Part shown: positions 1-64,000 of the stretch, piece by piece | Numbering within the stretch: the first letter of the stretch is position 1 | Layout: the number at the start of each line of letters is the position of its first letter | From: Microterricola viridarii | Lineage (GTDB): Bacteria; Actinomycetota; Actinomycetes; Actinomycetales; Microbacteriaceae | Length of the DNA: 64,000 bases | NCBI RefSeq assembly: GCF_001542775.1 | Contig: NZ_CP014145.1 | Span: 2,418,001-2,482,000, forward strand | Direction: 5' to 3' | The notes under the pieces: generated by a model | The model's input: the letters and a program-made list of their open reading frames with translations, nothing else | The model's database searches: none | What the model was told of the DNA's origin: nothing | Program-made: the position numbers and the translations under genes

Positions 1-698
1 TCGTCGTTGACACCGACCAGCCCGCCGTCTACCCCGCCTACGCCGCCGCCATCGTGCGCGAGATCGCCGAGATCACCGCGGCGATCCCCGCCGCCGACCT
101 CGCCATCCAGATCGACATGGCCACCGAGTTCGCATTCATCGAGCAGGTCGCGCTCGGCGGCACCTCGCGTGTCGCTTGGTTCGCCGGTGCCAGCGCCGAG
201 CAGAGCGTTCCGACCGCCGAGATCATCTCCGCCGCCGCCGCGATGGCTGCCGCCGTGGCCACGACGATCCCGGATGCCGTCGAGCTCGGCTTCCACCTCT
301 GCTACGGCGACGTCGCAGAGAAGCACTTCGTCGAGCCCGCAGACTCGGCCAACCTCGTCGCGACGGCCTCGGCCCTGGCCGCCGGGATCGAGCGCCCGGT
401 GAATTGGGTGCACCTGCCGGTTCCGATCGAGCGTGACGATGCCGCCTACTTCGCTCCGCTGGCCGAGCTGGCGCTGCACCCAGAGACAAAGCTATTCCTC
501 GGCCTGGTGCACCACGAGGACGGCGTCGAGGGCGCGACGCGGCGCATCGCCGCCGCGCGGCCGGTGTTGGCCTCTGCCGGCCTCACCGAGTTCGGCATCG
601 GCACCGAGTGCGGTTTCGGCCGCGGCCCGGCCGAGCGCACCGCTCCCCTGCTGCGCCTGCACCACGACATCATCGCCGCGGCTTCCTCCGTCGACTGA
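1..698 (+). CDS. UROD/MetE-like superfamily protein, 5'-truncated
   Basis: The reading frame is already open at the window edge (about 232 codons visible) and ends at TGA 696-698, so the start lies upstream. The visible part looks like the C-terminal half of a TIM-barrel protein of the cobalamin-independent methionine synthase / uroporphyrinogen decarboxylase superfamily. It has an acidic Asp-containing strand near its start, a 'GFHLCYGD' strand and a terminal 'FGIGTECGFGR' segment, where MetE-like proteins carry a Cys metal ligand. Canonical MetE is much longer and more conserved, so this is probably one of the short, functionally unassigned relatives. The fold assignment is from motif memory; the substrate is unknown. 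Confidence 0.55.
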   Translation, partial: VVDTDQPAVYPAYAAAIVREIAEITAAIPAADLAIQIDMATEFAFIEQVALGGTSRVAWFAGASAEQSVPTAEIISAAAAMAAAVATTIPDAVELGFHLCYGDVAEKHFVEPADSANLVATASALAAGIERPVNWVHLPVPIERDDAAYFAPLAELALHPETKLFLGLVHHEDGVEGATRRIAAARPVLASAGLTEFGIGTECGFGRGPAERTAPLLRLHHDIIAAASSVD

Positions 699-741
699 GG
701 GAGCGTGCGACCGAAGCCCTGACGGCAACCGGAAGCCCGGC

Positions 742-2022
742 TCAGCTGAAGAGGGCGTGCACGGCGGTCGCGATCGCGTAGATCGTGACCCCGGCGAGCG
801 CGCCCACCACGGTGCCGTTGATGCGGATGAACTGCAGGTCGCGGCCGACCATGAGCTCGATCTTCTCGGTGGTCTCTGCGGCATCCCACCGTTCGACGGT
901 CTCGGTGATCACCCCGGCGATGTCGTGCCGGTAGCTCTGCACCAGGTGCGCCGCGGCATCCGCCACCCAACTGTTGACCTTCGCGCTGAGCGCCGGGTCG
1001 GCCAGCAGGCGCGTGCCGAGTTCCAGCACGGCCGACTCCAGCCCGCGACGCAGCTCGCTCTCCGGGTCGGCGAGGGATGCGCCGAGGCTCTTCTTGAGCG
1101 AGTCCCAGGCCTCGCCGGCGAACTCGCGCACCCGCGGGCTGTCCAGCAGTTCGACCTTGAAGCCCTCGACCCTGGCGATCATCGCCGGGTCGTGTTGCAG
1201 GCTGGCGGCGAGGTCGCTCAGGTAGTCGTCGATGGCGAGGCGCAGCGGATGCCGCGGCTCCGCTCGCACGGCACGCACGAGCCCGAGCGCCTCCCGGTAG
1301 GCCCGGTCGTCGACGAGGCGGTCAACGAAGCCGGGCAGCCAGCGCGGCAGCCGTTCGGAGACGGCGACGCCGAACACCCCGGGGTGCGCCAGCAGCCAGT
1401 CCTCTGCGGCAACGAGCAAGGCGTCAACCGCCGGCCGCTGCTGGCCGGCCTCCACGAGCCGGGCGCCGACCCGGCCGATCGCTGGCGCCCACTCCGGCTC
1501 GAACAGGTGGCGCCGGGCCAGCCGCTCGAGCAGGTCATTCACGTCGTCGTCGCTCAGCAGCGTGAGCAGCCCCTGCGCGGCGATGGCCGCCTCGCTGCCG
1601 AGGCGACGCGCGTTCGCCGGCTCCGCCAGCCACCCGCCCAACTTGCCGGCCACGTCCAACGTTTCCAGCTTGCCGAGCACGACCTCGTCGGAGAGGAAGT
1701 TGGTCTCAACGAACTCGCCGAGCGTCGCCCCGATCTCGTCCTTGCGGTTCGGGATGATCGCCGTGTGCGGGATGCGGAGGCCCAGCGGGTATCTGAACAG
1801 GGCGGTCACCGCGAACCAGTCGGCGATCGCGCCGACCATGGCTCCCTCGGCGGCCGCGCGCACATAGCCCAGCCAGGGGTACTGGTCCTGCAGCGCGAAC
1901 GACACGGTGAACACCACCGCGGCGACCAACAGCAGGCTGGTGGCCAACCGTTTCATGCCGCGGAGGGCGTGGGCGCGCGCGGCATCCGCCGGCGAGAGGG
2001 TCATCGCCGACGGGGAGGCCAT
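742..2022 (-). CDS. DUF445 family membrane-anchored protein
   Basis: The product has 426 residues. One N-terminal hydrophobic segment (about residues 25-45) is followed by the hallmark DUF445 stretch 'GAMVGAIADWFAVTALFRY', then 'IPHTAIIPNRKDEIG' and a long helical C-terminal part. DUF445 (YjiN/YheB type) proteins are membrane-associated and their biochemical role is not established. The ATG at 2022 is chosen because it overlaps the TGA of the upstream epimerase gene (TGATG). The much longer open frame upstream runs antisense-like through the epimerase and has no family similarity. The 1-nt overlap indicates translational coupling with the galM-like gene. Confidence 0.85.
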   Translation of the reverse strand: MASPSAMTLSPADAARAHALRGMKRLATSLLLVAAVVFTVSFALQDQYPWLGYVRAAAEGAMVGAIADWFAVTALFRYPLGLRIPHTAIIPNRKDEIGATLGEFVETNFLSDEVVLGKLETLDVAGKLGGWLAEPANARRLGSEAAIAAQGLLTLLSDDDVNDLLERLARRHLFEPEWAPAIGRVGARLVEAGQQRPAVDALLVAAEDWLLAHPGVFGVAVSERLPRWLPGFVDRLVDDRAYREALGLVRAVRAEPRHPLRLAIDDYLSDLAASLQHDPAMIARVEGFKVELLDSPRVREFAGEAWDSLKKSLGASLADPESELRRGLESAVLELGTRLLADPALSAKVNSWVADAAAHLVQSYRHDIAGVITETVERWDAAETTEKIELMVGRDLQFIRINGTVVGALAGVTIYAIATAVHALFS

Positions 2023-2993
2023 CAGAGCCCCACGAACCCCGAGAAGCGGATGCCCCACTGCGAGGTCCAGACCTCGCCGGGCGCAACGAGCGTGAGCCCC
2101 GCGCCGGTGTTGAAGGCGTTCGCCGGGCCGGTCATCGGCTCGATGGCGATCGCTGTGACGGGCTCCTGCACGACGCCGTCGGCGGAGCGGCGGGCCGGGA
2201 AGTTGCGGCTGACGTAGACCTGCACGAAGCGGTAGTTCTCGTCGCCCCAGACGGCCACCGTGCGGCCGTCGGGTGCGGTGAGCGTGTGCGCGGTCTCGCC
2301 GTCGACGAGGTGCGCGTCGCCCCACGCGTCGTCGAGCGTCAGCTCGCCGACCCGGCGGCTCAGCGGGCTGCCTTCGCGCAGATCGAAGGGAGTGCCATCG
2401 ACCGGGGTCGTGCCGACGGGATTCAGTCGGGCGTCGACGTCGATGTGGGTGTCGGCGTTGACCGTGAGCACGAGGTCTTCTGTCGGCACCCCGCCGATCA
2501 TCGGGTACGGGTGCGAGGCGATCGTGACGGGGGCATCGCCAGCCGCGAGGTTACGCACCGTGTGCGTGGCGGTCAGCCCGTTCGGGGTGAGTTCGTAGCG
2601 CACCGTGGTGTCGAGGTGGAACGGGTAGCCGAGCTGTGGGAACACCTGCGCGGCCAGCGTGACCGCCGCCGTACTCTGCTCGACCACCCGGTAGGCGGTG
2701 TAGCGCAGCAGCCCGTGGATGGCGTTGTTCAGCGGCACCTCGGTGATGGCCAGCTGGTGGCTGGTGCCGGCCGCGTCGACCCAGACGCCGTCCCGGATCC
2801 GGTTGCCCCACGGCACCAGAGCGACTCCGGCGCACGAGGGAGGCGGAATCTCGGCGTCGAAGCCCTGCACGAGGTCGACGCCGTCGATGCTGAGTTCGCG
2901 GATGCCGGCCCCGAGCTCGGTGATGACGGCGCGCAACGTGCCGCCGGGGGTCTGGAGCGCGAGCTCGAACTGCTCGCCGGTGGGGAAGGTCAT
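2022..2993 (-). CDS. galM: aldose 1-epimerase family protein (galactose mutarotase-like)
   Basis: The product has 323 residues. It should interconvert alpha and beta anomers of an aldohexose such as galactose, feeding galactokinase in the Leloir pathway. Family landmarks are a catalytic-type His in 'NNAIHGLLRY', a second His in 'IASHPYPMIGG' and a C-terminal Glu in 'AIEPMTGPANAFNTG'. The start at 2993 ('MTFPTGEQF') lies 10 bp beyond the stop of the DeoR gene. DeoR, galM and the DUF445 gene therefore probably form one minus-strand operon divergent from galTK. Family membership is clear; galactose specificity is inferred from the neighbours. Confidence 0.85.
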   Translation of the reverse strand: MTFPTGEQFELALQTPGGTLRAVITELGAGIRELSIDGVDLVQGFDAEIPPPSCAGVALVPWGNRIRDGVWVDAAGTSHQLAITEVPLNNAIHGLLRYTAYRVVEQSTAAVTLAAQVFPQLGYPFHLDTTVRYELTPNGLTATHTVRNLAAGDAPVTIASHPYPMIGGVPTEDLVLTVNADTHIDVDARLNPVGTTPVDGTPFDLREGSPLSRRVGELTLDDAWGDAHLVDGETAHTLTAPDGRTVAVWGDENYRFVQVYVSRNFPARRSADGVVQEPVTAIAIEPMTGPANAFNTGAGLTLVAPGEVWTSQWGIRFSGFVGL

Positions 2994-3003
2994 GGATGCA
3001 AGC

Positions 3004-3822
3004 CTAGGAGTCTGCGGGGCTGAGCACATGCACGTTGGCCGCGGCGAGCGCGCTGCTGAGGCTGGCATCGAGCGCGGCCGGGGCCCCGGCATCCGTCACG
3101 AGGGTGTCGACGGCGTCGAGCGGCGCCACCGTGCCGAGGTGCACCCGCCCGAGCTTGGACGAGTCGGCCACGACGACGACGCGGGCAGCGGAGGCGACCA
3201 TGCGCGCCTTGATGGCGGCCTCCGGCAGGTTGATGTTGCTGACGCCGTGCTCTGCATCGACGCCGTTGCAGCCGATGAATGCGATGTCGGCGTGGATCTG
3301 GCTGAGCACGAGTTCGGCCATCGGGTCGACGAGGGAGTGCTGCAGCGGGCGCAACGCGCCGCCGGTGACGATCACCGTGAAGCGCGGGATCTCGCTCTCC
3401 AGCTCGAGCGCGATGCTGAGGCCGTTCGTCACGATCACGAGGTCGACGAGGTCGCGCCGGGCCTTCAGCGCCCGGGCGACGGCCAGCGTGGTGGTGCCGA
3501 CATCCAGCAGCACGCTCTGCCCGCTCCGCACGAGCGATGCGGCGAGCGCGCCGATCTGCTGCTTGGGCAGAACCGACTCGGCGAGCGCCACCTCGAAGGC
3601 GCGCTCGCGCTGCGCCTGCCCGACCGGCACGGCGCCGCCGTGCACCCGTTCGGCCAGATTCGCCTCGACCAGGGCGTCCAGGTCGGTGCGCGCCGTCACC
3701 CCGCTCACCCCGAACGCCTCGGCAAGCTCCGCCACCCGCACGAAGCCGCGCTCCCCCAGCATCGCGGCGATCTGCTCGCGGCGTTGCCAGCCGGGCAGTG
3801 CGTTACTGGCGTCAATCGTCAT
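3004..3822 (-). CDS. DeoR/GlpR family transcriptional regulator (galactose locus)
   Basis: The product has 272 residues. An N-terminal DeoR helix-turn-helix ('RREQIAAMLGERGFVRVAEL', then 'FGVSGVTARTDL') precedes a DeoRC sugar-phosphate sensor domain with the typical 'LDVGTTTLAVARAL', 'IVTNGL' and 'FIGCNGVD' segments. The chosen ATG at 3822 gives the usual DeoR N-terminus; the open frame continues upstream across galT antisense but without domain content. It lies divergent from galT with an 87-bp gap that contains two inverted repeats, so it most likely represses galTK and its own operon until a sugar phosphate binds. The effector is inference. Confidence 0.88.
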   Translation of the reverse strand: MTIDASNALPGWQRREQIAAMLGERGFVRVAELAEAFGVSGVTARTDLDALVEANLAERVHGGAVPVGQAQRERAFEVALAESVLPKQQIGALAASLVRSGQSVLLDVGTTTLAVARALKARRDLVDLVIVTNGLSIALELESEIPRFTVIVTGGALRPLQHSLVDPMAELVLSQIHADIAFIGCNGVDAEHGVSNINLPEAAIKARMVASAARVVVVADSSKLGRVHLGTVAPLDAVDTLVTDAGAPAALDASLSSALAAANVHVLSPADS

Positions 3823-3852
3823 CAGGCAATCATGCCCCCAGTCGACCCCGTT

Positions 3853-3900
3853 TTTCAATGTGAAAGAGCTTTGCTTTCGCAAACGCAAATCAGCTACGCT
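3853..3900 (+). promoter_or_regulatory. galTK promoter with candidate DeoR operators
   Basis: Two perfect short palindromes lie between the divergent deoR and galT genes: TTTCA-ATG-TGAAA (3853-3865) and TTTGC-TTTC-GCAAA (3870-3883), the latter followed by another GCAAA at 3885-3889. A plausible promoter overlaps them: TTGCTT (3871-3876), 18 bp, TACGCT (3895-3900). Transcription would then begin only a few bases before the galT ATG at 3910, giving a nearly leaderless mRNA. Repressor binding at these repeats would block the -35 region. Confidence 0.55.
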
Positions 3901-3909
3901 GGCCCTGCC

Positions 3910-5163
3910 ATGACTGACACGACACAGGATGCCGCGGCGGCCCCGCAGGCCTACCCCCGCGAGCCGCGCATCGCCCGCCAGAGCCACCGCCTCGCCGACG
4001 GCCGCGAGCTGATCTACTTCGACGACGCCGACTCCGCGTTGCCGCCGGACCGCGCGCCGGACCTCCGCGAGCTGGCCCCGCGCCCCGCCAACGCCACCAT
4101 GCGGCAAGACCCGCTCACGGGCGAGTGGGTGTCGATCGCGGCCGCCCGGCAGAACCGCGTGGTGCTGCCACCCGCACACCTGGATCCGCTGTCGCCGCAG
4201 ACGCCGGGGAACCCATCCGAGATCCCCAGCCGCTACGACGTGGCGGTGTTCGAGAACAAGTCGCCCTCGTTCGGCCCGTTGCTGGCCGACTCCGACGCCC
4301 CCGAGATGGATGCCCCGCGCTCGCTGGCCGACCTGGCCTCCGTCGGTCTCGGCCGCACGCGCACCTCGGTCGGCCGCTGCGAGGTGGTCTGCTTCAGCCC
4401 GGAGCACGAGGGATCCTTCGGCACCCAGTCCGTGTCGCGCGCCCGCACCGTCATCGAGGCGTGGGCCGACCGCACCGCCGCTCTCTCGGCGATGCCCGGC
4501 ATCCGGCAGGTGTTCCCGTTTGAGAACCGCGGCGAGGCGATCGGCGTCACCCTCGGCCACCCGCACGGCCAGATCTACTCCTACCCCTACGTGACCCCGC
4601 GCACCGAGCGACTGCTCGACTCGATCGCGCGCTACGAGCCGGCCACGGCAGGCGGCGGCCTGTTCGCCGACATCCTCGCCTTCGAACAGGCCGGCGAGCG
4701 CATGCTGCTGCGCGGCGAGCACTGGAGCGTCTTCGTGCCGTTCGCCGCGCGCTGGCCCGTCGAGGTGCACATGCTGCCGCACCGGCACGTGCCCGATTTC
4801 GCCGCGACCAGCCTGGCCGAGCGCGACGAGCTCGCCGTGCTCTACCTGCGGTTGCTGCGCGGCATCGACGCGCTCTACGAGACACCGACGCCCTACATTG
4901 CCGCCTGGCACCAGGCCCCGGTCGAGACGGGCCGCGACGACATCCGGCTCATGCTGCAGCTGACCAGCCCGCGCCGCGCCGCCGACAAGCTCAAGTACCT
5001 GGCCGGCTCCGAGGCCGCGATGGGTGCGTGGATTGGCGATGTCGCGCCCGAGACAGCCGCCGCCACCATCCGCGACGCCATTGCCCGGGCGGATGCCGCC
5101 ACCCCCGTTGTTCCGCACGCCATCGACACCACCGCTCCCGCCACCGAAGGATCCCCCGCATGA
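3910..5163 (+). CDS. galT: galactose-1-phosphate uridylyltransferase
   Basis: The product has 417 residues. It exchanges UDP between UDP-glucose and galactose-1-phosphate, the central Leloir step. The active-site HxHxQ motif is present as H217-P-H219-G-Q221 within 'LGHPHGQIYSYPYV'; the second His is expected to be the uridylylated nucleophile. The frame is open far upstream, but the sequence becomes GalT-like only from 'MTDTTQDAAAAPQ', and the divergent promoter ends just before it, so ATG 3910 is preferred. The stop overlaps the galK start by 4 nt (ATGA). The N-terminal 30 residues are low complexity and typical of actinobacterial homologues. Confidence 0.95.
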   Translation: MTDTTQDAAAAPQAYPREPRIARQSHRLADGRELIYFDDADSALPPDRAPDLRELAPRPANATMRQDPLTGEWVSIAAARQNRVVLPPAHLDPLSPQTPGNPSEIPSRYDVAVFENKSPSFGPLLADSDAPEMDAPRSLADLASVGLGRTRTSVGRCEVVCFSPEHEGSFGTQSVSRARTVIEAWADRTAALSAMPGIRQVFPFENRGEAIGVTLGHPHGQIYSYPYVTPRTERLLDSIARYEPATAGGGLFADILAFEQAGERMLLRGEHWSVFVPFAARWPVEVHMLPHRHVPDFAATSLAERDELAVLYLRLLRGIDALYETPTPYIAAWHQAPVETGRDDIRLMLQLTSPRRAADKLKYLAGSEAAMGAWIGDVAPETAAATIRDAIARADAATPVVPHAIDTTAPATEGSPA

Positions 5164-6320
5164 CCGACCTGCGCAGCACCGTGACCACCGGCTTCGCCGC
5201 CCGCTTCGGCCGCGAGCCGCACGGACTCTGGTCTGCCCCCGGCCGGGTCAACCTGATCGGCGAGCACACCGACTACAACGACGGCTACGTGTTCCCCTTC
5301 GCCATCAACCGCCGCACACTGATCGCCCTCGCCCCGCGCGAGGACTCCGTGCTGCGCGTCGCCTCCTCGCACGCCCCGGAGGCCGTCGAGATCCGCCTCG
5401 ACGAACTCACCCCGGACGCGCTGTACGGCTGGTCCGCCTACCCGCTCGGCGTGGCGTGGGCGCTCGGCGAGTTCGGTGCACCGCTGGCCGAGCTGTCCGG
5501 CGCCGACATCTACATCGACTCCGACGTGCCGATCGGGGCTGGGCTCTCCTCCTCCGCAGCAATCGAGTGCGCCGTCGCCCTCGCCCTCAACGACGTCTGG
5601 CAGCTGAACCACGCCCGCCGTACCCTCGCCCGGGTCGGCCAACTCGCAGAGAACCGTGCCGTTGGGGCCCCCACCGGCATCATGGACCAGTCGGCGTCGT
5701 TGCTCGGCGAGGCCGATTCGGGGGTCTTCCTGGACTGCCGCACGCTCGACGCCGAGGTGATCCCGCTCGGCTTCGACGCCGCGGGCCTCGAGCTGCTCAT
5801 CATCGACACCCGGGTCAGCCACTCGCACGCCACCGGCGGCTACGCCTCCCGCCGCGCCTCCTGCGAGGCCGGGGCGGCCGCGATGGGCGTTCCCGCGCTG
5901 CGCGATCTGCACCCGAGCGACCTGCCCCGTGCCGAGCAGATCCTCGACGAGGAGACCTTCCGCCGGGTGCGCCACGTCGTCACAGAGAACCAGCGCGTGC
6001 TCGACACGGTGCGCACCCTGCGCGAGCAGGGGCCGCGCGCCATCGGCGCGCTGCTGGACGCCTCGCACGCCTCGATGCGCGACGACTTCGAGATCAGCTG
6101 CGCCGAGCTCGACCTGGCCGTCGAGGCGTCCCGCGCGGCGGGGGCGCTCGGCGCCCGGATGACCGGCGGCGGCTTCGGCGGGGCGGCCATCGCACTGGTT
6201 CCACACGAACTGGTTACAGCCGTTTCGGCGTCCGTGCTGGCGGCTTTCGCGGATGCCGGCCACCGCACGCCCACGCTGTTCACGGTGCGCGCCGCTGCCG
6301 GCGCCACCCGCGAGCTCTAG
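5160..6320 (+). CDS. galK: galactokinase
   Basis: The product has 386 residues of the GHMP kinase fold and phosphorylates galactose at C1 with ATP. The galactokinase signature 'GRVNLIGEHTDYNDG' starts at residue 28, the GHMP ATP-binding loop is 'PIGAGLSSSAAIECAV' and the C-terminal glycine-rich motif is 'MTGGGFGGAAIAL'. The ATG overlaps the galT stop (ATGA), so the two are translationally coupled. A long perfect palindrome begins 21 bp after the stop and may end the transcript. Confidence 0.96.
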   Translation: MTDLRSTVTTGFAARFGREPHGLWSAPGRVNLIGEHTDYNDGYVFPFAINRRTLIALAPREDSVLRVASSHAPEAVEIRLDELTPDALYGWSAYPLGVAWALGEFGAPLAELSGADIYIDSDVPIGAGLSSSAAIECAVALALNDVWQLNHARRTLARVGQLAENRAVGAPTGIMDQSASLLGEADSGVFLDCRTLDAEVIPLGFDAAGLELLIIDTRVSHSHATGGYASRRASCEAGAAAMGVPALRDLHPSDLPRAEQILDEETFRRVRHVVTENQRVLDTVRTLREQGPRAIGALLDASHASMRDDFEISCAELDLAVEASRAAGALGARMTGGGFGGAAIALVPHELVTAVSASVLAAFADAGHRTPTLFTVRAAAGATREL

Positions 6321-6340
6321 CCCGCCCTGCCCCCCTTCGC

Positions 6341-6411
6341 AGTCCGTTGAGAGCGGTCAAATGGCCGCTTTTCGCGTCGAAAAGCGGCCATTTGACCGCT
6401 CTCAACGGACT
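6341..6411. repeat. long palindrome, copy 1 of a dispersed element
   Basis: Perfect inverted repeat with 34-nt arms (6341-6374 and 6378-6411) separated by only 3 nt. The arms begin AGTCCGTTGAGAGCGG and continue into GTCAAATGGCCGCTTTTCG. The outer 23 nt of each arm after the first two bases recur almost unchanged at 34369-34437. Copy 1 lies between the convergent galK and pckG genes, where the hairpin could terminate transcription from both sides. The repeated, sequence-specific arms make it look like a REP/MITE-type element rather than a plain terminator. Confidence 0.8.
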
Positions 6412-6589
6412 TGGGGAGCCGGGGCGGGTGGGTGGCGCGCGGCGCGGGCACGTGTGAGGCCCCGGAGCGGCACGGCCCAGTGATCTCACCGGGTCCGCAC
6501 GGCTCCGAGGCCGGGTGGCCACCGGAAGGGGTGGCCGCGTCGCGCAGGCCAGGGGACGGCCCGCACGACGACGCTAGGCCTGCAGGCGC

Positions 6590-8440
6590 CTAGTCCTTCA
6601 GGTGGTAGCGGAGGCTGGCCAGCTCCGCCTGCAGGGCGGCCGGAACCCGGCCGCTGAACTGCTCGAAGTACTCCTCGGTGAGGTCGCACTCTGCACGCCA
6701 GGACTTCTTGTCCACCGCGAACAGGTGGCGCACGGCATCCGGGGTCAGATCCAGGCCATCCAGGTCGAGCTCGCCCTCGGCAGGAACGACGCCGACGGCT
6801 GTGTTCTCACCGGCGTTCTTGCCCTCGAGACGGCCGACGATCCACTCCAGCACGCGGGCGTTCTCGCCGAAGCCAGGCCAGAGGAAGCTGCCGTCCTCTC
6901 CCTTGCGGAACCAGTTGACCTGGAAGATCTGCGGTGCCTTCGTGCCGAGCGTGCGGCCCATCTTCACCCAGTGCGCCCAGTAGTCGGCCATGTTGTAGCC
7001 GCAGAACGGGAGCATCGCGAAGGGGTCGCGGCGCAGTTCGCCGACGGTGCCCTCGGCCGCGGCCGTCTTCTCGGAGGAGATCGTGGCGCCCATGAACACG
7101 CCGTGCTTCCAGCTGCGCGCCTGCGCAACGAGCGGCACGTTCGTCGCCCGGCGTCCACCGAACAGGATGGCGTCGATCGGCACGCCGTCAACGTCTTCCC
7201 AGTCCTCGGCGATCGAGGGGCACTGCGCGGCCGAGACCGTGAAGCGGGAGTTCGGGTGCGCGGCGGGGCGGCCGGAGTCCGGCGTCCAGTCGTTGCCCTC
7301 CCAGTCGATGAGGTGCTTCGGCGGGGTGTCGGTCAGCCCCTCCCACCAGACGTCGCCGTCGTCGCGCAGCGCCACGTTCGTGAAGATCGTGTTGCCCCAC
7401 AGGGTGTCGACCGCGGTCTGGTTGGTACTGATGCCGGTGCCGGGGGCGACGCCGAAGAAGCCGGCCTCCGGGTTGATCGCCCACAGGCGGCCGTCGGTGC
7501 CCGGCCGCAGCCAAGCGATGTCGTCGCCGATGGTCTCGACCTTCCAGCCGGGGATCGTCGGGCGCAGCATGGCGAGGTTGGTCTTACCGCAGGCCGAGGG
7601 GAATGCGGCGGCCACGTGGTACGGCTTGCCCTCCGGCGAGGTGATCTTGATCAGCAGCATGTGCTCGGCCAACCAGCCCTCGTCGCGGGCCATCACCGAG
7701 GCGATGCGCAGCGCGAAGCACTTCTTGGCCAGCAGGGCATTGCCGCCGTAGCCGGAGCCGAACGACCAGACCTCCCGGGTGTCGGGGAACTGCACGATGT
7801 ACTTGGTGTCGTTGCACGGCCAGGCGAGGTCCTCGCGCGGCTGGCCGTCCTCGTCGACAAGCGAGTAGCCGACCGAGTGCACGGTGCGCACCCAGGCCTC
7901 ACCATCCTCGATCATCCGGTATACCCGGTCGCCCATGCGGGTCATGATGCCCATGTTCAGCACGACGTAGGGAGAGTCGGTGATCTCGACGCCGAGCTGC
8001 GAGATGGGGCCGCCGAGCGGGCCCATCGAGAACGGCACCACGTACATGGTGCGGCCGCGCATGCTGCCGGTGAAGACGTCGTTGAGCTCGGCCCGCATGG
8101 TCTTGGGGTCGCGCCAGTTGTTCGTCGGCCCGGCGTCTTCCTCGTAGGTGGAGCAGATGAAGGTGCGGTCCTCGACCCGGGCGACGTCCTTCGGGTCGGT
8201 GCGAGCGAGGTAGCTGTTGGGGCGCCATTCCGGGTTCAGCCGGATCAGTTTGCCCTCGGCGACCAGCACCTTGGTGAGGTGGTCCGCCTCGGCGATCGAC
8301 CCGTCGCACCAGACGATCTCCGCCGGCTGGGTGATCGCGGCGATCTCCTTGACCCAGGCCTGCAGGGCCGGGTCGGTCGTTCCGCGGTTCGCGGGGCGTG
8401 CCGATGAACCGGTGCCCACTGAGATCTCTGAGATGGTCAT
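6590..8440 (-). CDS. pckG: phosphoenolpyruvate carboxykinase (GTP)
   Basis: The product has 616 residues, the usual length for the GTP-dependent enzyme. It converts oxaloacetate and GTP to phosphoenolpyruvate, CO2 and GDP, the entry step of gluconeogenesis. The P-loop with the hyper-reactive cysteine is '[13 protein letters not shown]' (Cys284). Other conserved GTP-PEPCK segments are '[12 protein letters not shown]', '[14 protein letters not shown]' and '[13 protein letters not shown]'. An AAGG ribosome-binding site precedes ATG 8440. It is divergent from a RamB-like regulator, a pairing that fits control of carbon flow on acetate or other gluconeogenic substrates. Confidence 0.97.
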
Positions 8441-8609
8441 TGCGCTGCCTTATCTGCTCGTCGTTGTGCGGCTGTCGCGGTGTTGCGGTGAGGTACGCGG
8501 GCGGTTCACACAGTGGTTCCGGATGCCGGCCGGCATCCGAATCCGGGTAAATCTCGCCCTGTCATCCAAGAATGCGCCCCTTTTGCACCGCAGGGCCCCG
8601 AAAGGGGGA

Positions 8610-8640
8610 TTAAGAAACGCAATTCTTTACGTATTCTTAA
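8610..8640. promoter_or_regulatory. inverted repeat in the pckG-ramB intergenic region
   Basis: TTAAGAA (8610-8616) and TTCTTAA (8634-8640) form a 7-bp inverted repeat, with a further TTCTT at 8623-8627 between the arms. The right arm ends 3 bp before the ATG of the regulator gene, so bound protein would block initiation. This suggests autoregulation by the RamB-like product. The site is AT-rich against a GC-rich background. Assignment to that protein is inference. Confidence 0.4.
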
Positions 8641-8643
8641 GTC

Positions 8644-10104
8644 ATGAAGGAACGAAGCTCCGATCTGGAAACGCTCGGCCACCGCATTCGCCATTTCCGC
8701 GGCCAGCGCGGTCTGACGCTGGACCAGCTGGGCGACCGGATCGGCTTGGCCGGCAGCCAGCTCTCACTGATCGAGAACGGCAAGCGCGAGGCCAGGGTGG
8801 GCACGCTGCAGTCCATCGCCGGGGCCCTCGACATCGATCTCGGCACGCTGCTCTCCGGCGAGGCCCCGAATGCCAGGGCTGCCCTCGAGATCGAGCTGGC
8901 ACGTTCCCAGAAGAGCCCGCTGTACGCCGCGCTCGGCCTGCCGCAGGTGAAGGCATCCCGGGGCATGAGCGCCGAGACGCTGGAGGCCATGGTCGGCCTG
9001 CACCGGGAGCTGGCGCGCAGGGCATCCGAGGCCATCGCCACCCCGGAGGAGGCCCGCCGCGCCAACACCGAGCTGCGTGAGCGCATGCGCGCCCGAAACA
9101 ACTACATGCCCGAGATCGAGGCCCTCGCCGAGGAGCGGGTGCGCGCCTCCGGCCACGTCTCCGGCGCCCTCACCCACCGCGAGGTGAGCGTGATGGCCGA
9201 ACAGCTCGGCTTCAACCTGCTCTATGTGAACGACCTCCCGCACTCCACCCGCTCGGTGACCGACCTCGCCAACGGCCGCATCTACCTGCCGCCGGCGTCC
9301 ATCCCCGGCGGCCACGGCCTGCGCTCGATGGCGCTGCAGGCGATGGCACACCGGCTGCTCGGCCACGAGCGCCCCGCCAGCTACGCGGAGTTCCTCTGGC
9401 AGCGGCTCGAGATCAACTACTACGCGGCCTGCTGCCTCATGCCGCGGGAGGCATCCGTCGCCTTCCTGCAGACGGCCAAGAAGGAGCGTCGCCTGGCCAT
9501 CGAGGACTTCCGCGATGCCTTCGGCGTCACCCATGAGGCGGCCGCGCTGCGCTTCACCAACCTGGCCACGGAACACCTCGACATGCGCCTGCACTTCCTG
9601 CGCGTCAACGGCGACGGGGCCCTGCAGAAGGGCTACGAGAATGACGCCCTGCCGCTGCCGACCGATGTGACCGGCTCGATCGAGGGGCAGTTCGTCTGCA
9701 AGCAGTGGAGCGCGCGCAGCGCCTTCACGCACACCAACCGCACCACCGAGTTCTACCAGTACACCGACACCCCGGCCGGCACCTTCTGGTGCGCGACGCA
9801 GACGGGCAACGCCCAGTCGGATTCCGGGCGCACCGGTGAGTTCTCGATCAGCGTCGGCGTGCCGTTCGCGCAGGCGAAGTGGTTCCGCGGCCGCGAGACG
9901 ACGAACCGGGCCGAGTCGCGCTGCCCCGATGAGTCGTGCTGCCGCCGCGCGCCGAGCGCCCTCGCCTCGCGCTGGAGCGGGCAGGCCTGGCCGAGCGCGC
10001 GCCTGCACGCCCACGTGCTCTCGCCGCTGCCCTCCGGCACCTTCCCCGGCGTCGACGACGCCGAGGTGTACGAGTTCCTGGAGAGCCACCAGCGCGAGGA
10101 CTGA
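8644..10104 (+). CDS. ramB: RamB/ScfR-type short-chain fatty-acyl regulator (XRE family)
   Basis: The product has 486 residues. An N-terminal XRE helix-turn-helix (about residues 10-65, 'LTLDQLGDRIGLAGSQLSLI') is followed by an ImmA/IrrE-like region containing 'ALQAMAHRLLGHERPASYAEF' and a C-terminal DUF2083 domain with Cys-rich 'CPDESCCRRAPSALASRW'. This is the architecture of RamB (Corynebacterium) and its mycobacterial relatives, which control glyoxylate-cycle and acetate genes in response to acyl-CoA status. It is divergent from pckG. No ribosome-binding site is obvious, so the message may be leaderless. The symbol is given by architecture and context, not by a proven orthology test. Confidence 0.8.
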   Translation: MKERSSDLETLGHRIRHFRGQRGLTLDQLGDRIGLAGSQLSLIENGKREARVGTLQSIAGALDIDLGTLLSGEAPNARAALEIELARSQKSPLYAALGLPQVKASRGMSAETLEAMVGLHRELARRASEAIATPEEARRANTELRERMRARNNYMPEIEALAEERVRASGHVSGALTHREVSVMAEQLGFNLLYVNDLPHSTRSVTDLANGRIYLPPASIPGGHGLRSMALQAMAHRLLGHERPASYAEFLWQRLEINYYAACCLMPREASVAFLQTAKKERRLAIEDFRDAFGVTHEAAALRFTNLATEHLDMRLHFLRVNGDGALQKGYENDALPLPTDVTGSIEGQFVCKQWSARSAFTHTNRTTEFYQYTDTPAGTFWCATQTGNAQSDSGRTGEFSISVGVPFAQAKWFRGRETTNRAESRCPDESCCRRAPSALASRWSGQAWPSARLHAHVLSPLPSGTFPGVDDAEVYEFLESHQRED

Positions 10105-10146
10105 TCCCCCGCCCGGCCGGACTCCGCGCCACCCTCTTGCCATACT

Positions 10147-10175
10147 GTGTGACGCACACTATCGTGTGACACATG
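10147..10175 (+). promoter_or_regulatory. candidate PadR operator
   Basis: GTGTG-ACG-CACAC (10147-10159) is a perfect 13-bp palindrome. It is followed by a second related element, TGTGACACAT, that runs into the padR start codon at 10173. PadR regulators bind dyads overlapping their own promoters, so this is a reasonable autoregulatory site. There is no ribosome-binding site before ATG 10173, consistent with a leaderless transcript. Confidence 0.45.
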
Positions 10176-10508
10176 GATATGGATGAGGCCAAGGCTCTAC
10201 ACGTGCAAGAGCTGCGCCGCGGCACCGTCGTGCTGGCCTGCCTCGTGCGTCTGGCCACCCCGGACTACGGGTACGCGCTGCTCGAGACGCTGAATGCGCG
10301 CGGCTTCGCCGTGGACGCCGGCACCCTGTATCCGCTGCTGCGCCGACTCGAGAAACAGGGGCTGCTCAGCAGCGCCTGGAACACCGAAGATGCCCGGCCC
10401 CGCAAGTTCTACACGACCAGCGCGCTGGGCCAGCAGCTTGCCGCGGCGCTCACCGCCGAATGGGGCGATATCGACCGCTCCCTGCGTGCACTGAAAGAAG
10501 GAGAGTGA
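10173..10508 (+). CDS. PadR family transcriptional regulator
   Basis: The product has 111 residues, a single winged-helix PadR domain: '[20 protein letters not shown]', '[18 protein letters not shown]' and '[15 protein letters not shown]' cover the recognition helix, wing and dimerisation start. Small PadR proteins sense ligands or membrane stress and repress an adjacent operon. The stop codon lies 2 bp before the ATG of the next gene, a membrane protein of the kind usually paired with PadR. Confidence 0.9.
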
Positions 10509-10510
10509 CC

Positions 10511-11488
10511 ATGAGCACCCCCTCGACCGCAACGCTGAGCGAACGATACGTCTTCGCGGCCGGACGCAGCATTCCAGAGAAGCAGCGCGCAGAGCTCGAG
10601 CCCGAGTTCCAAGAGCTCATCGCCGACAGCATCGAGGCGCAACGCGCGAGCGGTTTGAGCGAGCCGGATGCCGAGCGCGCCGCCCTCGTCGAACTCGGCG
10701 ACCCGGCACGCCTGGCCGCCCGCTACACCGAGCGATCGCTGCAGCTGATCGGACCGCGCTACTACCTCACCTGGCTGCGCCTGCTCAAGCTGTTGCTCGC
10801 CATCGTCGTGCCGGTGGCGGCCGCCGGCGTGGCGCTCGCGCGCATGATCGACGGCGGAGGCGTCGGCGACGTCATCGGCGGCGCCGTGTCCACCGCCATC
10901 TCCGCCACGGTGTACGTCGGCTTCTGGGTGACGGTCGTCTTCGCGATCATCGACCGCAAGACCGCCTCGCTGGCGGGGCCCATCGTCGAGTGGACCCCAG
11001 AGATGCTTCCGCAGATGCCCCGCGTCGAGCGCCGCTCGCTCAGCGAGCTCATCTCGAGCGTCGCGTTCCTCGCGCTGTTCGGCGGCTGGATCATCTGGCA
11101 GCAGTTCAACTCCTTCTTCACGGATGCCGCCGGCGCCCCCATCCCGCTGTTCTCCCCCGCGCTGTGGTCGGGCTGGCTGCCGTACTTCCTCGGCGTGATC
11201 CTGCTGGAGATGGGCTTCGCATTCTGGCTCTACCTGCGCGGCCGGTGGACACCGACGCTCGCCATCACCAACCTCGCGCTCAACCTCGCATTCGCCGTGC
11301 CAGCGCTCTGGCTGCTGCTGTCGGGGCAGCTGATCAACCCGCAGTTCCGCGAGGCGATCCCGCTCGATCACTCCACCGCGGCAGACGTCGCGGGCGCGCT
11401 CTACCCGACCATTGCGATCACCGTCGTGGTGATCGCCCTGTGGGACGTCATCGACGGCTTCATCAAGGCGTGGCGGGCCCGGGAATAG
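10511..11488 (+). CDS. HAAS/permease-prefix domain membrane protein
   Basis: The product has 325 residues. The soluble N-terminus ('[20 protein letters not shown]', with '[22 protein letters not shown]') matches the helical HAAS-type prefix found in membrane proteins encoded next to padR. It is followed by about six hydrophobic segments, for example '[20 protein letters not shown]' and '[18 protein letters not shown]'. ATG 10511 follows the padR stop directly and has a GAAGGAG site within the padR end. The function is unknown; the PadR partner presumably controls its expression. Confidence 0.8.
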
Positions 11489-11517
11489 GCCGGGCCCCCG
11501 CCCGCGTTGCACCGGAC

Positions 11518-11958
11518 ATGCCATTACAGGGAGAGTACGCGCCGAGCACCTCAGAGTGGGCGCGCAAGCAAGCCGAAGAGTACGAGCGCACGGGCGGCAG
11601 CGACGCCGGCCTGATGCGCAGCAAGCCGATCATCGTGCTGACCACCAAGGGGGCCAAGACCGGCGCCCTGCGCAAGACCGCGTTGATGCGGGTCGAGCAC
11701 GATGGGCGCTACGCCGTGGTCGCTTCCAAGGGCGGCGCCCCCGAGCACCCCGCCTGGTACTTCAACATGGTCGCCGAGCCGCTTGTCGAGCTGCAGGACG
11801 GCGAGGTGCGGCGCGACTACCGTGCCCGCGAGCTGGTCGGCGCTGAGCGTGACGAGTGGTGGGCGCGCGCGGTCGAGGCCTGGCCCGACTACGCCAACTA
11901 CCAGCTGAAGACCGACCGGGTCATCCCGATCTTCGTCTTGGAGCCCCTCCAGGCTTAA
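11518..11958 (+). CDS. DUF385 / deazaflavin (F420)-dependent nitroreductase family protein
   Basis: The product has 146 residues. The split beta-barrel family signature is clear: '[20 protein letters not shown]', '[19 protein letters not shown]' and 'PLVELQDG'. These proteins (Ddn-like) typically use coenzyme F420H2 to reduce quinones or nitro compounds, and many have no known substrate. ATG 11518 starts 30 bp after the membrane-protein gene, so co-transcription with padR is possible. Confidence 0.88.
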
Positions 11959-11967
11959 GCCCGGGCG

Positions 11968-12735
11968 TCAGCGCGGCTGCATCCGGATCGCGCCGTCCAA
12001 CCGGATCACCTCACCGTTCAGCATCGGGTTCTCGACGATGTGGCACACCAGCGCCGCGTATTCAGCGGGGTCGCCGAGGCGCGCGGGATGCGGCACCTGG
12101 GCGCCGAGCGATGCCCGCAGCTCGTCGGAGAGCTGGCGCAGCATCGGGGTGTCGAAGGTGCCGGGGGCGATCGTCATCACGCGGATCAGCGTCTGCGCGA
12201 ACTCCCGGGCCAACGGCAGCGTCATCGCCGCGACGGCGCCCTTGGACGCCGAGTAGGCGGCCTGCCCGATCTGGCCGTCGAAGGCGGCCACCGAGGCCGT
12301 GTTCACAATGACGCCGCGCTCCGGCGTCTCCCCGGCCGGCTCGTTCGCCTGCATGGCGGCAGCGGCCAGCCGGATCACGTTGAACGTTCCGGTGAGGTTG
12401 ACCCGGATGACGCGCTCAAAATCCTCCAGCGGCTGCGGGCCGTCTCGCCCGACCGTGCGGGCGCCAGACACAATGCCGGCGCAGTTCACGACGATCCGCA
12501 GCGGCCCGAGACCGTTGGCGGCGTCGACCGCGGCCTGCACATCGGCGGCGTTCGTGACATCGCCGGCGACGAAGCGCGCCCGCCCTCCGAGCGCCTCAAC
12601 GATCTGGTCCCCCGGCGCCCCGGGCAGGTCGAAGAGCACGACGGCTGCCCCCGCGTCGTGCAATGCGGTGGCCGTGGCCAGCCCGAGTCCCGATGCGCCG
12701 CCCGTGACGAGCGCCGCTGCTCCATGAATCAGCAT
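11968..12735 (-). CDS. SDR family oxidoreductase, 3-hydroxyacyl-CoA dehydrogenase-like
   Basis: The product has 255 residues. The Rossmann motif '[15 protein letters not shown]' opens the protein, 'VVNCAGIV' is the NAG-type motif, and the catalytic pair is in '[20 protein letters not shown]' (Tyr-x3-Lys). The segment '[15 protein letters not shown]' resembles type-2 3-hydroxyacyl-CoA dehydrogenases (HSD10-like), which oxidise short branched 3-hydroxyacyl-CoAs. That specificity is inference. It is convergent with the DUF385 gene and separated from it by 9 bp. Confidence 0.85.
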
Positions 12736-12859
12736 TTCTACAGCCCTTCGATGATCGCCGCGTTGGACACTCCATCACCCCGGCCAGCGATCGCGGCGCC
12801 CATGCTGCTCGTGCGCTCAGCCTACGCCGCCCGCCGCCGCCGACGCGGGATCTGCGGGT

Positions 12860-13654
12860 CTACCCGAGCGCCCACATGGCGACGGCGCTGGCGGCGGCCA
12901 CATTCAACGAGTCGATGCCGTGCTTCATCGGGATCTGCACGACGGTGTCGGATGCCGCAAGAGCCGCCTCGGTCAGCCCGCTACCCTCCGCGCCCAGCAC
13001 GAGGGCCAGCCGATCGTGCTGGGCGCCGTCGAAGTCGCGCAGGCTGACGGCGTCCGGCGTGAGCGCCAGCGCGGCCACGTGGAAGCCGTGCGCGTCCAGC
13101 AGCGCGCGGGTGCTCGGCCAGTCGCCGGTGCGGGTCCACGGCACCTGCAGCACGGTGCCCATCGACACCCGGATGGCGCGGCGGTAGAACGGGTCGGTGC
13201 AGTTCGGGGTGACCAGCACGGCGTCGGCCCCGATCGCGCCGGCGGAGCGGAAAATGGCGCCGAGGTTGGTGGGGTCGGCGACGTTCTCGACGATGACGAT
13301 GCGGCGCGCGTCGGCGAGCAGCTGTGCGGGGTCTGGCAGGGCTGGCCGGTTCATCGCGGCGATCAACCCGCGGTGCAGCACGTAGCCGGTCAGCTCGGCC
13401 AGGAGCGCCCCGTCACCGGAGAAGATCGGCACGTCGCCGCCGACGAGGGCCTCGGCCTCTGAGGAGGTGCCGCCGAGCGCCAGCACGGATCGGGCCGTGT
13501 GGCCGGCGCGCAGCGCGCGCTCGAGCACGAGGGCCGATTCGGCGATGTATATCCCGTGTTCGGCGGATCGCGCCTTCTTCAGCGCGACATCCGTCTGGTG
13601 CGAGTAGTCGTGCAACCGCGGGTCGCTGAGGTCTGTGATCAGGGTGACAGGCAC
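12860..13654 (-). CDS. TrmH/SpoU family RNA 2'-O-methyltransferase
   Basis: The product has 264 residues. The three SPOUT motifs are visible: 'VENVADPTNLGAIFRSAGAI' (motif 1, with Asn and Arg), 'LVLGAEGSGLT' (motif 2) and 'VQIPMKHGIDSLNVAAASAV' (motif 3), forming the trefoil-knot SAM site. An N-terminal segment resembles the L30e-like substrate-binding domain of 23S rRNA methyltransferases. The target nucleotide cannot be read from the sequence. Confidence 0.92.
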   Translation of the reverse strand: MPVTLITDLSDPRLHDYSHQTDVALKKARSAEHGIYIAESALVLERALRAGHTARSVLALGGTSSEAEALVGGDVPIFSGDGALLAELTGYVLHRGLIAAMNRPALPDPAQLLADARRIVIVENVADPTNLGAIFRSAGAIGADAVLVTPNCTDPFYRRAIRVSMGTVLQVPWTRTGDWPSTRALLDAHGFHVAALALTPDAVSLRDFDGAQHDRLALVLGAEGSGLTEAALAASDTVVQIPMKHGIDSLNVAAASAVAMWALG

Positions 13655-13766
13655 CCGTCTACCCTACGGCGCTGCCCGCGGGCGCCGCGGGCATGCCTCG
13701 TGCGGGCACCGCGCAACGCAGTGCGGCCGGCCGCCCGGTGGGCTGCCGGCCGCTGCGCGCCACGGG

Positions 13767-15254
13767 TCAGGAGTTGGGGATGAGGGTGTACTTCGTCGAG
13801 AGGTACTCCTGGATGCCCTCCAGGCCGCCCTCGCGGCCGAGGCCGGACTGCTTGACCCCGCCGAACGGGGCGGCGGCGTTGGAGACGACGCCGACGTTCA
13901 GCCCCATCATTCCCGTCTGGAGGCGGTCGATCATGCGGTGGCCGCGGGCCAGGTCCTGTGTGAACACGTAGCTGACCAGCCCGTACTCGGTGTCGTTGGC
14001 GATGCGCACGGCGTCGTCCTCGTCGGTGAACGGCGTGATCGCCAGCACCGGTCCGAAGATCTCCTCGCGCAGGATGTCGCTGCCCGGCCGCACACCGCTG
14101 ATCACGGTCGGCTGGTAGAACGAGCCCTCCCCCGCGATCGCGTTGCCGCCGGTGAGCAGCGTCGCGCCGCGGCCGAGCGCGTCCTGCACGAGCTCGTCGG
14201 CCTTCGCCACCGCCTTGTCGTTGATCAGCGGGCCGATCACGACGCCGTCCTCTGTGCCGCGGCCGATGGGGAAGACGTTGACCCGCTCGGTCACCCGGCG
14301 GGCGAACTCCTCCGCGATGGACTCGTGCACGATGAAGCGGTTGGCCGCGGTGCAGGCCTGGCCGATGTTGCGGAACTTCGCGATGATGGCGCCGTCGACG
14401 GCCTTGTCCAGGTCTGCGTCCTCGAACACGACGAACGGGGCGTTGCCGCCGAGCTCCATCGAGGTGCGCAGCACGCCCTCGGCCGACTGGCGGATCAGCG
14501 CCTGGCCGACCGGGGTCGAGCCGGTGAAGCTCAGCTTGCGCAGCCGGGGGTCGGCGATGATCGGGTCGGACACCGCGCCGGAGGTGGAGGTGGTGATCAC
14601 GTTGACCACGCCGGCGGGCAGTCCAGCGTCTTCGAGCAGCCGCACGAAGAACAGCGTCGTCAAGGGCGTGAGGGCGGCGGGCTTGACCACGACCGTGCAG
14701 CCGGCGGCGAGTGCAGGGGCGATCTTGCGGGTGGCCATGGCCAGCGGGAAGTTCCACGGGGTGATCAGGAAGCAGGGGCCGACGGGGCGCTGGGTGACGA
14801 CCATCGTGCCCGTGCCCTCTGGGTTGGAGCCATAGCGGCCGCTAATGCGCACGGCTTCCTCGCTGAACCAGCGCAAGAACTCGCCCCCATACGCAACCTC
14901 GCCTAGCGCCTCAGCCAGCGGCTTGCCCATCTCCAGGGTCATCAGCAGGGCGAAGTCGTTCTTGCGCTCCTGCAGCAGGTCGAAGGCGCGGCGCAGGATC
15001 TCGCCACGCACCCGGGGAGCGGTGGCGGCCCAGGAGTCTTGCGCGGCGACGGCGGCGTCGAGCGCGGCCGCGCCGTCTTCCACCGCGGCGTCGGCGATCG
15101 TCTTGATGACGGCACCGGTGGCAGGGTCCTGCACGTGGATCGCGCGCCCCGAGGTCGAGTCGACCCACTTCCCCGCGATAAACAGCTGGTTCGGAACGCT
15201 CTCCAGCAGCGCGCTCTCGCGGGCCGTGCGCTCGACTGTGGTGTTCTCACTCAT
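13767..15254 (-). CDS. gabD: NAD(P)-dependent succinate-semialdehyde dehydrogenase
   Basis: The product has 495 residues. Aldehyde dehydrogenase landmarks are 'ITPWNFPLAMATRK', 'FTGSTPVGQAL', the general-base Glu in 'MELGGNAPFVVF' and the nucleophilic Cys in 'NIGQACTAANRFIV'. These segments match the GabD branch (succinate semialdehyde to succinate). ATG 15254 has a strong GAAGGAG site 7 bp upstream, which decides the start over the longer frame. The nearby MHS-type carboxylate transporter would fit this role but is not diagnostic. Confidence 0.88.
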   Translation of the reverse strand: MSENTTVERTARESALLESVPNQLFIAGKWVDSTSGRAIHVQDPATGAVIKTIADAAVEDGAAALDAAVAAQDSWAATAPRVRGEILRRAFDLLQERKNDFALLMTLEMGKPLAEALGEVAYGGEFLRWFSEEAVRISGRYGSNPEGTGTMVVTQRPVGPCFLITPWNFPLAMATRKIAPALAAGCTVVVKPAALTPLTTLFFVRLLEDAGLPAGVVNVITTSTSGAVSDPIIADPRLRKLSFTGSTPVGQALIRQSAEGVLRTSMELGGNAPFVVFEDADLDKAVDGAIIAKFRNIGQACTAANRFIVHESIAEEFARRVTERVNVFPIGRGTEDGVVIGPLINDKAVAKADELVQDALGRGATLLTGGNAIAGEGSFYQPTVISGVRPGSDILREEIFGPVLAITPFTDEDDAVRIANDTEYGLVSYVFTQDLARGHRMIDRLQTGMMGLNVGVVSNAAAPFGGVKQSGLGREGGLEGIQEYLSTKYTLIPNS

Positions 15255-15374
15255 TCGGTGGCTCCTTCGCCGTTGGTGTCTCTTTGAGGGTAATTTCGGA
15301 TACCGCTTTTGGCGAGGCCCTCGCCGGATTCGCGCGCCATCGGGCAAGTTCACTGCGCCCGGCGTCACGCCTGG

Positions 15375-15971
15375 TCAGCCGAGCACGGCCGGTGCGCTCA
15401 TGCCGAGCCCCATCAGCACCATCCCCAGGGCCATGGTGGGGTGGTGCAGGCTGGCCAGGCGGATGCCGCGGGCAGCCTCGCGCTGGTGCCAGCACGTGTG
15501 CACCGCCAGCGCGGTGAGCAGTGCGGCCGACAGCACCGCGACAACCCCGAGGAGCAGCGCGAACGGCGCAGCGGCCGCCCCCGCGTGCAGGTGGCCAGAG
15601 ACCGGCCCGTCCACGCCGGACGCGGACGAGGTCGTGGCCTCGGCCGCGCCCATCGCCAGCCACATGAGCGCCATGACCATCGAGCTCGCGGCGGTCATGG
15701 CCGACTCGGGCCGGCGCCGGCGGTTCAACAGCGCGAGCAGAGCGGCGCACAACATAACGGCCGCCCAGCCGATCGGCCACCCTGCACTGCCGGCCGGCAG
15801 CGCAGGCACGAGCACGGGCGCCATCATCGCGACCGTCGAGACGGCCATCAGCGCCGCGGCGGGGAGTACCCGCCACGAGCGCCGATGGCGGCCGCTCGGC
15901 GCGCTGAGGCAGCCGAGGCTCACCGCGGTGAGCAGCAACGCGCCAGAGAGACAGACCGTTGTGAGCATCAC
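15375..15971 (-). CDS. small Met/His-rich integral membrane protein
   Basis: The product has 198 residues with about five or six predicted membrane spans. It is unusually rich in Met and His: 'STVAMMAPVLVPALPAG', 'MVMALMWLAMGAAE', 'HLHAGAAAAPFALLLG' and 'LHHPTMALGMVLMGLGM'. The layout recalls DUF5134-type membrane proteins of actinobacteria, whose role is unknown, and Met/His enrichment raises the possibility of copper handling. No enzyme motif is visible. Confidence 0.6.
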   Translation of the reverse strand: MMLTTVCLSGALLLTAVSLGCLSAPSGRHRRSWRVLPAAALMAVSTVAMMAPVLVPALPAGSAGWPIGWAAVMLCAALLALLNRRRRPESAMTAASSMVMALMWLAMGAAEATTSSASGVDGPVSGHLHAGAAAAPFALLLGVVAVLSAALLTALAVHTCWHQREAARGIRLASLHHPTMALGMVLMGLGMSAPAVLG

Positions 15972-16011
15972 GACTCCCTTGCTCGATAGCGGTGGGCAGA
16001 GCGGGCTGTTG

Positions 16012-17385
16012 CTACTTCATCCCGTAGATCTGACCCACCGACTGCTCCGCCTCGTGGTCCGGTCCGAGCGGGATGCCGGTGCGGTCACGCAGAAGCAGCG
16101 TCGCGATGAACGCGACGACGACCATACCGGCAATGTAGAAGGCGACCGAGGTGGCCGAGCCGGTGGTCTGCACCAGCCAGGTGCTGATCATCGGGGCGAA
16201 TGCGCCGCCGAGGATCGCACCGAGCGCGTAGGTGATCGAGACGCCGGAATAGCGGATCGAGGCCGGGAACAGCTCGGTGAAGTACGCGGCCTGCTGGCCG
16301 TAGGTGAGGCCGTTTCCGATCGTGAAGAGCGCGAGGCCGAGGAAGACCAACCAGACGTTGCCGGTGTTGACCAGCGGGAAGAGCAGGAACACCGTGGCGA
16401 GGAAGACGATCCAGCCGATGATGTAGGTGTTCCGGCGCCCGATTTTGTCGGAGATGTTTCCGGCGATCCAGGTGAAGATCAGCCAGACCACGGCGGAGCC
16501 GGTGACGGCGAGCAGCACCGGGGTGCGTTCCATGCCGACGAGCCCGCCTTCTTCGAGCGGGGTCGTCGCGTAGTTCTGCAGGTAGCCGCCCGTGGTCATG
16601 TAGCCAGCCGCGTTGTTGCCGGCGAAGGTGAGCGCCGCGAGGATCACGAGCAGCCAGTGCTTCTTGAAGAGCACCAGGATCGGCGTCTTGGTCTGCTCCT
16701 TGCGCGCGGCGATCTCGGTGAAGACGGGGCTCTCCTCGACCGTGCGACGCACGACGATGCCGACGACGACCAGGACGAAGCTGAGCAGGAACGGAAGCCG
16801 CCAGCCCCACTCGAGGAACGCGTCACCGGGCGAGACGACGCCCGTCATCAGGGCCAGGATGCCGGAGGCCAGCAGGAGACCGAGCGGGACACCGATCTGG
16901 GGGAACGCGCCCATGCGGCCACGCTGGCCGTCAGGGGCGTGCTCAACGGCCATCAGCACGGCGCCGCCCCACTCACCACCGGTGGAGAGGCCCTGCAGAA
17001 TGCGCAGGAGCATGAGCATGATCGGCGCGGCGACGCCGATCTGCTCGTAGGTCGGCAGGAAGCCGATGAGCATGGTCGACGTGCCCATCAGGATCAGCGT
17101 GATGACGAGCATGGCCTTGCGGCCGATCTTGTCGCCGAAGTGGCCGGCCAGGAACGCGCCGAACGGGCGGAACAGGAAGCTGACGCCGACGGAGGCGAAC
17201 GAGAGCAGGATGGCGATCTGCGGGCCGGCCGGCGCGAAGAACAGGTGTGCGAAGACGAGGCCGGCTGCGCTCGCGTAGAGGAAGAAGTCGTACCACTCGA
17301 TGGTGGTGCCGATGACGGTGGCGAAAGCGACCCGCCGCAGCTCCCGCTGCTTGGTGGCCGGACGCTCGGACAGTGCAGTTGACAA
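16012..17385 (-). CDS. MHS-family (MFS) metabolite:H+ symporter, TTG start
   Basis: The product has 457 residues and 12 predicted membrane segments. The MHS-type N-terminus 'TVIGTTIEWYDFFLYASAAG' and the MFS loop 'GHFGDKIGRKAMLVITL' are clear, and 'RILQGLSTGGEWGGAVLMAV' is typical of the ShiA/ProP/KgtP branch that imports shikimate, osmolytes or dicarboxylates. The start is TTG at 17385 because a GAAGGAG site sits exactly 7 nt upstream; the upstream open frame has no SD site and a non-membrane, arginine-rich sequence. The substrate is unknown. Confidence 0.88.
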   Translation of the reverse strand: MSTALSERPATKQRELRRVAFATVIGTTIEWYDFFLYASAAGLVFAHLFFAPAGPQIAILLSFASVGVSFLFRPFGAFLAGHFGDKIGRKAMLVITLILMGTSTMLIGFLPTYEQIGVAAPIMLMLLRILQGLSTGGEWGGAVLMAVEHAPDGQRGRMGAFPQIGVPLGLLLASGILALMTGVVSPGDAFLEWGWRLPFLLSFVLVVVGIVVRRTVEESPVFTEIAARKEQTKTPILVLFKKHWLLVILAALTFAGNNAAGYMTTGGYLQNYATTPLEEGGLVGMERTPVLLAVTGSAVVWLIFTWIAGNISDKIGRRNTYIIGWIVFLATVFLLFPLVNTGNVWLVFLGLALFTIGNGLTYGQQAAYFTELFPASIRYSGVSITYALGAILGGAFAPMISTWLVQTTGSATSVAFYIAGMVVVAFIATLLLRDRTGIPLGPDHEAEQSVGQIYGMK

Positions 17386-17496
17386 GTGAAGACTCCTTCG
17401 TCCCAGGTGTGGTCTGCGAAGCGGGGCTACCTCACCCGCAGGCGCCACCTTCACGCGCCGGAGTGACCCAAGCAGGGCACTTCGATGAAGACGACG

Positions 17497-17519
17497 GTAT
17501 CATATACAATTTCAGATAC
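17497..17519 (-). promoter_or_regulatory. AT-rich inverted repeat upstream of the MHS transporter
   Basis: GTATC (17497-17501) and GATAC (17515-17519) bracket an AT-rich core that on the minus strand reads TTGTATATGATAC and contains a good -10 hexamer (TATGAT). Dyads of this type are bound by FadR/VanR-type GntR regulators. The transporter would have a leader of roughly 100 nt. The regulator is not encoded next to it. Confidence 0.4.
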
Positions 17520-17553
17520 GTAACCGGAGGGGCCCCACCGGCGGCTTAACCAA

Positions 17554-17597
17554 AGAAAGCCACCCGTTCCTGTTTTCACAGTTCTGGGTGGCTTTCT
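17554..17597 (-). terminator. terminator after the distal 5S rRNA gene
   Basis: Perfect 12-bp stem: AGAAAGCCACCC (17554-17565) pairs with GGGTGGCTTTCT (17586-17597). It lies 10 bp beyond the 3' end of the last 5S gene. The same arm sequence is used by the hairpin between the two 5S genes. Confidence 0.8.
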
Positions 17598-17607
17598 CTG
17601 AAAGATA

Positions 17608-17727
17608 AGTCCGGCGGTGTCCTACTCTCCCACAGGGTCCCCCCTGCAGTACCATCGGCGCTGAGAGTCTTAGCTTCCGGGTTCGGAATGTGACCGGGCG
17701 TTTCCCTCTCGCTATGGCCACCGAAAC
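17608..17727 (-). rRNA. rrf: 5S ribosomal RNA, distal copy
   Basis: About 120 nt reading from GTTTCGGTGGCCATAGCG to CACCGCCGGACTT on the minus strand, the canonical actinobacterial 5S with complementary ends. It differs from the proximal copy at three positions only. It sits downstream of a terminator-like hairpin that follows the first 5S gene, so its expression depends on read-through or on an unseen promoter. Confidence 0.93.
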
Positions 17728-17808
17728 AGCTCATAGTGTTGATATGTCTTAAGCATACGCGCCGTTTGGGGCCTCGTTGACCACTCTGAACGGGCGAAGC
17801 GTTAACGC

Positions 17809-17840
17809 AAGAAAGCCACCCCCGGAGGGGTGGCTTTCTT
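17809..17840 (-). terminator. hairpin between the two 5S genes
   Basis: Perfect 14-bp stem, AAGAAAGCCACCCC (17809-17822) with GGGGTGGCTTTCTT (17827-17840), loop CGGA. On the minus strand it ends with a run of A/T and looks like an intrinsic terminator for the main rRNA transcript. Confidence 0.75.
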
Positions 17841-17855
17841 GGTGTTTCTAAGTTA

Positions 17856-17975
17856 AGTCCGGCGGTGACCTACTCTCCCACAGGGTCCCCCCTGCAGTAC
17901 CATCGGCGCAGAGAGTCTTAGCTTCCGGGTTCGGAATGTGACCGGGCGTTTCCCTCTCGCTATGGCCGCCGAAAC
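17856..17975 (-). rRNA. rrf: 5S ribosomal RNA, proximal copy
   Basis: About 120 nt reading from GTTTCGGCGGCCATAGCG to CACCGCCGGACTT on the minus strand. It lies about 200 bp downstream of the 23S 3' end and is the regular 5S gene of the operon. Relative to the distal copy the 5' stem carries a C where the other has U, preserving a pair with G. Confidence 0.95.
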
Positions 17976-18174
17976 AACTGGTGATGGGCACCCTTACGGG
18001 GCCGTCAAGTCATTTCAACATTCAATGCTTATTGAATTGTTGTGCCACGTGTCCTTGGACACGGGGCGTTGTTCTCGACCGTACATCGAGAACCACATAG
18101 TGGACGCAAGCTTCTCACGGACTTTCTCCGTGCCACACACACCAGCCTTACAACGGTGTGTGTGTAGTGTTTTT

Positions 18175-23272
<5,098 letters not shown>

Positions 23273-23560
23273 ATGTTTATACGACTAACCAACGCTTCTG
23301 ACAAGCAGAGCAGCTGGCGTCACATTTTGCGCTTCGAAACCACCGGAAAAAGGCGGACATCTCAGCAAGTTTGAAACTGACAGAACAAATCATTACTGAC
23401 TTGCTTTGTTGTTTAAATGTTTTCCAAAGGAATCCCAATCACCGAAGTGATCTGGGGTTTTTGGCATTTGACATTGTGCACGCTGTTGAGTTCTCAAGGA
23501 TCGGATGCACCCGGATTCTCCCCGCCGTTTCAGCGGGTGTCGCTCCGAGGCAACTTGTCT

Positions 23561-23703
23561 AACTTACCAGACTCTCGCTTCCCCGCAAAACCGAGCGAAT
23601 CAAACACTGCTGGCAGGAAAACCTGCGAAGTGGAGACTCGAACCCGAAGCGGGGAGCTGGAGAGGCAAGAAGCAATCCTAGGCATGAAACCGGTCAAACG
23701 CAA
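23561..23703 (-). promoter_or_regulatory. twin rRNA promoters and 16S leader
   Basis: Two minus-strand promoters with ideal 17-bp spacers can be read. The distal one is TTGCGT (23698-23703) and TAGGAT (23675-23680). The proximal one is TTTGCG (23584-23589) and TAAGTT (23561-23566). The roughly 280-nt leader to the 16S 5' end carries a TTGAGTTCTCAA element (near 23485) of the kind found in rRNA leaders. From 23704 to 24079 I see no gene. Confidence 0.6.
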
Positions 23704-24079
23704 AATGCGCAGACACACGATATTTGGCTGGGAAAGCTGCCACCGCGGTGAGCCGAGAAGCTGTTTCGCTTCCCGCTGTTGCGGCGACAAGAGATAACAA
23801 TACGGGCGGGTCAGGCACCGCGCAAAGCGGCCAGAAGGCCGGGCGTGTCGACGGTTTCGCGCAGCCAGGGCGGGCTCCCTGCGCTGCCCGGTGGACAAAG
23901 CCGAGCGATCAAATATCATTTCGTACAACAGATGTGCCATCGGCCGGGCCACCAACCCGCTGCTGTAGGCTCCCTGTCACGGATCGTCCACAACGCAGTA
24001 ACGATTCCCGAGAGAACCAAGGTGGTGCACCGTTGCCGACAGCATTTTCCTCCCCCGCGCTGATGAGTCTTCCCCGGCC

Positions 24080-25033
24080 ATGCCGCGCAGCTCGCGCGTG
24101 ACGACCGCCATCGCCCGCGACTTCAGCGAGTTCCGCACGGCCGTCTCCGAGTCTTTCGTGCCATTGCACGTGACGAGCGAGCGTCCGGACCCCTTCCGCG
24201 GCCGCATCCGCTCCACCGATGTCGACGACATCCATGTAAGCGAGGTCAACGCCGGTGAGCACACCGTCGAGCGCACCCCGGAGCTGATCGCCCGCGGCGA
24301 CCGGCACTACTTCAAGCTGAGCCTCCAGCTCTCTGGCACCGGGCTGCTCATCCAGGACAACCGCGAGGCGATCCTGCTGCCCGGTGACGTGGCCGTCTAC
24401 GACACCAACCGGCCGTACTCGCTGGTCTTCGACGATGACTTCCGCACCATGGTTGTCATGTTCCCCAAGCACCTGATCGATCTGCCGTCGGACGTCGTCG
24501 GGCAGCTGACGGCCGTGCGGATGTCGGGCAGCGAGGGCGTCGGTCGGATGATCGTGCCGTTCCTCTCGCAGCTCGTCGGCAACCTCGACCAGCTGGGCGG
24601 CGCGACCGGCACCCGACTCGTGCACAGCGCGCTCGACCTGGTCACCACCATGTTCTCCAGCGAGCTCGACCTCGAGCGCGGCTCGGCGAACCCGCACCAG
24701 GCGCTCATGCAGCGAGTGCGGAGCTACATCGACGCGAACCTCGCCTCAACAGACCTCGGGCCGAACCAGATCGCCGCGGCACACTTCATCTCGACGCGGC
24801 ACCTGCACGGCCTGTTCCAGGCGGAGGGCACGACCGTCTCCACCTGGATCCGGACCCGCCGGCTTGAGCGCTGCCGACGCGACCTGCTGAACCCGGTCTA
24901 CGCCCACCGCCCGGTCGCGGCCGTCGCCTCGCGCTGGGGTTTCGTCGATGCCGCGCACTTCAGCCGGGTGTTCAAGGCCGCGTACGGCGTCGCCCCCAGC
25001 GAGCTGCGGGCCCGGGCGGCGGCCGGCGCCTGA
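24080..25033 (+). CDS. AraC family regulator with AraC-binding-like N-domain
   Basis: The product has 317 residues. The N-terminal half ('YFKLSLQLSGTGLLIQDNRE', 'YDTNRPYSLVFDDDFRTMVV', 'LPSDVVGQLTAVRMSGSEGV') matches the AraC_binding_2 type sensor seen in regulators of amide, amine and aromatic catabolism. The C-terminal 100 residues hold two AraC helix-turn-helix units ('GPNQIAAAHFISTRHLHGLF' and 'VAAVASRWGFVDAAHFSRVF'). It heads the catabolic region and is the obvious candidate activator for the CTTGTC-N6-GGAAC sites downstream. Regulatory targets are inference. Confidence 0.9.
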   Translation: MPRSSRVTTAIARDFSEFRTAVSESFVPLHVTSERPDPFRGRIRSTDVDDIHVSEVNAGEHTVERTPELIARGDRHYFKLSLQLSGTGLLIQDNREAILLPGDVAVYDTNRPYSLVFDDDFRTMVVMFPKHLIDLPSDVVGQLTAVRMSGSEGVGRMIVPFLSQLVGNLDQLGGATGTRLVHSALDLVTTMFSSELDLERGSANPHQALMQRVRSYIDANLASTDLGPNQIAAAHFISTRHLHGLFQAEGTTVSTWIRTRRLERCRRDLLNPVYAHRPVAAVASRWGFVDAAHFSRVFKAAYGVAPSELRARAAAGA

Positions 25034-25045
25034 GCGCCTGCACCA

Positions 25046-25083
25046 CTTGTCGCCCGCGGAACGGGCTTTGACCTTGGCGGCAT
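25046..25083 (+). promoter_or_regulatory. candidate AraC operator upstream of the first ADH
   Basis: CTTGTC (25046-25051), 6 bp, GGAAC (25058-25062). The same spaced motif occurs at 36898-36914 and, inverted and in tandem, at 28423-28460. A weaker partner (TTTGAC-N6-GGCAT) starts 21 bp further on, two helical turns away. The ADH-SDR-MoaF-SnoaL genes follow. Confidence 0.5.
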
Positions 25084-25197
25084 GAAGCCGCCGGGACCCT
25101 TGAGCCGTGCCCACACACACGGCAACGTGAGAGCACCGCGGCGAGCCCGCGGCTGAAGCCCCGGCGATGAGGCCGGGCGTGACCTCACGGAGCTGCC

Positions 25198-26346
25198 ATG
25201 TCAGAGTCGACCCTCCCCACCACCTCCCGCCAGCTCGTGTTCACCGAGCGCGACGCCATGGCGGTCTCCGACAGCCCCGTTCCGCCGACCGGCGACGACG
25301 ACGTGCTCCTGCGCGTGGCGTTGGTCGGCATCTGCGCAACCGACCTGCACCTGCTTGCCGGCCACATCGGCGACCCGTTCCCGCTCGTGCCCGGGCACGA
25401 GTTCGTCGGCGAGGTGGCCGCCATCGGGCCGGCGGCGGCGCGCAGCCGTGGCCTCGCGGTCGGCGACCACGTTGCGGTCGAGATGCTGCTGCCGTGCCGC
25501 AGCTGCGCGCGCTGCCGCGAGGGCCGTTACAACCTCTGCGAGGCGGACGACATGGCGCTCGGACTCGAGCGCGGCCGCCAGTACGGAGTGAACATTCCGC
25601 GCACCGTCGAACCCGGACTCTGGGGCGGCTACTCCGAGTACCTACACGTGCCGGCAGAGGCGACGACGCACCGGCTCCCCGACGCCATGCCGTGGGAGCG
25701 CGCGGTGTTGGTCGAGCCGCTCGCCGTCGCCTACCGCACCATCCAGCGCGCCCGGCTGAGCCCCGGCGAGAGCGTCGTGATCATCGGCCCCGGGCCCGTC
25801 GGCCTGCTGGCGGCGGCCGCTGCGCGTGCAGCAGGAGCCGGCCGCGTGATCGTCGCCGGCACCCGCGACAGCCGGCTCGAGCTGGCCCGGCGCTTCGGTG
25901 CCGACGCCGTCGTGAACACCCGGGAGACGGATGCCGTGGCAGCCGTGCGGGCCGAGCTCGGCGGGCTGGCCGACGTCGTCATCGAGATCGCCGGCGTTGC
26001 CGCCGCCCAGCAGCAGGCCGTGCAGTTGGCGCGGCGCGGCGGGCGGGTCGTGCTCGCCGGGGCCTGCGGGGCGAACGTCGCCGTCACGTTCCGGGCGGAC
26101 GAGGAGCTGCTGACCCGGGAGATCGACCTGCTGCCGTCCTTTCTCTCGGCCGGCGGCTTCGAGCCCGCCATCGCGCTGCTCGGCAGGAACGAGTTCCCGT
26201 TCACCGAGCTGGTGACCCACCGCTTCGCGCTCGAGCAGACGGCGGAGGCCTTCGCCACGATCGCCGCGCGTGAGGCCGGCGTGATCAAGGCCGTGCTCGA
26301 GCCGGGGCTGCGCCGCCCAGCCCCGCTCGACGGGCGCGCGGCGTGA
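25198..26346 (+). CDS. zinc-dependent medium-chain alcohol dehydrogenase
   Basis: The product has 382 residues. Catalytic zinc ligands are visible in 'VGICATDLHLL' (Cys) and 'PGHEFVGEV' (His-Glu). The structural zinc is bound by four Cys in 'CRSCARCREGRYNLC', and the Rossmann motif is 'VIIGPGPVGLLAAAAARA'. It oxidises an unidentified alcohol or polyol with NAD(P). It overlaps the next SDR gene by 4 nt (GTGA), so the two are coupled. It is the first gene after the candidate AraC site. Confidence 0.92.
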   Translation: MSESTLPTTSRQLVFTERDAMAVSDSPVPPTGDDDVLLRVALVGICATDLHLLAGHIGDPFPLVPGHEFVGEVAAIGPAAARSRGLAVGDHVAVEMLLPCRSCARCREGRYNLCEADDMALGLERGRQYGVNIPRTVEPGLWGGYSEYLHVPAEATTHRLPDAMPWERAVLVEPLAVAYRTIQRARLSPGESVVIIGPGPVGLLAAAAARAAGAGRVIVAGTRDSRLELARRFGADAVVNTRETDAVAAVRAELGGLADVVIEIAGVAAAQQQAVQLARRGGRVVLAGACGANVAVTFRADEELLTREIDLLPSFLSAGGFEPAIALLGRNEFPFTELVTHRFALEQTAEAFATIAAREAGVIKAVLEPGLRRPAPLDGRAA

Positions 26347-27098
26347 GCGGCGGCCGCTTCGCCGGGCGCGTCGCCGTCGTCAGCGGCAGTTCCAGCGGCA
26401 TCGGGCTGGGCATCGCGGAGGCGCTGCTCGCCGAGGGCGCCCGTGTGTTCGGCCTGGATCTGGCGGGCGCGATCGCCGCGACGGCGCCGGACGCACAGGG
26501 CAACGCCGTCGAGCGGATCCCCTGCGACGTGAGCGATGCGGCATCCGTCGCCGACGCCACCGCCGCCCTGCTTCACGCCACCGGCGGTCGCATCGACCAT
26601 GTCGTCGCGAACGCCGGCATCCGCGGCTCGGACACCCCAGCCGAGCTGCTGCCGATCGGCGAGTTCGACGCTGTGATGGCCGTCAACCTGCGCGGCGTCT
26701 TCCTCACCCTGCAGGGATTCGCCCCCGCGATGCTCGCCGCCGGCAGCGGCAGCATGGTCGCCATCGCCTCGATGTCGGGCAACCATGTCGTCAACGTGCC
26801 CCAGCACACCGTCGCGTACAACACGGCGAAGGCCGGCGTCACGGCGCTCACGCGCACGCTGGCCGTCGAGTGGGGCGGGCGCGGGGTGCGCGTCAACGCG
26901 GTCTCCCCCGGTTACGTCGCCACCCCGTTCCTCGAGGCGGACGCCGCCATGCACCCGGCCTGGCTACCGCAGACGGTCCCCGGCCGCTTCGCCCGCATCG
27001 AGGAGATCGCGGCCGGCGTGCTCTACCTGCTGTCGGATGCCGCCGGCTACTGCCACGGCACCGAGCTGCTGATCGACGGCGGCTACAGCCTGCGCTGA
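26343..27098 (+). CDS. SDR family oxidoreductase
   Basis: The product has 251 residues of a classical SDR: 'VAVVSGSSSGIGLGIAEALL' for the cofactor, 'VVANAGIRG' for the NAG motif and 'VAYNTAKAGVTALTRTLAVE' for the catalytic Tyr-x3-Lys, then 'RVNAVSPGYVATPF'. The GTG start at 26343 overlaps the ADH stop. The pair probably performs sequential or alternative alcohol/ketone oxidations in the same pathway. Confidence 0.92.
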   Translation: MSGGRFAGRVAVVSGSSSGIGLGIAEALLAEGARVFGLDLAGAIAATAPDAQGNAVERIPCDVSDAASVADATAALLHATGGRIDHVVANAGIRGSDTPAELLPIGEFDAVMAVNLRGVFLTLQGFAPAMLAAGSGSMVAIASMSGNHVVNVPQHTVAYNTAKAGVTALTRTLAVEWGGRGVRVNAVSPGYVATPFLEADAAMHPAWLPQTVPGRFARIEEIAAGVLYLLSDAAGYCHGTELLIDGGYSLR

Positions 27099-27161
27099 CT
27101 GGCCGGTTCTGAGCCGCACCGCACCGCCCCCTCCCACCGAAGCACCATGAAAGGACACCCC

Positions 27162-27962
27162 ATGACCGACACCACCACGGACCCGGCGCTCGACGAATGG
27201 CGCAGTTACGACGAGTTCGCCGCCGGCATCGACACCTTCCGGCTGCCCAACGTGTCGCTGGACGGCTCCTCGATCCGCCTCACGCTGGATGACGGCGGGA
27301 CGCTCGCACTCGACTTCGGCACCGACACGGTGCGGTGGAGCGCGGACGGCACCCTCAGCGCCACCGAGAGCATCGACCCGTACGACGCCGTCGCCGTGCG
27401 CGAGAACGTGGTCTTCGTCAATCTGCCGCTCAGCAGCAGGGAGCGCGAATCGCTCACGATCGTGTACTCGACGACGACCCACCGCGCCGTCGTCACCCAC
27501 TCGCAGATCGGCGAGGAGGAAGTCGAGGCCGCCCCGCGCGTGAGCCAGAGCTTCTGGTCGGCGGTGACAGACGGGGGCACCCCGAGCGGTGAGGTGCCCG
27601 GGCCGTCGCGCGACCTCATCGGCAAGCGCAACATCTACCGGTACAGCCCGGAGCACCTCTACGAGCACGTCTACGTGTCGAGCCAGCGCTACGCCTGGCA
27701 GTGCCTCGAGGGCGTGCAGCGCGGTCACGGCGACATGGACCTCTCCACCGTGTGGAAGTTCGACGACGGGCTCTACCTGTTCTGCTTCCGTGAGTTCCGC
27801 ATCGCCGTCGCCAGCGTCTGGCTGCACGACCTCGGCTACCAGCTGATGACGACGGGGGTCTTCCTCGGGCTGAACGGTGCGGGCGAATCCGAGCACTCCC
27901 GCGGCGGCGGGCACATCTACCCGCTCGGCAGCGTCGCCTACCCCGACGCCCAGCCCGTCTGA
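27162..27962 (+). CDS. MoaF-like protein (first paralogue)
   Basis: The product has 266 residues. It is related to MoaF, a calycin/lipocalin-like family first named from the bacterial monoamine (moa) regulon. The C-terminal half carries 'YRYSPEHLYEHVYVSSQRYA' followed by 'WQCLEGVQRGHGDMD' and 'FREFRIAVASVW'. The second paralogue at 40787 shares this YSPEHxYEHVYxS...WQCL core. ATG 27162 has a proper AAAGGA site; an ATG 15 nt upstream does not. The role is unknown; presence beside an amine oxidase suggests handling of an amine or its product. Confidence 0.75.
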   Translation: MTDTTTDPALDEWRSYDEFAAGIDTFRLPNVSLDGSSIRLTLDDGGTLALDFGTDTVRWSADGTLSATESIDPYDAVAVRENVVFVNLPLSSRERESLTIVYSTTTHRAVVTHSQIGEEEVEAAPRVSQSFWSAVTDGGTPSGEVPGPSRDLIGKRNIYRYSPEHLYEHVYVSSQRYAWQCLEGVQRGHGDMDLSTVWKFDDGLYLFCFREFRIAVASVWLHDLGYQLMTTGVFLGLNGAGESEHSRGGGHIYPLGSVAYPDAQPV

Positions 27963-27997
27963 CCCACCCTGAAACTGACGCAGTGAAAGGCAGCAGC

Positions 27998-28390
27998 ATG
28001 AGCAACGCAGACATCATCCGTGAGCACTACGCGGCATCCGATCGGGGCGACCTGGCGGGAATGACCGCGCCGTTCCACCCCGCGGTGCGCTGGACGGAGG
28101 CCGCCGGATTCCCGTACGCGGGAACCTACGTCGGCCCGGACGCCGTCGCCGCCAACGTCTTCGCCCGCATCCAGGAGGACTGGGACGACTACACCGTGGC
28201 CATCGACGAGGTGCTCGACGCCGGCGACGCCGTGATCGGCGTCGGCACCTACTCGGGCACGTACAAGGCCACCGGTCAGTTCTTCGCGGCGCGGGTCGCG
28301 CACATCTGGCGGCTCGCCGACGGCGAGGTCGTCGCCTTCGAGCAGTTCACCGACACCGAGCTCGTCAACCGGGCGATCCGGGCGGGCTGA
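27998..28390 (+). CDS. SnoaL-like / ketosteroid-isomerase-fold protein
   Basis: The product has 130 residues of the NTF2-like cone fold: 'IIREHYAASDRGDLAGMTAP', 'VRWTEAAGFPYAGTYVGPDA', 'VAHIWRLADGEVVAFEQFTD'. Such proteins act as isomerases, hydrolases or cyclases on small hydrophobic substrates. ATG 27998 is chosen for its GAAAGG site 7 nt upstream. It is the last gene of the ADH-SDR-MoaF group. Confidence 0.85.
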   Translation: MSNADIIREHYAASDRGDLAGMTAPFHPAVRWTEAAGFPYAGTYVGPDAVAANVFARIQEDWDDYTVAIDEVLDAGDAVIGVGTYSGTYKATGQFFAARVAHIWRLADGEVVAFEQFTDTELVNRAIRAG

Positions 28391-28422
28391 TGCCCGGTGC
28401 TGGCACGGATGCCGACGCTCCC

Positions 28423-28486
28423 CGTTCCCGCAGAGACAAGGACTGTTCCCCCGGCGACAACAGCGCGACTGGGACGCGTCCTAGCG
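28423..28486 (+). promoter_or_regulatory. tandem AraC-type operators and promoter of the LIV operon
   Basis: Two copies of GTTCC-N6-GACAA(G/C) lie at 28423-28439 and 28444-28460, exactly 21 bp apart. They are the reverse complement of the CTTGTC-N6-GGAAC motif seen before the ADH gene and between the APC permease and amine oxidase genes. A -10-like TAGCGT at 28481-28486 follows the second copy by 20 bp, the usual geometry for an activator bound next to the -35 region. Confidence 0.6.
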
Positions 28487-28584
28487 TCTAATCACATTCT
28501 CCGCACCATCCATCAGAGGCCACTGCGGCCACAGCAACCACGACGACGTGGTCGTCGTGCACACCCGAGAGGTAGGCACACACG

Positions 28585-29769
28585 ATGAAAAGACAGCTCA
28601 CAGGAACGGTGGCCATTGCGGCCGCCACCCTGCTCGTCCTGAGCGGATGCGCAGGCGCGGCCGACAGCGGTGGTGGCGAGGGTGCCCCCATCAAGATCGG
28701 CTCCGTCAACACCATCAGCGGCCCTGCAACGTTCCCGGAGGCCTCCCAAGCCGCAGCGGCCGTGTTCGATGCCGTCAACGCCGAGGGCGGGGTCAACGGC
28801 CACCAGATCGAGTACAAGGCGCTCGACGACAAGGGCGACCCGGCCACGGCGACCGCCTCGGCCCGCGAGCTCGTCGGCAGCGACGAGGTCGTCGCCCTCG
28901 TCGGCGGCGCCAGCCTGCTCGAGTGTGAGATCAACCAGGGCTACTACTCGCAGGAGAGCATCCTCTCGATCCCCGGCATCGGCGTCGACACGGGCTGCTT
29001 CAACACCCCGAACATCGCGCCGGCCAATGTCGGACCGTTCAACGACATGACGCTCACGCTGCTCTACGGCTCCGAGACTCTGAAGCTCGACAACATCTGT
29101 GTGCTGCTCGAGATCGCCGGCAGCACGCGGCCCACCTACCAGGCCGCGATCGACCGGTGGACCGAGATCACCGGCAAGAAGCCGATCTACGTCGACGACA
29201 CGGTTCCCTACGGGGCCAGCGACTACACGCCGTACATCGTCAAGGCCAAGGACGCCGGCTGCAAGGCGCTCGCCATCAACCCGGTCGAGCCCGATGCCAT
29301 CGGCCAGGTGAAGGCCGCGAACGCCCAGGGCTGGGACGACGTGACCTGGCTCTACCTCACGAGCGTCTACAGCGACAACTTCGCCAAGGCCATCAACGAC
29401 GCCGGAGCCGGCATCTACGTGCCGGCCGAGTTCTACCCGTTCACCGAGGCGAACGAGATCACGGCGGACTGGCAGGCGCTGATGGCGAAGAACGACATCC
29501 CGCTCACCGCGTTCAGCCAGGGCGGGTACCTCGCCGCCACCTACTTCGTCGAGGTGCTGAAGGGCATCGACGGAGACATCACCCGGGAATCGGTGACGAA
29601 GGCGCTGCACGACATGCAGCCGATCGCCAACCCCATGTCGGGCACGCCGTGGGTCTTCGGCACCGCGGAGACCCACGCCGACCAGGTCGCCGGCTGGCCG
29701 ATCAAGCTCATGAGTGGCACCAACAAGTGGGAGCTGAACGGCGACGACTGGCTGCGCATCCCGCAGTAG
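28585..29769 (+). CDS. LIV-type ABC transporter substrate-binding lipoprotein
   Basis: The product has 394 residues. A lipoprotein signal ('TLLVLSGCAG', with Cys lipidation) is followed by a type I periplasmic-binding-protein fold of the LivJ/AmiC family ('IKIGSVNTISGPATFPEASQ', 'GGVNGHQIEYKALDDKGDPA'). It captures the substrate at the cell surface for the permeases encoded next. LIV-type binding proteins recognise amino acids, amides, aromatic acids and other small molecules, so the name does not define the ligand. Confidence 0.92.
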   Translation: MKRQLTGTVAIAAATLLVLSGCAGAADSGGGEGAPIKIGSVNTISGPATFPEASQAAAAVFDAVNAEGGVNGHQIEYKALDDKGDPATATASARELVGSDEVVALVGGASLLECEINQGYYSQESILSIPGIGVDTGCFNTPNIAPANVGPFNDMTLTLLYGSETLKLDNICVLLEIAGSTRPTYQAAIDRWTEITGKKPIYVDDTVPYGASDYTPYIVKAKDAGCKALAINPVEPDAIGQVKAANAQGWDDVTWLYLTSVYSDNFAKAINDAGAGIYVPAEFYPFTEANEITADWQALMAKNDIPLTAFSQGGYLAATYFVEVLKGIDGDITRESVTKALHDMQPIANPMSGTPWVFGTAETHADQVAGWPIKLMSGTNKWELNGDDWLRIPQ

Positions 29770-29932
29770 CGCGCAGCACAGCACAGCACAGCAACACAGC
29801 AGCTCAGCTGCCGGGGCGGGGCGCCACAGTCCCACCCCGGCAGCATCTCGGCATCCGGCCCCGCCCAGGCGGCCCCACGAAAGGCACCACCGTGATCGAC
29901 ACCATCCGTCACCAGGCAGAAGGGGTGCAGCC

Positions 29933-30793
29933 ATGTTGCAGGGCGCTCTAGCCGGGCTCGCGGCCGGCGGCCTCTACGCCGTGCTCGCCGTCTGCCTCAC
30001 CCTGATGAGCCGCCTCGTGCGCGTCGTGAACTTCGCGCAGGCGGCCACCGGAATGTTCGGCGGCTTCGTCGCCGTCTGGTTCGTGAGCGAGATCGGCCTG
30101 CCGATCTGGCTCGGCGCCCTGCTCGGCGTCGCCGTCGGCGGCCTGCTCAGCGCACTGATCGGCTGGATCGTCGCCACCTGGCTCGCCGAGGCCGACACCA
30201 CCACGCGCTCGGCCATGACGGTCGGCCCGCTGCTGCTGCTCATCTCGCTGAGCTTCATCCTGTTCGGCAACAAGCCGCAGCCGTTCAATCCGATCATCGC
30301 TGGTCCGGCCTTCGAGATCGGCGGCGTCGTGATCAGCCAGGTCACGGTCGCGACCGTGTCGATGGCCATCGTCGTGGCGATCGCCTGCAAGCTCGTGCTC
30401 GCCCGCACCAGCGTCGGAACACAGCTGCGGGCCCTCTCCGAGCGGCCGACGACGGCCGAGCTGATCGGCATCCCGTCGAAGCCCCTCTCGATCGCCGTCT
30501 GGGCCGTGACCGGCGTGATCAGCGCGATCGTCATCATCATCGTCGCCCCCTCGCAGTCGAACGACGCGACCAGCCTGTCGATGCTCATCGTGCCGGCCGC
30601 CGCCGCCGCGCTGCTCGGCGGATTCCGCCGCCTCGACCTCGCCGTGGTCGGCGGGCTCGTGCTCGGGGTGCTCAGCGGCCTGGTCGCGCAGATCAGCGAG
30701 GTGTCACTGATCCGCAACTTCCTGCCGTTCCTGTTCATCGTCATCCTGCTGCTCTGGACCCAACGCAAGGAGGTGTGGGATGCCGCGCGCTGA
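29933..30793 (+). CDS. LivH-type ABC permease
   Basis: The product has 286 residues with about eight membrane segments. The N-terminus 'LAGLAAGGLYAVLAVCLTLM' and 'RVVNFAQAATGMFGGFVA' is characteristic of LivH (the 'NFAQG' segment). It forms the membrane channel with the permease half of the next gene, whose start overlaps this one by 14 nt. Confidence 0.92.
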   Translation: MLQGALAGLAAGGLYAVLAVCLTLMSRLVRVVNFAQAATGMFGGFVAVWFVSEIGLPIWLGALLGVAVGGLLSALIGWIVATWLAEADTTTRSAMTVGPLLLLISLSFILFGNKPQPFNPIIAGPAFEIGGVVISQVTVATVSMAIVVAIACKLVLARTSVGTQLRALSERPTTAELIGIPSKPLSIAVWAVTGVISAIVIIIVAPSQSNDATSLSMLIVPAAAAALLGGFRRLDLAVVGGLVLGVLSGLVAQISEVSLIRNFLPFLFIVILLLWTQRKEVWDAAR

Positions 30794-32651
30794 TGCCCCC
30801 GTGCTGAACAACACCGAGTCAACCCCGTCGGCCCGCCGCCCCGTCGGGCCCGCCCGGCCCTGGCTGCGCACCCCGCTCGGCCGCACCGCGCTGCCGCTCG
30901 GGATCGCCGCCATCGGCCTGCTCGCCGGCTACCTGCTGAGCGTCGGCCTCTCCGGCTACTTCGTCTTCCTCGCCGTCAGCGCGGTCACCGCCGCCATCGC
31001 CATCCTCGGCCTCGGCGTCGTCACCGGCTCGGCGGGCATGATCGCGCTCTGCCAGCTCACCTTCGCCGCGGTCGGCGCCTGGATCGTCTCGCTGCTGAAC
31101 GTGATGGAGGCGCCGGGCGGCTTCATCGTGTGGCTGCTCGCCGGCGGTGTCGCCGCCGGACTCGTCGGGATCCTCGTCGGGCTGCCCGCGCTGCGCCTGC
31201 GCGGGGTGAACCTCGCCGTCGTCACCCTCGGCTTCGCCGCGGCGGCAGACGTCACCCTCGTGCAGATCCAGTTCCCGGGCTCGAAGGACGGCGTCGCCGT
31301 GCTGCGGCCAGAGGCCTTCGCCAGCGATCGCTCCTACTTCTTTTTCAGCATCATCGTGCTCACCGCCTGCGCGCTGCTCGTCTACTTCCTGCAGCGTGGG
31401 CGCTGGGGCTCGAGCTGGAAGGCCGTCGCCTTCTCTGAGCGCGGCACGGCCTCCGTCGGGCAGAGCGTTCAGAGTGCCAAGCTGACCGCCTTCGCCGTGA
31501 GCGCCGCACTCGGCGGCATCTCCGGCGGCCTGCTGGCCGGGCAGGTGCAGCTGCCGTTCGCGTCGAGCTTCACGCCGATCCAGTCGCTCGCGCTCTACAT
31601 CCTGGCCGTGATGAGCGGCGCCTACCTGATCGACATGGCGATCTTCGGCGGCCTGCTCTGGGTCGTGGTGCCCGAACTGCTGAAGCGCTGGGGCGTGCCC
31701 CAGGACTGGGGTTTCGTGATCTTCGGTGTGCTCGGCGTGCAGGCGCTCACGAGCGGCAGCAACCTCGGCCAAGGCATCCGCAACCTCTGGTGGAAGAGGG
31801 CGGACAAGCGGGCGGCCGCCGCACACAGCGCGGCCAGGGAGCGGGCGGCAGCCGCATCCGCCGCGCTGCACGCTGCCGAGGCGGAGGGTGTGGGCCGGGT
31901 CGCCGACAGCGTCACGCTCCCCGCGCCCGCCTCGGCCCCCGGGAAGCCCGTGCTGGTCGTGCGCGACCTCGGCGTCGCCTTCGGCACGCTCAAGGCGCTC
32001 GACGGCGTGAGCCTCGAGGTGCCCGCGCGCACCGTGATGGGCCTCATTGGCCCGAACGGCGCGGGCAAGTCGACGTTCGTCGACGCCATCTCCGGCTTTC
32101 TGCCGCAACACACCGGCACAGTGACGCTGAACGGAACGCCGCTGGCCGGCCTCAGCCCGGTGCGCCGGGCCCGGATCGGGCTGCGCCGCACGTTCCAGCA
32201 GGACCGCGTTCCGCCGTCGCTCTCTGTCGAGGCCTACCTGCGCTTCGTCGCACGCCGCTCGGTGAGCGCCGCGGAGATCGCCGAGGTGTTGGACTTCTTC
32301 GGCTGCCCGGAGGCCGCGACCCGGCTGGTCAGCGTCGATGTCGGCACCCGCAGGCTCATCGAGGTGGCCGCCAACGTGCTCGCGCGGCCGAGCCTGCTCA
32401 TCCTCGACGAGCCGGCCGCGGGCCTCTCGCACGATGAGCACGTCGAGCTCGGCCGTCGCCTCCGCGCGGTTCCCGAGCGCTACGACATGTCGATCGTTCT
32501 CATCGAACACGACCTCGACCTCGTGCGCTCCGTCTGCTCGACGCTCACCGTGCTCGACTTCGGCACGGTGCTGGCCAGCGGCCCGCAGGCCACCGTGCTC
32601 GCCGACCCGGCCGTCATCAAGGCATACATGGGCGAGACGGAGATGCTCTGA
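30780..32651 (+). CDS. LivM-LivG fusion: ABC permease with C-terminal ATPase
   Basis: The product has 623 residues. Residues 1 to about 335 form a LivM-type permease ('GYFVFLAVSAVTAAIAILGL', 'GLPALRLRGVNLAVVTLGFA'). An Ala-rich linker (about 340-375) joins it to an ATPase with Walker A 'GPNGAGKST' (from residue 424), Walker B 'LLILDEPAAGLSHDE' and the H-loop 'LIEHDLD'. The LSGGQ signature is replaced by a 'VGTRRLIEVA' variant near residue 521, as in some actinobacterial LivG proteins. Fusion fixes 1:1 stoichiometry of the two parts. Confidence 0.9.
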   Translation: MPRADAPVLNNTESTPSARRPVGPARPWLRTPLGRTALPLGIAAIGLLAGYLLSVGLSGYFVFLAVSAVTAAIAILGLGVVTGSAGMIALCQLTFAAVGAWIVSLLNVMEAPGGFIVWLLAGGVAAGLVGILVGLPALRLRGVNLAVVTLGFAAAADVTLVQIQFPGSKDGVAVLRPEAFASDRSYFFFSIIVLTACALLVYFLQRGRWGSSWKAVAFSERGTASVGQSVQSAKLTAFAVSAALGGISGGLLAGQVQLPFASSFTPIQSLALYILAVMSGAYLIDMAIFGGLLWVVVPELLKRWGVPQDWGFVIFGVLGVQALTSGSNLGQGIRNLWWKRADKRAAAAHSAARERAAAASAALHAAEAEGVGRVADSVTLPAPASAPGKPVLVVRDLGVAFGTLKALDGVSLEVPARTVMGLIGPNGAGKSTFVDAISGFLPQHTGTVTLNGTPLAGLSPVRRARIGLRRTFQQDRVPPSLSVEAYLRFVARRSVSAAEIAEVLDFFGCPEAATRLVSVDVGTRRLIEVAANVLARPSLLILDEPAAGLSHDEHVELGRRLRAVPERYDMSIVLIEHDLDLVRSVCSTLTVLDFGTVLASGPQATVLADPAVIKAYMGETEML

Positions 32652-32719
32652 TGCGCCCCGACCCCGCCGTGACCGCACTACCCACAACCGCGAACGCGGG
32701 CGAAACGGAGATGCCGTGA
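32651..32719 (+). other. 22-codon coupling frame between LivMG and LivF
   Basis: ATG 32651 overlaps the fusion gene stop (TGATG). The frame ends in TGA 32717-32719, which overlaps the GTG start of the livF-like gene (GTGA). Its last codons repeat the end of the upstream gene almost exactly (GGCGAAACGGAGATGC against GGCGAGACGGAGATGC), so it may stem from a small tandem duplication. Whether a peptide is made is unknown; its likely effect is translational coupling. Confidence 0.35.
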
Positions 32720-33417
32720 GCACACTCATCCTTGACGACGTGACCGTGAGCCGCGGGGCCGGGCCGGTGATCTCCGGTGTGAGCCTCGAGCTGCACCAGG
32801 GCCGCATCACTGCCCTCGTCGGCCCCAACGGCGCAGGCAAGACCAGCCTGCTCGAGTCGATCTCCGGGGTGATCGCCGCGTCATCCGGCAGCATCACCCT
32901 CGACGGCGACGCAATCCGGCCGCTCTCCCGCGTGGCCCGCGCCCGCCGCGGCATCGTGCACATCGAGCAGGGCCGCGCCGTCTTCCCGTCGCTGACCGTG
33001 CTCGAGAACCTGCGGCTGACCGCGCGCACCCCGGCCGACCTGGATGCCGCGCTCGCGCACTTCCCCGAGCTGCAGAAACGCCTCGGCACGGCCAGCGGTC
33101 TGCTCTCCGGCGGCGAGCAGCAGATGGTGGTGCTCGCCCGCGCCTTCGCCGCGCACCCCAAGTTCCTGCTGATCGATGAGATGTCGCTCGGCCTGGCACC
33201 GGTCGTGTTCATGCGCCTGCTGCCCGTGATCGAGCAGATCGCGGCGGGCGGGGTCGGCGTGCTGCTCGTCGAGCAGTTCACGAACCTCGCGCTCGGCGTC
33301 GCGCAGGACGCGCTCGTCGTGGCCGGCGGCCGCGTCGGCTTCCACGGTTCGGCGGCCGAGCTGCTGGCCGCCCCCGAGCTGCTGCACAGTGCCTACTTGG
33401 GCGGCGCCGCCGCCTAG
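32716..33417 (+). CDS. LivF-type ABC transporter ATP-binding protein
   Basis: The product has 233 residues with intact ATPase motifs: Walker A 'GPNGAGKTSLLESISG', signature 'LLSGGEQQMVVLARAFA', Walker B 'FLLIDEMSLGLAP' and 'VLLVEQF' for the H-loop region. It completes the LIV importer together with the ATPase domain of the fusion protein. GTG 32716 is preferred because of the coupled upstream frame and an ACGGAG site. The frame is open further upstream but that part reads as antisense-like filler. Confidence 0.9.
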   Translation: MSTLILDDVTVSRGAGPVISGVSLELHQGRITALVGPNGAGKTSLLESISGVIAASSGSITLDGDAIRPLSRVARARRGIVHIEQGRAVFPSLTVLENLRLTARTPADLDAALAHFPELQKRLGTASGLLSGGEQQMVVLARAFAAHPKFLLIDEMSLGLAPVVFMRLLPVIEQIAAGGVGVLLVEQFTNLALGVAQDALVVAGGRVGFHGSAAELLAAPELLHSAYLGGAAA

Positions 33418-33425
33418 GCCGTCCC

Positions 33426-33458
33426 GGGGCGGCGCCGCCATGTGGCGGCCGCCGCCCC
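33426..33458 (+). terminator. terminator hairpin after the LIV operon
   Basis: GGGGCGGCGCCGCCA (33426-33440) pairs with TGGCGGCCGCCGCCCC (33443-33458), a very GC-rich stem with one bulge, 9 bp after the livF stop. It lies between convergent genes and could serve both. Confidence 0.65.
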
Positions 33459-33461
33459 TGT

Positions 33462-33517
33462 GTTCACAGCCCGGCGTTCACAGCCCGGCGTTCACAGCCC
33501 GGCGTTCACAGCCCGGC
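33462..33517. repeat. four perfect 14-bp tandem repeats
   Basis: The unit GTTCACAGCCCGGC is repeated four times without mismatch (33462-33475, 33476-33489, 33490-33503, 33504-33517). The last unit contains the stop codon of the adjacent minus-strand SDR gene, so expansion has occurred exactly at the gene end. The 14-bp unit is not a multiple of three. Confidence 0.9.
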
Positions 33518-34318
33518 GTGGTCGAGCGCGAGCGTCGGCACGTCGACGATGTGGGCACCGCCGTCGGCGACCAGCACGGCGCCGGTCATGTAGGAGGACT
33601 CGCCGGAGCCGAGGAAGCGCACGATCGAGGCGATCTCGGCCGGGGCTGCCGCACGGCCAAGCGGCACGTCGGCGGTCACGAGCTCATAGCCCTTGTCCCG
33701 CCCCTCGAACCCGGCGGCGCGGGCGAACTCGTCCATCTCTGCGTCCGCCATCGGTGTCTGCACCCAGCCGGGGCAGACGGCGTTGACGCGCACGCCCAGG
33801 CGGCCGTAGTCGCGTGCCAGGGTGCGGGTCAGTCCAATCAGGGCATGCTTGCCGACCGTGTAGCCGGCCACGCTCGGGCCGGCGAAGAGCCCGGCCAGCG
33901 ACGACACGACCACGATCTGCCCCTTCGCCTCGATCAGGGCTGGCAGGCTCTCCCTGGCCATCACGAAGGCGCTGCTGAGGTTGCTCCGCAGCGCCTCGTC
34001 CCAGGCCGCGTCGTCGGTGTCGAGCACCGTCGCGAGACCGTGGCCTCCGGCGTTGGCCACCAAGACGTCGAGGCGCCCGAAGCGCTCAAGAACCGTGGCC
34101 ACGGCTGCCCTGGCCGACGCCGAATCGGCCGCGTCCGCGACGACCGCGATGCCACCGATCGCGTCGGCGACCGCGTGCAGCGGTTCGGCCCGGCGCCCGA
34201 GCACGGCGACGTGTGCTCCCTCTGCCGCGTAGCGCTCGGCCACGGCGGCGCCGATGCCCGTGCCGCCACCGGTGATCATCACGACGCGTCCTTCGTTGCG
34301 CGCTCCTGCGTATCCCAT
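33506..34318 (-). CDS. SDR family oxidoreductase
   Basis: The product has 270 residues: 'VVMITGGGTGIGAAVAERYA', 'VLVANAGGHG', and a catalytic region 'SVAGYTVGKHALIGLTRTLA' (Tyr-x3-Lys), then 'RVNAVCPGWVQTPMAD'. The start at 34318 ('MGYAGARN') is used because the longer frame runs into the palindromic repeat. It resembles 2-hydroxycyclohexanecarboxyl-CoA or 3-oxoacyl reductases, but the substrate is unknown. It follows the APC permease and another SDR gene on the same strand. Confidence 0.88.
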   Translation of the reverse strand: MGYAGARNEGRVVMITGGGTGIGAAVAERYAAEGAHVAVLGRRAEPLHAVADAIGGIAVVADAADSASARAAVATVLERFGRLDVLVANAGGHGLATVLDTDDAAWDEALRSNLSSAFVMARESLPALIEAKGQIVVVSSLAGLFAGPSVAGYTVGKHALIGLTRTLARDYGRLGVRVNAVCPGWVQTPMADAEMDEFARAAGFEGRDKGYELVTADVPLGRAAAPAEIASIVRFLGSGESSYMTGAVLVADGGAHIVDVPTLALDHAGL

Positions 34319-34368
34319 GACTCTCTCTTTCTTCTCTATGTATCTCTCTCCCCACGCCCGACCCCCAC

Positions 34369-34437
34369 TTCCGTTGAGAGCGGTCAAATGGCCGATTTCC
34401 GCCTCGAAAAGTGGCCATTTGACCGCTCTCAACGGAA
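34369..34437. repeat. long palindrome, copy 2 of the dispersed element
   Basis: Perfect 25-nt arms (34369-34393 and 34413-34437) around a 19-nt centre. The arms begin TTCCGTTGAGAGCGGTC and continue AAATGGCC, matching the outer arms of the palindrome at 6341-6411; only the centre differs. It lies between two SDR genes on the same strand, so bidirectional termination is not its only possible role. Confidence 0.8.
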
Positions 34438-34481
34438 CTTGGGAGGGGGTGGGAGGGAGTGGGGTGGGGTGGGTGGGTGGG

Positions 34482-35252
34482 TCAGGCGGGGAAGCTGGAG
34501 CGGGCCGTGTAACCGAAGTCGCTGAGCAGCGCGGCGCCGTTGACGGGGCGCGAGCGCACCGAGCTGAGATAGAGCACGTGCTGGGCGACCTCGTCGGCGC
34601 TCTGCACCGGGTAGTCGGCGCCGGTGAAGCCGTGCTCGTGCAGCCCGAGGTCGGCCCGAGAAAGCGGGGTGTCGACGATGGACGGGCAGACGGCGTTGAC
34701 GCGGATCCCCTCCCCCGCAGCGGAAAACTCCACGGCGAGCGCCTTCGCCAGTTGCACCAGCGCCGCCTTCGATGAGCAGTAGGGCACCATGCCGGGGGCC
34801 GCTACAACGGCGGAGTCGCTGGCCAGGAACACGATGCTCGCGGCATCCGCTGCGCGCAGCCAGGGCAGGGCAGCGCGCACCAGCAGGAATGCGCCGCTGA
34901 CGTTCACGGAGAAGACGGCATTCCACTGGGCGAGGCTGATCTGCTCCAGCGCGGCACCGAACGGGCCGGAGATGCCGGCGCAGCTGACGAGGTGGTCGAT
35001 GCCGCCGAGCTCGCGGGCTGCGGCAGAGACGGCGTCGGCTACGGCCCGCTCGTCGGTGACGTCGCAGACGAACGCGGCCACGCGCGCCCCGTTGGCCGCG
35101 AGCCCGGCATGGGCCGCGGCGAGTGCCGGAGCGTCTCGGTCGAGCATTGCGACCAGCGCGCCCTCCTCGGCGAAGGCATGCGCGGTGGCCAGCCCGATGC
35201 CGGAGGCCGCACCGCTGATGACAACGGTGCGGCCCCCGAGCGCGAGATCCAT
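34482..35252 (-). CDS. SDR family oxidoreductase
   Basis: The product has 256 residues: 'TVVISGAASGIGLATAHAFA', 'LVSCAGISG' (a variant NAG motif) and 'MVPYCSSKAALVQLAKALAV' (catalytic Tyr-x3-Lys). ATG 35252 lies 2 bp after the permease stop, so it is translated from the permease transcript. A longer open frame across the permease is an antisense-like shadow. The product probably oxidises a pathway alcohol. Confidence 0.9.
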   Translation of the reverse strand: MDLALGGRTVVISGAASGIGLATAHAFAEEGALVAMLDRDAPALAAAHAGLAANGARVAAFVCDVTDERAVADAVSAAARELGGIDHLVSCAGISGPFGAALEQISLAQWNAVFSVNVSGAFLLVRAALPWLRAADAASIVFLASDSAVVAAPGMVPYCSSKAALVQLAKALAVEFSAAGEGIRVNAVCPSIVDTPLSRADLGLHEHGFTGADYPVQSADEVAQHVLYLSSVRSRPVNGAALLSDFGYTARSSFPA

Positions 35253-35254
35253 GA

Positions 35255-36790
35255 TCAGGCGTTCTCCGCCTCGCCCAGCTGGGCCGTGGCCGCGTCGGCG
35301 CCGTGGCCGATGCGGGCGTAGACCTCCGGGTTGCGGCGGCGGATGCCGTAGCCCCACACCACACCGATGAGGCCGGGCAGGATCGCTATGGCCGGCAGCA
35401 GGAAGGTGGTGGCGTTCGACTCGGCCTGGCCGAGCAGCACGTCGAAGTTGCTGAGGATCAGCACGAGGATCGCGGTGAGTGCGACGGCCGCGACCAGCGG
35501 CGCGACGAGGCGGCTGCCGATGCCGACGCCGCGGGCGTCCTTGCGGAAGAAACCAATAACGGCCACGGACACGACGGCCATCAGCAGCACCAGGCCGAGC
35601 GCGCCGGTGTTGGTGAGCCAGGTGAACAGGGTGATCACGGGGTAGGGGCCGGACTCCGGGTTCCAGCCGGCCTCGCCGATGGCGAAGGCCAGCACCACGA
35701 CGACGGCGATCACCGTCTGGGTGAGCGAGCCGACCCACGGGGCGCCGGTGGAGCGGCGCACGGATGCGAGCTTCGCCGGCAGCACGCCCTCTCGGGCCAG
35801 AGAGAAGAAGTAGCGGGCGACCGCGTTGTGGAAGCTCACCAGCGCGGCGAAGATGCTCGTGATGAACAGCACCGACATGATGTCGACCCAGATGACGCCC
35901 AGGTTCTCGGCGACGAAACCGAAGAACAGCGGCGGCCCCGCCTCCTCCGGCGAGATGCCGGCCGGGTCTGTGATCTTGTCGACGCCGATGCCGAGGGCGA
36001 GCGCCCAGGCGGAGAGCGCGTAGAAGACGCCGATGACGGCGACGGCCAGGAACGTGGCGCGCGGGATGGTGCGGCGCGGGTCTTTCGACTCCTCACCGTA
36101 GATGGCGGCCTGCTCGAAGCCCATGAACGCCGCAATGCCGAAGGCGAACACGGCGCCGACACCGGGCACGAACAGGGAGGCCGGGCTCATCGGCTCGGTG
36201 GAGAAGCCGGCCGCCGGGTTCGAGAACGCGACCACGTCGAAGACGATCACGACGAGGAACTCGAGCGCGACGAGCACGCCGAGCACCTTGGCGGAGAGGT
36301 CGACCCGGTTGACCCCCATCACGCCGACGATGCCGATGCCGACGAGCACACCCACCCACCACGGGATGTCGAGGCCGGTCTTCTCTGCGATGAGCATCGA
36401 CACCTGGAAGCCGAACATGCCCCAGATGCCGATCTGCATCATGTTGTAAGCGACGAGCGCCACCAGCGAGGCGCCGACGCCGGTCGGGCGGCCGATGCCC
36501 TGGGCGACGTAGGCATAGAACGCGCCGGCGTTGTTGATGAAGCGGCTCATCGCCGCGTAGCCGATGGCGAAGATCGCCAGCGCGGCGGCCAGCAGCAGGA
36601 AGGAGATCGGCACACCGGCGACGTGCGTCACCGAGAAGGTCGAGGTGACACCGCCGGCGATCACGGTGAGCGGCGCGGAGGCGGCCACGATGAGGAAGGC
36701 AACGGCGAGGACGCCGAGCTTGCGGCGTTCGGGGGCCGGGGCTCCGGCGCGCGCGGGGGCGGCCTGGGCCGTCGAGGGTGTGCTGCTCAC
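35255..36790 (-). CDS. APC superfamily amino acid/amine permease
   Basis: The product has 511 residues and about 12-14 membrane segments. APC hallmarks are 'FLIVAASAPLTVIAGGVTST', 'INNAGAFYAYVAQGIGRPTG' and 'GFEQAAIYGEESKDPRRTIP'. Members import amino acids or amines. The start is GTG 36790, with an AAAGGAG site 8 nt upstream; the longer frame lacks any such site. It is divergent from the copper amine oxidase gene, which makes an amine substrate likely. Confidence 0.92.
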   Translation of the reverse strand: MSSTPSTAQAAPARAGAPAPERRKLGVLAVAFLIVAASAPLTVIAGGVTSTFSVTHVAGVPISFLLLAAALAIFAIGYAAMSRFINNAGAFYAYVAQGIGRPTGVGASLVALVAYNMMQIGIWGMFGFQVSMLIAEKTGLDIPWWVGVLVGIGIVGVMGVNRVDLSAKVLGVLVALEFLVVIVFDVVAFSNPAAGFSTEPMSPASLFVPGVGAVFAFGIAAFMGFEQAAIYGEESKDPRRTIPRATFLAVAVIGVFYALSAWALALGIGVDKITDPAGISPEEAGPPLFFGFVAENLGVIWVDIMSVLFITSIFAALVSFHNAVARYFFSLAREGVLPAKLASVRRSTGAPWVGSLTQTVIAVVVVLAFAIGEAGWNPESGPYPVITLFTWLTNTGALGLVLLMAVVSVAVIGFFRKDARGVGIGSRLVAPLVAAVALTAILVLILSNFDVLLGQAESNATTFLLPAIAILPGLIGVVWGYGIRRRNPEVYARIGHGADAATAQLGEAENA

Positions 36791-36897
36791 GGAATCTCCT
36801 TTGATTCGACTGGTGGCCGGTGCCGGCCACGCTCCGTGCGGGTAGTCACCAGTGTGTCCGGCCCGGGCGGCGAACACTGTGTTGTGGGCGCACGCCA

Positions 36898-36914
36898 CTT
36901 GTCTGGGTGGGAAC
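36898..36914. promoter_or_regulatory. candidate AraC operator between permease and amine oxidase genes
   Basis: CTTGTC (36898-36903), 6 bp, GGAAC (36910-36914), the same spaced motif as upstream of the ADH and LIV genes. It lies 107 bp from the APC permease start and 194 bp from the amine oxidase start, so it could serve either gene. The rest of the 317-bp gap shows no gene. Confidence 0.5.
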
Positions 36915-37107
36915 AACGGCGGGCGAGTCCCTCGATCTCGATACGGCCGTAGACGGTCTACTCGATCAGCGGGAAGTGCACGGCGGGCACTCACAGTCAA
37001 GTCACTCACGCTCGCAGACAAGTCGGCCCCTCGTGCACGGCCGATACTGGAAGCAGGTAGCTACCGCAGCGCCGCCCATCCTGGCCTGCACCTTGTAAGG
37101 AACTGCA

Positions 37108-39120
37108 ATGACGCACACCCCCGACACCCTGCACACCCACGCGGTCGCGTCCAGCGAGCCAGCCGCCGTGCGACACCCGCTCGACCCACTGACGGCGGAG
37201 GAACTCACCGCCGGCCGCGCGATCCTCGTGGCCGCCGGACTGCTCGGCGAGACGGTGCGCTGCGCCCAGGTGCTGCCCGTCGAACCGGACAAGGAGGTCG
37301 TCGCCAGCTTCGCCCCCGGCGACGCGATCGAACGCCGCGTGCACTACGTGCTGCTGGATGTCGCCACCGGCGTCGCCTCGGAGGCCGTCGTCTCGATCAC
37401 CGGCAACGCCGTCGTCGAGCAGCTCTCGCTCTCCACCGACCAGCCGCCGTACGGCCAGCCGCAGTACCTGTTCGAGGAGTACGACCGCGCGGCAGAGATC
37501 GCGAAGTCATCGCCGGAGTGGCGCGCCGCGATGACCCGCCGCGGCCTCGCCGACCGCATCGAGCTCGCCTTCTGCGCGCCACTCGCCCCCGGCTTCTTCG
37601 GCCGGGACGACGAGGTCGGGCGCCGCGTCATCCGCTCGCTCACCTTCTTGCGCGACTTCGAGGAGGACAGCCCGTGGGCGCACCCCGTCGAGGGGCTGAT
37701 CGTGCACATCGACCTGACCACCGGCAGCGTGCTGCGGGTCGAGGATGACGGCGACGTGCCCGTTCCCGCTGCCTCCGGCAACTACAGCGTCGACGCCGTC
37801 GGCCCGGCCCGCACCTCGCTGAAGCCGATCGAGATCACCCAGCCCGAGGGGCCGAGCTTCCACGTAGACGGCTCGCACGTGGAATGGGAGAACTGGAAGT
37901 TCCGGGTCGGCTTCAACGCCCGTGAGGGCCTCGTGCTGAACCAGGTGAGTTTCCGCGACGGCGACGAGGACCGCCCCGTGCTGCACCGCGCGAGCGTGCC
38001 GGAGATGGTGGTGCCCTACGGCGACACCACGTCGACCCGGTTCTGGATCAGCTACTTCGACGCCGGCGAGTACCTGCTCGGCAAGAACGCGAACTCGCTG
38101 GCACTCGGCTGTGACTGCCTCGGCGTCATCCACTACTTCGACGGCTTCGTCGCCGACGACCACGGCCACCCGGTGAAGATCCCGCAGGTCGTCTGCATGC
38201 ACGAGGAGGACTATGGGATCCTCTGGAAGCACACCGACCTGCAGGGCAAGAGCGAGGTGCGCCGCAGCCGCCGCCTCGTGGTCAGCTACTTCAGCACCAT
38301 CGGCAACTACGACTACGGCTTCTTCTGGTACTTCTACCTAGACGGCACCATCCAGGTCGAAGCGAAGGCCACCGGCATCGTCTTCGCCGGCGCCGGCCAC
38401 CCCGGCGAGGCGAACCCGCACGCGCCGGAGATCGCCCCCGGCGTCTTCGCCCCGGTGCACCAGCACCTGTTCTGCGCGCGCCTCGACGTCGCCATCGACG
38501 GCGAGGACAATGTGCTGCACGAGGTCGACGTCGTCGGGATCCCGATCGGCGAGAAGAACCCGTACGGCAACGCGTTCACCTGGACCTCGACCCCGTTGAA
38601 GTCCGAGCAGGAGGCGCAGCGCCTGGCCGCCCCGGCCGCCGGCCGCACCTGGGAGGTGCAGAGCGCGCACCGCACCAACCACGTCGGCAAGCCGACCGCG
38701 TACCGGCTCTACCCGCAGGGCGGGCCCACGCTGATGGCCCAGCCGGAGTCGACCGTGCACGGCCGCGCCACGTTCGCGACCAAGCACCTCTGGGGCACCG
38801 CTTTCGACGCCGCCGAGCGCTTCCCCGCCGGCGACTACCCGAACGCGCACCAGGGCGGCGCCGGACTGCCGGCCTGGACGGCGGCCGACCGTGACCTCGA
38901 CGGCACCGACATCGTGCTCTGGCATGTCTTCGGCCCGACCCACGTGCCGCGTCCGGAGGACTGGCCGATCATGCCCGTCGACTACTCCGGTTTCATGCTC
39001 AAGCCGCACGGCTTCCTCGACCGCAACCCGGCCCTGGATGTGCCGGAGGGCGTCACGCCCGGTGCCACGGCCGGCGGCTGCGCCAGCACCGGCGACGCCG
39101 TCTGCAACTGCGGACACTAG
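37108..39120 (+). CDS. tynA: copper-containing primary-amine oxidase (TPQ enzyme)
   Basis: The product has 670 residues. It oxidatively deaminates a primary amine to the aldehyde, ammonia and H2O2. The topaquinone precursor is Tyr401 in the consensus 'STIGNYDYG'. The catalytic base is Asp318 ('SYFDAGEYLLG'), and the copper ligands are His451 and His453 ('HQHLF') with a third at about His560 ('TKHLWGT'). All are present, so the enzyme should be active. It lacks a signal peptide, like cytoplasmic Arthrobacter enzymes. The C-terminus is Cys-rich ('GGCASTGDAVCNCGH'). Neighbouring APC permease, MoaF-like and dehydrogenase genes suit amine catabolism. Confidence 0.96.
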   Translation: MTHTPDTLHTHAVASSEPAAVRHPLDPLTAEELTAGRAILVAAGLLGETVRCAQVLPVEPDKEVVASFAPGDAIERRVHYVLLDVATGVASEAVVSITGNAVVEQLSLSTDQPPYGQPQYLFEEYDRAAEIAKSSPEWRAAMTRRGLADRIELAFCAPLAPGFFGRDDEVGRRVIRSLTFLRDFEEDSPWAHPVEGLIVHIDLTTGSVLRVEDDGDVPVPAASGNYSVDAVGPARTSLKPIEITQPEGPSFHVDGSHVEWENWKFRVGFNAREGLVLNQVSFRDGDEDRPVLHRASVPEMVVPYGDTTSTRFWISYFDAGEYLLGKNANSLALGCDCLGVIHYFDGFVADDHGHPVKIPQVVCMHEEDYGILWKHTDLQGKSEVRRSRRLVVSYFSTIGNYDYGFFWYFYLDGTIQVEAKATGIVFAGAGHPGEANPHAPEIAPGVFAPVHQHLFCARLDVAIDGEDNVLHEVDVVGIPIGEKNPYGNAFTWTSTPLKSEQEAQRLAAPAAGRTWEVQSAHRTNHVGKPTAYRLYPQGGPTLMAQPESTVHGRATFATKHLWGTAFDAAERFPAGDYPNAHQGGAGLPAWTAADRDLDGTDIVLWHVFGPTHVPRPEDWPIMPVDYSGFMLKPHGFLDRNPALDVPEGVTPGATAGGCASTGDAVCNCGH

Positions 39121-39130
39121 GGCGCGTCTT

Positions 39131-39165
39131 CCACACGGGTGGCGAAGCTCGCGCCACCCGTGTGG
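39131..39165 (+). terminator. terminator hairpin after the amine oxidase gene
   Basis: Perfect 14-bp stem CCACACGGGTGGCG (39131-39144) with CGCCACCCGTGTGG (39152-39165) and a 7-nt loop, starting 10 bp after the stop codon. Confidence 0.75.
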
Positions 39166-39210
39166 GGTGAAGTCGCCGGTATCGGGTGCATGGCCCGGTA
39201 CCGTGGGACG

Positions 39211-39744
39211 ATGCCCATCGCCACGTGTGACACCGTACTGATCAACGGCAGCGTCGGCACGGGGAAGACAACCACGGCCGAGGCGCTTGGCGAAGAGTTG
39301 GCACGGTGCGGCATCCCCGGCGCGGTTATCGACGTCGACTGGTTGCGCCGATCGTGGCCCGCGCCGGTCGACGACCCGTTCCGAACCGCGCTGGCGCTGG
39401 AGAATCTGCAGGCGATCGCCTCGAATTTCCGACGTGCCGGCGCACGCGTGCTCGTGGTCGCCACCGTGGTCGAGACGCGTGACGAACTGCAGCGCAGCAC
39501 AACTGCGCTCGCTTCACGACGGCTGCTGCACGTCCGATTGAGCGCGCACTCCGACACAGTGCTCTCGCGACTGACCAGACGGCACAACGACGATGAGGCC
39601 GCGCTGCGCTGGCACGCACGGCGTCACCCCGAGCTGGCGGGGGTTCTCGACCGAGCCGGCTTCACCGATGAGCTACGCATCGACACCACTGACAGCTCGG
39701 CCGCGGAGATCGCGCGACAGATCCTCGCGACCATCGTCAAGTGA
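39211..39744 (+). CDS. AAA/ATP-binding P-loop protein, kinase-like
   Basis: The product has 177 residues. Walker A is 'INGSVGTGKTTTAEALGEEL'. A DWLR segment ('VIDVDWLRRSWPAPVDDPFR') and a C-terminal 'LTRRHNDDEAALRWHARRHP' lid-like region resemble small-molecule kinases of the shikimate/gluconate kinase fold. ATG 39211 is chosen because the frame upstream runs through the terminator hairpin. The substrate is unknown and it does not obviously belong to the catabolic region. Confidence 0.7.
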   Translation: MPIATCDTVLINGSVGTGKTTTAEALGEELARCGIPGAVIDVDWLRRSWPAPVDDPFRTALALENLQAIASNFRRAGARVLVVATVVETRDELQRSTTALASRRLLHVRLSAHSDTVLSRLTRRHNDDEAALRWHARRHPELAGVLDRAGFTDELRIDTTDSSAAEIARQILATIVK

Positions 39745-39962
39745 ATTGTGCGGCGACACGCCACGCCCCCGCCAGCGAACGGGAGACACGCAGCAGTCCG
39801 CGGCATTCGCCACGCCAGCGAGGAAGTGGGGGCTGCGCTCGGGCACGAAGCGTGGTTGAGTGACGGCATGACCGGCAATCCCCCGTCGACTCCGACGCGA
39901 GCTCGGCGAGCGCACACGCCGACGAACCACACACCGGTGGCATCGCCCAGAAACTCAACTGG

Positions 39963-40616
39963 TTGCGCGCCGGGGTGCTAGGCGCCAATGACGGCATCGT
40001 CTCGGTCGCCGCGGTGGTGGTCGGCGTCGCCGGGGCAACCAGCAACACCGGCGCCATCCTCACGGCCGGCACGGCGGCCCTCGTCGGCGGTGCCATCTCG
40101 ATGGCGCTCGGCGAGTATGTGTCGGTAAGCAGCCAGCGCGACACCGAGCACGCCCTGATCGCCAAGGAGTCGCGGGAGCTCGCGGAGATGCCGGACCAGG
40201 AGCTGGCCGAGCTCGCGGGCATCTACCGGGCAAAGGGCCTCTCGGCCGAGACGGCGCAGCAGGTCGCGGTCGAGCTCACCGCCCACGACCCGCTCGCGGC
40301 ACACCTCTCGGCCGAGCTCAACATCGACCAGAACGACGTGGTCGGCCCCTGGCATGCCGCATACGCCTCGGCGATCGCCTTCACCGTGGGGGCGATCCTG
40401 CCGATGCTCGCGATTCTGCTGCCGCCGGAGGCGTGGCGGGTGCCGATCACCTTTGTGGCGGTGCTGATCGCCCTCGCCGCGACGGGCGCCATCGCCGCAC
40501 AGCTCGGCGGGGCGCCGAAGGGGCGCGCCATGCTGCGGGTCGTGATCGGCGGTGCGCTCGCCCTCGTTGTCACCTTCGCGATCGGCCTGCTGCTCAACAC
40601 GAGCGGCGTCGTCTAG
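39963..40616 (+). CDS. VIT1/CCC1 family transporter, 5' end apparently frameshifted
   Basis: The family sequence begins here with TTG ('LRAGVLGANDGIVSVAAVVV'), but VIT proteins normally have a further ~30 residues. The same frame upstream reads a family-like 'HTGGIAQKLNW' with no start codon before a stop at 39859. An ATG at 39868 in another frame reads 'MTGNPP' and then stops at 39979-39981. Adding one C to the C5 run at 39880-39884 would join both into one protein. The remaining 217 residues hold about five membrane spans with the typical charged loop. The family transports Fe/Mn out of the cytoplasm. Confidence 0.75.
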   Translation: MRAGVLGANDGIVSVAAVVVGVAGATSNTGAILTAGTAALVGGAISMALGEYVSVSSQRDTEHALIAKESRELAEMPDQELAELAGIYRAKGLSAETAQQVAVELTAHDPLAAHLSAELNIDQNDVVGPWHAAYASAIAFTVGAILPMLAILLPPEAWRVPITFVAVLIALAATGAIAAQLGGAPKGRAMLRVVIGGALALVVTFAIGLLLNTSGVV

Positions 40617-40626
40617 ACCGGGCGCG

Positions 40627-40692
40627 CTCTTCGCGCATCGTCAACCCCTGTGCCGCAGGGGTCAATTGCGCTCGGATGCCGCGCCCTAACGT
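40627..40692 (+). promoter_or_regulatory. conserved promoter element, copy F (MoaF-amidohydrolase operon)
   Basis: The 40 nt at 40627-40666, starting CTCTTCGCGCATCGTCAAC, match 59913-59952 at 37 of 40 positions. Both contain GTCAAC-N3-TGT (here 40640-40651) and GGTCAAT, followed 20-21 bp later by a -10-like TAACGT / TATCGT. It precedes the moaF-like start at 40787 by 120 nt. Confidence 0.6.
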
Positions 40693-40786
40693 AGGTGAGG
40701 ATCCTGCATCGGCGTGCGCCTCGACAGAGCGCGCACACGCACCGCCGAGCACGGCTCCCCGCCGACATCCCTCCAGGAAGGCCACC

Positions 40787-41638
40787 ATGACCGACAACGC
40801 CGTCCCCCTGAACCCCGCAGACACCAGCACCTGGCTGCCTCTAGACGGACTCGCGCCGGGATTCGACGCCAACAAGGCGCCGCACTCGCTCGATCTGGTC
40901 GGCCGCGAGTTCACCATCGTGGACGCGCGCGGCACCCGCATCCGCCATGCCTTCGCCGAGACGACGGTGGCCTGGGACTACACCCCGGGCACCGGGGATG
41001 AGACGGAGCCGGCGGCCGAGACCGACGACTACGAGGCGTTCCTCGTCGACGACGAGCTGTACTTCGTGCAGTTCCACCACAACTACCTGCCGAACGAGGC
41101 GGTCTCCCTCGTGCTCGACCTGCGCTCGGGCCGTGCGCTGGCCGTGATCAGCCTGATCGGCGAGCCCGGCCCCGGCCGCACCGCCGTGCAGCAGATCTTC
41201 GTGCCCGGGCTGATCGAGGAGCTCGCCACCAGCGGCGAGGAGGCGGCGCCGACGACGAGCCTCATCGGCCGCCGCGTGCAGTGGGTGTACAGCCCGGAGC
41301 ACGCCTACGAGCACGTCTACCTGTCGCCGCGCTGGTACAGCTGGCAGTGCCTGGCCGGCCCGGAGCGGGGCCTCGCCGACACCGACGAGAATTCGGCCTG
41401 GCAGGTGCGCCCCGGCATCTACGTCTTCGCCTGGCGCGAGAAGGTCATCCCCTGCGGCTCGGTCACGATCGCCGACCACCGCGACGCCCGCAACATCCGC
41501 TCGCACGGCGTGCTGTTCGGCCTCGACGAGTCCGGCCAAGTGCCGACCCACTTCACGTTCGGCGCACACGGCCGACTGATCTCGACCACTGTGCACCCGG
41601 AGCAGTACGACCCGGCCGGCTTCGGCGCGGCGAGCTGA
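40787..41638 (+). CDS. MoaF-like protein (second paralogue)
   Basis: The product has 283 residues. It contains both a lipocalin-like N-terminal half ('GREFTIVDARGTRIRHAFAE', 'YEAFLVDDELYFVQFHHNY') and the MoaF C-terminal core 'WVYSPEHAYEHVYLSPRWYS' then 'WQCLAGPERGLADTD'. The N-terminal halves of the two paralogues are far less alike than the C-terminal halves. ATG 40787 has an AGGAAGG site. It is 8 bp from the amidohydrolase gene and forms an operon with it. The family's ligand is unknown. Confidence 0.75.
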   Translation: MTDNAVPLNPADTSTWLPLDGLAPGFDANKAPHSLDLVGREFTIVDARGTRIRHAFAETTVAWDYTPGTGDETEPAAETDDYEAFLVDDELYFVQFHHNYLPNEAVSLVLDLRSGRALAVISLIGEPGPGRTAVQQIFVPGLIEELATSGEEAAPTTSLIGRRVQWVYSPEHAYEHVYLSPRWYSWQCLAGPERGLADTDENSAWQVRPGIYVFAWREKVIPCGSVTIADHRDARNIRSHGVLFGLDESGQVPTHFTFGAHGRLISTTVHPEQYDPAGFGAAS

Positions 41639-41646
41639 GCCGGCCC

Positions 41647-43314
41647 ATGACCACCGCAGATCTCATCGTCCTGGACGCCACCGTCTACACGGCGAACCCC
41701 GCCCACCCCCTCGCCTCGGCGCTGGCCGTGGCCGGCGGCCGCCTGTTGGCGGTTGGCAGCAACGCCGACGCCTTGGCCCACCTCGGCCAGGACACGGTGG
41801 TGCGCAACCTGGACGGGGCGTTCCTGCTGCCCGGGCTGGTCGACGTGCACAACCACCACGCACTGGCCGGGAAGACCGACCTGTACGAGCTGTCGTTCTC
41901 TGCCACCGCGTCGCTCGAGCAGATCCTCGACGCCGTGCGCGACTATGCGGCCGCGCTGCCGGCCGACGGCTGGGTGCTCGGCGGCAGCTGGGGCTCCGGG
42001 TTGATGGACGCATTGGCGACGGATGCCGCGCGCGCCCGCCTCGACAAGGCATCCGGCGGCCGCCCGGTCATGCTCAGCGACGACAGCAAGCACAACCGCT
42101 GGGTCAGCAGCCGGGCGCTGGAGCTGGCCGGCATCACCGCCGCGAGCGACCCGGGCGCCGGCGGTGTGATCCTGCTCGACCCGGTGAGCGGCTCCGCGAG
42201 CGGCGTCCTGCTGGAGGCAGCAGGCATCCCCGTCGAGGCGGCCCTCTCGCGCACGCATTCGCTCACCGCCGAGCAGCACCGGCGCTGCTCGCAGCGGGGC
42301 ATCGAGATCCTGGCCAGCCACGGCGTGACCGCGTTCCAGGATGCCGCCGCTTCGCTGCCGATCCTGCAGTCACTCAAGTCGCTCGACGACGCGGGTGAGC
42401 TGAACTCGTGGGTGGTGAGCTCGCTCACGGTCAACGACCAGATCTTCGGCTATGACCCGGTCGGCGAGGAGCTTGTGGCCCGCGGCGAGGAATTCCGCAG
42501 CGAGCACCACCGGCCCGACTTCGTCAAGATCTTCCTCGACGGCGTTCCGCCCGCCCGCACCGGCGCGTTCCTGGAGCCGTTCCTGCCGGATGACGAGCAC
42601 GGCGCCCACTTCTGCGGCACCACGACGATGCCGCCGGAGGAGCTGCTCGGCTGGCTGCGCAGCACGGCGAGCCGCGGGCTCTCGGCCAAGATCCATTGCA
42701 CGGGCGACGCCTCGGCCCGGCTCGTGCTCGACACCGTCGCGCAGCTGCGCGCGGAGGGCTTCACCGAGACCCGCTACCAGATCGCGCACGGCCAGTTCGT
42801 GGCTGAGAGCGACCTCGCCCGTTTCGCCGAGCTGGGCGTCGCCGCCGACATCTCGCCCTTCATCTGGTTTCCCGGCGTCATCCCGGATGCCATCGCCAGC
42901 GTGCTGCCGGCCGAACGGGCCGAGCGGATGCAACCCAACCGCAGCCTGATCGACACCGGCGCGCTCGTCGCGGGCGGCTCGGACTGGCCGGTGAGCGAGT
43001 CGCCGAACGCCTGGGAGGGGATCCAGGGCCTGGTCACCCGCGCCGACCCGCACGGCGTGTTCCCCGGAACGCTCTGGGCCGAGCAGGCCATCACACTGGA
43101 GGAGGCGATCGCCGCGTTCACGATCAACGCGGCCACCGCCATGGGCCTCGGCGCCGAGACCGGATCGCTGGAGGCCGGCAAGTCCGCCGACTTCGTGCTG
43201 CTCGACCGCAACCCGTTCGAGTCGCCGATCGAGACGCTCATCCAGGCCCAAGCGTTGGAGACGTGGTTCGCCGGGCGCAAGGTGTTCGACCGCGGCGGGG
43301 CCGCGGCTGGCTGA
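41647..43314 (+). CDS. metal-dependent amidohydrolase, YtcJ type
   Basis: The product has 555 residues of the Amidohydro_3 family. Metal-binding His68 and His70 ('DVHNHHAL'), a Lys in 'FVKIFLDGVPP', His in 'KIHCTGDAS' and 'YQIAHGQFV', and Asp in 'VAGGSDWPVS' complete the expected ligand set. Such enzymes hydrolyse amides, carbamates or cyclic amides. ATG 41647 follows the moaF-like gene by 8 bp. A second amidohydrolase of this family lies at 50369. Confidence 0.88.
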   Translation: MTTADLIVLDATVYTANPAHPLASALAVAGGRLLAVGSNADALAHLGQDTVVRNLDGAFLLPGLVDVHNHHALAGKTDLYELSFSATASLEQILDAVRDYAAALPADGWVLGGSWGSGLMDALATDAARARLDKASGGRPVMLSDDSKHNRWVSSRALELAGITAASDPGAGGVILLDPVSGSASGVLLEAAGIPVEAALSRTHSLTAEQHRRCSQRGIEILASHGVTAFQDAAASLPILQSLKSLDDAGELNSWVVSSLTVNDQIFGYDPVGEELVARGEEFRSEHHRPDFVKIFLDGVPPARTGAFLEPFLPDDEHGAHFCGTTTMPPEELLGWLRSTASRGLSAKIHCTGDASARLVLDTVAQLRAEGFTETRYQIAHGQFVAESDLARFAELGVAADISPFIWFPGVIPDAIASVLPAERAERMQPNRSLIDTGALVAGGSDWPVSESPNAWEGIQGLVTRADPHGVFPGTLWAEQAITLEEAIAAFTINAATAMGLGAETGSLEAGKSADFVLLDRNPFESPIETLIQAQALETWFAGRKVFDRGGAAAG

Positions 43315-43351
43315 CCCTCCGCGCCGTCGCGCGATGGCGCAACACAGACCG

Positions 43352-43367
43352 TCTACACTTGTTGACT
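43352..43367. promoter_or_regulatory. GTCAAC-N3-TGT site A at the tetR promoter
   Basis: TCTACACTTGTTGACT on the plus strand; the reverse complement contains GTCAAC-AAG-TGTAGA. It is bracketed by CAGAC (43345-43349) and GTCTG (43368-43372). It lies 60 bp before the tetR ATG, where a TetR protein would autoregulate. Confidence 0.55.
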
Positions 43368-43427
43368 GTCTGCGCGCTCGCTGAGCATGCAGAATGGATG
43401 CCAAGCCGAGCCAATGGAGGTGCCTGC

Positions 43428-44021
43428 ATGCCCAAGGTGATCGACCACGATCAACGCAGACGCGACATCATCGAGGTGACCCGCGGTCTCATCATCCAGG
43501 GTGGCATCGAGGCGGCCACCATGCGTGAGATCGCCGCGGAGGCCGGATTCGCCAATGGCGCGCTCAAGCACTATTTCCCCGGCAAGGACGACATCATCCA
43601 GGGCACCTACGAGCTTTCGCTCGCCCAGATGAGCGAGGTCGTTCGGTTGGCGGTCGAGGGCAAGCGCGGCCTCGCGGCGCTCCGCGGCATCAGTGAGGCG
43701 TCCCTGCCGCTGGATGCCGAGCGGACCACCGCCGCCCGCGTGCTGCTCTCGTTCTGGGAGCGGGCCGCCTCCAACGATCACCTGCACGAGATCTACGTCG
43801 ACCACCTCGTCATCTGGCGGAAGGCGCTGGCACAGTTCATCACCGAGGGCCGCGCCGATGGTGACATCCTGAGCAACACCCCGGACGAGCAGCTGATCCA
43901 GGAGCTCGTCACGATGAACGTCGGCGCGACCCTGATGAGCGTGATCAACCCGGAGCAGAACACCCCGGCACTGCAGCAGGCCCAGCTCGACGGCTTCTTC
44001 GAGCGGCTCGGGCGGCCGTAG
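43428..44021 (+). CDS. TetR family transcriptional regulator, BetI-like
   Basis: The product has 197 residues. N-terminal helix-turn-helix: 'RRRDIIEVTRGLIIQGGIEA', 'TMREIAAEAGFANGALKHYF', then 'GKDDIIQGTY'. The C-terminal ligand domain contains 'LLSFWERAASNDHLHEIYVD', as in BetI-type TetR proteins (TetR_C_6). ATG 43428 is chosen for the family N-terminus. It sits between the MoaF-amidohydrolase operon and the phosphotriesterase-methyltransferase block and is the likely owner of the GTCAAC-N3-TGT sites. Confidence 0.92.
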   Translation: MPKVIDHDQRRRDIIEVTRGLIIQGGIEAATMREIAAEAGFANGALKHYFPGKDDIIQGTYELSLAQMSEVVRLAVEGKRGLAALRGISEASLPLDAERTTAARVLLSFWERAASNDHLHEIYVDHLVIWRKALAQFITEGRADGDILSNTPDEQLIQELVTMNVGATLMSVINPEQNTPALQQAQLDGFFERLGRP

Positions 44022-44050
44022 GGCTTCGCCCTGCTCGACCAGCGGGGCGT

Positions 44051-44325
44051 GGTTTCGACAAGCTCAACCAGCGGGAAGCCGCTCTCCACCGTTGGCTCGA
44101 GGGAGCGCCAGCGACCGAGGCCGACGCCCGCACGAGCTCGCTGCGCCAGTTGGGCGGGAACCGCGCCAGCTCAACGGGCGCGGACCCGCCCGAATTGGCG
44201 CGGAAGCCGATCACGCGGGCTGCCGGGCTTCAGGGGCTGCGCTGCTCGTTCCTCACGGCGCGGCCCCCTCTAGCCAACGTGCAGATACACACCGCCCCGG
44301 GGTTTCGACGAGCTCAACCAGCGGG
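44051..44325. repeat. dispersed 25-nt repeats flanking an imperfect palindrome
   Basis: GGTTTCGACAAGCTCAACCA occurs at 44051 and, with one change, at 44301, each extended by GCGGG. Between them an imperfect palindrome (44143-44201, about 25-nt arms starting GCGCCA and ending TGGCGC) is seen. The reverse strand of the 25-mer encodes the 'LVELVET' peptide seen around many Microbacteriaceae genes. No gene is visible from 44022 to 44331. Confidence 0.7.
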
Positions 44326-44331
44326 GCAGGC

Positions 44332-45411
44332 TCAACCGGCGGTGGCGGCGGGGCGGGGCTCCCGGAAGGTGAGCGCTCTGGCGGGGTTGTCGACCATGAT
44401 GGCGCGGAGGGCGTCGTCACCCACGCCGAGCCGGCCGAGCGCCGGCAGGAAGTGCTCCGAGATGTAGCTGTAGCCGTGCCCGCCGTAGCGCTTCAGCTGC
44501 ACACGCTGGCAGACGTCACCGCCGAGCACGATCCGGTCGGCGTGGCCGTCGTCGACGAGCGCGGCGATGCCCGTGGCGACCGCGCGGTCGGTGAAGGGCC
44601 AGAGGGTGCCCCATGGGCTGCCCGGCGTGCCGAGGAAGTCGAACTCAACGAGGACACCGCGTGCCAGCAGCCGGCGCGCGAACGGCAGGTCGTCTCCGAG
44701 GGTGCCGGCGTGACCCATCACCACATTCCGGAAGTCGACGCCCTCCTCCTCGAGGATGTCGAGCACCCGGAACTTCTCCTCGCCGAAGCCACCCTGGTGG
44801 AAGGTGATCGGGGCGCCGGTGATGCGCGAGGCGCGCCCGCTGGCGCGCACGCTTTTCAGCTCGTTCGGCGTGAGCGGGTTGCCCTCGACGCCGACCTCGC
44901 CGATGACGCCGGAGCGGATCGTGGTGCCGTCGACGCCGACGGCGATATCGCGGACGATCTCATCGCTCATCTGCTCGACGGTCTTCTCGTCCATGTCTGC
45001 CGGGTGGAAGTTCTTCTCGTACCAGCCGGCGCCCATCACAATCTGCAGACCACTGGCCCGGGAGAGCTTGGCCAGCGAGCGGGCGTCGCGGCCGAGCCCG
45101 GTGTTGGAGACCTCGACCATGGTGCCGCCGCCCAGGGTGCGGAACTCCCCCACCTCGGCCAGCATCTCGTCGAAGTCGCCCAGCAGGTCGTTGTGCTCAA
45201 TGATGCGCCCCCGCCGCACGGCGGCGAGGTTCGCGAGGCTGAGCGGCTCCGTCGACTCCGGGGTGCCCCAGCCCGGCCGGGGGTTGTGCAGCGGGCGCCG
45301 GATGTCGATGAAGATGTGCTCGTGCATGAGCACCTGGCCGAGCGACTCCGGGGGCACCGGGCCGCCGACGGTGAGCACCTTTCCGGCGATGTTCGGGATC
45401 GCGGCGCTCAC
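44332..45411 (-). CDS. phosphotriesterase-family metallohydrolase (catalytically complete)
   Basis: The product has 359 residues of the PTE/lactonase amidohydrolase fold. All expected binuclear metal ligands are present: His30 and His32 ('LMHEHIF'), bridging Glu172 ('GVIGEVG'), His205 ('ITFHQGG'), His234 ('VMGHAGT') and Asp299 ('LGGDVC'). Glu instead of carboxylated Lys is usual in PHP/lactonase relatives. The GTG start overlaps the stop of the upstream paralogue by 4 nt (GTGA). The substrate is probably a lactone or ester; phosphotriester activity should not be assumed. Confidence 0.9.
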   Translation of the reverse strand: MSAAIPNIAGKVLTVGGPVPPESLGQVLMHEHIFIDIRRPLHNPRPGWGTPESTEPLSLANLAAVRRGRIIEHNDLLGDFDEMLAEVGEFRTLGGGTMVEVSNTGLGRDARSLAKLSRASGLQIVMGAGWYEKNFHPADMDEKTVEQMSDEIVRDIAVGVDGTTIRSGVIGEVGVEGNPLTPNELKSVRASGRASRITGAPITFHQGGFGEEKFRVLDILEEEGVDFRNVVMGHAGTLGDDLPFARRLLARGVLVEFDFLGTPGSPWGTLWPFTDRAVATGIAALVDDGHADRIVLGGDVCQRVQLKRYGGHGYSYISEHFLPALGRLGVGDDALRAIMVDNPARALTFREPRPAATAG

Positions 45412-46463
45412 GAGCGAGTCCCCTGCGCCGGGATGCTGAGCCAGCGCTGCGGGTTGGCCTCGGTCAGGGCCGCGAGCAGGCCGTCATCCGCCCCAAGCAT
45501 CCGCAGGTAGGGCAGGTACTGCTCGAGGAGGAAGCCGTAGCCGTTGCCGCCGAAGGCGTTCAGGTCGATCTTGCGCCGCACGCCCTGCGAGATCAGCAGC
45601 TGCCCGGCCACGCCGCGGGCGGCGAGGCCGAGGACCCCCAGGGCGATGTCGTGGTCGCTCACCTCGGTGAGGATCGTCGGGATGTCTCCCAGCTGATCGA
45701 ACTGCGTGTAGACGCCGCGCGCCAACACGGCCTCCAATTCATCCGGCCGGGCCAGGAGCGGCGCAGAGTCTGCGACCGCGATCTGGGATGCGGCCACGCC
45801 CTCGGCCTGGAGGATGTCGAGCACGGCGAGCGTGTCGGCCGTGCTCGCGGAGCGGGTGATGCTCACGGGCGCCCCGGTCTGGCGGGCGGCGGCGGCGACC
45901 GCCAGCAGGAGTCGCCGCTCCGCCTCGCGGGCGGGATCGATCGCACCGACCCGGCCGATGAGTCCGGCCCGGATGCCGTCGACGCCGACCTCGATCTCCG
46001 CCGCGATCTGGGCGGCGAGGCTCTCGACCGTTCTCCCGGCCAGTTCCGGGGACCAGACGGGGTGGTGCCATCCGGCCCCCATCACGACGGCGAGGCCGGT
46101 GGTCTCGGCGATCCGGCGGAGGGCGCGTGGGTTCCGGCCGAGGCCGATGCTCGTCTGGTCGACGATGGCCCCGCCGCCGAGCCGCCCGAACTCGCCGGCC
46201 TCGGCGATGGCCAGCAGCTCGTGGTCCAGGCGCATGTTGTCGCGGTTCGGGGCGCCCAGATTGAGCGCGCCCAGCATCTCGATGCCGACCGCTGCCCCAT
46301 AGAAGGCTGCCTCGGCGGCGGCCGTCGGGCGCGTGCGGCCGATGCGGCGCCAGCCCTCATCCGACTCCTCCGGCGTCGCGAAGTTCGCGATGAGGTGCTC
46401 GTGCGGGAGGGTGACACCGAGTGCGTGCGGCGCGCTGGGGCCGCTGACGGTCGAGACGAACAT
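45408..46463 (-). CDS. phosphotriesterase-like protein lacking most metal ligands
   Basis: The product has 351 residues and aligns along its length with the downstream paralogue. It keeps His21-x-His23 ('LPHEHLI'), but Arg171 replaces the bridging Glu ('GLIGRVG'), Arg204 replaces the first later His ('SITRSAS'), Asp232 replaces the second ('AVADSAP') and Gly294 stands at the catalytic Asp ('ISQGVRR'). It is therefore probably not a normal hydrolase. ATG 46463 has an AAGGAG site. Coupled translation with the complete enzyme suggests a hetero-oligomer. Confidence 0.8.
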   Translation of the reverse strand: MFVSTVSGPSAPHALGVTLPHEHLIANFATPEESDEGWRRIGRTRPTAAAEAAFYGAAVGIEMLGALNLGAPNRDNMRLDHELLAIAEAGEFGRLGGGAIVDQTSIGLGRNPRALRRIAETTGLAVVMGAGWHHPVWSPELAGRTVESLAAQIAAEIEVGVDGIRAGLIGRVGAIDPAREAERRLLLAVAAAARQTGAPVSITRSASTADTLAVLDILQAEGVAASQIAVADSAPLLARPDELEAVLARGVYTQFDQLGDIPTILTEVSDHDIALGVLGLAARGVAGQLLISQGVRRKIDLNAFGGNGYGFLLEQYLPYLRMLGADDGLLAALTEANPQRWLSIPAQGTRS

Positions 46464-46493
46464 TGCGCTCCTTGACGGTTCTGGGGTGCACTC

Positions 46494-46523
46494 CGCCGGC
46501 CGGGCAAGGGTGCCCGGCCGGCG
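46494..46523 (-). terminator. hairpin between methyltransferase and PTE genes
   Basis: Perfect 13-bp GC-rich stem, CGCCGGCCGGGCA (46494-46506) with TGCCCGGCCGGCG (46511-46523), loop AGGG. It may separate or attenuate transcription from the methyltransferase into the PTE pair. Confidence 0.6.
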
Positions 46524-46557
46524 AGTGGTCGTGCGCTCGGGCGGAGCGCTCGGGCGA

Positions 46558-47556
46558 CTAGACCGCCTCGGCCACGAGGATGCGCGGGCTGCCGGGCAGC
46601 GCGATCGTCTCGACGGGCTTCCAGCCGGTCGCGGCAAGCCACTCGGCCACCGTCGATTCCGGGTAGACGACGGTTCCGTCGATGTTGAAGTACTCGCCGG
46701 CGTGCAGGGCGTCGATCTTGCGCTGCACCGGGTTGTCGTCGAGGAAGAAGTCGAGCACGACCAGGTGCGCGCCCGGCGCGGCCGCGGCGCGCGCGTTGGC
46801 GAAGATCACGCGGTTCTGCGCGTCGTCGAAGCGGTGGATGACGTGGTTCACGAGCACCAGGTCGTGCTCGCCGCCCGGCTGCGCGGTCTCGGTGTCGCCG
46901 CCCTCGACGGTGGAGCGCTCGGCCAGGCCGGCCGCCTCGACGGCCTGCTGCACCGAGTCGGTGAAGTCGGGGGCGAACACGAAGCGGGTGTTCAGCTCGG
47001 GGTTGGCCTTCATGCCGTTCACGGCGAAGGCAGGGCTGAGGCCGCCGAAGTCCAGCGCGTTGCGGTAGCGGGAGAAGTCGAAGTGGGCGGCGAGCTGCTC
47101 TGCGTGCAACTCGTTGTAGGTCATGACGCCGGCCATGAAGTCACCCCAGCCGGCCTCGTCCAGCTCCAGGGTCCCGGCTTCGCCGGAGTCGACGGTGTCG
47201 TCGTAGCGCAGCCACTGCTTGTAGCTGATGTCGTTGAGGAAAGCGAGGAAGGGGGTGAGGTCGATGCCGGCGCCGTCCGCGGTGAGGTAGGCGGCGGCAT
47301 CCGGGGTCAGCGCGTAGCGGCCGGCCTCGCGGGTGAGCAGGCCCTGCGCCGTCATGCTGTCGGCGAGGATGCGCAGCTGCTGGGCGTTCACGCCGGTCGC
47401 CCCGACGAGCTCCTCGAGCGAGCGGGGGCCCTCGGCGAGCGCGGTGAAGAGGCCGACGCGGCTGGCGGCGAAGAGCTGCTTGGCCCCCATGAAGCCGATC
47501 GCGATGTCGAGGATCGCTGCGGGGGTTGATGCGGTGGTCGGCTGCGTTGCCGTCAT
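46558..47556 (-). CDS. O-methyltransferase-type protein (family 2)
   Basis: The product has 332 residues. A winged-helix dimerisation domain ('MGAKQLFAASRVGLFTALAE', 'LEELVGATGVNAQQLRILAD') precedes a class I methyltransferase domain. Motif I is unusual: 'ALDFGGLSPAFAV' replaces the usual D-V-G-G-G-x-G, while 'LVNHVIHRFDDAQN' occupies the catalytic His region. ATG 47556 has an AAGGAG site. Its divergent promoter carries GTCAAC-N3-TGT site B. Confidence 0.8.
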   Translation of the reverse strand: MTATQPTTASTPAAILDIAIGFMGAKQLFAASRVGLFTALAEGPRSLEELVGATGVNAQQLRILADSMTAQGLLTREAGRYALTPDAAAYLTADGAGIDLTPFLAFLNDISYKQWLRYDDTVDSGEAGTLELDEAGWGDFMAGVMTYNELHAEQLAAHFDFSRYRNALDFGGLSPAFAVNGMKANPELNTRFVFAPDFTDSVQQAVEAAGLAERSTVEGGDTETAQPGGEHDLVLVNHVIHRFDDAQNRVIFANARAAAAPGAHLVVLDFFLDDNPVQRKIDALHAGEYFNIDGTVVYPESTVAEWLAATGWKPVETIALPGSPRILVAEAV

Positions 47557-47623
47557 GGTTTTCTCCTTGAGTGCGGGGCCGGCGTCGTCGCTCGACCCGC
47601 GTCTGGTCGCGGTGTACGGAAAC

Positions 47624-47695
47624 TCTACAAGCGTTGACAATAAAAGTGCAATCTTCTTTCGCCCATCGATGCCTCAGTTTCAACACGCGTAGAAT
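47624..47695. promoter_or_regulatory. divergent promoters with GTCAAC-N3-TGT sites B and E
   Basis: Site B (47624-47639, TCTACAAGCGTTGACA; reverse complement GTCAACGCTTGTAGA) overlaps a minus-strand promoter TTGCAC-18-TAGAGT for the methyltransferase gene. Site E (47678-47693, TTTCAACACGCGTAGA) is a weaker copy overlapping the plus-strand -10 TAGAAT (47690-47695). That -10 would start transcription at the ATG of the hydrolase gene (47701). Confidence 0.6.
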
Positions 47696-47700
47696 AACGA

Positions 47701-48495
47701 ATGGCGCGACGAGGCGCCCCGAGCGAATGCGAGTGCGACATGCCCCTCTCCCAGCAGACCTTCTCCCCCGCCGGCGCGAGCACCGGCGCCCCCGTCGTGC
47801 TCATCCACGGCTTCGCGTCCTCCGGCGACGCCGACTGGGTGGCCGCCGGCTGGCCGGATGCCGTCACCGCCGCCGGGCGCACGGCGGTCGTGATCGACCT
47901 GCCCGGCCACGGCGACAGCACTGCGGCCATCACGGAGGGCGCGGAGACGAGCGCGGTCGTCCGGGCACTCGGCGAGGCCGTCGACGCGGCGGTCGCGGCA
48001 TCCGGTGCCGAGCACGCCGACGTCGTCGCCTACTCGCTCGGTGCCCGCCTGGCCTGGGAGCTGCCCGCGGCGAGCCCGCGCGTGCGCCGGCTCGTGCTCG
48101 GCGGCATCAGCCCGTTCGAGCCGTTCGCGCAGCTCGACACCGCCGAGCTGCGCGCCGTCGCCGCCGGCAGCGCCGAGCCCACCTCACCGCTCGTCGGCAT
48201 GATGGCGCAGATGGTAACGGCCCCCGGCAACGACAGCGAGGCGCTCATCGCCCTCATCGACGGGCTGGCGAGCGAGCCATTCCTGCCGGGCGCGCAGGCG
48301 GACGACGCCACGCCGTCCGGCGCACCGCGGGTGCCGACGCTGTTCGTGGCCGGCAGCGACGACATGATGACGGGCGGCATCGATGGCCTCGTCGCGCTCG
48401 TGCCCGACTCCGCGCTGCTCCGGGTGCCCGGCGACCACCGCGGCGCGCTCACCTCGCCCGAATTCCGCGCGGCGGCGATCGCCTTCCTGGGCTGA
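47701..48495 (+). CDS. alpha/beta hydrolase, probably leaderless
   Basis: The product has 264 residues. 'VVLIHGFASSGDADW' forms the oxyanion region, 'VVAYSLGARLAW' holds the nucleophile Ser, 'FVAGSDD' the acid and 'VPGDHRGALT' the His. The TAGAAT -10 ends 6 bp before ATG 47701 and there is no ribosome-binding site, so translation is probably leaderless. A second in-frame ATG at 47740 also lacks an SD site. The stop lies 4 bp from the convergent AKR gene. The substrate is likely an ester or thioester. Confidence 0.82.
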   Translation: MARRGAPSECECDMPLSQQTFSPAGASTGAPVVLIHGFASSGDADWVAAGWPDAVTAAGRTAVVIDLPGHGDSTAAITEGAETSAVVRALGEAVDAAVAASGAEHADVVAYSLGARLAWELPAASPRVRRLVLGGISPFEPFAQLDTAELRAVAAGSAEPTSPLVGMMAQMVTAPGNDSEALIALIDGLASEPFLPGAQADDATPSGAPRVPTLFVAGSDDMMTGGIDGLVALVPDSALLRVPGDHRGALTSPEFRAAAIAFLG

Positions 48496-48499
48496 GCGG

Positions 48500-49468
48500 C
48501 TACCAGCTGCCGTCGGCATTGACCCCCCGGTCGAGCCAGAGCTCGGCCGTCGCCGAGCGGATCGCCTCGGCGCCGATGCGCTCCAGCAGCGCCAGGGCGC
48601 CGAGGTTGTCCTCGAGCTGCTCGAGCCGTGACACCCCGAACAGCACGTTCGCGGTGGCCGGGTTGGCCAGGCAGAAGGCGATGCCGAGCTGCGTCGGCGT
48701 CGCCCCCAGGCCCGTGGCGATGCGCTCGACCTCGGGGTACGCGGCGACGATCTGCTCCCGGATGCCGCCGACGTCGGCGCCGATCTTGCGCGCGGGGACG
48801 AGCTTGCCGGCCAGGATGCCGCCCTCGAAGATGTCGGACGCCTGCAGCGCGAGCCGGCCGGAGCGGAACAGCTCACCGTAGTGCTCCCCCTCTGCCATGG
48901 TGCGCCGGACCAGCCCGTACTTCAGCTGTGCAAAGGTGGGCGGCGTCAGCCCCTCCGCCTCGGCGAAGTCGAGGGCGAGGGTAATGTCGGCCGCCTGCCA
49001 GTTGTTGACGCCCCAGCTGTCGAAGCGCCCGGCCGCAATCTCGGCGGCGACGTCGGCGACGACCTGCCGCACGTCGATCGGGCTCATGTAGTCGCCGACG
49101 ACGACCGTGTCGGCCTTGTCGATGCCGATGCGCGAGAGCGAGGTCTGCATCTGGCTGGCGAAGCTCGTGGTCGGGTACTCCCAGAGCCAGAGCTTGCCGC
49201 AGAGTAGGTAGTCCGCGCGGGCCAGGCCGGCCGCACGCACCGCCTCGCCGAAGATCAGGTCGGTGCGGGCGTTCTCGGCGTGCGGGCCCATGTTGTAGTG
49301 CGCGACGTCGAAGAAGGCGGCACCGACATCCGCCGCGCGCCGGATGAGGGCGACGGAGTCGTCGAACTCCATCCGGTCCCAGGTGCTCCAGGAGCCCAGC
49401 GCGAACACCGGCACCTGGGGGCCGACCGGGCCGAGACGGCGGGTGGGGACGGTTCCTTCAAAACTCAT
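48500..49468 (-). CDS. aldo-keto reductase with atypical tetrad (first paralogue)
   Basis: The product has 322 residues. AKR features include 'FALGSWSTWDRM', Asp54 and Tyr58 in 'FFDVAHYNMG' and the Lys in 'LLCGKLW'. The usual catalytic His segment reads 'VVVGDYMSP', with Asp instead of His. 'SWGVNNWQAADITLALDFAE' and 'FAQLKYGLVRR' match the cofactor-side strands. The paralogue at 53052 shows the same change. Divergent from an SDR gene across site D. Confidence 0.85.
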   Translation of the reverse strand: MSFEGTVPTRRLGPVGPQVPVFALGSWSTWDRMEFDDSVALIRRAADVGAAFFDVAHYNMGPHAENARTDLIFGEAVRAAGLARADYLLCGKLWLWEYPTTSFASQMQTSLSRIGIDKADTVVVGDYMSPIDVRQVVADVAAEIAAGRFDSWGVNNWQAADITLALDFAEAEGLTPPTFAQLKYGLVRRTMAEGEHYGELFRSGRLALQASDIFEGGILAGKLVPARKIGADVGGIREQIVAAYPEVERIATGLGATPTQLGIAFCLANPATANVLFGVSRLEQLEDNLGALALLERIGAEAIRSATAELWLDRGVNADGSW

Positions 49469-49500
49469 GGGGGCCTCCTCGAAGCGACATCGCTTTATTT

Positions 49501-49516
49501 TCTACGTTCGTATAAT
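49501..49516. promoter_or_regulatory. divergent promoter with degenerate site D
   Basis: TCTACGTTCGTATAAT lies between the divergent AKR and SDR genes. It contains a perfect TATAAT -10 for the plus strand and, on the minus strand, ACGAACGTAGA resembling the right half of the GTCAACG-N2-TGTAGA motif. It is the weakest member of the motif set. Confidence 0.4.
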
Positions 49517-49563
49517 ATAACCCCATGCGCGCCGAGGTGGCGTGAGACAAAGGAGTTTCCATC

Positions 49564-50304
49564 GTGACCACATCCCGTACCGTGCTCATCACCGGCGGAG
49601 GCGGCGGCATCGGCCGCGGCATCGCCCAGGCGTTCCTCGACCAGGGCGACCGCGTCGTGCTGGCCGACGTGAACGCTGACGCCGTCGCGGCCGTCGCCGC
49701 CGAGATCGGCGCGGCATCCGTCGCCCTCGACATCACCGACCCCGCGGCCGTCACCGGCGCGGTGGCCGCGGTGGCCGAAGAACACGGCCCCATCGACGTG
49801 CTCGTGAACAACGCCGGCATCCTCTCGGTGCACGGGGCCATTACCGAGCTGGCGGCCGAGGCGTACCGCTCGATCGTCGACGTCAACATCGTCGGCACGT
49901 TCAACGCGACCCAGGCCGTCGCGAACCACATGATCGCCGCTGGCACCCGCGGCACGATCGTCAACATCTCGTCGATCGGCGGCAGGCAGCCGACGCCCGG
50001 CATGGGCGCATACGAGTCGAGCAAGGCCGCCGTCGACTCGCTCACCCGTTGGGCGGCGATCGAACTGGCCGGCCACGGCATCCGCGTCAACGCCGTCGCC
50101 CCCGGCCCCGTGCTGACCCCCATGCTGCAGATGGGCATGCCGGAGGGCTCGCCTGCTCGCACCGCCTGGGAGGCGCGGGTTCCGCTCGGCGTGCTCGCCG
50201 CCGTCGAGGATGTCGCGCCCGCCGTGGTGTTCCTCGCCGGGCCGGGCGCCGGTCACATCACGGGCGTCAGCCTGCCGGTCGACGGCGGGCAGCTGCTCGC
50301 CTGA
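49564..50304 (+). CDS. SDR family oxidoreductase
   Basis: The product has 246 residues: 'VLITGGGGGIGRGIAQAFLD', 'VLVNNAGILS' and the catalytic 'GAYESSKAAVDSLTRW' (Tyr-x3-Lys), then 'RVNAVAPGPVLTPML'. The GTG start has an AAAGGAG site. The wider glucose/3-oxoacyl reductase clade gives no substrate. It is divergent from the AKR gene and convergent with the amidohydrolase, separated from that gene by a strong hairpin. Confidence 0.92.
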   Translation: MTTSRTVLITGGGGGIGRGIAQAFLDQGDRVVLADVNADAVAAVAAEIGAASVALDITDPAAVTGAVAAVAEEHGPIDVLVNNAGILSVHGAITELAAEAYRSIVDVNIVGTFNATQAVANHMIAAGTRGTIVNISSIGGRQPTPGMGAYESSKAAVDSLTRWAAIELAGHGIRVNAVAPGPVLTPMLQMGMPEGSPARTAWEARVPLGVLAAVEDVAPAVVFLAGPGAGHITGVSLPVDGGQLLA

Positions 50305-50315
50305 CCTCCTCCCGC

Positions 50316-50356
50316 AACGCCGACGGCCCCCGCAGTTCGCGGGGGCCGCCGGCGTT
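50316..50356. terminator. bidirectional terminator hairpin
   Basis: AACGCCGACGGCCCCCGC (50316-50333) pairs with its complement at 50339-50356 with one mismatch and a 5-nt loop, between convergent SDR and amidohydrolase genes. Confidence 0.8.
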
Positions 50357-50368
50357 TGGGGCCCAGCG

Positions 50369-51796
50369 TCAGCCGATCAGTGCCACCGCGCGCTCGAACA
50401 CGACATCGCCGTCGACGACGGTCATGTCGATCGAGACGCCGGGGAGGTCGGCCGGCGTGAGAGTCAGCGGGTCGGCCGAGAGCACGATGAGGTCGGCGAC
50501 CTTCTTCGGCTCGAGTGTGCCCTTCCAGGCGTCCGCGCCGTCTTGGCGTGCAGGGGCGACGGTGTACGCGTGCAGCAGGGCGAGCATCCGCTCCTCCTCC
50601 GCGCCCGGGGCGGCCGGACCCATCCAGGCGTCGGCCGCCGCGGCGCCTTCGCGCCAGTCGGGGCTGAGGATGGGGGCGTCGGAGCTCAACGACAGCGAGA
50701 CGCCGGCGGCGAGCGTGTCGGCGAGCGGCCACGCGGCGGCGGCCACCTCCTCGCCGAGCACCCCGGCCACCCAGGCCGAGGTCTGCACGGCGATGCCGGC
50801 CTGCACGTTGAGGCCCATGCCGAGGCGCGCCATCACCGCCAGCGTCTCGCCGGTGACGAGATCGCCATGGATGACATAGTGGCGCAGCTCGGTCGGCTCC
50901 TCGGCCATCGCCTCCGCGACGGCATCCGCTGTGACCTCGATGGTGCGGTCGCCCGTCGCGTGCACGCCCACCTGGAAGCCGGCCCGGTGGGCGGTGCGGA
51001 TCATCTGGCGCAGATTCGCCTCGCGCTCCGCGGCATCCAGGCCGGTGACGAGCAGGCCCCCCGAGGATCCGTCCGGATAGCTCCGGCGCGTCCAGGCCTG
51101 CAGCATGGGCGGGATGCCGTCGGCGAAGATCTTCACCCCGGCGATCCGGAGCCAGGCCGGGCGCTCGGTCTCGCGCACGGTGGCGCGCAGTCGCGAGCTG
51201 AAGCTGTGCAGTTCGCTCGGGCCGTCGAGCACGCCGAAGAGCATGAGCACGTTGACCCGCGCGGTGAGCGCCCGCTCCGCCTCGAGCACGATGTACTCGT
51301 CGAGCACCGCCTGGCTGAAGCAGCCCGTCGCCCCGGCGTCCTCGCCAGGGCCGAGGCCCGGCTCGGTGTAGCTCGTGATGCCCAGGGAGGCGGCGAGCTC
51401 GCCTGCGCGGAGGATCGCCGCCCGGATCTCGGCGGCGCTGCCGACCAGCGGCGCGGCGGGTGCCGCATCGTGCGGGTCACCCTCGAAGGCGGGCGCGCCG
51501 GCCTGCGCGTCCGCGGCCCCGAACACGGTGTTCGGCCACATGGCGCCGAGCCAGGTCGCGTGCAGGTGCGAGTCGTTGATGCCGGGGATGACGGCACGAC
51601 CCTCGAGCTCGACCACTCGGGTGCGGCGCCCGATGAGTGCGAGCACCTCGTCATCGCCGCCGACGAGCACGATCCGCCCGTGCCGCACAGCGACCGCCGT
51701 CCCGCGCGTGCCCGCGGCATCCAGGGTCAGCACGGTCCCGCCGCGGAACACCAAGTCGGCTGGGGCATCGGATACGTCCCGATCAGTTCGCAGCAC
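50369..51796 (-). CDS. metal-dependent amidohydrolase, YtcJ type (second copy)
   Basis: The product has 475 residues of the Amidohydro_3 family: His77 and His79 in 'NDSHLHATW', Lys in 'GVKIFADGIPPML', His in 'GVHATGDRT' and 'YVIHGDLV', Asp in 'LSLSSDAPIL'. The GTG start at 51796 is supported by AAGGAGGAGAT directly upstream; the frame opens 8 codons earlier without an SD. Only moderately similar to the amidohydrolase at 41647, so the two may act on different pathway intermediates. It is divergent from the second Zn-ADH across site C. Confidence 0.88.
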   Translation of the reverse strand: MLRTDRDVSDAPADLVFRGGTVLTLDAAGTRGTAVAVRHGRIVLVGGDDEVLALIGRRTRVVELEGRAVIPGINDSHLHATWLGAMWPNTVFGAADAQAGAPAFEGDPHDAAPAAPLVGSAAEIRAAILRAGELAASLGITSYTEPGLGPGEDAGATGCFSQAVLDEYIVLEAERALTARVNVLMLFGVLDGPSELHSFSSRLRATVRETERPAWLRIAGVKIFADGIPPMLQAWTRRSYPDGSSGGLLVTGLDAAEREANLRQMIRTAHRAGFQVGVHATGDRTIEVTADAVAEAMAEEPTELRHYVIHGDLVTGETLAVMARLGMGLNVQAGIAVQTSAWVAGVLGEEVAAAAWPLADTLAAGVSLSLSSDAPILSPDWREGAAAADAWMGPAAPGAEEERMLALLHAYTVAPARQDGADAWKGTLEPKKVADLIVLSADPLTLTPADLPGVSIDMTVVDGDVVFERAVALIG

Positions 51797-51824
51797 ATCT
51801 CCTCCTTGAGAGGTTCGCAATTTA

Positions 51825-51842
51825 TGTCAACGTATGTAGAAT
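51825..51842. promoter_or_regulatory. GTCAAC-N3-TGT site C in a divergent promoter
   Basis: TGTCAACGTATGTAGA (51825-51840) is the best motif copy. It overlaps the plus-strand -10 TAGAAT (51837-51842) of the ADH operon and lies 29 bp from the minus-strand amidohydrolase start, so a bound repressor would block both. Confidence 0.6.
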
Positions 51843-51905
51843 ATCCCAAACCGGCGGCGGGGTCGACAGTGTTGCGATCCGACAGGCCGGACAAAGGAGC
51901 ATTCA

Positions 51906-53021
51906 ATGACGATTTCCCTTCCGACATCAACCCGTGCGGCCGTGCTGACCGCCCACGGAGAGGCTCTCACGCTGCAGGAGATTCCACTCCCGGCCGAGAT
52001 TGAGGCCGGGGCGGCGCTCGTGCGCGTCGCCTGCACGACGCTCTGCGGCACCGATATCGAGATCTGGCACGGCAAGATGACCTTCCCGGGCATGCTGCCG
52101 ATGGTCCTCGGCCACGAGATGGTCGGCGAGATCGTCGCGCTCGGCCCCGGAACCAGCGACGCCCTCGGCCGCAGCCTCGCGGTCGGCGACCGCATCGGCT
52201 GGTCCGAGTCCACCTGCGGGCAGTGCTTCGGCTGCACCGTGCTGCGCGAGCCCGTCGCCTGCTCGAAGCGCGGCTACGGCTTCCTGCAGCGCTCGGATGT
52301 CGCGCCCTATGCGACCGCGGGGCTCGCCGAGTACGCCTACGTCACCCCCGGCGCGGCCAAGCTGCTGCTGCCGGAAGAGGTCAAGGACACCTGGGCGTCG
52401 ATGGCCGGCTGCGCGGCGAAGACAGTGCTGCGCGCATTCCAGCGGGCGGGCGGCGTGCGGCCCGGTTCGCGCGTGGTGGTGCAGGGCTCCGGCGCCCTCG
52501 GCATCTTCGCGACGGCCGTCGCGCACCTCTCCGGTGCCGGCACCGTCATCACCGTCGGGGCCCCCGCCGAGCGCCTGGCCGCCGCGCGCCGCTTCGGCGC
52601 CGACGCCGTCGTCGACATCGCCGACGGCTCGGAGGCCACCATCGCGCGGGTGCTCGAGCTCACCGACGGGCAGGGCGCCGACCTCGTCCTCGACTTCGCC
52701 GGCGCCCCCAGCGTCGGGCCGGAGGCCATCGCGATGGCCGCCCAGCGCGGAACCGTCGTCGTCGTCGGCTCGACCGGCCCCACCGGCCAGCCGATCACCC
52801 TCTCGGCGATCATGGGCAAGGAACTCACGCTCGTCGGCTCGCTCAACGGCGACATTTCCGACTACTACCGGGCCATCGAGTTCTTCCGCGCCTTTGCCGA
52901 ACGGATGCCCTGGGACGAGCTGTTCAGCGAGCCCGTCGGCCTCTCGCAGGCGTCAGCCAAGATCGCCACCATGTCTGCCCTTGGCGAGATCAAAGCCGTC
53001 ATCGACCCCCGCCTGCCCTAG
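51906..53021 (+). CDS. zinc-dependent alcohol dehydrogenase (second copy)
   Basis: The product has 371 residues. Zinc ligands are Cys in 'TLCGTDIEIW', His-Glu in 'LGHEMVGEIV' and a structural Cys cluster 'CGQCFGCTVLREPVAC'. The Rossmann motif is 'VVVQGSGALGIFATAVAHL'. Resembles the threonine-dehydrogenase/sorbitol-dehydrogenase branch; the substrate is unknown. It heads an operon with the second AKR and two esterases. Confidence 0.9.
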   Translation: MTISLPTSTRAAVLTAHGEALTLQEIPLPAEIEAGAALVRVACTTLCGTDIEIWHGKMTFPGMLPMVLGHEMVGEIVALGPGTSDALGRSLAVGDRIGWSESTCGQCFGCTVLREPVACSKRGYGFLQRSDVAPYATAGLAEYAYVTPGAAKLLLPEEVKDTWASMAGCAAKTVLRAFQRAGGVRPGSRVVVQGSGALGIFATAVAHLSGAGTVITVGAPAERLAAARRFGADAVVDIADGSEATIARVLELTDGQGADLVLDFAGAPSVGPEAIAMAAQRGTVVVVGSTGPTGQPITLSAIMGKELTLVGSLNGDISDYYRAIEFFRAFAERMPWDELFSEPVGLSQASAKIATMSALGEIKAVIDPRLP

Positions 53022-53051
53022 CCGGCCGCGCTCAGAAGAAGGAAGAGCACC

Positions 53052-54035
53052 ATGACACCCACCGCCCCGCCCACCGCGGCGCCCGTCATCCCCCGGCGCG
53101 GCATCGGCACCTCCGGCATCGAGGCCTCCGTGCTCTCGCTCGGCTCGTGGCACGCCTACGACCGGATGCACTTCGAAGACGCCGTCGGGCTCGTGCAGAC
53201 GGCCATCGCCCGCGGCATCAACCTGTTCGATGTCGGCGTGTACGCCTTCCCCGGTGGGCCGCCCGCCTTCACCGATGTGCTGTTCTCCGCCATCGTGCGG
53301 GCCGCGGGCATCAACCGCGCCGACTACCTGCTCTCGGAGAAGCTCTGGGTCGAGGGATTCGGCCCCGACGGCTTCCGCCCGCAGCTGGAACGTGCCCTGT
53401 TCCGGGTCGGCACCGACTACTCCGACCTCGTGATCCTCGGCGACCTGCGCCGCGACGACCTCGAGCTGCGCGACCTCGTGCACGACCTCGCCGGGCTGCA
53501 GGAGTCCGGGATCATCCGGGCCTGGGGCGTCAACAACTGGTCGGCCACGAACATCCAGGCGCTCCTGGACATCGCGGCGGCCGAGGGGGTGCCCGGCCCG
53601 CAGATCGCCCAGTTGAAGTACAGCGTCTCCCGCCGCTCCATCCCCGATGGCGAGCCGTTCTCCCGGCTCTGGGAGCAGGGCATCACCATGCAGGCCTCCG
53701 ACGTGATGGAAGGCGGCATCCTCGCCGGCAAGATCGCGCCGGAGCGCGAGGTCGGCCGCGACCCCGGCGGCATCCGTGCGGCCATCATCGACTCGGTCCC
53801 GGCCGTCACCGCCCTCGCCGAGGAGCTGGGCGCAACCCCGGCACAGCTGGCCATCGCGTTCACCCTGACCCACCCCGCGAACACCACGACCCTGTTCGGC
53901 GCGACGCGCCTAGAGCAGCTTGAGCAGAACTTCGCGGCCATCCACCTCGTCGAGCGCGTCGGCGCCGACGCCCTCCGCGCCCGTGTCGCGCCCTTCTGGG
54001 CAGACAACGGCATCGTCGATCCCGAAGGGCCGTGA
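53052..54035 (+). CDS. aldo-keto reductase with atypical tetrad (second paralogue)
   Basis: The product has 327 residues, similar throughout to the AKR at 48500. Asp and Tyr appear as 'LFDVGVYAF' (three residues between them), Lys as 'LLSEKLWVEG', and the usual His position reads 'VILGDLRRDD', again Asp. 'AWGVNNWSATNIQALLDIAA' and 'IAQLKYSVSRR' are shared blocks. It follows the ADH by 30 bp and overlaps the next gene by 4 nt. Confidence 0.85.
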   Translation: MTPTAPPTAAPVIPRRGIGTSGIEASVLSLGSWHAYDRMHFEDAVGLVQTAIARGINLFDVGVYAFPGGPPAFTDVLFSAIVRAAGINRADYLLSEKLWVEGFGPDGFRPQLERALFRVGTDYSDLVILGDLRRDDLELRDLVHDLAGLQESGIIRAWGVNNWSATNIQALLDIAAAEGVPGPQIAQLKYSVSRRSIPDGEPFSRLWEQGITMQASDVMEGGILAGKIAPEREVGRDPGGIRAAIIDSVPAVTALAEELGATPAQLAIAFTLTHPANTTTLFGATRLEQLEQNFAAIHLVERVGADALRARVAPFWADNGIVDPEGP

Positions 54036-55051
54036 CCGCCATGACGACAACAGACCGCACCGTTCCGGTGCCCGTTCCGTTCGACCCCGAGATGCTGCCC
54101 GTGCTCGAGTTCATGGCCGCCAACCCGCAGCCGCCGCTCTCCTGGGAGACGCTGCCGGCGACCCGCCCCGGCCTGGCCACCGCCTTCCCCGCCCCGGCCG
54201 AGGCGATCGGCGACCGCCCCGTCGACAGCGAGGAACGCGTCATCCCTGGCCCGGCGGGCGCGCCCGACCTCGAGATCACCGTCTTCCGGCCGCGCGGCCA
54301 CAGCGCGGCCGCCCCGGCGCTGCCCGGCCTGTTCAACATCCACGGCGGCGGCATGATCATCGGCCACCGACACTGGGAGGCTGAGCGGCTGATCCAGCTC
54401 GTCGTCGAGCTCGGCGTCGTCGCGGTGAACGTCGAGTACCGTCTCGCCCCCGAGCACCCCTTCCCCGCCGGCGTCGAGGACTGCTACGCCGGCGTGAGCT
54501 GGATGTCGGAGCACGCCGCCGAGATCGGCGTCGACCCTGAGCGCATCGTCATCATGGGCGGAAGCGCCGGCGGCGGCTTCTCGGCGGCCGTCGCCCTGCT
54601 CGCCCGGGATCGGGGCGGCCCCGCCCTGGCCGGCCAGCTGCTGCTCTGCCCGATGCTCGACAATACCAACAGCACGGTCGCCAGCTTCCAGTACGACGGC
54701 ATCGGCACCTGGATGCGCGACGCGAACCTGCTGGCCTGGCGCTGCGTGCTCGGCGAGGAGCTCGCCCTCAGCACCGACGCCTCTCCCTACGCTGCGCCCA
54801 GCCGGGCCACCGACCTCAGCGGCCTGCCGCCGGCGTTCATCGAGGCCGGGGCCGCCGAGATGTTCCGCGACGAGGATGTCGACTACGCGAGCCGCATCTG
54901 GGCGACGGGCGGCAACGCCGAACTGCACATCTGGGCCGGCGGGTTCCACGGCTTCGACATGTACGCACCGGGCTCCGAGATCGCCAGGGCCGCCCTGGCC
55001 ACCCGCAACTCCTGGCTCCGCCGCACGCTCCAGATCGTGGACGAGCGATGA
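54032..55051 (+). CDS. HSL-family alpha/beta hydrolase (esterase), first of tandem pair
   Basis: The product has 339 residues of the hormone-sensitive-lipase family: 'FNIHGGGMIIG' is the oxyanion HGGG motif, 'IMGGSAGGGFSAAVA' carries the nucleophile Ser, 'FRDEDVDYA' the Asp and 'GGFHGFDMY' the His. GTG 54032 overlaps the AKR stop (GTGA); ATG 54041 is an alternative. It should hydrolyse short-chain esters or lactones; relatives include the monoterpene lactone hydrolases. Confidence 0.9.
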   Translation: MTAMTTTDRTVPVPVPFDPEMLPVLEFMAANPQPPLSWETLPATRPGLATAFPAPAEAIGDRPVDSEERVIPGPAGAPDLEITVFRPRGHSAAAPALPGLFNIHGGGMIIGHRHWEAERLIQLVVELGVVAVNVEYRLAPEHPFPAGVEDCYAGVSWMSEHAAEIGVDPERIVIMGGSAGGGFSAAVALLARDRGGPALAGQLLLCPMLDNTNSTVASFQYDGIGTWMRDANLLAWRCVLGEELALSTDASPYAAPSRATDLSGLPPAFIEAGAAEMFRDEDVDYASRIWATGGNAELHIWAGGFHGFDMYAPGSEIARAALATRNSWLRRTLQIVDER

Positions 55052-56037
55052 AGCCGACCCCCGTTCCCTACGATCCGGAGCTGGTCGACGGCTTGGCCGC
55101 CTTCCTCGCCCTCGTCGAGCGGATCCCGCTGCGCGCGCACAGCATCCTCGCCAACCGCGCGCATTTCGCCACGATCATCCCGCCCATCCAGGCCCAGGTC
55201 GGCGAGCTGCCGATCGATTGGGAGAACCGGGTCATCCCCGGCCCCGCCGGGGCGCCAGACGTGGAGATCACCGTCATCCGGCCGCGGCGCGACACGGCGG
55301 CGGGCACGGTCGGCCCGCCAGCACCCGGCGTGCTCGGCATCCACGGCGGCGGCATGGTGCTCGGCACCCGCTTCTTCGGCACGGGAGAGCTCATCGAACT
55401 CGCGCTGACCTACGGCATCGTCGGAGTCGCCGTGGAGTATCGCCTCGCCCCGGAACACCCGGGCACGGCGGCCGCGGAGGACTGCTACGCCGCGCTCGAG
55501 TGGTTCGCGGCCAACGCGGAGGAGCTCGGCGTCGACCCCGACCGGCTCCTGGTCTCCGGCGCCAGCGCGGGCGGGCTGCTCTCCGCCGCCGTCGCCCTGA
55601 TGGCCCGCGACCGCGGCGGCCCCGCCCTGGCCGGCCAGCTGCTGAACTGCCCGATGCTCGATGACCGAAACGAGACGGTGTCGAGCCACCAGTACGACGG
55701 CATCGGGGCCTGGGACCGCAACAACAACGACACCGGCTGGAACGCCCTGCTCGGCGCGCAGCGCTTCACCGACGCCGTGTCGCCCTACGCCGCGCCGGCG
55801 CGCGCGACCGACCTCGGCGGGCTGCCGCCCGCCTACATCGAGGTCGGCTCTGCCGAGGTGTTCCGCGACGAGGACGTCGACTACGCGATGCGCATCTGGG
55901 CGAGCGGCGGCCAGGCCGAGCTGCACGTCTGGGCCGGCGCGTACCACGGCTTCTCCGGGTTCTCCCCCGACGCGATCGTCTCGCGTGCGGCCCTTGCCGC
56001 CCGCGACAGCTGGATCCGCCGCACCCTGCGGCTGTAG
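55048..56037 (+). CDS. HSL-family alpha/beta hydrolase (esterase), second of tandem pair
   Basis: The product has 329 residues and is a close paralogue of the preceding esterase: 'LGIHGGGMVLG', 'VSGASAGGLLSAAVALMARD', 'FRDEDVDYAMRIW' and 'GAYHGFSGF' give a complete triad. It overlaps the previous gene by ATGA. The tandem duplication suggests either two ester bonds in the substrate or acquisition of a new specificity. Confidence 0.9.
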   Translation: MKPTPVPYDPELVDGLAAFLALVERIPLRAHSILANRAHFATIIPPIQAQVGELPIDWENRVIPGPAGAPDVEITVIRPRRDTAAGTVGPPAPGVLGIHGGGMVLGTRFFGTGELIELALTYGIVGVAVEYRLAPEHPGTAAAEDCYAALEWFAANAEELGVDPDRLLVSGASAGGLLSAAVALMARDRGGPALAGQLLNCPMLDDRNETVSSHQYDGIGAWDRNNNDTGWNALLGAQRFTDAVSPYAAPARATDLGGLPPAYIEVGSAEVFRDEDVDYAMRIWASGGQAELHVWAGAYHGFSGFSPDAIVSRAALAARDSWIRRTLRL

Positions 56038-56114
56038 CCGCCGCCTGCACCCAACGGATGCCGCCCCGGCCGCCGCCTGCGCGGCATCCGCCACCTCGTT
56101 TGAATCGGGACCCC

Positions 56115-57332
56115 ATGACCACCGTCTCACCCGTGCGCATCATGAGCGTGCGTCGCAGCGTGCTGCTGCTCGGAGCGCTCGAGGCCTTCGGGCCGCTCTC
56201 GATGGACCTGTACATGCCGACGCTCCCGCAGCTGGCGGCGACCCTCGGCACCAGCGACGCCCTCGCACAGGCGACCATGTCGGTGTGCATGATCGGGCTC
56301 GGCCTCGGCCAGCTCATCGCCGGCCCGCTCAGCGATCGCTTCGGCCGGCGCACGCCGATCCTCATCGGCGTCGCGCTGTTCGCGCTGTTCTCGCTGGCCT
56401 GCGTCTTCGCGCCGACGATCGAGGTGTTGCTCGTCGCCCGGCTGTTGCAGGGGCTCGCGGGCTCGGCCGGCATCGTGGTGACCCTCGCCATCGCGCGCGA
56501 CATGTACAGCGGAACAGAGCTCTCGCGCATGCTGTCGCTGCTCGCGCTGGTCGGGGCGTCGGCGCCCATCATCGCCCCGGTCATCGGCGGCCAGCTCGCC
56601 CTGGTCATGGACTGGCGCGGCATCTTCGGTGTGCTGGCCGGAATCGGCACCGCCATCTTCGTGCTCACCCTCGTGCTGCTGAGAGAGACGCTGCCGCCGG
56701 AGCAGCGGCACGGCGGCGGGTTCGGCACGACGGCGCAGCACTTCGGCGTGCTTGCGCGCGACCGGCTGTTCGTCGTCATGCTGATCGTCTCGGCGGCCGG
56801 CGGCGTCGCCTTCTTCAGCTACCTGTCGATGTCGAGCTTCGTGTTGCAGGACGAGTTCGGGCTGAGCCCGCAGCTGTTCAGCATCTGCTTCGCCGCGAAC
56901 GCCCTGGCCAACATGGGCGGTGCGCAGCTGAGCAGGCTGGCGGTGAGCCGCTTCGGCCCCGTGCGGATGTACCTCGCCGGCCAGGCCGCCACGGCCCTCG
57001 CCGCCGCTGCACTGCTTCTCGTCGTGCTCGCCGGGGGCGGCGTGGTCGGGGTGCTCATCGTGCTCGCCGTCTATCTGTTCTGCGGTGGCGTCGGCGGCCC
57101 GAACGGCACGACGCTGGCGCTCGGCGGGCACTCGGAGCGCGCCGGCACCGCCTCGGCCGTACTGGGCACGGCGATGTTCGTCGTCGGCCCGATCGTCGCC
57201 CCGCTTGCGGCACTCGGTGGGGCGACGGCGCTCGCCATGGCGCTGACCATCGCGATCTCCGCTGTCGTCGCCGGCACGCTCGCCTGGACGGTGGTGCGCC
57301 CGCTGCTGCGCACCAGCACGCTCGAACCCTGA
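56115..57332 (+). CDS. Bcr/CflA-type MFS drug or metabolite exporter
   Basis: The product has 405 residues and about 12 membrane segments: 'MDLYMPTLPQLAATLG' and 'LIAGPLSDRFGRRTPILIGV' are the Bcr/CflA N-terminal signatures, with 'LQGLAGSAGIVVTLAIARDM' after. ATG 56115 begins the family sequence; the preceding 19 codons are proline/arginine filler. Its place after the esterases suggests export of a toxic intermediate or of the substrate itself. Confidence 0.88.
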   Translation: MTTVSPVRIMSVRRSVLLLGALEAFGPLSMDLYMPTLPQLAATLGTSDALAQATMSVCMIGLGLGQLIAGPLSDRFGRRTPILIGVALFALFSLACVFAPTIEVLLVARLLQGLAGSAGIVVTLAIARDMYSGTELSRMLSLLALVGASAPIIAPVIGGQLALVMDWRGIFGVLAGIGTAIFVLTLVLLRETLPPEQRHGGGFGTTAQHFGVLARDRLFVVMLIVSAAGGVAFFSYLSMSSFVLQDEFGLSPQLFSICFAANALANMGGAQLSRLAVSRFGPVRMYLAGQAATALAAAALLLVVLAGGGVVGVLIVLAVYLFCGGVGGPNGTTLALGGHSERAGTASAVLGTAMFVVGPIVAPLAALGGATALAMALTIAISAVVAGTLAWTVVRPLLRTSTLEP

Positions 57333-57372
57333 CCGAGTCGAACACTGACTGAGTCGAACGCCGCCCGCTGCG

Positions 57373-58110
57373 CTACTCCTGATCCCGGTCGGAGCAACTC
57401 CGGGAGTAGGAGACCACGAGCGGGGCGAAGCCACGGCCGGCCCAGAACGGGGCGGATGCCGGGTTGTCGGCGATGTAGTGCAGCGCGACCCGGCTGAGGC
57501 CGGCCGCGCTCAGCCACTCCATCGCCCGGTCGGCAAGCGCTCCGCCGATGCCGCGGCCTCGCGCCGACGCCGTCACGCTCAGCACGGAAAGGTAGCCATG
57601 GCGCTCCGGCAGCCCGAGCGCCCGCTCCGCGGCCGATGCAGCGACATCCTGAACCACGACCATGCCGGCTGGGCCGCCCCGACCATCCGCGGCCTCCGCC
57701 ATGAACACGGCGGTGCCGGGATCGAGGAGCCAGCCGTCGACGATGCCGTCGAACAGGGCCGGCGGCTGGTGGAGTGAGGTGCCCGCCGTCGTGTTGGCCG
57801 CCTGGAACAGTGCCTCCTCCCTGGCCAGCGCCGACAGCGCGGCCCGGTCACCCGCGGTTGCCGGGCGGATGCCGGCCGCATCCCGCCGCCGGGCATCGAC
57901 CCTGCGGGCCGCCGCATCGGGCACGGCCACGTCACGCGCAGCGAAGATGGCCCCCGGCCGCAGTCCGTTGGCCATCAGCTCCGCCGCCGCCAGATCGTCG
58001 GATGCCGCGGCCTCCACGTTCAACCGCCCGATGCCCTCCGCCCGTGCCGCGGCGACGAGGGCCGCGAACGGCTGCCCGTCGGCGCCCGGCCGCCAGTCGC
58101 CGAGCGCCAC
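57373..58110 (-). CDS. GNAT family N-acetyltransferase, uncertain start
   Basis: The product has 245 residues from GTG 58110. The acetyl-CoA loop is 'VLSVTASARGRGIGGALADR', followed by 'VALHYIADNPASAPFWAGRG'. The N-terminal half may be a second, degenerate GNAT domain. The GTG has no ribosome-binding site, and the same frame stays open up to the stop codon of the GMC gene with protein-like sequence ('FARHTPEEQEWSYLSPSYAS') but no ATG, GTG or TTG. The true N-terminus may be damaged or use a rare start. Confidence 0.65.
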   Translation of the reverse strand: MALGDWRPGADGQPFAALVAAARAEGIGRLNVEAAASDDLAAAELMANGLRPGAIFAARDVAVPDAAARRVDARRRDAAGIRPATAGDRAALSALAREEALFQAANTTAGTSLHQPPALFDGIVDGWLLDPGTAVFMAEAADGRGGPAGMVVVQDVAASAAERALGLPERHGYLSVLSVTASARGRGIGGALADRAMEWLSAAGLSRVALHYIADNPASAPFWAGRGFAPLVVSYSRSCSDRDQE

Positions 58111-58236
58111 CGACGCGTAGCTCGGCGACAGGTAGCTCCACTCCTGCTCCTCCGGCGTGTGCCGCGCGAAGTGCGCCGTGATGCGCGCCCCGCCGCCCGC
58201 CGCCGCCCCGTCGAAGACCCGCGTCCCGCCGATGGC

Positions 58237-59841
58237 CTACTCCCCGGCGAGGATGAAGCGGGCGGCCTGCTCGCCGATGAGCACGGCGGGTGCGTTCGTG
58301 TTGCCCGTCGTGACCCGCGGCATGATCGACGCGTCGGCGACGCGGAGCCCGTCGACCCCGTGCACGCGGAGGCGCGGCGTCACGACGGCGCCGGCCTCGA
58401 CCGAGACGCCCATCGTGCACGTGCCGACCTGGTGGTGGTAGGTGACGGCGTGCGCGCGCACGTAGTCGCGCAGCGCGGCCTCCTCGTCGACATCCGCACC
58501 GCCGATCTCGGTGGCCGGGTAGACCTCGCTGGCCCCCCATTCTCCGGCGAGCGCCTGCTCGCGCCCGATCTGCCGACACTGCCGCACCGAGGCGACGAGC
58601 GAGCGCACGTCGTCCTCGTCTTCGAGCGCGGCGAGGTCGATCAGCAGCGGATCGTGCGGCGCCGGGCCGCTGAGGGTGACCGAGCCGCGGCTTTTCGGGG
58701 TGACGATCCCGGCCATCAGCGAGAAGCCGGAGTCTGGCCCCGTCATGCCGTCCTGGTACATCGGCACGCTGAAGTGGATGGGTTGGGTGTCCGGCAGTTC
58801 CAGCTCGGGCAGGCTCCTCCAGAACAGGTGCGACTGGGTCACCGAGACGCCGGGGCGGGGTGGGTCGATGGGCCGTTCCGTCGCGAAGATGACGGGGGCG
58901 AGCAGGTGGTCGTGCAGGTTCTTGCCGACTCCGGGCAGGTCGACGACCGAGCGGATGCCGTGCGCGCCGAGCTCGCTCGCCGGACCGATGCCGGAACGCA
59001 GCAGCACCCGTGGCGAGTCGAGGGCCCCGGCCGCCAGCACGACCTCGTCGGCGAGGAGCGTCTGCACCTCGCCGCCCTGCTCGAACTCGACACCGATCAC
59101 GCGCGGTGCGGCGCCGTCACGCGGGGCGTCGAAGAGGAGCCGGTGCACGTGGCATCCGGTGCTCACCGTGAGCAGCTCGGAGTCGGCGACGGGCTTGACG
59201 TAAGCCATGTAGCTGTTCAGCCGTTGCCCGTCTCGAATGGTCAGCTGCTGCTGCGACACCCCGTCGAGGCTCTGCCCGTTGTAGTCGGGGTTGTGTTCCA
59301 GCCCGCCCTGCACCGCCGCTTCGATGATCGCCGCCTGAATCGGCTCGAGCTCGAAGGTGTCGGTCACGTCGAGGGGGCCGTCGTGCCCGCGGAGCGCGGC
59401 GGCCTGCGCGTCGAGCGGCGCCCGCCCGGTGAAGCGCTCGATCTGCTTGTAGACCGGGAGCACGTCGCTCCAGGCCCAGCCGTCGTTGCCGAGAGCCGCC
59501 CAGTGGTCGAAGTCCGCCGGTGCGCAACGCACCCAGATCATGGCGTTCAACGAATGGGAGCCGCCGAGCACCTTGCCACGGGGCAGATGCAGGCGCCGAC
59601 CGGCGGCGTGCTCCTGCGGCACGGTGAAGTAGTCCCAGTCGTCCGGGCTGTGCCAGAGCTCGCCCATGCGGCTCGGGTCGTGGATGGCCGGGTTGCTGTC
59701 GTCACCGCCGGCCTCGAGCAGGTGCACACGCACACCGGCGTCGACCAGGCGCCGCGCGATGACGGAGCCGGCCGAGCCCGCCCCCACCACGATGACGCTC
59801 TGCGGTACCCCGCGCTGCCCTGTTGTGTCTGCGGCTGCCAT
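58237..59841 (-). CDS. GMC-family FAD oxidoreductase
   Basis: The product has 534 residues, choline dehydrogenase/alcohol oxidase type. 'VIVVGAGSAGSVIARRLVDA' binds FAD, 'RGKVLGGSHSLNAMIWVRCA' is GMC signature 1, 'GALDSPRVLLRSGIGPASEL' signature 2, and the catalytic His lies in 'YHHQVGTCTMG' with Asn in 'NTNAPAVLIGE'. ATG 59841 has a GGAGAGG site. It should oxidise an alcohol, producing an aldehyde for the divergent dehydrogenase at 60011. Confidence 0.93.
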   Translation of the reverse strand: MAAADTTGQRGVPQSVIVVGAGSAGSVIARRLVDAGVRVHLLEAGGDDSNPAIHDPSRMGELWHSPDDWDYFTVPQEHAAGRRLHLPRGKVLGGSHSLNAMIWVRCAPADFDHWAALGNDGWAWSDVLPVYKQIERFTGRAPLDAQAAALRGHDGPLDVTDTFELEPIQAAIIEAAVQGGLEHNPDYNGQSLDGVSQQQLTIRDGQRLNSYMAYVKPVADSELLTVSTGCHVHRLLFDAPRDGAAPRVIGVEFEQGGEVQTLLADEVVLAAGALDSPRVLLRSGIGPASELGAHGIRSVVDLPGVGKNLHDHLLAPVIFATERPIDPPRPGVSVTQSHLFWRSLPELELPDTQPIHFSVPMYQDGMTGPDSGFSLMAGIVTPKSRGSVTLSGPAPHDPLLIDLAALEDEDDVRSLVASVRQCRQIGREQALAGEWGASEVYPATEIGGADVDEEAALRDYVRAHAVTYHHQVGTCTMGVSVEAGAVVTPRLRVHGVDGLRVADASIMPRVTTGNTNAPAVLIGEQAARFILAGE

Positions 59842-59912
59842 GACGCCCTCTCCGTTGAAGTTTCTACGACCCTCCCACCTGGGGCGGCCGGAGCGGAATG
59901 ACGGGGCCGGCT

Positions 59913-59979
59913 CTCTTCGCGCATCGTCAACTCCTGTGCCGCATCGGTCAATGCCCTGTTGCCGCACCACACCTATCGT
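59913..59979 (+). promoter_or_regulatory. conserved promoter element, copy G (aldehyde dehydrogenase)
   Basis: 59913-59952 repeats the 40-nt element of 40627-40666 with 3 mismatches, including GTCAAC-TCC-TGT (59926-59937) and GGTCAAT. A -10-like TATCGT follows at 59974-59979, and the ALDH ATG lies 58 nt after the element. The divergent GMC gene starts 72 bp away. Confidence 0.6.
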
Positions 59980-60010
59980 GGGAACACACCGGACTCACAG
60001 TGGAGGACCC

Positions 60011-61423
60011 ATGCACAACTACGACACACTTCTCGCGGCGATCACGCCCCAGGGGGGCACGACTCGCGAGGTCCACGATCCCGCGACTGGCGCGCTGATC
60101 GGCACCGCCCCGGTGCAGGATGTCGCCGCCCTCGACGCGGTGATCGACCGCGCGGTCGCCGCGCAGCCGGGCTGGGCCGCGCTCGGCGACGAGGAGCGTC
60201 GCGGTTATCTGCACCGTGCGGCCGACGCGATCGAGGCCGCGGCTGAGCCGCTCGCCGAGTTGCTCTCTCGCGAGCAGGGCAAGCCGCTGAACGGTCCGAA
60301 CGCGCGCTTCGAGGTGTCGGCCTGCGCCATCTGGCTCCGCACCGCCGCTGACACCCCGATGCCGGTCGAGGTGCTCGTCGACGACGGCGAGAGCTACGCC
60401 GAGATGCACTACCGGCCGATCGGCGTCGTCGGCGCGATCACCCCGTGGAACTGGCCCATGATGATCGCCATCTGGCAGATTGCGCCGTCGCTGCGCATGG
60501 GCAACGCCGTCGTGGCGAAGCCGGCCGAGACCACGACCCTCTCCGGACTGGCCCTCGTCGCGGTGATGAACGAGGTGCTGCCTGCCGGCGTGCTGAACAT
60601 CGTCGCCGGCCCCGGCCGCACGGTCGGTGACGCGCTCACGAAGAGCCCGCTGGTCGGCAAGATCATGTTCACCGGCTCGACCGGCGTCGGTAAGCGCATC
60701 ATCGAGGCGAGCGCCAACAACATCACCCGTCTGACCCTCGAGCTCGGCGGCAACGATGCCGGCATCGTGCTGCCGGATGTGGACCCGGCGGCGATCGCCG
60801 CCGACCTGTTCTGGGGCGCGTTCATCAACACCGGCCAGACCTGCGCAGCGCTGAAGCGCCTGTACGTGCACGACTCGGTCTACGAGCAGGTGGTCGAGCA
60901 CCTCGTCGCCTTCGCCAAGGACGTACCGATGGGCGTCGGGCTCGACGAGCAGAACGTTTTGGGCCCGCTGCAGAACCGTGGCCAGTACGACATCGTGCAC
61001 CGCCTGGTGGAGTCGGCCAAGGCCTCGGGCGCGCGCGTCGTGCTCGGCGGCGACCCCGACCATGACGCCGTCGGCAACTTCTATCCGACGACGATCGTCG
61101 CCGACATCGACCCGCACAACGACCTCGTGGTCGAGGAGCAGTTCGGCCCGGCGCTGCCGGTGATCCGGTACACCGACCTCGACGAGGTGCTCGGGCTCGC
61201 CAACGAGCTCGAATTCGGCCTCGGCGCCTCCGTCTGGTCGTCCGACCGCGATGCGGCCCGCCAGATCGCGGCCCGCCTGCAGGCGGGCACCGTCTGGATC
61301 AACTCGCACGGCGGGCTGCACCCGATGGTGCCCTTCGGCGGCGCCAAGCAGTCCGGCTACGGCCGCGAGTTCGGCGTCGAGGGCCTGAAGGCCGTCGCGG
61401 AGCCGCAGGTCGTCAGCGGCTAG
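60011..61423 (+). CDS. NAD(P)-dependent aldehyde dehydrogenase
   Basis: The product has 470 residues: 'AITPWNWPMMIAIWQIAPSL', 'MFTGSTGVGKRI', Glu in 'TLELGGNDAGIVL' and the nucleophile Cys in 'INTGQTCAALKRLYV'. ATG 60011 has a GGAGG site 5 nt upstream. It likely oxidises the aldehyde made by the amine oxidase, GMC enzyme or alcohol dehydrogenases. It shares its promoter element with the MoaF-amidohydrolase operon. Confidence 0.94.
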   Translation: MHNYDTLLAAITPQGGTTREVHDPATGALIGTAPVQDVAALDAVIDRAVAAQPGWAALGDEERRGYLHRAADAIEAAAEPLAELLSREQGKPLNGPNARFEVSACAIWLRTAADTPMPVEVLVDDGESYAEMHYRPIGVVGAITPWNWPMMIAIWQIAPSLRMGNAVVAKPAETTTLSGLALVAVMNEVLPAGVLNIVAGPGRTVGDALTKSPLVGKIMFTGSTGVGKRIIEASANNITRLTLELGGNDAGIVLPDVDPAAIAADLFWGAFINTGQTCAALKRLYVHDSVYEQVVEHLVAFAKDVPMGVGLDEQNVLGPLQNRGQYDIVHRLVESAKASGARVVLGGDPDHDAVGNFYPTTIVADIDPHNDLVVEEQFGPALPVIRYTDLDEVLGLANELEFGLGASVWSSDRDAARQIAARLQAGTVWINSHGGLHPMVPFGGAKQSGYGREFGVEGLKAVAEPQVVSG

Positions 61424-61465
61424 GCCGCACCTGGACCGGGGCGCGCACTCGCACGCCCCACATGC

Positions 61466-61501
61466 TGAGGCGGGGCTGTCTGGATGGGGCAGTCCCGCCT
61501 C
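61466..61501 (+). terminator. terminator hairpin after the aldehyde dehydrogenase gene
   Basis: GAGGCGGGGCTG (from 61466) pairs with CAGTCCCGCCTC (to 61501) with one G-U type mismatch, 42 bp beyond the stop, followed by a T-rich tract. Confidence 0.55.
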
Positions 61502-61566
61502 GTTGTCTGTGCGCACTGTCTATGCCCGCTGGTTGTGCGCGCGGAGCATCACCGCCGGCATGACGA

Positions 61567-61610
61567 AGCCCCGGGGTGGGCACGTCGTTCGACGTGCCCA
61601 CCCCGGGGCT
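61567..61610 (-). terminator. terminator hairpin after the peptide ABC operon
   Basis: Perfect 21-bp arms (AGCCCCGGGGTGGGCACGTC plus G, 61567-61587, with 61590-61610) around TT, 4 bp beyond the stop of the minus-strand ATPase gene. Confidence 0.8.
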
Positions 61611-61614
61611 GTGA

Positions 61615-62450
<836 letters not shown>

Positions 62451-62454
<4 letters not shown>

Positions 62455-64000
62455 ACGCGCACCTCCTTCAGATCCGCCTCGGTCGAGGCATCCGTTTCGT
62501 CATGGTGGGCGTCAGCCCGTGCAGACCGTGCGTCGTGTGCCGCGTCCAGAGCGGAGCGGCTCTCTGCCCCGTCGAGCGACGCGGCGATGAGCGCGCGGGT
62601 GTATGCGCTCTCCGGCGCAGAGAAGATCTGGGCGGCAGACCCGATCTCCTCGATGGAGCCGTTGCGCATCACGACGACGCGGTCGCAGATGTCGGCGACG
62701 ACGCCGAAGTTGTGGGTGACGATGACGAGCGCCATCCGGTACTCCTGCTGCAGCTCGCGCAGCAGCTCGAGCACCTCGGCCTGCACCGTCACGTCGAGGG
62801 CCGTGGTCGGCTCGTCGGCGACCAGCACAGACGGCTTGCCGCCGATCGCGCCGGCGATGAGCACGCGCTGGGCCATGCCGCCGGAGAGCTCGTGGGGGTA
62901 GGAGCGCATCAGGCGGGCGGGGTCGGCGATCCCGACGCGCTCGAGCATCGCGAGCGCGCGTGCCTTCGCGTCGGCACGGCTCATGCCATGCACGCTGCGC
63001 AACGGCTCGGTGAGCTGGTGGCCGATCGTGAACGAGGGGTCCAGGTTCGTCATCGGCTCCTGTGGCACGTAGCCGATCTCGTGGCCGAGCCGGCGTGCGC
63101 GCTCCTTGCGGCCGAGCGATGTGACGTCCTGGCCGCCGATCCAGATCGAGTCCGCGGTGTACTGGCCGGCCTTGGGCAGCAGGTCGAGCATCGAGAACAC
63201 CGTCTGCGACTTGCCCGATCCTGACTCCCCGACGATGCCGAGCACCTCGCCGGGGGCGACGTCGAGGGTGATGCCGTGCACCACCTCGACGGGTCCGCGG
63301 GGGGTCTCGTAGCTGACGCGGAGGTTCTCGATCCGCACCACCGAGTCGACCGCCTCGTGCGAGATCGAGCCCGTGGCCGTGTTCATCGCCTCTGCCCCGT
63401 GCCGCGCCGAGCGCTGCGCGGCCAGCGCGCGGCGCTTCCGGCGGGAGATCGTCGGCGTCTTCACGCTGATGACGTCGGCGAGCGTGGATCCGAGCACCGC
63501 GAGCGCGGCGATCGAGATGCCGAGCGCGAGCGATGGCCAGAGCAGCAGCAGCGGGTCGGTGCGCATCACCCGGAAACCCTCGTTCATCATCGCGCCCCAG
63601 CCCGGCGTCGTTCCGCCGCCGATGCCGAGGAACTGCAGCCCGGCCTGCATGCCCATCGCCATGCCGGCGGTCAACGCCGACTGGATGATGAGCGGCGCGT
63701 AGACCTGCCGGATGACGTGGCGCCCCATGATGCGGGCGTCGGAGAGCCCGGACACCTTCGCCGCGTCGACGTACACCTCGTTGCGGATGGCGAGCACGGT
63801 GGAGCGGGTGAGGCGGAAGTAGCCCGGTGCCATGAACACACCGATGGTGACCATGAGCAGGTCGAAGTTGTTGCCGGTGTTCGCGCCGACGATGAGCAGG
63901 ATGACCATGCCGGGCACCGACTGCAGCGCGTCGCTGATCCAGGTGCCGGTGCGGTCGGTCGCGCCGCCGAAGTAGCCGGCCGCGAGCCCTGACGGCACAC
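62451..64000 (-). CDS. DppC-DppD fusion: ABC permease with C-terminal ATPase, 5'-truncated
   Basis: The frame is open to the right edge, so the start is missing; 516 codons are visible. The first ~180 residues are a DppC-type permease ('VYVDAAKVSGLSDARIMGRH', the EAA loop, and 'GMAMGMQAGLQFLGIGGGTT'). After a basic linker an ATPase follows with Walker A 'GESGSGKSQTVFSML', signature 'ELSGGMAQRVLIAGAI' and Walker B 'VLVADEPTTALDV'. The two functions are usually on separate genes; the fusion is common in some actinobacteria. Confidence 0.9.

Follow-up and report, generated by a model that had tools for sequence, protein, structure and literature searches.

An inverted repeat that is very probably a TetR operator, and a distinct direct repeat sharing a nonamer with it, in a catabolic gene cluster of Microterricola viridarii

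Two regulators very likely share one catabolic island in Microterricola viridarii: a local TetR-family protein that would act on an inverted repeat, here called class A, and an AraC-type protein that would act on a direct repeat, class B. The 64-kb stretch of DNA analysed (the window) had been described in an initial annotation as carrying one motif, GTCAAC-N3-TGT, in five copies belonging to a regulon of the local TetR. That single motif did not survive closer inspection, as GTCAAC-N3-TGT merges two unrelated elements.

All five exact copies are present, at 40640 (+), 43355–43366 (−), 47627–47638 (−), 51826 (+, previously placed at 51825) and 59926 (+), and there is no other exact match in the window. 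The earlier estimate of less than one random match in 64 kb is correct, 0.13 being expected, and none of 100 shuffles reached five. The 3.69-Mb genome holds nine copies versus seven for the reversed pattern, and the bare motif is therefore not in excess genome-wide, but six of the nine lie within 26.4 kb of the TetR block. The extension to TGTAGA, previously noticed for three copies, occurs exactly three times in the window and once at C1:2485057, 3 kb beyond its end, while the reversed control pattern has no match in the genome. A genome scan allowing two mismatches was uninformative (245 matches versus 580 for the control), and the exact TCWACRNNYGTWGA sites did not appear among its listed matches.

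Class A is an inverted repeat with AT-rich flanks, found at five sites in the window (none assigned to a strand) and at a sixth 3 kb past it. With a matrix built from four sites of the window genome, the five score 22.2 to 31.0 bits. Site 1, GTCTACACTTGTTGAC (43351–43366, 28.9 bits, exact match to TCWACRNNYGTWGA), is centred about 69 bp upstream of the tetR start and is probably an autoregulatory operator of tetR. Site 2 (47623–47638, 30.2 bits) lies between the genes of an O-methyltransferase (−) and an alpha/beta hydrolase (+), overlapping a −10-like TAGAGT on the minus strand; site 3 (47679–47694, 22.2 bits, exact match to TCWACRNNYGTWGA) is located 56 bp away in the same divergent promoter and overlaps TAGAAT on the plus strand. 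Site 4 (49500–49515, 26.9 bits, no exact TCWACRNNYGTWGA match) separates an aldo/keto reductase gene (−) from a short-chain dehydrogenase (SDR) gene (+). What had been listed as weaker relatives at 47678 and 49501 are sites 3 and 4, both good class A sites. Site 5 (51826–51841, 31.0 bits, exact match to TCWACRNNYGTWGA) lies between the genes of an amidohydrolase (−) and an ADH (+) and overlaps TAGAAT, and site 6 (C1:2485057) is upstream of the substrate-binding gene (SBP) of an ABC transporter. The proposed overlap with −10 hexamers holds at 47623 and 51826; for the tetR site, the strand that had been named does not face tetR.

Exact matches to TCWACRNNYGTWGA number five in the 3.69-Mb genome, all inside the cluster, against one for the reversed control. 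Comparison of the promoters in related genomes, as the initial annotation had proposed, revealed five exact sites at orthologous places in each of three same-genus genomes encoding TetR orthologs (G001, 97% identity; G002, 79%; G004, 98%); sites 1 and 4 are conserved in all three, and site 2 recurs there as an identical 24-mer. A fourth genome of the genus, G003, has no TetR ortholog (best match 28%, E 3.3e-8) and no exact site. Among the remaining 95 of the 99-genome set, 33 have any exact site, with a maximum of four each.

This distribution bears on the reading that class A is shared core-promoter sequence (−10 TAGAAT, −35 TTGACA) and no operator. Of 147 unique sites, 52 indeed contain TAKAAT and 21 contain TTGAC, and many sites have an exact TCWAC in one half alone: of the 135 unique 24-base sites scoring 20 bits or more, 53 carry it in both halves, 80 in a single half and two in neither (halves were counted separately; the pooled column table of site plus reverse complement is symmetric by construction). 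Core-promoter sequence would recur genome-wide, yet the exact pattern is confined to the cluster and absent from G003, and the 53 sites with both halves exact show a feature that two promoter hexamers do not require. This reading is exceedingly improbable. Promoter hexamers alone were rejected as an explanation, the repeat not being found at unrelated promoters across the genome.

The regulator beside the sites (43428–44021, +, 197 aa) has the Pfam domains TetR_N and TetR_C_6, its N-terminal HTH scoring 50.2 bits for PF00440 against a gathering cut-off of 24. The best solved-structure match to its alignment is PDB 2nx4 (E 1.2e-61), annotated simply as a TetR-family transcriptional regulator. 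Its co-occurrence with class A suggests that it is probably the class A repressor. Both domains are common to it and BetI, a choline-responsive TetR, and the GMC oxidoreductase and aldehyde dehydrogenase genes near it are a further likeness. The previous designation as BetI-like applies at the level of the Pfam domain TetR_C_6 only; with 57.3 and 56.7 bits versus cut-offs of 118 and 201.3 the protein falls far below both NCBIfam BetI models, and BetI identity was rejected. In the relatives, no class A site was found upstream of choline-to-betaine-type genes (GMC 0/5, aldehyde dehydrogenase 0/7).

In 72 of 80 loci encoding relatives of this TetR a class A site scores 20 bits or more, versus 0 of 80 reversed controls. 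These loci are the best 80 of at least 550 (at least 594 matching stretches) retrieved with peptide patterns covering the recognition helix, and are therefore not a sample of TetRs at large. L131, identical to L092, is included in the 80-locus counts and left out of the 79-locus counts, where the figure is 71 of 79. By position, over 1.56 million, there are 170 sites versus 0 reversed at 20 bits and 221 versus 1 at 17 bits. At 17 bits or more, 184 of 220 sites fall in the 350 bp preceding a core gene, 36 have no core gene assigned, and not one lies within a core gene. TetR relatives with as little as about 36% identity still have sites around them, and at 36–40% identity a site adjoins although the neighbouring genes differ. 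A further scan took 29 loci (L009–L037) and gave results for 26, L029–L031 being without; in the 14 more distant TetR loci among these (L021–L028 and L032–L037, about 3.5 kb each) no score exceeds 10.3 bits. Within the 300 bp before their own tetR, 37 of 79 relatives have a site scoring 15 bits or more and 42 have none. Among 20 loci inspected from Arthrobacter and Cryobacterium, 14 carry a site scoring 17 bits or more immediately ahead of tetR and facing a divergently oriented amine oxidase gene; 19 of the 20 loci have this gene.

Class A might instead be read by a paralogous TetR or by a factor encoded elsewhere, with the adjacent TetR a bystander. Some Agromyces and Leucobacter loci encode two TetR paralogs, with sites before the lower-identity one, and the reader of the site is therefore ambiguous there. 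Furthermore, Klugiella (L043/L059) encodes a TetR that is 56% identical and has the same helix residues, but lacks the cluster altogether and has no site close to tetR; the locus is among the 72 solely via a 20.1-bit match 7.4 kb away. In the window genome, however, the next-best TetR match reaches just E 4.5e-11 and 26% identity, the site is in the tetR promoter and is absent together with TetR in G003, and it occurs beside the relatives of 36–40% identity, making a bystander role highly improbable. The confinement to the cluster, the joint absence with TetR in G003 and the presence around TetR relatives argue that class A is very probably the operator of the local TetR.

Predicted targets, all with Pfam matches, also have class A sites upstream in relatives. 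This is the case for the O-methyltransferase-like protein (46558–47556, −) in 34 of 42 matches, the alpha/beta hydrolase (47740–48495, +; Pfam match on a longer frame from 47701) in 18 of 41, aldo/keto reductase 1 (48500–49468, −) in 38 of 38, the SDR (49564–50304, +) in 37 of 46, perhaps including SDR paralogs, and the amidohydrolase AmH2 (PF07969; 50369–51796, −) in 27 of 31. The amidohydrolase start was inferred by eye from the ribosome-binding site, the Pfam match being on a longer frame to 51820. The genes at 51906–57332 (+), encoding ADH (14 of 29 matches), aldo/keto reductase 2, two Abhydrolase_3 esterases and an MFS transporter, probably form one operon behind site 5. Peptide-type ABC transporter genes at 61615–64000 (−), with an ATPase at 61615–62454 and a permease-plus-ATPase frame at 62451–63998, are probably the end of an operon whose SBP gene, outside the window, has site 6; the SBP gene has a site upstream in 15 of 16 matches. 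Solved-structure searches gave no substrate hint for the methyltransferase, amidohydrolase, aldo-keto reductase, SBP or MoaF.

The remaining two copies of the nonamer belong to class B, GTCAAC-N15-GTCAAT. One (40640–40666, +) is upstream of the gene for a MoaF-domain protein (Pfam; 40787–41638, +) and is also found in G001 and G004, but is absent before moaF in G002. The other (59926–59952, +) is upstream of an aldehyde dehydrogenase gene (Pfam; 60011–61423, +), also in G001, G002 and G004. A weaker repeat, GTCAAG-N15-GACAAG (36996–37022, +), also visible in L038, L040 and L158, precedes a copper amine oxidase gene (37108–39120, +; Pfam, and above the cut-off for NCBIfam PRK11504). The pattern GTCAAY-N15-GTCAAY has three genome matches, two of which are the moaF and aldehyde dehydrogenase copies.

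One regulon, with all five nonamer copies as operators of the local TetR, would account for the nine bases common to them and for six of nine genome copies lying in the block. The best class A scores, however, are −1.3 bits around 40640 and 4.6 bits around 59926, and the direct-repeat layout shared by these two occurs at no other place in the genome within three mismatches. Moreover, G003 keeps class B before the aldehyde dehydrogenase, alongside the AraC, amine oxidase and aldehyde dehydrogenase genes; this copy is three mismatches from the search pattern, a search that gave four further three-mismatch matches without known class B context (G001, G002, G003, G023). Class B is thus independent of TetR, being kept where TetR and exact class A sites are missing. 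On these three grounds 40640 and 59926 fall outside the TetR regulon, and a single regulon is very improbable. The local TetR regulon proposed earlier is strongly supported for the class A sites, over about 24 kb instead of about 20 kb, and not for these two.

Class B is probably read by a FeaR-type AraC-family regulator (24080–25033, +), a candidate activator suggested by co-location and by its being the only PF14525 match in the genome. Its AraC_binding_2 domain (PF14525) scores 109.2 bits and its AraC HTH (PF12833) 72.8 bits, and it is 89–95% identical in G001–G004; in G023 it is 63% identical and there is no good class B site. Its candidate target promoters are those of the aldehyde dehydrogenase, with the class B repeat, and of the amine oxidase, with the weaker version.

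In the proposed mechanism, a TetR dimer would bind an inverted repeat of about 16–22 bp near TTCTACRNNYGTAGAA in AT-rich flanks. The six sites would serve five promoter regions: the O-methyltransferase/hydrolase pair, which has two, the promoter of tetR itself, aldo-keto reductase/SDR, amidohydrolase/ADH, and ABC transporter/HpaH just past the window. Ligand-free TetR would block RNA polymerase, and a pathway compound would free TetR from DNA, so that the dispersed transcription units are switched on together. The class B repeat, with a pitch of 21 bp and its second repeat near −35, would be read by the FeaR-type activator at 24080, which may drive moaF and the aldehyde dehydrogenase, perhaps also the amine oxidase.

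A local TetR with a catabolic cluster is an ordinary type of regulon. KstR and NicR2 are TetR-family local repressors with inverted-repeat operators at catabolic cluster promoters, which is where the likeness lies; their genes and, to our knowledge, their operators are different from class A, and the window TetR scores 32.8 bits with the NCBIfam KstR model versus a cut-off of 280. In Escherichia coli, the AraC-family activator FeaR is found with a copper amine oxidase and an aldehyde dehydrogenase (tynA/feaB), resembling the proposed class B branch, which differs in its actinobacterial host and in including a MoaF gene; the FeaR site is, as far as is known, unlike GTCAAC-N15-GTCAAT. No report of this regulon appeared among the papers listed on Microterricola, TetR/amine oxidase/homoprotocatechuate, MoaF, FeaR/tynA/feaB or hordenine degradation, in a search reaching few subscription journals.

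The loose motif can thus be replaced by a defined operator, which has six sites, a probable repressor and no exact match elsewhere in the genome; the case also illustrates how a short common consensus can merge two unrelated elements. The operator definition would permit a direct ligand screen for the pathway substrate and may provide a biosensor part. By the class A matrix, dozens of actinobacteria and two Devosiaceae are predicted to have the regulon. It is conceivable, if short of likely, that the TetR and its operator are the hallmark of a mobile catabolic module, not described before, feeding an aromatic-amine and homoprotocatechuate route, comprising a peptide-type ABC importer, hydrolase, O-methyltransferase-like protein, two aldo-keto reductases, amidohydrolase, ADH and esterases. 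Such a module would have spread with its operators among Actinomycetota and into Devosiaceae, and control of the copper amine oxidase may have been rewired between lineages, the gene facing a TetR site in most of the loci inspected from Arthrobacter and Cryobacterium and an AraC-type element instead in Microterricola.

With 0.13 copies expected, the window has exactly five of the motif GTCAAC-N3-TGT, and none of 100 shuffles attained five; this agrees with the initial annotation of five copies where less than one would be expected by chance. Genome-wide (3,689,726 bases in one contig, C1, of which the window covers 2418001-2482000) there are nine copies versus seven for the reversed pattern, and six of the nine fall within 26.4 kb of the TetR block. 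Three copies in the window extend to GTCAAC-N3-TGTAGA, as noted earlier; the whole genome holds four, the last located 3 kb beyond the window end, and the reversed pattern none.

The five matches are two distinct elements. Those at 43355, 47627 and 51826 are portions of an inverted repeat (class A), most evident at 43351-43366 (GTCTACACTTGTTGAC). For the remaining two, the class-A matrix gives no more than -1.3 bits at 40640 and 4.6 bits at 59926; they have a common 26-base pattern which, derived from both, is found with up to three mismatches nowhere else in the genome. Here a second GTCAA lies 21 bases downstream, giving GTCAAC-N15-GTCAAT (class B). All five had been proposed as one regulon of the local BetI-like TetR protein (43428-44021, + strand). 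A TetR regulon is probable for the class-A sites, whereas the matrix scores and the direct repeat place 40640 and 59926 elsewhere.

Across the genome, exact TCWACRNNYGTWGA is found five times, each time within the TetR cluster (43352, 47624, 47680 and 51827, and C1:2485057 past the window), and the reversed control once. A class-A matrix of 24 columns, built from four sites plus their reverse complements, additionally picks up 49500 at 26.9 bits. Both weaker relatives suspected earlier, near 47678 and 49501, were thus recovered, the former as the exact match at 47680. Every class-A site sits in a promoter region: one at tetR, two, spaced 56 bp, at the O-methyltransferase and alpha/beta hydrolase, one at the aldo/keto reductase and SDR, one at the amidohydrolase and ADH and one, beyond the window, at the ABC substrate-binding gene and an HpaH gene. 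The divergent promoter with the pair (47623-47694) has the same 56 bp spacing in the same-genus genomes G001, G002 and G004, and paired sites with other spacings occur in several relatives' loci. Two tandem phosphotriesterase-family genes (44332-46463, - strand) lie between tetR and the methyltransferase.

Three of the four other genomes of the genus encode a TetR ortholog (98, 97 and 79% identity), and each has exactly five exact class-A sites, in orthologous positions. The fourth, G003, is without the ortholog and has no exact class-A site in its genome. Among the remaining 95 of 99 genomes, including G003, 33 have any exact site, with at most four per genome, and in the sole genome with four the reversed control likewise gave four.

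Named genomes were also scanned with an alignment of 13 TetRs, and the best 80 of 550 loci, the nearest from Microterricola pindariensis, were retained; these are no sample of TetRs at large, because the recognition-helix peptide was partly used to find them. Of these 80 loci, 72 (71 of 79 minus a duplicate) contain a site scoring 20 bits or more, versus none of 80 reversed sequences. Over 1.56 million positions, the counts were 170 versus 0 reversed at 20 bits and 221 versus 1 at 17 bits. The 79 loci contain 220 sites scoring 17 bits or more, of which 184 fall in the 350 bp preceding a core gene and none within such a gene. Within this distance sites precede all 38 copies of AKR1, 15/16 of the substrate-binding gene, 27/31 of AmH2, 34/42 of the O-methyltransferase, 37/46 of SDR, 32/83 of TetR, 18/41 of the alpha/beta hydrolase, 14/29 of ADH, 9/23 of the copper amine oxidase, 7/62 of the ABC ATPases and 3/22 of AKR2. 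None precedes AmH1 (0/15), MoaF (0/10), GMC (0/5), ALDH (0/7), both esterases or any remaining gene. In the 14 more distant TetR loci that gave a result, no class-A score exceeds 10.3 bits.

Several observations limit the class-A case. Exact TCWAC is present in both halves of 53 of 135 unique sites, in one half of 80 and in neither half of 2, the symmetry of the column table being an artefact of pooling both strands and no test of palindromicity. Eight of the 79 loci never reach 20 bits, and in 42 nothing ahead of tetR itself scores 15 bits or more; many of these 42 do carry a site before a substrate-binding gene that lies, in the same orientation, about 5 kb upstream. The autoregulated state amounts to about 13 changes on a 102-row tree whose bootstrap had not converged, and paralogous TetRs are present in Agromyces and Leucobacter. 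The Klugiella TetR (56% identity) has identical helix residues, but the cluster is absent, no class-A site is nearby, and the locus counts among the 72 solely via a 20.1-bit match 7.4 kb off. By eye, the Klugiella tetR promoter (L043, tetR at 10369) lacks the operator and has another inverted repeat, AGTTTG...CAAACT; the specificity has possibly changed. The TetR of genome G037 (35%, different helix) has nothing above 9.2 bits across 20 kb.

The class-B elements precede two genes: moaF, which starts at 40787, and that of the aldehyde dehydrogenase, which starts at 60011. G001 and G004 have the element ahead of both ALDH and moaF. G002 has it ahead of ALDH; its moaF, directly 3' of the amine oxidase, has none. 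G003, without TetR ortholog or exact class-A site, groups ALDH with genes for a copper amine oxidase, an amino-acid permease and an AraC regulator (89%), and 84 bp ahead of this ALDH stands a class-B element that departs from the search pattern at three positions; the same search gave four further three-mismatch matches, in G001, G002, G003 and G023. Furthermore, the window genome, like G001, G002 and G003, has a weaker repeat, GTCAAG-N15-GACAAG, ahead of its amine oxidase gene. We infer that class B may be read by the AraC protein at 24080-25033, the only PF14525 protein of the genome, FeaR of E. coli being the model for this assignment. In the stretch 24080-28390 this AraC gene is followed by genes for ADH and SDR and, at 27147-27962, by the second of the window's two MoaF-domain genes.

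The TetR module and its sites also occur in the alphaproteobacteria Cucumibacter marinus and Devosia (L109, L110). Horizontal transfer is suggested by the clustering of their TetRs with those of Microbacterium, a grouping whose support (84/79) is not strong.

HpaH, HpaE and HpaD, each over its NCBIfam cut-off, are encoded beyond the window together with a fumarylacetoacetate-hydrolase family protein, pointing to homoprotocatechuate breakdown encoded next to the window; the copper amine oxidase fits a use of aromatic amines. A divergent copper amine oxidase lies beside tetR in 19 of 20 Arthrobacter and Cryobacterium loci, where a site directly precedes tetR in 14 at 17 bits or more and in 18 at 15 bits. 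The likely role is induction by a compound derived from an aromatic amine.
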